This document shows, in pieces, positions 1 through 21,775 of a stretch of 21,775 nt of DNA. How positions within the stretch are numbered: the first letter of the stretch is position 1; each line of letters starts with the position of its first letter. The notes below the pieces were generated by a model, which saw only the letters and a program-made list of their open reading frames with translations, was not told the origin of the DNA and did not search any database. The stretch is from a virus. Position numbers and translations under genes: made by a program. The stretch is taken from positions 1 to 21,775 of IMG/VR virus record IMGVR_UViG_3300046754_000130. The stretch is one strand, 5' to 3'.

Positions 1-284
1 TTTGCCATCTCTACATCTTCTGGACCTTGTGGCTCAAACTTGACTACCTGATCCCCAGAAGTAAATATCTTCATAAGGCTAGGCATAATCCACTCGATTA
101 CATCGGCTACATCTCTTGTGACAATCTGTGAGCGACCTTCTTGCTCATTACCGTACTTCTTACCATAGTAGCGGTCTAATGCATCAGAGCGTTGCTCGGT
201 GAGCTTTCCATCTTTGTACCCTAAAGCAGCATTGATTTCCTGCTCTAGGTGAGCAGATAGCTCCCTCTTTGTCATTTTAGCCAT
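1..284 (-). CDS. Portal protein, N-terminal part (runs off the window's left edge)
   Basis: This is the first 94 codons of a leftward gene. The translation starts MAKMTKREL and continues with a segment containing GRSQIVTRDVADVIEWIMP, LMKIFTSGD and FEPQGPED. That pattern (a Tyr-rich start, then GRSQ-V-RDVAD-EW--PSL--IF-SGD) is the N terminus I recognise from P22-type podovirus portals, the dodecameric ring through which DNA enters the head. The ATG at 284 has an AAAGG ribosome binding site. It follows the 47-aa gene by 3 nt and lies downstream of the terminase genes, the usual terminase-portal order. It contains a GATC site in the GATCAGG context in sense (47-53). The family call rests on remembered motifs, not a search, and the C terminus is not visible. 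Confidence 0.75.
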   Translation of the reverse strand, partial: MAKMTKRELSAHLEQEINAALGYKDGKLTEQRSDALDRYYGKKYGNEQEGRSQIVTRDVADVIEWIMPSLMKIFTSGDQVVKFEPQGPEDVEMA

Positions 285-287
285 AAA

Positions 288-431
288 TTATTTACCTTTG
301 TTTATCGGGTAAGTGGTTTCTTTTTTAGGTGGAGGACTACTGCTTACTGCTTTCATTATTTCTTTTAGGTCCTTGATGTCCTGTGCCATCTCCATCAATT
401 TGTTTTCTAACCACTTTGGGTTCATTGGCAT
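288..431 (-). CDS. Small hypothetical protein between terminase and portal (47 aa)
   Basis: A short gene begins with ATG at 431 and ends at TAA 288-290. It is preceded by a perfect AAGGAG ribosome binding site 6 nt upstream. The protein starts MPMNPKWLENKLMEMAQDIK, is helical and charged with a possible short coiled coil, and ends in a Pro/Lys-rich tail. It fills the gap between the large terminase stop (442) and the portal start (284), so it is probably translated from the packaging mRNA. I do not recognise a family. Small helical proteins at this spot in other phages can be packaging or head accessory factors, but that is only an inference from position. Confidence 0.72.
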   Translation of the reverse strand: MPMNPKWLENKLMEMAQDIKDLKEIMKAVSSSPPPKKETTYPINKGK

Positions 432-441
432 ATACTTCTCC

Positions 442-1731
442 TTATACTATCCAACTTAAATCAGTCTCAGGGAGTTCCCTTCCCCAGACACTATCATTAC
501 CTGTGAACACTACATCTGTTATACACAAGTATCTAAATGCATCGCTAGCGTGTGATGTCCAATCGTGGACTGGTCTTTGTGACCATATCTTTTTCTTGTC
601 ATCATAACTACTTCTATATTGTAGTAATGCTTCTAGTCCTTTCTTAGTATTTTCCTGATCGAACCAGCATTTGTTTAGAAAAGTTCTGGTAGTGTCTATA
701 CCATCCATAACCTTTAACTTAGGTGCTACTTGAAAGTCTATGCCTAGGTCAAATGCTAGGTCGCGTCTTGACTTTCCAGTAGAAAATTCTCTAACTACTA
801 TGTCGTGCGGTGCTATGTGTGCACCATAATGATAACCCTTTCTGTTGAGTACCTCTATATAGTGAGGCAATCCTTCGTTAGAGTTTTCATAATAATCTAT
901 AACGTGTACTGCTTTACCAACAAACTGACAGAACCATATGCTGGTTGCGTCTGAGACCCCAAGGTCCCAGGCTGTTACTACTTGCTTAGACGGGTCATAA
1001 GGGACTTTCCCCACTCGGTCTTCATCATAAGCAGTTTCAATCTCTTTAGCATAATACGCACCTCTAAGTGCAGCAGACCAAGAACACTCGTATTCTTGTT
1101 CAAATTCAGTTTCTGCCATATCTTGCTTCGCAAGTTCCAGCTCTTCATCATCTAATATCCCTGTTTCACTCGCCTTATATAAGAATCTGGCCCATCCCTT
1201 CTTCTCTGGGGCAGAGTGGTATAAATCATAAAATTCGTTCTTTCCTTTAGGTGTACCAATAAATATGGCATAACCTTTTCTGTCAGATAGTGCCGGCCTT
1301 ATCACCTCAGAGAACATCTTAGGGTTCATCTGAGCGTACTCATCTAGCACGACCCCGTCTAAATAAATTCCACGAAGCGTGTCGTAATTGTCAGCCCCGT
1401 ATAACTGTATCCTGGCTCCCATAAAGTCGGCCCTAAGTTCGGCCTCATTAAACTTTACTTCTGGAAACACACCGCACAATCTCTTTAATTCATCCCAGGC
1501 AACTGTCTTAGCCTGTTTAAATAGCGGTGCTATGTATGCATATCGTGGTTGTCTTTTACCAGCTTGTATGTCTTCTACAGAACTCTTTATGAGCTGGTTT
1601 ATAGCAAACACAGTCTTACCAAATCGCCTATGACATACAACTACATTAAATCTATCTAGATTAGTATGTAAATGTTTTTGTAACTCCCTAGGTGTATAGG
1701 GTATTACAATAGATTTTCTCTCCTCTTGCAT
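442..1731 (-). CDS. terL: Terminase large subunit (packaging ATPase and nuclease)
   Basis: This is the motor that pumps DNA through the portal and cuts the concatemer. The 429-aa length is normal for the family. The ATPase domain has a Walker A variant HRRFGKT (residues 34-40), a Walker B VVLDEYAQ (D130, E131) and a coupling motif IFIGTPKGK (157-164). The nuclease domain has VTAWDLGVSDAT with D256, a second acidic site around PHD310 and HASDAFRYL with D397, matching the three-acid RNase H-like site of terminase nucleases. It starts 5 nt after the small terminase stop, so the two are probably translationally coupled, and the portal lies downstream. It contains the second CCTGATC site (654-660), where the sense strand reads GATCAGG and encodes Asp-Gln. 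Confidence 0.95.
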   Translation of the reverse strand: MQEERKSIVIPYTPRELQKHLHTNLDRFNVVVCHRRFGKTVFAINQLIKSSVEDIQAGKRQPRYAYIAPLFKQAKTVAWDELKRLCGVFPEVKFNEAELRADFMGARIQLYGADNYDTLRGIYLDGVVLDEYAQMNPKMFSEVIRPALSDRKGYAIFIGTPKGKNEFYDLYHSAPEKKGWARFLYKASETGILDDEELELAKQDMAETEFEQEYECSWSAALRGAYYAKEIETAYDEDRVGKVPYDPSKQVVTAWDLGVSDATSIWFCQFVGKAVHVIDYYENSNEGLPHYIEVLNRKGYHYGAHIAPHDIVVREFSTGKSRRDLAFDLGIDFQVAPKLKVMDGIDTTRTFLNKCWFDQENTKKGLEALLQYRSSYDDKKKIWSQRPVHDWTSHASDAFRYLCITDVVFTGNDSVWGRELPETDLSWIV

Positions 1732-1736
1732 AGATG

Positions 1737-2324
1737 CTAGTGTATCTTGCTATCTTTTTCCCTTAATATCTTATTAGCGTCTGCAATATCAGCTTCATCT
1801 TGAGCCCACTGTATATCAAAGTTTCTATCCTCTACAACAACGTGGTGTTTAGGAGACCAGCCAGCTTGCGTCTTAAGCCAAAACGTAGTCATACTAGGAG
1901 ATTCCCCAGATACTGCCATTTCGTAGGCTACACCTGCCACGCGGGCGGTCCTTTTCTCTTTACCTACAGTTAAATTGTGTGAATAGTATTTAGTTAGGGT
2001 GGCATTAGAAATACCCATAACTTTAGCTATCGTATGCTGGTCCAATCCTATAGTAACCATCTCTTCTACCTTAGAATAGTCATCGTCAGTTGGCCTGTAT
2101 GTCTGTCCTCTTTTAATTCTAGACTTTTTGCCACCTGCTGCCTTCGATTGCTGGGATAAGCCACCAGTTGGTCTGCCTATCTTGCGTTCAATCTTAATCA
2201 CAGCGTCTGCTGGTACTATTCCTTTGGCTGAAGCTACCGCATATCTAGCTTCTTCCTCCAATTCTTTCTCAATTTGCCTAATCTCGTCTTCTGAGTCGAC
2301 TGTTGTTTTGCCTTTCTGAGCCAT
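1737..2324 (-). CDS. terS: Probable terminase small subunit (DNA recognition)
   Basis: A 195-aa protein is encoded directly upstream of terL, where small terminases normally lie. The N-terminal third is acidic and helical, followed by a basic stretch (KKSRIKRGQTYRP). A helix-turn-helix segment follows (TIGLDQHTIAKVMGISNAT, about residues 91-109), which fits the DNA-binding domain that recognises the packaging start site. The C-terminal part (FWLKTQAGW) resembles many HTH-type small terminases that carry a similar FWLK motif after the HTH. The gene is first in the leftward operon, about 137 nt downstream of the predicted start of transcription from the promoter at 2468-2496. The function is assigned from position plus the HTH, not from a catalytic motif. 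Confidence 0.85.
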   Translation of the reverse strand: MAQKGKTTVDSEDEIRQIEKELEEEARYAVASAKGIVPADAVIKIERKIGRPTGGLSQQSKAAGGKKSRIKRGQTYRPTDDDYSKVEEMVTIGLDQHTIAKVMGISNATLTKYYSHNLTVGKEKRTARVAGVAYEMAVSGESPSMTTFWLKTQAGWSPKHHVVVEDRNFDIQWAQDEADIADANKILREKDSKIH

Positions 2325-2467
2325 ATCTAAGTATTATACCTTAAAATAATATTGTATTAGTTTATTCCTAGAATATTCTAAATGATGTTGTATTTAACTA
2401 CGACTATGACATACTGCTTTAGTACGTTCTAGGTTTATATAAGTGTTTTGCTATAAAGATACACAAT

Positions 2468-2496
2468 ATTATATAGTATAAATCACCAAAAGTCAA
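2468..2496 (-). promoter_or_regulatory. Sigma-70 type promoter for the terminase-portal operon
   Basis: Read on the minus strand, TTGACT (2496-2491) is followed after exactly 17 nt by a perfect TATAAT (2473-2468). Transcription would start near 2461 and leave a 5' untranslated leader of about 137 nt before the small terminase. It is one of the best promoter matches in the window and looks like a host-polymerase promoter. Confidence 0.8.
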
Positions 2497-2685
2497 CCCC
2501 AGTTTAGCATTGATTATCGAATTGTGCCCGAAATCTGTCGTGGTGTGTCGTGGAATGTTGAAAAAATAATAATTTTACCTGTGCATAGGTTTCGCTCGTG
2601 GTGGAAAACTTGGAAGGGGTGGCCCGCCTTCGCATATACCCGTACTTTCCTTGTGGATATTCAAGGGGCGGGATTGCCTCGGATA

Positions 2686-2704
2686 TTTTCGGAATTATTC
2701 CGAG
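2686..2704 (+). repeat. 19-nt near-palindrome, copy 1
   Basis: The sequence TTTTCGGAATTATTCCGAG has a 15-bp palindromic core TCGGAATNATTCCGA (2689-2703). It is identical to copy 2 at 3768-3786, and copy 3 at 12274-12292 is its exact reverse complement. It lies about 75 nt upstream of the -35 box of the rightward promoter, so it could be an operator or a hairpin in a longer transcript. Confidence 0.75.
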
Positions 2705-2777
2705 TTTGTTTTCAGTTCGGAGGGATAAAGCCCCGATTCATATAATAAGAAACATAAACAAAGTTTTATTATTTGTT

Positions 2778-2807
2778 TGACATTTGAATACTAACCGTGC
2801 TAACATT
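2778..2807 (+). promoter_or_regulatory. Sigma-70 type promoter for the first rightward gene
   Basis: A perfect TTGACA (2778-2783) is followed after 18 nt by TAACAT (2802-2807). Transcription would start near 2814, about 40 nt before the ATG at 2854. The promoter position rules out the upstream GTG at 2797 as the start of that gene. Confidence 0.72.
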
Positions 2808-2853
2808 CTTTCAACGGTCGCAATTTCGCGAGCGTATAAACAAGGAAAATACA

Positions 2854-3552
2854 ATGACTATACAAACAAAACAAAAGCAAACAACTAAGCAAAAGACTAA
2901 GTCTTCTATGGCTGACTTAAACTTAAGGCCTTCCGTTGAAGTGGTAAGCGGTAACGCTAGCAATCCCTTCAATTCAATATCGGAAACTATCCACGATATT
3001 AAAAACTGTAAGCAATCAATTCAAGACTTGCACAAGGAAGGAAAAAAGCTAGTCAAAAACAACGGGACTTATGAAGCGTTGTTAATGTCTATTCTATTTA
3101 CTGACTTAAAAGAGTCTAAGACTGGAATTGCAGACATTACAGACTATGCAATAAGACTTAAGAATACAGAAGGCTATGCCAAAGGAACGGTTGAATTTAA
3201 AATGCTAGATACTCTCAGACAGCAAGTATCAAATGTCTATAAGAAAATGGCTAAAAATGAAGACTCTCCAATAACTAAGGAAGACCAAAAAAGCCTTGTG
3301 AATGTCGGCTCTAAACTAACTGGTGAGAATTGCATACCAAAGTTTAAATTGACATACGAGCCACTAACAGAAGCCGAGAAGGTTCAAAAAGAGAAGGCGG
3401 AGAAGGAAGCCGAGGAAAGCAAAAAAGACGCGGAATACCGCGACCATAAAAAATGGTTTATGGGACTTAGTAGAAAAGACCTAGACCAATTACTTAAGGA
3501 ACGCGAGGAGCGTTTTGGGAAGACTGGCGAAGCGGTCCAACCCGCTAAGTAA
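2854..3552 (+). CDS. Lys-rich helical protein of unknown function (232 aa), first rightward gene
   Basis: The ATG at 2854 is preceded by AAGGA and lies just downstream of a promoter; an in-frame GTG at 2797 overlaps the -10 region and is rejected. The N terminus is very rich in Thr, Gln and Lys (MTIQTKQKQTTKQKTKSS). The middle is helical, and residues about 180-215 form a highly charged segment (EKVQKEKAEKEAEESKK) likely to be a coiled coil. There are no membrane segments or catalytic motifs that I can recognise. The gene has its own promoter and a strong terminator at 3568-3593, so it is a single-gene unit. That suggests a product needed early or in large amounts, such as a DNA-associated or host-takeover protein, but this is a guess from context. 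Confidence 0.8.
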   Translation: MTIQTKQKQTTKQKTKSSMADLNLRPSVEVVSGNASNPFNSISETIHDIKNCKQSIQDLHKEGKKLVKNNGTYEALLMSILFTDLKESKTGIADITDYAIRLKNTEGYAKGTVEFKMLDTLRQQVSNVYKKMAKNEDSPITKEDQKSLVNVGSKLTGENCIPKFKLTYEPLTEAEKVQKEKAEKEAEESKKDAEYRDHKKWFMGLSRKDLDQLLKEREERFGKTGEAVQPAK

Positions 3553-3567
3553 TAACCAACTAAGAAG

Positions 3568-3593
3568 CCCCGCTTAATCGCGGGGTTTTTTTT
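3568..3593 (+). terminator. Strong intrinsic terminator
   Basis: CCCCGC (3568-3573) pairs with GCGGGG (3580-3585) around the loop TTAATC, followed by an uninterrupted run of eight T (3586-3593). It lies 16 nt after the stop of the 232-aa gene and should end its transcript. Confidence 0.93.
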
Positions 3594-3705
3594 CGCCTAT
3601 TGAAAATTATCTTGCTCCCTGGTGGCTGCCTGATCCTAGAAGCCGAGCCCCATAAATACCTCTATTTTTAATCTTTATTGCTTACCCCTTCCTATCCCCT
3701 TCCTA

Positions 3706-3734
3706 TTGACTAAATCGCCTTAAAATGGCATAAT
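3706..3734 (+). promoter_or_regulatory. Sigma-70 type promoter ahead of the 108-aa gene
   Basis: TTGACT (3706-3711) is followed after 17 nt by CATAAT (3729-3734); TAATAT at 3731-3736 is an alternative -10 box. Transcription would start near 3741, and the leader would contain copy 2 of the 19-nt palindrome before the gene at 3815. Confidence 0.7.
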
Positions 3735-3767
3735 ATTACTATGAATAGAGGCATATTCTTTATTCTA

Positions 3768-3786
3768 TTTTCGGAATTATTCCGAG
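3768..3786 (+). repeat. 19-nt near-palindrome, copy 2 (in a 5' leader)
   Basis: Identical over 19 nt to copy 1. It lies about 27 nt downstream of the predicted transcription start and 28 nt upstream of the ATG at 3815. In the RNA it would form a 6-7 bp hairpin (UCGGAA/UUCCGA), and as DNA it could bind a dimeric repressor. Confidence 0.78.
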
Positions 3787-3814
3787 AATCTTATTAACTA
3801 ATAAAAGGGACAAT

Positions 3815-4141
3815 ATGAATAGAAAACAAACTTTTAGAGTCTTAAACAGACGCACCAAAATCAAATCAATTATCAATGAGAATGGCGGTAAGTTTTTCAC
3901 CGTCAAATTTCATAAAGTTGATGGTTCAATTCGGAAAATGAATTGCAGAATCGGTGTTAAAAAATGGTTAAAAGGTGGTGAATTATCGTATCGACCAGAG
4001 GATAAGCCCAATTTACGGGTTGTATTTGATGTTCAAGCGAATGACTACCGAACAATCAATTTAGATAAAGTTTTTTACATCAAGGCGGGTGGTAAACGTG
4101 CTGATGTGTTTTTAACAGAACAACTAATGGAGGGTGTTTAA
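3815..4141 (+). CDS. Hypothetical small basic phage protein (108 aa)
   Basis: The ATG at 3815 follows an AAGGGA ribosome binding site. The protein is basic and appears to be mainly beta-strand (TVKFHKVDGSIRKMNCRIGV, then RVVFDVQANDYRTINLDKVF). This alternation of short strands recalls small DNA- or RNA-binding folds such as SH3-like barrels, but I cannot assign a family. It is the first gene after the promoter at 3706-3734 and is followed by a 43-aa membrane peptide 1 nt after its stop. The pair probably forms a short operon ending at the hairpin at 4286-4310. Confidence 0.82.
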   Translation: MNRKQTFRVLNRRTKIKSIINENGGKFFTVKFHKVDGSIRKMNCRIGVKKWLKGGELSYRPEDKPNLRVVFDVQANDYRTINLDKVFYIKAGGKRADVFLTEQLMEGV

Positions 4142-4142
4142 T

Positions 4143-4274
4143 ATGTTAGATACTATTATTATGTTTTTAGTATTCACAATCTTAGTTATTGGATTAGCTG
4201 GTATGTGGATTTTTGCAACAACAATGCGAATGGATTACAAAGATAAGCAAGGTAATTACATCGTTAAAAAGTAG
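4143..4274 (+). CDS. Single-span membrane peptide (43 aa)
   Basis: A short gene starts with ATG at 4143, immediately after the TAA of the preceding gene, and ends at TAG 4272-4274. The protein starts MLDTIIMFLVFTILVIGLAG and has one clear hydrophobic helix (about residues 4-26) followed by a short charged tail (MRMDYKDKQGNYIVKK). The ribosome binding site is the GGAGGG inside the end of the upstream gene. One-span peptides like this are common in phages and may modify the host membrane; nothing more specific can be said. Confidence 0.68.
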   Translation: MLDTIIMFLVFTILVIGLAGMWIFATTMRMDYKDKQGNYIVKK

Positions 4275-4343
4275 TTAGAAAAACTAAGGGCTGCCTGATC
4301 GGTAGCCTTTACTCTTTTTAACTAGGAAGGAAACAATATGGAT
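4272..4343 (+). repeat. Duplicated intergenic module, copy A
   Basis: This stretch runs from a stop codon TAG to the next gene's ATGGAT. Apart from its hairpin core it is nearly identical to copy B at 5280-5359. Both contain AAAAACTAAGGG, then a hairpin, then CCTTTACTCTTT, an AT pair and TAACTAGGAAGGA, and both end at ATGGATA. Copy A's core is the CCTGATC-containing hairpin. Confidence 0.8.
4286..4310 (+). terminator. Terminator-like hairpin with a TGATC loop
   Basis: AAGGGCTGCC (4286-4295) pairs with GGTAGCCTTT (4301-4310), using two G-U pairs, around the loop TGATC. A broken T-rich tract follows (ACTCTTTTT). It could be a weak terminator or an RNA processing site. The loop and stem contain one of the CCTGATC motifs (4294-4300). 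Confidence 0.6.
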
Positions 4344-4994
4344 ATACAAAACAATTTATTGTTAGTGCCATTCAAAACGCTGAAGGCAGCCAAAGATTAT
4401 GTCGAGGGATTTTCAGACCCAAAGAAAATGCCAGGATGGAGTTATGGATTGCCTATAGATATGTGCAAAACTGGGATGATACTTAAAAAGATACCTAATT
4501 CTGTATGCTCTATATGTTATGCGGGTAAGGGATTTTATACGGTGTACCCCGAAGTAGTAAGAGCACAATTCAGACGTCTTAATAGTATTGATAAGCCACA
4601 GTGGGTTGAAGCAATGATATTTGTAATGACTCACGCTAAAGCAATACTAAGGGATAAAGTTTTTAGATGGCACGATGCTGGTGATATACAAAGTGTTGAG
4701 CATTTGGATAAGATTGTGCAGATTGCAGAAGCTACTCCTGATATTCAATACTGGCTGCCAACTAAAGAGAGTAACTGGGTGCAGAATTACGATAAGCCTA
4801 TCCCTAAAAATCTAGTGATCAGGCTGAGTGGTAGTTTTGTAGATGGTAAACCACCAAAGTATGCACACACTAGCACAGTCGTTACTAACGAGGATGATGC
4901 AACTTGCAGAGCCTTTGAAAACAACAACGAGTGTGGTGAATGTAGACAATGCTGGGATAGTAGTGTAAAAAATATAAGTTACTTTAAACATTAA
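4338..4994 (+). CDS. GP88-like cysteine-rich phage protein (218 aa)
   Basis: The ATG at 4338 has an AGGAAGG ribosome binding site. The N-terminal half contains MCKTG (C43), then SVCSICYAGKGFY (C57, C60), then RWHDAGDIQSVEHLDKI (residues 110-126) and YWLPTKESNW. The C terminus has a second cluster, CRAFENNNECGECRQCW (C190, C199, C202, C205). This order of Cys-x2-Cys-Tyr-Ala, a WHD-GD motif and a terminal Cys cluster fits the phage 'gene product 88' family of unknown activity. The cysteines suggest bound Zn or Fe-S clusters, but the CxxxCxxC signature of radical SAM enzymes is absent. It lies between the two duplicated intergenic modules, next to the methyltransferase, and contains a GATCAGG site (4817-4823). 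Confidence 0.7.
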   Translation: MDIQNNLLLVPFKTLKAAKDYVEGFSDPKKMPGWSYGLPIDMCKTGMILKKIPNSVCSICYAGKGFYTVYPEVVRAQFRRLNSIDKPQWVEAMIFVMTHAKAILRDKVFRWHDAGDIQSVEHLDKIVQIAEATPDIQYWLPTKESNWVQNYDKPIPKNLVIRLSGSFVDGKPPKYAHTSTVVTNEDDATCRAFENNNECGECRQCWDSSVKNISYFKH

Positions 4995-5003
4995 GGAGGA
5001 TAT

Positions 5004-5282
5004 ATGACTATTGATAAGTTTACAGATGGACAATTAGATTCTGTTGTTTACGCATATGAAAATGAGTTGATTCATATCTATCAAGTTGAAGATATGTTAG
5101 ATTACATTTGTGTAGATTGGAATGATTTTGTTCGTAAGCTAACTGTTAGTGATTGCACGATTGAAGCGTTGCAATTTATGCAGCAAAACGGTTACGAGTT
5201 AGAAAAAGAAGAAAAGAATGTAAGTGTTATGGATGAGTACAGAGATAAGGCTGTAAGTCCAGGCGATTTTTTGTCTGAGTAG
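5004..5282 (+). CDS. Hypothetical acidic protein (92 aa)
   Basis: The ATG at 5004 is preceded by a perfect AAGGAGG ribosome binding site with ideal spacing, 9 nt after the GP88-like gene's stop. The protein is small, soluble and acidic, with helices in TDGQLDSVVYAYENELIHIY and a Cys-Val-Asp-Trp segment. I recognise no domain. It is co-transcribed with the GP88-like gene, and its transcript meets the hairpin at 5294-5326 right after the stop codon. Confidence 0.8.
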   Translation: MTIDKFTDGQLDSVVYAYENELIHIYQVEDMLDYICVDWNDFVRKLTVSDCTIEALQFMQQNGYELEKEEKNVSVMDEYRDKAVSPGDFLSE

Positions 5283-5359
5283 TTGTAAAAACTAAGGGAT
5301 ATTCGGAATAGTTCCGAGTATCCTTTACTCTTTATAACTAGGAAGGAGTAAGTATGGAT
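5280..5359 (+). repeat. Duplicated intergenic module, copy B
   Basis: Copy B runs from the TAG of the 92-aa gene to the ATGGAT start of the methyltransferase gene. Its outer arms match copy A (4272-4343) almost base for base, but its core is a variant of the 19-nt palindrome family (TCGGAATAGTTCCGA, 5303-5317) instead of CCTGATC. Its ribosome binding site GGAAGGAG is slightly stronger than that of copy A. Confidence 0.8.
5294..5326 (+). terminator. Long terminator-like hairpin carrying a variant palindrome
   Basis: AAGGGATATTCGGAA (5294-5308) pairs with TTCCGAGTATCCTTT (5312-5326) along 15 positions with two G-U pairs and a TAG loop. The T-tract after it is broken (ACTCTTTATAA), so it may be a partial terminator or a processing hairpin and not a full stop. 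It precedes the methyltransferase gene and could lower its expression. Confidence 0.65.
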
Positions 5360-6361
5360 AAAGATAACAATCTAGGCATTAACGTGCTAAGTCTGTTTGA
5401 TGGTTCGAGCTGCGGTCAAGTAGCCCTTGAACGATCAGGGATTAAGGTCAACAAATACTTTGCATCTGAGGTAGACCCTTGGGCCGAAAAGATTACGCTC
5501 AAGAATTACCCCGATACTGTATGTGTTGGTGATGTTAATTTTGTAAGCGGGATGTTGCTACCAGACATAGACTTAGTTCTTGCGGGTTCACCTTGTCAAG
5601 GATTTAGTTTTGCGGGTAAGCAATTAGCTTTTGATGACCCTAGGTCAGCACTATTCTTTGAGTTTCTCAGAGTCCTGGAGGAGTGTCGCAGATACAATCC
5701 TAATGTTAAATTCTTATTAGAAAATGTAAGGATGAAGCAAGAGTATCAAGACATCATCAGCAAGTATCTAGGTGTAGAACCAGTAGCGATAAACTCGTCA
5801 CTTGTATCAGCACAAAACAGATACCGTTTGTACTGGGCTAACTGGGATATAACTCAGCCCGATGACAAAGGTATAGTCTTGAAGGATATACTTGTTGAGG
5901 GATACGGTGATAGTGTAGCTGACCAAGGCACAACGGTTAAGCAGACAAATGTGGATAAGGCTGCTTGTCTATTGGCTAGAGATTACAAGGGATTTGGCAA
6001 CCAAGCTATGACTGGTGTCAGAACTTGTGAACTCAGAGAGTATGACAAGGATGAGGAATGTCACCACGTTGGCACTGCACTAGACATTAATGGACACGAC
6101 ATACTCAAGCGTGTATATTCGGATACGGGTAAGAGTCCAACTCTGAATACTATGGGTGGCGGTAATCGTGAGCCTAAAGTATTGACTAGTGTGGATAAAG
6201 GAACGTATCGCCCACTGTTACCATTAGAGATGGAGCGATTACAAACACTGCCCGATAACTATACGGATGGTGTAAGCAATACCCAACGCAAGAAGATGTT
6301 GGGCAACGGATGGACTGTCGATGTGATAGTCCACATACTAAAACAAGGAGGATTTGCGTGA
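5354..6361 (+). CDS. Orphan C5-cytosine DNA methyltransferase
   Basis: The enzyme would transfer a methyl group from S-adenosylmethionine to carbon 5 of cytosine in DNA. The 335-aa protein shows the motifs in order: NVLSLFDGSSCGQVAL (10-25, SAM binding), AGSPCQGFSFAGK (77-89, catalytic C81 of PCQ), FLLENV (E123, N124, V125), SAQNRYRLYWANW (152-164), a target-recognition region, and RPLLPLEMERLQTLP plus LGNGWTVDVI near the C terminus. The PCQGFSFAGK wording and FFEFLR spacing recall the phage enzymes related to DNMT3. No restriction enzyme gene lies nearby, so it is an orphan, presumably protecting phage DNA. Its target cannot be read from the sequence. It contains a GATCAGG site (5433-5439). 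The start at 5354 has GGAAGGAG. Confidence 0.93.
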   Translation: MDKDNNLGINVLSLFDGSSCGQVALERSGIKVNKYFASEVDPWAEKITLKNYPDTVCVGDVNFVSGMLLPDIDLVLAGSPCQGFSFAGKQLAFDDPRSALFFEFLRVLEECRRYNPNVKFLLENVRMKQEYQDIISKYLGVEPVAINSSLVSAQNRYRLYWANWDITQPDDKGIVLKDILVEGYGDSVADQGTTVKQTNVDKAACLLARDYKGFGNQAMTGVRTCELREYDKDEECHHVGTALDINGHDILKRVYSDTGKSPTLNTMGGGNREPKVLTSVDKGTYRPLLPLEMERLQTLPDNYTDGVSNTQRKKMLGNGWTVDVIVHILKQGGFA

Positions 6362-6777
6362 GCAAGAAAAAAGATAAGATAATAGATAAGCTAGCTGCTA
6401 GAGTTAGTGATTTGGAGGATGAGATTTCTCGTGACTTAGAACTCGTGGATATCAAGTATCTAGAGAGTGAGATTGCTAGATTAAAGCAAGAGGTACACGA
6501 GAGAGAGTTGGATAGAAGAAAGTTTCTCTGTATATTAGAAGATATGGATGACTTCTTGACAAGAAGTCTGATACCAAAACTTTTTATAAATAAACAAGCA
6601 TCCAAGCACTACGCTTTTGATAGACCGATTCAAGGATATGAAGAGCTAGCTGCAGACACGTTTATGATGAAAAAATGGGTGATTGATGGCAAAGAACCTA
6701 GACCTTATCAAGAGCGTCAAGGATACACTAAGATTAATGAGTACCCAGAGAAGGGTTCATACAAATGGGAGGAATAA
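6358..6777 (+). CDS. Hypothetical coiled-coil protein (139 aa)
   Basis: The start is GTG at 6358, which overlaps the methyltransferase TGA and lies 6 nt after a perfect AAGGAGG inside that gene; an in-frame upstream ATG at 6310 has no ribosome binding site. The N-terminal half (KKKDKIIDKLAARVSDLEDE to RLKQEVHERELDRRKF) has heptad-like Leu/Ile spacing and is probably a coiled coil. The C-terminal half (GYEELAADTFMMKKWVIDGK) is compact and mixed. No family is recognised. Overlap with the upstream stop implies translational coupling to the methyltransferase. Confidence 0.78.
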   Translation: MSKKKDKIIDKLAARVSDLEDEISRDLELVDIKYLESEIARLKQEVHERELDRRKFLCILEDMDDFLTRSLIPKLFINKQASKHYAFDRPIQGYEELAADTFMMKKWVIDGKEPRPYQERQGYTKINEYPEKGSYKWEE

Positions 6778-6780
6778 TAT

Positions 6781-6993
6781 ATGAGTAAAGAAAGACACAC
6801 GACTGTGGATTGTGTTGAGCACATCTACAAGTTGCAAGATAGAAACGATGAGCTGCGAGATACACTTGTGTTTGTATTAAGAACACTGGATGATAAGTTC
6901 TATCACGAGATACAAAACAAGGATACGCCAATAGGTGAGATCAGGCATCGTGTTGACCAGACGTTAAACTATCCGAGGTATGGTGATGTCTAA
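6781..6993 (+). CDS. Hypothetical small helical protein (70 aa)
   Basis: The ATG at 6781 follows GGGAGGAAT 3 nt after the previous stop. The protein (MSKERHTTVDCVEHIYKLQD...) is charged and helical, with no membrane segment and no known domain. It contains a GATCAGG site at 6939-6945, read as Ile-Arg. It belongs to the packed series of small genes from 6358 to 8239. Confidence 0.72.
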   Translation: MSKERHTTVDCVEHIYKLQDRNDELRDTLVFVLRTLDDKFYHEIQNKDTPIGEIRHRVDQTLNYPRYGDV

Positions 6994-7093
6994 GCGATAC
7001 ATTGGATGGAATCGTAGGATTAAGAAAAGAAAGTTAAGTCGAACACAACGTAGAAAAGATAGGAGGGATAATGAAAAAGTGGCAAGACGATGA
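6986..7093 (+). CDS. Tiny, very basic peptide (35 aa)
   Basis: An open frame from ATG 6986 to TGA 7091-7093 bridges two genes and overlaps both. The product starts MSKRYIGWNRRIKKRKLSRT and is about half Arg and Lys, which would suit nucleic acid binding. A GAGG lies 7 nt upstream of the ATG; in-frame ATG 6980 and GTG 6983 are alternative starts. The frame fills a gap that would otherwise hold no gene, but its second half also carries the ribosome binding site of the next gene, so it could be chance. I judge it slightly more likely real than not. Confidence 0.5.
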   Translation: MSKRYIGWNRRIKKRKLSRTQRRKDRRDNEKVARR

Positions 7094-7292
7094 AGTCAAG
7101 GTAGCATATGGGATACAGATAAACCCAAGCTACTTGGATGGTACTTATTCAAACGGTGGTAAGATAAAGGATAGGTACGGTAAGACTATGAACTACAGTG
7201 ATGTGGCCAGACTCAATAAATTTAGGAACGAGGCTAGAGCACAGTGGCGATTGGATAATGAAAATACCATAAAAGATAAGGAGGTCAAGTAA
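7071..7292 (+). CDS. Hypothetical small protein (73 aa)
   Basis: The ATG at 7071 is preceded by AGGAGGG with good spacing. The protein (MKKWQDDEVKVAYGIQINPS...) is rich in Tyr, Asn and Lys, soluble and unrecognised. Its stop TAA overlaps the ATG of the next gene (TAATG), which suggests translational coupling. Confidence 0.75.
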   Translation: MKKWQDDEVKVAYGIQINPSYLDGTYSNGGKIKDRYGKTMNYSDVARLNKFRNEARAQWRLDNENTIKDKEVK

Positions 7293-7531
7293 TGACAATG
7301 CGTGATTGGTCTGGAGATGCCACTAAAATCTTCAAAGGTAAGACAGTTAGGAAGATAGAATATCTAACGGATGATGAGATGAATCATATGGGATGGTACA
7401 GTAGAGCACCAGTCATAGTATTCACTGATGGGTCCTGGATAATAGCAAGCAGTGATGATGAGGGCAACGAGGCTGGTGCACTCTTTACATCTGCTCCGAA
7501 AATGAATGTGATACCAAAAAACGGGAGGTAG
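7292..7531 (+). CDS. Hypothetical small protein with an F-DGS / DDEGN segment (79 aa)
   Basis: The start is ATG 7292, overlapping the preceding TAA; ATG 7298 (MRDWSGD) is equally possible and about 6 nt further from the AAGGAGG at 7279-7285. The protein shows a two-layer pattern: a basic KGKTVRKIEYLTDDEMNHMG, then APVIVFTDGSWIIASSDDEG and GNEAGALFTSAPK. Small phage proteins with a similar 'F-DG--I---DDEGN--G' ending occur widely without a known function. It is part of the small-gene run. Confidence 0.78.
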   Translation: MTMRDWSGDATKIFKGKTVRKIEYLTDDEMNHMGWYSRAPVIVFTDGSWIIASSDDEGNEAGALFTSAPKMNVIPKNGR

Positions 7532-7532
7532 T

Positions 7533-7796
7533 ATGATTACATTTGATAGGTATGCATTAGAAGCAGTCATCGATGAAAGAATCGAGGATGCTTTTGATTT
7601 TGGCAGCGTATATGGTAAAGACTTATTTGATAAGGAAGGCAAGGTTGGATACCACAATACTGGATTCCAACCAGGACACCTGATCGATGTACTACAAAGC
7701 CAACAGAATCAGATAACAGAGCTTGAAGATAAGATAACTAATCTGTATAATGAGATTAATAATTTATATAAAACTAAGGAGGAAAGAAGTGAGTGA
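7533..7796 (+). CDS. Hypothetical protein with C-terminal coiled coil (87 aa)
   Basis: The ATG at 7533 follows GGGAGG. The N-terminal two thirds (MITFDRYALEAVIDERIEDA...) is mixed. The C-terminal third (QITELEDKITNLYNEINNLY) has clear heptad spacing of Ile/Leu and is very likely a coiled coil, so the protein probably forms dimers or trimers. No family is recognised. It contains a CCTGATC site at 7679-7685 (Leu-Ile) and overlaps the next gene by 8 nt. Confidence 0.75.
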   Translation: MITFDRYALEAVIDERIEDAFDFGSVYGKDLFDKEGKVGYHNTGFQPGHLIDVLQSQQNQITELEDKITNLYNEINNLYKTKEERSE

Positions 7797-8037
7797 AAAA
7801 ACTTTTGAAGTACACATACAGTCAACTGTATCGTATGACTTTAAGGTGGATATTGAAGCTGATGATATGGATGAAGCAGAAGCGATAGCCGATAGCGAAT
7901 ATTGGAATGACCAATACCACCAGGAAGCAAGGAATTCTCAACTGCACGATGAGTTTGAGATAGTGAGCGTCACTGAGATTGTACCGAAAGATGACAGTCT
8001 TGATGACGATGATGATTACCCACCAAGGGAGGATTAA
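7789..8037 (+). CDS. Hypothetical acidic protein (82 aa)
   Basis: The start is GTG 7789, 6 nt after a perfect AAGGAGG; the in-frame ATG further upstream (7750) has no such site. The protein is strongly acidic (DIEADDMDEAEAIADSEYW and a tail DDSLDDDDDYPPRED). The acidic tail could mimic DNA or bind a basic partner, as several phage inhibitors do, but no family is evident and this remains a guess. It overlaps the 87-aa gene by 8 nt. Confidence 0.72.
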   Translation: MSEKTFEVHIQSTVSYDFKVDIEADDMDEAEAIADSEYWNDQYHQEARNSQLHDEFEIVSVTEIVPKDDSLDDDDDYPPRED

Positions 8038-8038
8038 T

Positions 8039-8239
8039 ATGGGAGTATTTAAACAAATGATGATAGATAAAATGGATGAGCTGCACGGTGGTGACATAGA
8101 AGGACTCACCGAGCAAGACATCATTGATGCTATGGTCGATGAGTATATGCGTTCAGAGGAGTATCACAAGGAGCATATGGATCAGGAAAAAAAGATAGCA
8201 AATAGCTTGACAAGTTCTGATTCATCAGCTAAAATTTAA
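8039..8239 (+). CDS. Hypothetical small acidic protein (66 aa)
   Basis: The start is ATG 8039, placed 6 nt after AAGGGAGG; an in-frame upstream ATG at 7979 lacks a ribosome binding site. The protein (MGVFKQMMIDKMDELHGGDI...) is Met-, Asp- and Glu-rich, helical and unrecognised. Its last 30 nt contain the promoter at 8207-8235 that drives the replication genes, and a GATCAGG site lies at 8180-8186. It is the last gene of the small-gene run. Confidence 0.72.
   Translation: MGVFKQMMIDKMDELHGGDIEGLTEQDIIDAMVDEYMRSEEYHKEHMDQEKKIANSLTSSDSSAKI
8207..8235 (+). promoter_or_regulatory. Near-consensus sigma-70 promoter for the replication genes
   Basis: TTGACA (8207-8212), a 17-nt spacer, and TAAAAT (8230-8235) form a strong promoter inside the 3' end of the 66-aa gene. 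Transcription would start near 8242 and give a leader of about 216 nt before the SSB start at 8458, containing the folded region described next. Confidence 0.78.
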
Positions 8240-8270
8240 TTACTTTATATCTCCTAAATATAAAAGTACA

Positions 8271-8428
8271 AACTAAGACAGTCTAGGGATGAGTTGTAAT
8301 AATCATTATGACAACACTAACCTAGACAGTCTTAGTTATCTTAGTCTTACTAAGAGTACACTGGTTTTCCTTCCTTATTTTCCAGTGTACCCTTAGTAGG
8401 ATTGCCTACTAGTGAGGACCTACGGGTC
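8271..8428 (+). promoter_or_regulatory. Highly structured leader: tandem long hairpins with competing pairings
   Basis: Stem 1 pairs 8271-8287 with 8321-8337 (17 positions, one A-A mismatch) and encloses a smaller hairpin GTTGT/ACAAC. Stem 2 pairs 8346-8364 with 8382-8400 (19 positions, two mismatches) around a T-rich 17-nt loop. AGTAGG (8395-8400) can instead pair with CCTACT (8405-8410), which would open the foot of stem 2. ACTAAG (8272, 8349) and CTTAGT (8331, 8340, 8392) occur repeatedly and allow alternative folds. A short GACC/GGTC hairpin (8417-8428) precedes the ribosome binding site at 8444-8449. The stretch 8240-8457 has no gene. It may be a regulatory 5' leader, a small structured RNA, or an origin. 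Confidence 0.7.
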
Positions 8429-8457
8429 ATAATGTTAATGATAGAGGAGTTAAATAT

Positions 8458-8841
8458 ATGAGTGCTTTAAGTTTAGCTGGAAAGGTGGTATTCAACCACG
8501 TTACAAAGCCCGATGTTTACGAGGGTGTAGAGAAATATTCTTTGACAGTTGCATTGGATAAGGATAGTGCGAAACTTGCTGAGTTAGCTGGACTCAAGAC
8601 TAACGATTACGAAGGTGCTAAACAGATTACCTGTAAACGTAAGATTGATTTCGGTGCACCTAAAGTTTACAACAAGGACAAGGATGAGGTAGGTGTTAGT
8701 CACTTATCATTATTCGGTGACGATATTGTAATGAAGGTGAAGCCTGGTAAGGGGAAATGGAATGCGTTTGCTTATTTGGAGGCGGTTCGAGTTGAAGAGA
8801 AGGCAGCGGGTGTTGAAGACATCGACCAGTCTGACTTCTAA
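8458..8841 (+). CDS. ssb: Single-stranded DNA-binding protein, T7 gp2.5-like
   Basis: The 127-aa protein begins MSALSLAGKVVFNHVTKPD and has a beta-rich body. It ends in an acidic tail with a final phenylalanine, GVEDIDQSDF. Acidic tails ending in Phe are the hallmark of T7 gp2.5-type proteins, where the tail contacts the polymerase and helicase. The protein would coat single-stranded DNA at the fork. The ATG at 8458 has GAGGAG 8 nt upstream. It lies directly upstream of primase-helicase and polymerase, as a replication partner should, behind its own promoter and a structured leader, and a terminator follows it. It is shorter than T7 gp2.5 (232 aa), so the family call rests on tail plus context. 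Confidence 0.82.
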   Translation: MSALSLAGKVVFNHVTKPDVYEGVEKYSLTVALDKDSAKLAELAGLKTNDYEGAKQITCKRKIDFGAPKVYNKDKDEVGVSHLSLFGDDIVMKVKPGKGKWNAFAYLEAVRVEEKAAGVEDIDQSDF

Positions 8842-8864
8842 CTAACGACAGGCAATGTTAGTGG

Positions 8865-8892
8865 GGCAGCTACGAGGGTGGCTGCCTTTTTT
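8865..8892 (+). terminator. Intrinsic terminator between SSB and primase-helicase
   Basis: GGCAGC (8865-8870) pairs with GCTGCC (8881-8886), followed by six T (8887-8892). It would release part of the SSB transcript and leave less for primase-helicase and polymerase, giving more SSB than enzymes. It also overlaps the spurious ATG at 8855, which argues for the later start at 8912. Confidence 0.85.
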
Positions 8893-8911
8893 ATTTAAAA
8901 TGGGAGGAGAT

Positions 8912-10561
8912 ATGAGTAAAGGTAACATACTTTTAAGGAAAGAACAGTGTCCGACTTGTGCATCAAGAGGCAAGGACACAAGTAAGGATAACTTGGCTGT
9001 CTATTCTGATGGTCAGACCCACTGTTTTTCTTGCGGTACTCACAAAGGAGGAGGCAAGGAGGCACTAGGTGGGGTAAAAGTAAAAGGGATAGATGATAGC
9101 TGGCTTGCAGACTATCGAGGTGAGTTCTTTAGCTTGCCTGATCGTAAGCTAAGAGCTGAGACACTAGAGAAGTTTAAAGTCAAGGCAGAGAAAGACAAGG
9201 AAGGTAACATAATTAAGCATCACTACCCATTCCACAACAGTAAAGGTGAGATGGTAGGGATGAAGACAAGGATAGTACAGAGCAAGAAGTTCTTTGGCAG
9301 TGGTGACACTGGAAAGACTAACGCTTTGTTTGGTCAGAATTTATTTGCCCCAGGCGGTAAGTACATAACCGTATGTGAGGGTGAGTTAGATGCGATGGCA
9401 GCATATGAGATGCTCGGCTCTAAGTGGTCGTGTGTCAGTGTAACCAACGGTGCTAACTGCATAGATAATATCAAAGCTAATATGCAATACCTCGATTCTT
9501 TCGAGACAGTTGTCATCGCCTTTGATAATGATGAAGCGGGCAGAGATGCAGCGAAGATGATTGCACCTATACTTGGGCCTAACAAATGCAAGATAGTTAC
9601 ATTCGCGAAGCATAAGGATGCTTGTGATTACCTAATCAATAATGATGGTAAAGAATTTATGCACGAGTGGTGGGAAGCAAAGCCATACACCGTGTCTGGT
9701 GTTGCTAGTCTGGAGGATATGCGTAATGCTATGCTCCAATACAGAGACACCGAGCTGATACCTTTGCCCGATTCGTTTGGTAATCTAAATGAGATGATGC
9801 GTGGTGGTGTCGCTCGTGGTGAGCTGGTCTCTATCATTGCACATACATCTATAGGTAAGACAACAATACTCAATGAGTTAATCTACCATTTCTCTACCAA
9901 TACAAATGAGAAGATAGGTTGCTTTATGGTTGAGGATAATATAGATGAGACGATCAGGAAAGTTGTCAGCGTGCACACTGGTGAGAATATGCAGTTGACT
10001 AAGCCTAACGATTTGAATGTTGATAGGATTATGGATGATGCTATTGACATAGGCTTTGCGTCTAAGATACAGCTACACGATGATGGTGGTGGTAGCATAG
10101 ACCTTGAAGAAATGTTTAGTAAGATTAGATATTTTATTAAGGGACTGGGTTGTTCTGTTATACTGGTTGACCCACTCCATACAGCTATTAAGAATTTATC
10201 TAATGAGAACATCGAGGAAGTAATGGATAGATTCATCAAGTTATGTAAAGAGACCAAGGCCACTGTGATACTGAGCACACATACAAGGAAGCCCGATGAT
10301 GGCAGCCACCCACATAAGATTAGTGAGTATGATGTTAAAGGTAGTGGTGCTATACCACAAGCGTGCCACACCAATATACTATTCTCAAGGGACAAGCTGG
10401 CCGAGGATGACTACGAGAGAAATGCAACCCGCATTCGTGTGCCCAAGATGAGAAGAACTGGTCAGACTGGTGAGGCTGGATGGGCATACTTCAATGGCAA
10501 GACTGGAAGATTAGAGAAGGGGCACGCACCACACACTGGAGATGATGATGCGGACTTTTAG
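8912..10561 (+). CDS. DNA primase-helicase, T7 gp4-like
   Basis: This fused enzyme unwinds the fork and makes RNA primers. From ATG 8912 (GGGAGGAG upstream) it has 549 aa, close to T7 gp4 (566 aa). The N terminus has a zinc ribbon with C13-x2-C16 and C38-x2-C41. The TOPRIM primase core has ITVCEGELDAMAAYEML (E156) and VVIAFDNDEAGRDAA (D205, D207). The RecA-like helicase domain has Walker A AHTSIGKT (310-317, an Ala start as in DnaB), Walker B CSVILVDPLH, and VILSTHTRKP followed by an arginine-rich KMRRTGQTGEAGWAYF. The upstream in-frame ATG at 8855 is rejected because it lies before the terminator. Its end overlaps the polymerase start by 20 nt. It contains sites at 9137-9143 and 9952-9958 of the GATC motif. 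Confidence 0.96.
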   Translation: MSKGNILLRKEQCPTCASRGKDTSKDNLAVYSDGQTHCFSCGTHKGGGKEALGGVKVKGIDDSWLADYRGEFFSLPDRKLRAETLEKFKVKAEKDKEGNIIKHHYPFHNSKGEMVGMKTRIVQSKKFFGSGDTGKTNALFGQNLFAPGGKYITVCEGELDAMAAYEMLGSKWSCVSVTNGANCIDNIKANMQYLDSFETVVIAFDNDEAGRDAAKMIAPILGPNKCKIVTFAKHKDACDYLINNDGKEFMHEWWEAKPYTVSGVASLEDMRNAMLQYRDTELIPLPDSFGNLNEMMRGGVARGELVSIIAHTSIGKTTILNELIYHFSTNTNEKIGCFMVEDNIDETIRKVVSVHTGENMQLTKPNDLNVDRIMDDAIDIGFASKIQLHDDGGGSIDLEEMFSKIRYFIKGLGCSVILVDPLHTAIKNLSNENIEEVMDRFIKLCKETKATVILSTHTRKPDDGSHPHKISEYDVKGSGAIPQACHTNILFSRDKLAEDDYERNATRIRVPKMRRTGQTGEAGWAYFNGKTGRLEKGHAPHTGDDDADF

Positions 10562-12272
10562 TTGTGACATAGAAACGGATGGCATAGACGCTACTGTTGT
10601 ATGGTGTGTTGTTGTCCACAATATAGAAACAGACCAAGCTATAACCTTTGCTGGTGACTGCTTGAATCTATTTAAACCTTGGCTTGAGTCAGAGGTAGAC
10701 TGCCTGATCTTTCATAATGGAATAGCATTTGATGTTCCAGTGTTAAAGAGATTGCTTGACATAGATTTTAGTGGCATCCAGATAGAGGACACGATGGTGA
10801 TGAGCCAGTTATACAAACCTAGGCTAGACGGTGGTCATTCACTTGCAGCCTGGGGAGATAGGCTTGGGTTTGAGAAGGGAGACCACAGTGACTGGTCCAA
10901 GATGTCAGATGAGATGTTGGAGTATTGCATTAGAGATACCAAGGTTACTACTAAGGTATACAAGTATCTGCTGTCCAGTGACTTGAGCCAGGATGCTAAA
11001 GACTTGGAGTATGAAACCAAGAAACATTGCTCACTGCAAGAGAGAACTGGATGGTTCTTTGATATTAAAGGTGCTATAGATTTATTAGTTGACATCAATG
11101 ATGACTTGAGACTTGCAGAGGAGGAGGTACATAAGACTTTTGTACCACTACCAGTGTGGCAGAGCAAGACACCAGTCAAGAATAGATTTACCAAGGGAGG
11201 ACAGAGAACTAAGCACTATCAAACAGAGGTAGACTTGCAGTGTCATACTAATGATGATGGTGACTATGGATACTGGACTTATCCAGAACTAAATCTGGGC
11301 AGTAGACAGCAAGTAGGCAGACACCTTATGCACTATGGATGGAAGCCTTCTGTATTTACTGAGACTGGACTACCAAAGGTTGATGAGTCAACACTCAAAG
11401 ATGTGGACATACCCGAAGCTAAGATTATAGCTAGGTATCTTATGCTGCAGAAAAGGCAGAGCCAAGTTAGTAGTTGGGTTGATGAGTACAACTACGATAC
11501 TAGAAGAATACACAGCAGAGTCCACACTATGGGCACTGTCACACACCGTATGTCTAGCAGTAACCCTAACTTACAGCAAGTAACTGCAAGCAACAAGGAG
11601 TATGGTGAGCGGATGCGTGGCTTGTTTACTGTTCCAGATGACAAGGTAATTGTTGGAGCTGATTTATCTGGACTTGAGCTTAGATGTTTAGCACATTATA
11701 TGAAAGACCCAGGGTATACTGAAGAGATATTAAGTGGTGACATACACACAGCTAACCAAAAGGCTGCGGGTCTGAGCACCAGAGATGAGTCAAAGCGTTT
11801 CATCTATGCCTACCTATATGGTGGCGGTGATGAGTTGATAGGGAAGATATGTGGTGGTGGTATGAAGTTAGGCAGAAAGATTAAACAGCAGTTCTTATCT
11901 AACACCCCAGCGTTGGCTGTGCTTAGAAAGAAGATAGAGCACGCGTCAAAGAAGGGCTGGATCAGGACACTTGATGGTCGTAGAGTCTATGTTCGTAGCC
12001 CACACTCAGCACTTAACTTCTTATTACAAAGTGCTGGCTCTATCATAGCTAAGAGAGCTTGGGTTATCTTCCATTCATTAGCACAGCAGTTTGATTACAA
12101 ACAGCTGGGTGTGATACACGATGAGATACAGATAGAGTGTGACCCTATGGATGCAGAGGTTATTGGCAAGCTAGTTGTCCAGGCTATGGAAGAGACAACA
12201 GAATACTACAAACTAAACTGTCCAATTACTGGCGAGTACAAGGTTGGAAAGAGCTGGAATGAAACACACTAA
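10542..12272 (+). CDS. Family A DNA polymerase with proofreading exonuclease
   Basis: This replicative polymerase of 576 aa resembles T7 gp5. The 3'-5' exonuclease has DIETDG (D9, E11), FHNGIAFDVPVLKRL (D64) and EYCIRDTKVT (D132). The polymerase core has motif A VGADLSGLELR (D374), motif B RDESKRFIYAYLYGGG (R414, K418, Y422) and motif C VIHDEIQIE (H526-D527-E528). Y422 is the position equivalent to E. coli F762 and T7 Y526; tyrosine there is associated with low dideoxynucleotide discrimination. ATG codons at 10542, 10545 and 10548 are all possible; GGAG at 10538-10541 gives the best spacing to 10548. It overlaps primase-helicase, so synthesis is coupled. Copy 3 of the 19-nt palindrome begins 1 nt after its stop. 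Confidence 0.96.
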   Translation: MMMRTFSCDIETDGIDATVVWCVVVHNIETDQAITFAGDCLNLFKPWLESEVDCLIFHNGIAFDVPVLKRLLDIDFSGIQIEDTMVMSQLYKPRLDGGHSLAAWGDRLGFEKGDHSDWSKMSDEMLEYCIRDTKVTTKVYKYLLSSDLSQDAKDLEYETKKHCSLQERTGWFFDIKGAIDLLVDINDDLRLAEEEVHKTFVPLPVWQSKTPVKNRFTKGGQRTKHYQTEVDLQCHTNDDGDYGYWTYPELNLGSRQQVGRHLMHYGWKPSVFTETGLPKVDESTLKDVDIPEAKIIARYLMLQKRQSQVSSWVDEYNYDTRRIHSRVHTMGTVTHRMSSSNPNLQQVTASNKEYGERMRGLFTVPDDKVIVGADLSGLELRCLAHYMKDPGYTEEILSGDIHTANQKAAGLSTRDESKRFIYAYLYGGGDELIGKICGGGMKLGRKIKQQFLSNTPALAVLRKKIEHASKKGWIRTLDGRRVYVRSPHSALNFLLQSAGSIIAKRAWVIFHSLAQQFDYKQLGVIHDEIQIECDPMDAEVIGKLVVQAMEETTEYYKLNCPITGEYKVGKSWNETH

Positions 12273-12273
12273 A

Positions 12274-12292
12274 CTCGGAATAATTCCGAAAA
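12274..12292 (+). repeat. 19-nt near-palindrome, copy 3 (inverted)
   Basis: CTCGGAATAATTCCGAAAA is the exact reverse complement of copies 1 and 2. It fills much of the 47-nt gap between the polymerase stop and the exonuclease start. As RNA it would form a short hairpin ending in AAAA, so it is not a classical terminator. Confidence 0.78.
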
Positions 12293-12319
12293 CATATTTT
12301 AATAAGAGAGGAGTAGACG

Positions 12320-13126
12320 ATGAAGTCTATAGATACAGTAGTACAAGACGTATATGATTTGATGCAGTCAAAGAAATATGCTGGAGACTTAAGCTCGATA
12401 GCTATGCAAGCTGGTCGAGAGGTAGAGGAGGCAATCAAAGAAGCCTTCTCACCAAGAGAAGACAATCGCGGTTTGCGGATGTCAGCCCTAGGCAGATGTG
12501 AAAGGGCACAGTGGTACAACTACCACGGTTACAAACAAGAAGAGATAAGCGGTGAGGTTTACCTTACCTTCTTGCAAGGTCACATACTAGAAGCAGTCCT
12601 GATCGCTTTGCTTAAGCTGTCTGGACACACAGTAGAAGACCAGCAGAAGAAGCATACCTTGGAAGGTGTCAACGGTAGCCAGGATTGTACAATTGATGGT
12701 GAGCTAGTGGATATTAAGACAGCAAGTGCTTGGTCCTGGGACAATAAGTTTCAAGAGACTGGGCTCACTGATGATACCTTTGGCTACATCAAACAGCTAT
12801 CTGCCTACGGTAAAGCAGACAAGAGAAAGAAAGGATACTTCCTAGCTTTCAATAAGAACAAGTCAACACTTAAGCTGTGTGAACAACCATTGGAACAAGA
12901 CATAGATACATTTGTTGTTGACTTAAAAGCCAAGATGGAATCAGACACACCACCTATGCGGTTAGCTAACGCTACAACTTGGAACAAAGCCAAGACAGAA
13001 GAGAAGCTATGTATGACGTGTGCATTCTGTGGGTTCAAGGAAGATTGCTTTGGTAGTCTGGAAGCAAGACCTATTCCATCTGGTAAGATAACTAACTATT
13101 ATGTTACTAGTGGAGCTGACTTTTGA
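12320..13126 (+). CDS. Cas4/RecB-like PD-(D/E)XK exonuclease with a Cys cluster
   Basis: A probable 5'-3' or single-strand exonuclease for replication and recombination, 268 aa. The core runs GRCERAQWYN (C60), GHILEAVLIAL (E91), then TIDGELVDIKTAS (D126, D131-x-K133), the PD-(D/E)XK signature. The C terminus has CMTCAFCGFKEDCFG (C231, C234, C237, C243). One cysteine before and several after the nuclease core match the Fe-S arrangement of Cas4 and AddB, so a 4Fe-4S cluster is likely. It occupies the place next to polymerase where T7 keeps its gp6 exonuclease. The ATG at 12320 has GAGAGGAG upstream. A CCTGATC site lies at 12598-12604 (Leu-Ile). Confidence 0.87.
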   Translation: MKSIDTVVQDVYDLMQSKKYAGDLSSIAMQAGREVEEAIKEAFSPREDNRGLRMSALGRCERAQWYNYHGYKQEEISGEVYLTFLQGHILEAVLIALLKLSGHTVEDQQKKHTLEGVNGSQDCTIDGELVDIKTASAWSWDNKFQETGLTDDTFGYIKQLSAYGKADKRKKGYFLAFNKNKSTLKLCEQPLEQDIDTFVVDLKAKMESDTPPMRLANATTWNKAKTEEKLCMTCAFCGFKEDCFGSLEARPIPSGKITNYYVTSGADF

Positions 13127-13293
13127 TAACAAAACAATTACCAGAGTTAAAGGCATACATCTCTGCAACGTATGATGTGTGTCTAATCTGTGATGAACTA
13201 GAGATTGAACCCGAAGAACTATTAGATGCTTTTGAAAAGAGACTAATAGAAAAGCAAGATAGATTTTTGGAGGAATTTGAGGAGAGTTATTAG
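13123..13293 (+). CDS. Hypothetical acidic protein with TTG start (56 aa)
   Basis: A short gene starts at TTG 13123, overlapping the exonuclease TGA, with GGAG (13112-13115) 7 nt upstream. An in-frame stop at 13117-13119 rules out any earlier start. It ends at TAG 13291-13293, which overlaps the GTG of the next gene. The protein (TKQLPELKAYISATYDVCLI..., then a Glu-rich helical tail) is acidic and has a Cys-x2-Cys pair (CLIC). The tight overlaps at both ends and the ribosome binding site support a real gene. The LEIEPEELLDAF segment looks like a small helix-turn-helix, but I cannot name a family. Confidence 0.68.
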   Translation: MITKQLPELKAYISATYDVCLICDELEIEPEELLDAFEKRLIEKQDRFLEEFEESY

Positions 13294-13502
13294 TGGACTA
13301 CATAAGTCTAAGCGTAGCTTTCATACTGTTTGGTGCTGTAGGTATTTACTTTACACACAAGCAAGCATATGAAAAAGGAATTACCGATGCTGTGTTGATG
13401 CACAGGACTGGTCGATTAAAATATAGAGACTATCTAGATGACAACGGTGAACGTATGGTGGACATAGAGATAGAACCAATTGATGAAGGAGATGACAAGT
13501 GA
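13293..13502 (+). CDS. Small protein with N-terminal membrane helix (69 aa)
   Basis: The GTG at 13293 overlaps the upstream TAG and has GAGGAG upstream. Residues about 3-20 (YISLSVAFILFGAVGIYF) form one membrane helix, followed by a soluble charged region (HKQAYEKGITDAVLMHRTGR) and an acidic end. It resembles a small N-anchored accessory protein; a role in lysis or with the reductase cannot be shown. Its stop overlaps the GTG of the ribonucleotide reductase gene (GTGA). Confidence 0.75.
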   Translation: MDYISLSVAFILFGAVGIYFTHKQAYEKGITDAVLMHRTGRLKYRDYLDDNGERMVDIEIEPIDEGDDK

Positions 13503-15460
13503 ATACACTACCAAATGATTACCAAAACTTTATAGCACTAAGCAGATATGCAAGGTGGCTGCCTGAAAATAATAGGCGAGAGACGTGGAAAGAAACTGTA
13601 GCTAGGTACTTTGACTTTATGGAAGAGCACCTAAAAGAAAATACTGAGGGCGAGCTAACCCCTAAGACTAGGAAACTTCTTGAAGAAGCTGTGCTTAACC
13701 TAGATGTTATGCCTAGTATGAGAGCACTGATGACTGCTGGTAAGGCATTGAAAGATAACAACATAGCTGGATACAACTGTGCTTATCTTAGTGTTGACCA
13801 CCCTAAAGCATTTGATGAATGCTTGTATGTGCTTATGCACGGTACTGGTGTAGGGTTTAGCGTAGAGAGACAGCATACCAACAAGTTACCAGAAGTACCA
13901 GAAGAAATGATTGATGTTGATGACATTGTAGTAGTGCAAGACAGCAAGGAAGGATGGCAGTCTGCATTCAGAAAACTAATTAACTATTTGTATAACGGTG
14001 AGATGCCTAAGTGGGACTTCTCTAGGGTAAGACCTAAAGGTGCCAGGCTATCTACGTTTGGTGGCAGAGCTAGTGGACCAGAGCCACTACTAGATTTATT
14101 TAACTTTGCTACTAATCTATTTAAAGATGCAGTAGGTCGTAAGCTAACCAGCTATGAGTGCCATCGTATGATGTGTAAGATAGCAGAGGTAGTTGTAGTG
14201 GGTGGTGTTAGACGTAGTGCCCTGATCTCACTATCTAATCTAACTGATGAGCGTATGCGTAATGCTAAGTCTGGTCAGTGGTGGTCTGATACACCAGAGA
14301 TGGCACTAAGTAACAACAGTGTGTGCTACACAGAGAAGCCAGACATAGGAATCTTTATGAAAGAATGGCTGTCGCTGTATGAGTCTAAGTCTGGTGAGCG
14401 TGGTATCTTTAATAGAGAAGCAGCCAAGAAACAAGTAGCCTCTATTGGTAGACGTGATGTTGAGCACGACTTTGGATGCAATCCTTGTAGTGAAATCATC
14501 CTAAGAGATGGACAGTTCTGTAATCTAACTGAGGTAGTGGTGAGAGCAGAGGACAAACAAGAGGACATTTTAAGAAAGGTAAGGCTAGCTACCATACTAG
14601 GTACGTTCCAAGCGTCACTGACAAATATCAAACGATTAAGGCCTAAATGGATACACAATACAGAAGAAGAATCTCTCTTGGGAGTCTCATTAACTGGTAT
14701 AATGGACAACTCTTTTATTAATGGAAGTGCAAGCAGAGGACACCACGGTAAAAAGTCTTTGCCTGACTTCTTGATTGAACTCAAAAAGCAGACAGTAATT
14801 ACTAACAAGAAATGGTCTGCTGCATTAGGCATTAACCAGGCTACTGCAACCACAGCAATTAAACCTAGTGGTACAGTCAGCCAGTTAGTTGACAGTGCTA
14901 GTGGCATACACACTAGACACAACGACTATTACTTTAGAAGAGTAAGAGCAGATGCCAAAGACCCAATAGCACAACTTATGGAAGATCAGGGCATCCCTTG
15001 TGAGGCTGATGTTATGAAACCTAATAGTGTTAAGGTCTTTACATTCCCTATGAAAGCACCCAAAGGTGCAGTAACTAGGAACGAGAGAAGTGCTATCGAA
15101 CAGCTAGAACTGTGGCTTACATATCAAAGGTACTATTGTGAGCACAAGCCTAGTGTAACCATTAGTGTTAGAGAACACGAGTGGATGGAAGTAGGTGCGT
15201 GGGTGTATAAACATTTCGATGAGGTCAGTGGTGTTAGTTTCCTACCACACTCAGACCACACATACCAACAAGCACCTTATGAAGATTGTACTAAAGAGCA
15301 GTACACAGAGCTGGCTAAGAAAATGCCAAGGTCTGTAGACTGGGACTTGATTAGTAAGTATGAATTAACAGACTCAACAGTGGGTACTAAGACACTAGCC
15401 TGTACTGGTAGTGTATGTGAATTAGTAGACTTAGTTGAGGAAGAGAGAGATGTAGAATGA
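13499..15460 (+). CDS. nrdJ: Adenosylcobalamin-dependent (class II) ribonucleotide reductase, monomeric
   Basis: It reduces ribonucleoside triphosphates to deoxynucleotides for phage DNA synthesis and needs vitamin B12 as radical source. The 653-aa single chain fits the monomeric Lactobacillus leichmannii type. Visible sites are GYNCAYLS (C94), RPKGARLSTFGGRASGPEP (178-196), VGGVRRSALISLSN, NPCSEIIL (N328, thiyl C330, E332), GQFCNLTEV (C341, partner of C94) and AIKPSGTVSQLVDSASGIH (residues 457-475 approximately). The C-terminal CTGSVC (C635, C640) is the shuttle cysteine pair. The spacing C330-C341 equals C408-C419 of the Lactobacillus enzyme. The start is GTG 13499. Motif sites lie at 14221-14227 and 14984-14990. 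No thioredoxin is seen in this window. Confidence 0.95.
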   Translation: MNTLPNDYQNFIALSRYARWLPENNRRETWKETVARYFDFMEEHLKENTEGELTPKTRKLLEEAVLNLDVMPSMRALMTAGKALKDNNIAGYNCAYLSVDHPKAFDECLYVLMHGTGVGFSVERQHTNKLPEVPEEMIDVDDIVVVQDSKEGWQSAFRKLINYLYNGEMPKWDFSRVRPKGARLSTFGGRASGPEPLLDLFNFATNLFKDAVGRKLTSYECHRMMCKIAEVVVVGGVRRSALISLSNLTDERMRNAKSGQWWSDTPEMALSNNSVCYTEKPDIGIFMKEWLSLYESKSGERGIFNREAAKKQVASIGRRDVEHDFGCNPCSEIILRDGQFCNLTEVVVRAEDKQEDILRKVRLATILGTFQASLTNIKRLRPKWIHNTEEESLLGVSLTGIMDNSFINGSASRGHHGKKSLPDFLIELKKQTVITNKKWSAALGINQATATTAIKPSGTVSQLVDSASGIHTRHNDYYFRRVRADAKDPIAQLMEDQGIPCEADVMKPNSVKVFTFPMKAPKGAVTRNERSAIEQLELWLTYQRYYCEHKPSVTISVREHEWMEVGAWVYKHFDEVSGVSFLPHSDHTYQQAPYEDCTKEQYTELAKKMPRSVDWDLISKYELTDSTVGTKTLACTGSVCELVDLVEEERDVE

Positions 15461-15525
15461 TAGAAGGAATACTACTAATCATAGCTTTACAATTAATCGT
15501 ATTGAAAATAGCGGGGGAAATATGA
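15457..15525 (+). CDS. Tiny hydrophobic peptide (22 aa)
   Basis: ATG 15457 overlaps the reductase stop (ATGA), and the frame ends at TGA 15523-15525, which overlaps the next ATG. The product starts MIEGILLIIALQLIVLKIAG and is almost entirely one membrane helix. The double overlap argues for real translation, but a chance frame of this size is also possible. It would be one of three consecutive membrane peptides. Confidence 0.42.
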   Translation: MIEGILLIIALQLIVLKIAGEI

Positions 15526-15644
15526 AAGAAAAAATAGATATGCTTTTGCAATATGTTTTTATAGTTGCAACAATAGTTTCTACGAGTTGTCTAATCTATG
15601 TAGTTATGTGGCTAGATGCTCTTAGGAAAGGGTGGCTTGTATAG
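15522..15644 (+). CDS. Single-span membrane peptide (40 aa)
   Basis: A short gene from ATG 15522, with GGGGGAAAT just upstream, to TAG 15642-15644. It reads MKEKIDMLLQYVFIVATIVS and continues to WLDALRKGWLV: a charged start, one hydrophobic helix (about residues 8-30) and a basic end. It is followed 26 nt later by a two-helix membrane protein. Single-helix peptides beside a holin-like gene can be lysis accessories, but the evidence here is only topology and position. Confidence 0.6.
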   Translation: MKEKIDMLLQYVFIVATIVSTSCLIYVVMWLDALRKGWLV

Positions 15645-15670
15645 CCAATTAAAATAATAAAGGAGTTAAT

Positions 15671-15913
15671 ATGTTAGAGAAAATAAAGAACGGTGCTGAT
15701 GGTGCAATAGATGTTGGCATCAAGTTAATCAGCCTATCAATTATATTGCAAGTTATCTTTGGACCAAAGGTAGCCTTCCTAACTGGAGATGTAATTGGTT
15801 CTATACTAGGTATAGTATGGACTTTAGGAAACGGTGGACTAGCAGGCATCATCGCTGCTGTTATTATCTGGAGGCTACTTGACAAAGACATAGTCAATGA
15901 GCTCAAGGACTAA
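15671..15913 (+). CDS. Small membrane protein, possible holin (80 aa)
   Basis: The ATG at 15671 has AAAGGAG upstream. The protein has two predicted membrane segments (about residues 17-38 and 42-68: GIKLISLSIILQVIFGPKVA and a Gly/Ile-rich stretch) and a charged C-terminal end (RLLDKDIVNELKD). Length, two helices and a charged tail are typical of class II holins, which form holes in the inner membrane at the end of infection. No endolysin or spanin gene is visible in the window, so the assignment is weak; another small membrane role is possible. Confidence 0.6.
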   Translation: MLEKIKNGADGAIDVGIKLISLSIILQVIFGPKVAFLTGDVIGSILGIVWTLGNGGLAGIIAAVIIWRLLDKDIVNELKD

Positions 15914-16031
15914 GCCTAAAAACTCTGGCGGTCTTGTTCAAATGGACAGGACTGCTAGACTCTACCAAGAACTCAAGAAAAAGAAAACAACCAAGCCGAG
16001 GGAACTATGGAAAAGGGACTGGACAAAATAA
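15897..16031 (+). CDS. Tiny basic peptide (44 aa)
   Basis: A frame from ATG 15897 to TAA 16029-16031 overlaps the end of the 80-aa membrane gene and the start of the DUF3310 gene. The product starts MSSRTKPKNSGGLVQMDRTA and has the basic stretch ELKKKKTTKPRELWKRDWTK. It fills a 93-nt gap that other genes leave empty. The ribosome binding site is poor. It is a plausible small nucleic-acid-binding or structural peptide, moderately likely to be real. Confidence 0.48.
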   Translation: MSSRTKPKNSGGLVQMDRTARLYQELKKKKTTKPRELWKRDWTK

Positions 16032-16240
16032 ACCCTTCACATTATCAGAAGGGAAAGATAGAAGTAATAGATTTTATATTAGACCAAAAGATGAGCTACC
16101 TAACTGCAAGTGCGTGTAAGTATTTGTGTCGCTGGGAGCACAAACATCTTGGTGAAGGTAGACTAGATGACCTAAGAAAGGCACGCTGGTTTATTGAGAA
16201 ACAAATAGAAGAGATACTCAAAGAAGAGGACATCAAATGA
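16007..16240 (+). CDS. DUF3310 family protein (77 aa)
   Basis: The N-terminal INPSHYQKGKIEVIDFI and the following DQKMSYLTASACKYLCRW, then a helical end (RLDDLRKARWFIEKQIEEIL), match the DUF3310 family found in many phages, often described as SaV-like. Its biochemical role is unknown; the position among nucleotide and recombination genes is typical. The ATG at 16007 has GAGGGA upstream. The TGA stop overlaps the ATG of the RusA gene, so the two are coupled. Confidence 0.88.
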   Translation: MEKGLDKINPSHYQKGKIEVIDFILDQKMSYLTASACKYLCRWEHKHLGEGRLDDLRKARWFIEKQIEEILKEEDIK

Positions 16241-16635
16241 TAAGCAAGGGTATCTTGCCTATGCCTACATATTCTAAGGGCAGAGGAGACAAGAAGAAAA
16301 CAAACTTGCTTAGTCTTAATGTCTTCATACACTTACATCCTTTTGCCAAAGGCAAGTGCAAGGATGATTACTATGAAGTAGTCAAAGAGTTTGTAAAGAC
16401 CCTGCCTAAGTACAAGAAGATAACACCTTCATACACACTGTACTTCAAGAACAAAAGAAAAAAAGATTTAGACAACTACACGTTTCCTATGCACAAGTTT
16501 CTTATGGATGCATTAGTTAAAGGTGGAGTAATAAAAGATGATGATTATGATTATGTTGGTGAAATCAATACTAAGTTTGGTGGCATAGAAGATGACAACT
16601 ATGTTGTTGTTGAGATAAAAGGAGAAGAACTATGA
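16237..16635 (+). CDS. rusA: RusA-like Holliday junction resolvase
   Basis: A 132-aa protein whose central part reads KNKRKKDLDNYTFPMHKFLM and then DALVKGGVIKDDDYDYVGEI. The DLDN motif (D77, D79), D91 and the DDD cluster (101-103) correspond to the RusA catalytic aspartates that cut four-way junctions in a dimer. It would resolve recombination or packaging intermediates, a job done by endonuclease I in T7. The start ATG 16237 overlaps the upstream stop, and its own end overlaps the next start by 4 nt (ATGA). Confidence 0.88.
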   Translation: MISKGILPMPTYSKGRGDKKKTNLLSLNVFIHLHPFAKGKCKDDYYEVVKEFVKTLPKYKKITPSYTLYFKNKRKKDLDNYTFPMHKFLMDALVKGGVIKDDDYDYVGEINTKFGGIEDDNYVVVEIKGEEL

Positions 16636-17015
16636 CTCAAGAAGAATTGCAGTGGATAGCTGTTGATAAGCTAGGCACATCAATTACAGCAACTACAGAT
16701 GAGTTCTGTACATTTGATGGGTATAGTGATGAGTATGTAATTGAGTTTAAGTGCAGAAGAAAGCACTACGACACACAACTAATAGAACACAAGAAATATA
16801 AAGCCAACCTAGATCAGGCTGACGAAAGCGGAAAGGAATTTTTATACATAATATCTACACCAGAGGGTGAGTATGTATTTAATATAAGCAAGCTAAGAGA
16901 AAAAGATTATGACTTTGGCTGGGAAGATAGACGTATGCCATCAAAGACTGACTTCGGTGGACAGCAATACATAAACAAAAGAGTAGGGTATATAAATGTA
17001 AGTCTAACTAGCTAG
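16632..17015 (+). CDS. Putative PD-(D/E)XK nuclease (127 aa)
   Basis: The protein begins MTQEELQWIAVDKLGTSITA. It has an acidic residue at D29 (FDGYSDEYV) followed by VIEFKCRRKHYDT with E38-x-K40, the spacing of a minimal PD-(D/E)XK nuclease core. The rest (EFLYIISTPEGEYVFNISKL) is compatible with the beta sheet of that fold. It ends the plus-strand operon and overlaps the RusA gene by 4 nt. It could be a second junction- or end-processing nuclease. The assignment rests on a short motif and context, so I am only moderately sure. A GATCAGG site lies at 16812-16818. Confidence 0.6.
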   Translation: MTQEELQWIAVDKLGTSITATTDEFCTFDGYSDEYVIEFKCRRKHYDTQLIEHKKYKANLDQADESGKEFLYIISTPEGEYVFNISKLREKDYDFGWEDRRMPSKTDFGGQQYINKRVGYINVSLTS

Positions 17016-17363
17016 TTGGTCCAAGAAAGATTTTCTGCTGAAGTCTTTACTCATTTCAAACGCTCTTCTATTTTTTTCTATCTCTTCATCTAGCTTGGCT
17101 CTTCTTTCAGAAGCAGATATTACACCAGCTTTTTGTTGCTCTCTAAGTCTTCTAAGCATTTTTTCTGTAACTGCATCACCTTTTCTTGTAGCAATTGAAT
17201 CACCATATGCAATTGGCATATTCCTAACTTGAGATTCTTGTTTAGAAAATTGCCTAGATATGAGTTGATTTATTTTCATATCTAATGCTGGGTCATTAGC
17301 AACCTCTTTTACTTTTTCATTAAATTCATTGTATCCAGGTACTATGTTAGTTCCACAAGCCAT
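17004..17363 (-). CDS. Hypothetical helical protein (119 aa), end of the right virion operon
   Basis: It starts at ATG 17363, overlapping the stop of the 1095-aa gene (TAATG), and its TAG lies within the end of the convergent plus-strand gene. The protein has a short start (MACGTNIVPGYNEF) and a long charged helical part (LRRLREQQKAGVISASERRA) likely to form a coiled coil. No domain is recognised. Small helical proteins beside a large internal virion protein are often structural, and this one may be too, but only the neighbourhood suggests it. Confidence 0.78.
   Translation of the reverse strand: MACGTNIVPGYNEFNEKVKEVANDPALDMKINQLISRQFSKQESQVRNMPIAYGDSIATRKGDAVTEKMLRRLREQQKAGVISASERRAKLDEEIEKNRRAFEMSKDFSRKSFLDQLAS
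17006..17017. repeat. 12-bp perfect palindrome shared by two converging stop codons
   Basis: AACTAGCTAGTT lies where the plus-strand nuclease gene (TAG 17013-17015) and the minus-strand 119-aa gene (TAG at 17006-17004) end tail to tail with a 12-nt overlap. It could form a weak hairpin on either transcript, but no T-tract follows, so it is not a convincing terminator. Confidence 0.5.
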
Positions 17364-20300
17364 TAGTCATCCACTCCAAATAAATTCTGTGCTGGTTTAA
17401 ATCCTACACCAGCAGCACCAAGAGAACCATCAAGGCTCTTAGCAAACCAATCTCCTAGATTGCCAAATACACTGACATCTTCTAAGCCATCTTCATCAGC
17501 AGTCCACACTGGTGTTATTACATCAGCGTATAGAGTATCGATTGCACCTATAGCAGTACCACCTAATGAAGTCACAGCACCATCAGCAAATCTACCAGCA
17601 CCAAGTATCATACCTGGAGCACCAGTAAGTCCCATCCTATCTAAAGTCTCTTTAAATGACGGGTCTTCAAAGTCTTGTCCTTTGATTGCATCCTTAAGCA
17701 TCTCACCTGTGTATACAGCAGCGTAACCAAATGCAATAGCACCTATCACACCAACAGCAGCTCCATAGTCTGGAGTACACTGCTTTGGGTTCAGCTTTCT
17801 AAGTAGTCTCTTGACTACTGTATTACCAAACACAACTGGGAATGTCTTGAGCTGTGCAATGATAGCCATCCTAGGGTCTGACATCCATAATGGTTTGTTA
17901 CTAGCTCTCGGGTGTACCACAACATCATCAACTACCTTCTGCATCCAAGGTATAAGTAAGTCTCTTACAGTAACATCAAGCTCTCTTACATCTTCCTTTT
18001 TCTTTTTCTTCTTGTTAGCTGGTGATACTTGTCTTGTTTCTCTCTTGACTACTGTATCTAGAACGTCATCTCTTGTTATGTCTATCTTAACTTTTCCATC
18101 AGCACCTCTAAATGCATTAGCGATCAGGCTGAAATCTTGTCTAGTCAATCCATTTTCTTTTAGTTCGTTGTCAAGTCTACGCTGGTCTATGTCTTTTAAA
18201 TCTCCAGCTATGATGCTGTTAGCCTTGTGGTTTAAGTTAGCCATCCACGCTTGTGCAGCCCAGTTCCTATTGAAGTTAGTAAACTGCGTAAGCATACCAC
18301 CCAGTGGTGTTCTAAAGTAAATGCTAAGTACCTTGTTGGTATCTGTTGCAAATATTTGGTCTAGCCTTTCATTAACCCTTGGGTCTAGGTTAAATCCTAA
18401 TGTAGCCATAGCTGTTGCACTTTCACCAGGCTCTATGTATTTACCAGACATACCCTTTCTTGTACCATCTATTGCATACTTAAATGCTTTAGGTAGTGTA
18501 GCTAGCATATTACCAAAGCCAGCTCTCTCACCTATCCAAGCAAGCTCTGATAGTGACGATAGTGTTGCTAAACCTAAGTGAGTTATAGCACCTACAGTAG
18601 TAGCAACTTTAGACGCGGCCAAAGCATTCGGGTTTGCATCCTTCTTGTATATGTTATGTGATGCATCATACAAGTCGTAGGCTCTGTCTACTTCTTGTTG
18701 TGTAATCTCTCCAGCTCTTTGCAATTTGCCCAGCTCTGATTTTAATTTAGACGCATCCTTACCAAAGATGTTAGCTGATGCAACACGAGTTGCTGCATTC
18801 TGTAAGTAGTTAGTAAGAACCTTCTCTATGTTCTGCTCTCTAAAGTTAAGCCCTTCTTTGTCTGCTAGTGAATCTAAGTTTGACCAGGCCTCACTTCTGG
18901 ACTGCTCAAAAGACCTCTTTGTTTGTCCTTCAAATGCTGGGTCATCTGGTCTGTCTATCCTAACTGATGGGTCATAGCCATTAACAATACCATCAGCAAT
19001 CTCAGCAGCTTCTTTTGTACTAATCTCTTTTACCTTGCCACCTTTACTGGCAACTGCTTGCTTACTGGATTCAACTAAGAGTCTAATGAAATCATCTTTG
19101 TTGGCCTTAACTGCCTCTTTGCTAATTGGGTTAGTCAAGTAATCTTCTACTGCTTGTGACTCAGCTAACAAACCGTTGTCTACCATATCTCTTCTTACAA
19201 GCTCTATGGTTTCTTTGATAGTTTTTATGTCACTCTCTAGCTGTGCTGTGTTGCCTTGAAATTCTTTAGGCAAGTTTGCCTTTGGTCTCTTTGGGTCTAT
19301 TCTATGCAACAAGTATGCACTCATCTCTGGACTAATGTCCTTGCCTATCTGACCAATAAACATCTTCTTGTCTGAGTATCTATTAACAATGTTGATTACA
19401 TTCTTAAGATACTGACCACTCTTTCTTTCTTTCAAGTTAAAGAAGTTATCTCTTACACCTTGCTCACCAGTTCCAGTCTCTGTTGCTTGGAACATTTGTA
19501 GTATTCTATTAGCACCTTGATATGCAGCACCAGATTGAGCTCTATTTCTTAGCTTAAGCAGTGGGTCTGTTCCTTTAAATGCTATAGCACTTGTTAGTTG
19601 TTGTGCTGACTCTTTAACATCAACACCAGTAAGACTTTTAAGTGCCTTGTTTCCTTTGTCTGCAAGTAACTTAAACTCTGACTCATAGCCCTTGCCTTCT
19701 GGTAGTTTAATTTGTCCCTTGACTGCATCTAAAGTGTCTGGTGCATTAGCTAGCAAGTCTCTGTTGTAATTTTTAACCAACCTTCTTGCAGTAGATAAGT
19801 CTCTGTTTTGCTCTCTGCCCACACCAACTGCTGCTGGAGTAGACGCGGCACCAGCTATAGGACCAGCAATAACAGCTTCTTCCATCAGCTCTTGCAGTCC
19901 TTCAGATGTTTGTAATTTTCCAGGGTCTTGGCTTGTTGCTATCTGCAGGCCTTTTTGCCCAGCCTCAGTAGCCATCTCTGTGCCTACAATACCAGCACCA
20001 AACTTACCACCTTTGTATATTTGTTTAGCTAGCTTGTCTCTATTTGTATTGACAAGTTTAACTAAAGAATCTTTTGTTGCATTAACACCACCATTACCAA
20101 GAGCTTTAGTTAGCAACTTAGATGTTTCAGTTGCACCTCTCCTTGGTGCGATCAGGTCTAGATAAGTTACACCCATACCTACAGTTGCAGCCCAGCTTTT
20201 CTCTGTTGGTGTCAGCTCTCTGCCAGCAGCAGCCTCGTGCTCTGCAAGTGTGTCTGCAAAGTTCATATTGTATGTAGTGGCCGCAGTGCCCCAGTTAATA

Positions 20301-20650
20301 GCAGTACCTAGTAGTTTGGTTACTGGTGTTGGTATTGCTTTCATAGTATTACCAATAGCAAACCCAAGCATAGGGGCTATGGTATTCATAGAGTTTAGTG
20401 CAGCTTTTTCTTTCCACCATTCAACTGGCCTCTCAGACTCAAGTAATCTACCAGGATATTTAGATTCAAATCCACCTAGCTTTCTTTCTTGCTCGGAAGC
20501 AAACGCATCAATAGATGGTGTATCTATACCTAATATATCACCAAATGCTGAAGCACCTTCCCCTTGCATCTGTAGATACTGGGGCATAGATGCCTGCATA
20601 GCACTAAGTCTTCTTAGTCTCTCCTCTTCTATCTCTTGTGTTATTGCCAT
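17363..20650 (-). CDS. Large probable internal virion protein (1095 aa)
   Basis: It starts at ATG 20650, 1 nt after the upstream gene's stop. It is long, largely helical and rich in Ala and charged residues. It has hydrophobic stretches about residues 93-130 (LGFAIGNTMKAIPTPVTKLL) and near the C terminus (GVIGAIAFGYAAVYTGEML, then a Gly-rich segment). A Lys run (NKKKKKKEDVRELD) lies in the second half. Size, composition and place among leftward genes of unknown function fit internal core proteins of podoviruses (T7 gp15/gp16-like), which leave the head during infection and cross the envelope. No lysozyme or protease motif is seen. GATCAGG sites at 18122-18128 and 20150-20156 read Leu-Ile on the coding strand. 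Confidence 0.68.
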   Translation of the reverse strand: MAITQEIEEERLRRLSAMQASMPQYLQMQGEGASAFGDILGIDTPSIDAFASEQERKLGGFESKYPGRLLESERPVEWWKEKAALNSMNTIAPMLGFAIGNTMKAIPTPVTKLLGTAINWGTAATTYNMNFADTLAEHEAAAGRELTPTEKSWAATVGMGVTYLDLIAPRRGATETSKLLTKALGNGGVNATKDSLVKLVNTNRDKLAKQIYKGGKFGAGIVGTEMATEAGQKGLQIATSQDPGKLQTSEGLQELMEEAVIAGPIAGAASTPAAVGVGREQNRDLSTARRLVKNYNRDLLANAPDTLDAVKGQIKLPEGKGYESEFKLLADKGNKALKSLTGVDVKESAQQLTSAIAFKGTDPLLKLRNRAQSGAAYQGANRILQMFQATETGTGEQGVRDNFFNLKERKSGQYLKNVINIVNRYSDKKMFIGQIGKDISPEMSAYLLHRIDPKRPKANLPKEFQGNTAQLESDIKTIKETIELVRRDMVDNGLLAESQAVEDYLTNPISKEAVKANKDDFIRLLVESSKQAVASKGGKVKEISTKEAAEIADGIVNGYDPSVRIDRPDDPAFEGQTKRSFEQSRSEAWSNLDSLADKEGLNFREQNIEKVLTNYLQNAATRVASANIFGKDASKLKSELGKLQRAGEITQQEVDRAYDLYDASHNIYKKDANPNALAASKVATTVGAITHLGLATLSSLSELAWIGERAGFGNMLATLPKAFKYAIDGTRKGMSGKYIEPGESATAMATLGFNLDPRVNERLDQIFATDTNKVLSIYFRTPLGGMLTQFTNFNRNWAAQAWMANLNHKANSIIAGDLKDIDQRRLDNELKENGLTRQDFSLIANAFRGADGKVKIDITRDDVLDTVVKRETRQVSPANKKKKKKEDVRELDVTVRDLLIPWMQKVVDDVVVHPRASNKPLWMSDPRMAIIAQLKTFPVVFGNTVVKRLLRKLNPKQCTPDYGAAVGVIGAIAFGYAAVYTGEMLKDAIKGQDFEDPSFKETLDRMGLTGAPGMILGAGRFADGAVTSLGGTAIGAIDTLYADVITPVWTADEDGLEDVSVFGNLGDWFAKSLDGSLGAAGVGFKPAQNLFGVDD

Positions 20651-21775
20651 TTATGCAATTCCTAATTCTTCACCTACTTGTTTAACAGCTTCGGCTCTTA
20701 GTTGCTCTTCTCCTAAATTCATATAGTCAGGGTCTTGAGCCAACTCTGTTAATCTTACAGCAGCCAAGCTAGATATTCTCTTAAGCTCATCATCATTCTT
20801 ATCATCAAATGGCAACCAAGTGCCACCGTATGCATCCTTGACTAAATCAAACATACCATCAGCCAAGTTGTTTACAGTAGGCTTACCATACTGGGACTTT
20901 AAAGTGGCCTGTGCTTTTGCCAATGCTGTTGCATTATCCATCACACCCTTCTCTATCGCTGCAAATTGTTTTCCAGGTTCTGTCAGATTCTTTCTTTGAT
21001 TGGGTGTTGAGCCATAGTAATTCATAAGAGTAGCTAGTTTGCTAAGTCTATTGTATCCTGGAGGTCCGCCTGGAATTAAAGGGTCAGTCAAGAACCCAGG
21101 TTTCTTTAGGTTCTCCATAATTTTTTCCATAGGGTTAAGACCAGCTACTCTCTCAGCCTCTGCTTTAGTAGCAGCTTCTGTTGCATTTCTCCCAGCAAGT
21201 GCTTTAGTGTTGTCCTCAATAGCTTTATTTTGTATTGCTTGTGCCGATGCTGCTTGGTTAGCTTTTATTTCTTTACTGGCTTGTGTCAATCCTGGTCCAA
21301 ATTGGTCATAGCCAGCAAGACCAGCTGCACCAATACCAGCAGTTCTAAGTGGAGCAAATTTTCTTGTGCTACCCATATTGTCCATAAGTTGCTTCATTCC
21401 ACGTTGCCCAGCTTGTGCGTTAAAAGGTGCAAGAACATTCCTAGCTGGTGTAGTTACAGTGCTTGCTGGAATTGGTGGTAAATTTATTGGCCTACCAGAT
21501 TGGTCTAGCATATTAGATGCTCTAGCTGGTTTCCCAGGAATGTTTCTAGTAGTAGGATTTGCAAGACCAAACTTGTTCGTGTTAGCAACAGAAACATTCT
21601 TTAGCTGGTTTCTTTTTATTTGTTCTTCCAGTGCCTTTCCAGTTAAGTTTTTTCTAAATACCTTATCAAGTGCATACTTGCCTCCCCTCATAAGCAATCC
21701 TCTTCCAAGCCCTAATGGAGTAAGATAAGTTGCTTCCAAAGCAGCCTTTCCATAATTTATGTTTCCATCATCTGT
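20651..21775 (-). CDS. Ala-rich probable structural protein, 5' end outside the window
   Basis: The frame is open to the right edge with no stop and no ATG in the first codons (T-D-D-G-N-I-N-Y-G-K-A-A-L-E-A), so the true start lies beyond 21775; a TTG at 21739 is an unlikely start. At least 375 residues are visible. It is rich in Ala, Gln, Asn and Lys, with a helical region (SAQAIQNKAIEDNTKALAGR) and a Gly-Pro segment (LIPGGPPGYNRLSKLATLMN). It has no catalytic or membrane motif that I can name. Together with the 1095-aa and 119-aa genes it forms a leftward operon. A virion or ejection-protein role is inferred from the neighbour only. Confidence 0.7.
   Translation of the reverse strand, partial: TDDGNINYGKAALEATYLTPLGLGRGLLMRGGKYALDKVFRKNLTGKALEEQIKRNQLKNVSVANTNKFGLANPTTRNIPGKPARASNMLDQSGRPINLPPIPASTVTTPARNVLAPFNAQAGQRGMKQLMDNMGSTRKFAPLRTAGIGAAGLAGYDQFGPGLTQASKEIKANQAASAQAIQNKAIEDNTKALAGRNATEAATKAEAERVAGLNPMEKIMENLKKPGFLTDPLIPGGPPGYNRLSKLATLMNYYGSTPNQRKNLTEPGKQFAAIEKGVMDNATALAKAQATLKSQYGKPTVNNLADGMFDLVKDAYGGTWLPFDDKNDDELKRISSLAAVRLTELAQDPDYMNLGEEQLRAEAVKQVGEELGIA

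Follow-up and report, generated by a model that had tools for sequence, protein, structure and literature searches.

A GATC-bearing word, CCTGATC, iterated in marine podovirus-like phages together with a phage-encoded C5-cytosine methyltransferase

HIP1 (GCGATCGC) has been known for decades in cyanobacteria and to our knowledge no function has been agreed on. Both HIP1 and the alternate HIPs contain GATC, occur about once per kilobase and are linked to an orphan cytosine methyltransferase, and in the portion of the article available to us the function of HIP1 is still treated as open (Elhai 2015, PMC4390886). The DNA uptake sequences of Haemophilus and Neisseria are reported to be evenly spaced and are, like the word described here, asymmetric, dense and present on both strands, but as far as the available portion of that source goes they are bacterial-chromosomal, driven by uptake and linked neither to a methyltransferase nor to the loss of an embedded word (PMC1939737). 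Restriction-site avoidance in phages, as covered by the available part of PMC4687349, offers a likeness in the loss of the four-base palindromes GATC, CATG and GCGC, but in our case the loss tracks phage genes and not the host strain, wherever a check was possible, and one context has become enriched instead of lost.

The word described here, CCTGATC, might be regarded as a phage counterpart of HIP1, its nearest analogue. Both are short, carry GATC, occur about once per kilobase and are linked to a methyltransferase, but CCTGATC is phage-borne and asymmetric and not a palindrome, GATC outside of it is almost entirely removed, and there are near-identical sister phages that have neither the enzyme nor the motif. 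Multispecific C5 methyltransferases are known from the phages SPR, phi3T and rho11s, and phage methyltransferases act against restriction. The enzyme reported below resembles them in being phage-borne and in its exchangeable recognition-type modules, and in the literature we found no multispecific C5 methyltransferase with CCTGATC as target or with a target enriched in the phage's own genome. The BREX motif of Salmonella, GATCAG, matches six letters of the 7-mer GATCAGG, but phages would avoid BREX targets whereas CCTGATC is enriched.

A recount of the window (the whole stretch of DNA analysed, 21,775 nt) placed all 19 GATC sites inside CCTGATC or GATCAGG, nine on the plus and ten on the minus strand, just as the preliminary description had stated:

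47–53, plus strand: CCTGATC copy 1
654–660, plus strand: copy 2, in the terminase gene; motif at the same place in 13 of 80 aligned terminases (10 class B, 2 class D, 1 unclassed)
3629–3635, plus strand: copy 3
4294–4300, plus strand: copy 4
4817–4823, minus strand: copy 5
5433–5439, minus strand: copy 6, within the methyltransferase gene
6939–6945, minus strand: copy 7
7679–7685, plus strand: copy 8
8180–8186, minus strand: copy 9
9137–9143, plus strand: copy 10, primase-helicase; in 14/14 class B and 0/7 class A homologues
9952–9958, minus strand: copy 11, primase-helicase; in 9/12 class B homologues
10703–10709, plus strand: copy 12, DNA polymerase; in 10/11 class B homologues
11960–11966, minus strand: copy 13, DNA polymerase; in 5/12 class B homologues
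12598–12604, plus strand: copy 14, exonuclease gene; in 5/11 class B homologues
14221–14227, plus strand: copy 15, ribonucleotide reductase; in 10/10 class B homologues
14984–14990, minus strand: copy 16, ribonucleotide reductase; in 8/9 class B homologues
16812–16818, minus strand: copy 17, within the CATG-linked nuclease-like gene (nuc127)
18122–18128, minus strand: copy 18
20150–20156, minus strand: copy 19

The 19 GATC sites compare with 63 expected from a first-order Markov model, or 84 at maximal order, and the 19 copies of CCTGATC on both strands with 2.1 expected (first-order Markov), and so the described depletion of GATC and enrichment of the 7-mer both hold. With amino acids and codon usage fixed (21 ORFs, 18,252 nt, 400 shuffles), coding sequence contains 15 GATC against a shuffle mean of 57.0 (minimum 41) and 15 CCTGATC against a mean of 1.7 (maximum 7). 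GATC is far under expectation by the Markov as well as the codon-fixed null, as in restriction-site avoidance, and the latter null together with the occurrence of the copies in four codon phases and on both strands supports selection at the DNA level, as had been proposed. One-base variants of CCTGATC that retain GATC are absent from the window, and of those retaining CCTGA only CCTGATA is present, in one copy. CTAG, which had been called common, is near expectation (104 vs 116), while two further losses had been missed, namely those of CATG (0 vs 84–91 expected) and GCGC (0 vs 15–21 expected).

To place the window among its relatives, all marine podovirus-like, we distinguish the patterned lineage to which it belongs (class B), sister phages (class A) and further relatives (classes C and D). 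Pooled over 25 class B loci, 280 of 306 GATC lie in CCTGATC, and these 280 copies face 35 expected, an 8–9-fold enrichment that amounts to over-representation of the HIP type. The mean gaps of 704–1804 bases in 15 genomes are near one copy per kilobase, again as for HIPs; spacing was even in eight of the 15 (P below 0.02) and not even in the other seven, which counts against the explanation preferred below. Class A, whose terminase DNA is 91–93% identical to that of the patterned phages, lacks enzyme and motif and has three GATC and no CCTGATC in 348,561 bases (23 loci). The earlier view that plain restriction avoidance is insufficient for the enrichment is borne out by these sister phages, because they show near-zero GATC without any CCTGATC excess; avoidance as the whole story yields the class A state. 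Relatives with GATC in ordinary contexts had been named as evidence that would speak against the pattern, and here the result is mixed: class D, which is without the methyltransferase, does have ordinary GATC (163 vs about 170 expected), yet most of its traced CCTGATC copies (5/7 in locus L220 and 2/3 in L076) are at positions common to the patterned phages. A search for CCTGATC in 289 alphaproteobacterial genomes as possible hosts was uninformative, since its control, the word read in reverse, includes CTAG, a tetramer that bacteria seldom carry.

The CCTGATC pattern is tracked by a gene located in the window as follows:

5354–6361, plus strand: C5-cytosine DNA methyltransferase, 335 aa (PF00145, E 5e-35)

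The profile match (121.9 bits, cut-off 22) and the SPCQ and ENV motifs in the translation assign the protein to this family. It was found in 15/15 class B genomes vs 0/14 class A, C and D genomes, in 8/8 class B vs 0/12 other records, and in all ten class B loci that were identified via the terminase alone and extend to its position; the N6/N4 methyltransferase families PF01555 and PF02086 gave 0/20 records each. As the CCTGATC pattern is seen only in phages with their own DNA-methylating enzyme it looks like a self-mark and not like chance, and from this strict link the modification or self-mark role suggested earlier appears likely. Starting from the enzyme, 263 of 293 GATC are CCTGATC in 22 loci of 72% identity or more, and 34 of 1726 in 58 more distant loci. 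The latter show no CCTGATC excess, and reading enzyme targets from their motif content was given up. CCWGG, too, is lost in phages without the methyltransferase and at normal levels in phages that have it, in keeping with a protecting enzyme. Several points count against our preferred explanation: CCTGATC is entirely absent from HTVC134P, HTVC309P and AP013541, whose methyltransferase is 58% related, C5 enzymes seldom have an asymmetric target of seven bases, and the CGCG and GCGC contents differ among class B genomes and are unmatched to the module content of the enzyme, for which reason its third module was rejected as their cause.

Two small nuclease-like proteins each track the loss of one palindrome, phrog_13596 that of GATC and nuc127 that of CATG, and the second is encoded in the window:

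16632–17015, plus strand: nuc127, 127-aa protein of the PD-(D/E)XK fold; homologues in genomes without CATG

Its residues D29, E38 and K40 are invariant in 25 homologues, as is typical of PD-(D/E)XK proteins. The AF2 model built from the 25 sequences has a pLDDT of 91.8 (47 for an earlier model from nine sequences), and the best match of this predicted fold is archaeal Hjc (Z 11.3, rmsd 2.2, 99 aligned). CATG is purged in 74/75 loci with a nuc127 homologue vs 4/58 background loci, a correlation that makes nuc127 a putative CATG-cutting enzyme which could explain the purge of CATG and not the CCTGATC pattern. As agent of GATC loss nuc127 was rejected, because class D carries it and has ordinary GATC. 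For GATC the corresponding protein is phrog_13596 (A-nuc; gp18 in HTVC134P): GATC is purged in 79 of 80 loci with this gene (2 vs 1757 expected) and CATG in none. Its conserved acidic and lysine residues suggest a PD-(D/E)XK nuclease fold; searches gave neither a Pfam nor a solved-structure match. No GATC occurs in any of the eight counted cultured or fosmid phages with phrog_13596, while GATC is normal in phages that infect the same three hosts but lack the gene. Observed and expected numbers are 0/71 for HTVC011P and 0/68 for HTVC025P vs 80/52 for HTVC010P on HTCC1062, 0/70 for HTVC115P and 0/87 for HTVC134P vs 65/57 for HTVC106P on HTCC7211, and 0/85 for CRP-143 vs 197/148 for CRP-9 on FZCC0023. 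For the three hosts checked the GATC state follows the phage gene and not the host strain. The host GATC-binding protein considered in the preliminary description is not needed, since phages of the same strain differ in GATC state, and the analysis gave no indication of a packaging or uptake role. GATC is also lost in Venkman and FPSV-S1, which gave no phrog_13596 hit, and locus L118 is a weak counter-example with a match of 35% over 74 aa and ordinary GATC (18/18). Two results count against the explanation preferred below, namely that we found no phrog_13596 homologue in class B, and none in the records searched of class C and of a second nuc127 clade, both of which have lost GATC.

Taken together, we tentatively propose, at a little under an even chance, that CCTGATC is an iterated and positively selected self-mark of class B and requires the C5 methyltransferase that the phage itself encodes. 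GATC is almost wholly purged from these genomes, and in our reading it is purged because something cuts it; the correlation of one nuclease-like gene with each lost palindrome suggests that the cutting would be done by nucleases circulating among these phages. As a correlation, GATC is retained within CCTGATC in phages that have the methyltransferase and in no others; in that context the enzyme may methylate the GATC cytosine and the site would escape cutting because it is methylated. The enrichment to about one copy per kilobase might then be favoured as it provides loading sites or self-marks, by which the enzyme could quickly reach and label the phage's DNA preferentially over that of the host or of rivals. 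A broader and more speculative model, which we consider possible and well short of probable, is that marine phages carry small restriction-like nucleases unaccompanied by a cognate methyltransferase and owe their immunity to genomes emptied of the four-base target (phrog_13596 for GATC, nuc127 for CATG), and that the CCTGATC mark of the class B enzyme readmits one protected form of GATC as an evenly spread private self-label against the GATC nucleases of rivals. Such a phage counterpart of HIP1 in small genomes comes with a natural control, the sister phages without enzyme and motif, and thus the question why a methylated word is iterated becomes directly testable. If palindrome loss follows a phage gene and not the host, site avoidance in phage genomes would have to be interpreted differently, and phrog_13596, a family listed as of unknown function, gains a probable one. 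Our literature search found neither CCTGATC in phages nor a cut site tied to phrog_13596 or nuc127.

Different explanations were also considered. Host restriction alone could have removed GATC and CATG, with a host or phage methyltransferase incidentally sparing CCTGATC. Loss of short palindromes is the usual phage response to restriction-modification according to the available part of PMC4687349, and several six-base palindromes are likewise scarce in class B, but phages of the same strain differ completely (HTCC1062, HTCC7211, FZCC0023) with the state following the phage gene, and the enrichment is left unexplained, making this unlikely. We regard as quite unlikely a HIP-like ratchet, in which the methylated cytosine directs mismatch repair or nicking and new CCTGATC copies are kept to about one per 1000 bases as a functionless by-product. 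The density (about 1 per 1.1 kb), the embedded GATC and the methyltransferase link are the same as for HIP1, the spacing is even in eight genomes, and in Elhai's model, in the portion available, sites are predicted to saturate at close to one per 1000 nt (PMC4390886). However, a converting ratchet should consume position-4 neighbours, yet CCTAATC, CCTCATC and CCTTATC are about equally common in class B and class A, so that one-base conversion into the motif is unsupported; moreover HIP1 is palindromic, and the same portion of PMC4390886 describes no GATC removal outside HIP1. No mismatch-repair gene came to notice in the window.

Strong positional conservation at a few replication-gene sites (14/14, 10/10, 10/11, 8/9) and an asymmetric 7-mer on both strands at roughly even spacing would also agree with a recombination, replication or packaging signal, Chi-like or priming-site-like and read by a phage or host protein, to which the methyltransferase would be linked only by descent, with GATC loss a separate matter. 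If of the Chi type, it would be recognised by RecBCD or AddAB of the host and also be enriched in the host's own genome. Such a signal is very unlikely in our estimation, as it does not explain why the motif occurs only with the methyltransferase and GATC survives only in the motif; in the motif maps examined there is no consistent strand bias and no strand or gene-orientation rule, and the motif is missing from sister phages whose replication genes are closely similar. A sequencing or assembly artefact, including the context-specific base-calling error that was to be checked, can practically be discounted because related contigs of many metagenomes repeat the pattern; different contigs carry the sites at corresponding positions when aligned, and the reading frames are unbroken.

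Within class B the motif columns are no more conserved than other columns, which also counts against the self-mark explanation. At 12 of 19 coding sites the amino acids differ from those of the class A consensus, vs 28% of background windows (P 0.0017), in a test that leans towards difference because sites of a single genome are set against a consensus. Finally, class B has a second specific gene, present in 14/15 class B genomes and 0/14 others:

3815–4141, plus strand: 108-aa WYL_2-like (SH3 barrel) protein (PF10902, E 4e-6)

This WYL_2-like protein is a possible partner of the methyltransferase.

Every GATC of the 21,775-base window was found inside CCTGATC or its complement (19/19), so the preliminary description held on recount; the expected numbers are 63–84 for GATC and about two for CCTGATC. 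Its proposal that selection acts on the DNA was borne out by 400 shuffles with amino acids and codon usage fixed, as the 15 coding GATC observed compare with a shuffle minimum of 41 and the 15 coding CCTGATC with a maximum of 7. Other words scarce in the window are CATG (0 vs 84–91 expected), GCGC (0 vs 15–21) and CCGG (1 vs 13–15). The CCTGATC excess requires positive selection or drive; its cause, like methylation of the motif, is putative.

This IMG/VR virus contig encodes a terminase, a C5 methyltransferase, a primase-helicase, a family A polymerase, a class II ribonucleotide reductase and RusA. Among named phages its terminase is closest to pelagiphages (about 53%) and its reductase to Sinorhizobium, SAR116 and roseobacter phages (about 62–64%). 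The following features of the window are referred to here:

3815-4141, WYL_2-like small protein
5354-6361, plus strand, C5 methyltransferase (335 aa, PF00145)
7750-8037, weakly similar to phage RNA polymerase inhibitors (phrog_1307, PF16857)
16632-17015, plus strand, nuc127 (127 aa)

As relatives we took the best 80 of 215 loci from a terminase search, and 79 of them (L060 omitted) plus the window were classified by word content. Class A lacks GATC and has CATG, class B, which includes the window, has GATC nearly always as CCTGATC and lacks CATG, class C lacks both words, and class D has ordinary GATC and lacks CATG. L083 was assigned to B by the script despite zero GATC, and a few short loci are of mixed content or fall outside these classes. 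Pooled counts for 25 class B vs 23 class A loci, hand-picked and partly interrelated, are 306 vs 3 for GATC, 280 vs 0 for CCTGATC, 1 vs 872 for CATG, 275 vs 2 for CGCG, 473 vs 38 for CCAGG and 46 vs 350 for CCGG. Where class B GATC lies outside CCTGATC (n = 26), CCG, CGC or CTC adjoins it in 17 cases. The restriction of GATC to CCTGATC is real and lineage-wide. The classes interleave in the terminase tree, and the window terminase shares 92–93% identity with its nearest class B and 91–93% with its nearest class A relatives. Pooled class B is also strongly depleted in the six-base palindromes AAGCTT, GATATC, AGTACT, GGTACC and CAGCTG. CCGG reaches 2 to 5 times expectation in class A and C loci such as L176, L178 and L238, and a search of three methyltransferase families recognised none in these high-CCGG phages.

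The C5 methyltransferase was detected by profile in 8/8 class B records and 0/12 others, and by sequence search in 15/15 and 0/14, respectively. As several of these 15 genomes had originally been found via the methyltransferase itself, we recounted the 17 class B loci found by terminase alone: all ten that reach its position carry the enzyme and the other seven end earlier. Among loci from a methyltransferase search, CCTGATC accounts for 263/293 GATC in the 22 with at least 72% identity and for 34/1726 in the 58 more distant ones. The link between CCTGATC and the enzyme is strict across all material examined. The WYL_2-like protein is nearly as class B-specific (14/15 vs 0/14 others), and PF01555 and PF02086 methyltransferases were absent from the 20 records searched. 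CCWGG is lost in phages that carry the 131-aa class A protein A-nuc without the enzyme (observed/expected: HMO-2011 0/47, HTVC011P 0/19, HTVC115P 0/18, HTVC025P 0/17, CRP-143 1/48), and normal in A-nuc phages with a related enzyme (HTVC134P 23/27, AP013541 25/26, HTVC309P 25/26) as well as in class B, which suggests a Dcm-like protecting activity common to both enzyme types. Since CCTGATC is absent from HTVC134P, HTVC309P and AP013541, any CCTGATC activity would be peculiar to the class B branch. In L215 and L217 CCCGC stands at about 3 times expectation (25 vs 8); its excess and raised GGCC occur in HTVC134P and HTVC309P, and neither in AP013541.

CCTGATC copies occur in four codon phases and on both strands. 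They are spaced more evenly than random (P < 0.02) in 8/15 genomes and not in the other 7, and the smallest gap in the window, at least 501 bases, was matched by none of 5000 random placements. Certain places recur in every class B homologue or nearly every one (14/14, 10/10, 10/11, 8/9), others belong to a single one. Amino acids at coding CCTGATC places differ from the class A consensus in 12/19 cases vs 28% of background windows (P 0.0017), in a test biased towards difference. Within class B motif columns are no more conserved than other columns, showing that copies turn over. Class B is poor in words containing half of the motif (CCTGA, CCTGC and GATC), and position-4 neighbours of CCTGATC are no scarcer there than in class A. 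Class D lacks the methyltransferase and has 5/7 (L220) and 2/3 (L076) of its CCTGATC copies at class B sites, consistent with descent from a class B ancestor.

A literature search for CCTGATC as a word gave only unrelated work. The nearest known counterpart is the cyanobacterial iterated motif HIP1, which contains GATC, recurs about once per kilobase and is associated with a methyltransferase; Elhai's proposal for it is a mismatch-repair ratchet saturating at about 1000 nt (PMC4390886). CCTGATC resembles it in density and gene link, but, unlike HIP1, is not palindromic and is therefore not classed as a HIP. Asymmetry and even spacing are shared with uptake sequences (PMC1939737).

The loss of GATC and CATG is correlated with two small phage proteins. 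In genomes covering the place, nuc127 adjoins RusA in class B (6/6), C (1/1) and D (4/4), the other class B contigs of the set and one class C contig ending before it; in the RusA neighbourhood of class A (7 records) A-nuc stands in its stead (phrog_13596, annotated function unknown), for example:

L172 7751-8143, minus strand, A-nuc
L215 13135-13506, plus strand, A-nuc

CATG does not exceed 5% of expectation in 74/75 loci with nuc127 homologues vs 4/58 background loci, and an otherwise unrelated second nuc127 clade has 3 CATG vs 3016 expected. As GATC (65/75) and AGCT (63/75) are mostly lost alongside, CATG is not singled out within this clade; it is singled out by the contrast of class A with classes B, C and D. 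A CATG specificity of nuc127 is putative, inferred from genome content. The 80 A-nuc-bearing loci counted, the closest among at least 570 relatives and not independent of one another, have 2 GATC vs 1757 expected, the word being purged in 79/80 and CATG and AGCT in none. CCWGG (48/80) and CGCG (78/80) are likewise lost in many, so A-nuc is not necessarily the sole agent. Among named phages A-nuc occurs in 43 records, including pelagiphages, HMO-2011 and CRP-143, and GATC was absent from all eight whose stretches were counted. HTVC010P, HTVC106P and CRP-9, whose three host strains are shared with some of the eight, lack A-nuc and have ordinary GATC, and such same-host comparisons support tracking by a phage protein for GATC. 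Counter-cases are Venkman and FPSV-S1, without GATC and without an A-nuc match, and L118, with a weak match yet ordinary GATC. A-nuc was not found in class B, class C or the second nuc127 clade (two genomes scanned), though most GATC is missing there.

The structural model of nuc127 (pLDDT 91.8) has the PD-(D/E)XK fold, with D29, E38 and K40 invariant in 25 sequences. Its top structural match is archaeal Hjc (Z 11.3, rmsd 2.2, 99 residues), so nuc127 could alternatively be a junction resolvase. A-nuc, with its conserved E, K and D residues, may belong to this superfamily as well. The second phage clade (L242-L303, L240, L241) is almost without CATG, GATC, AGCT and CCGG, and some members also lack TTAA (L276, L277) or GTAC and TCGA (L281).
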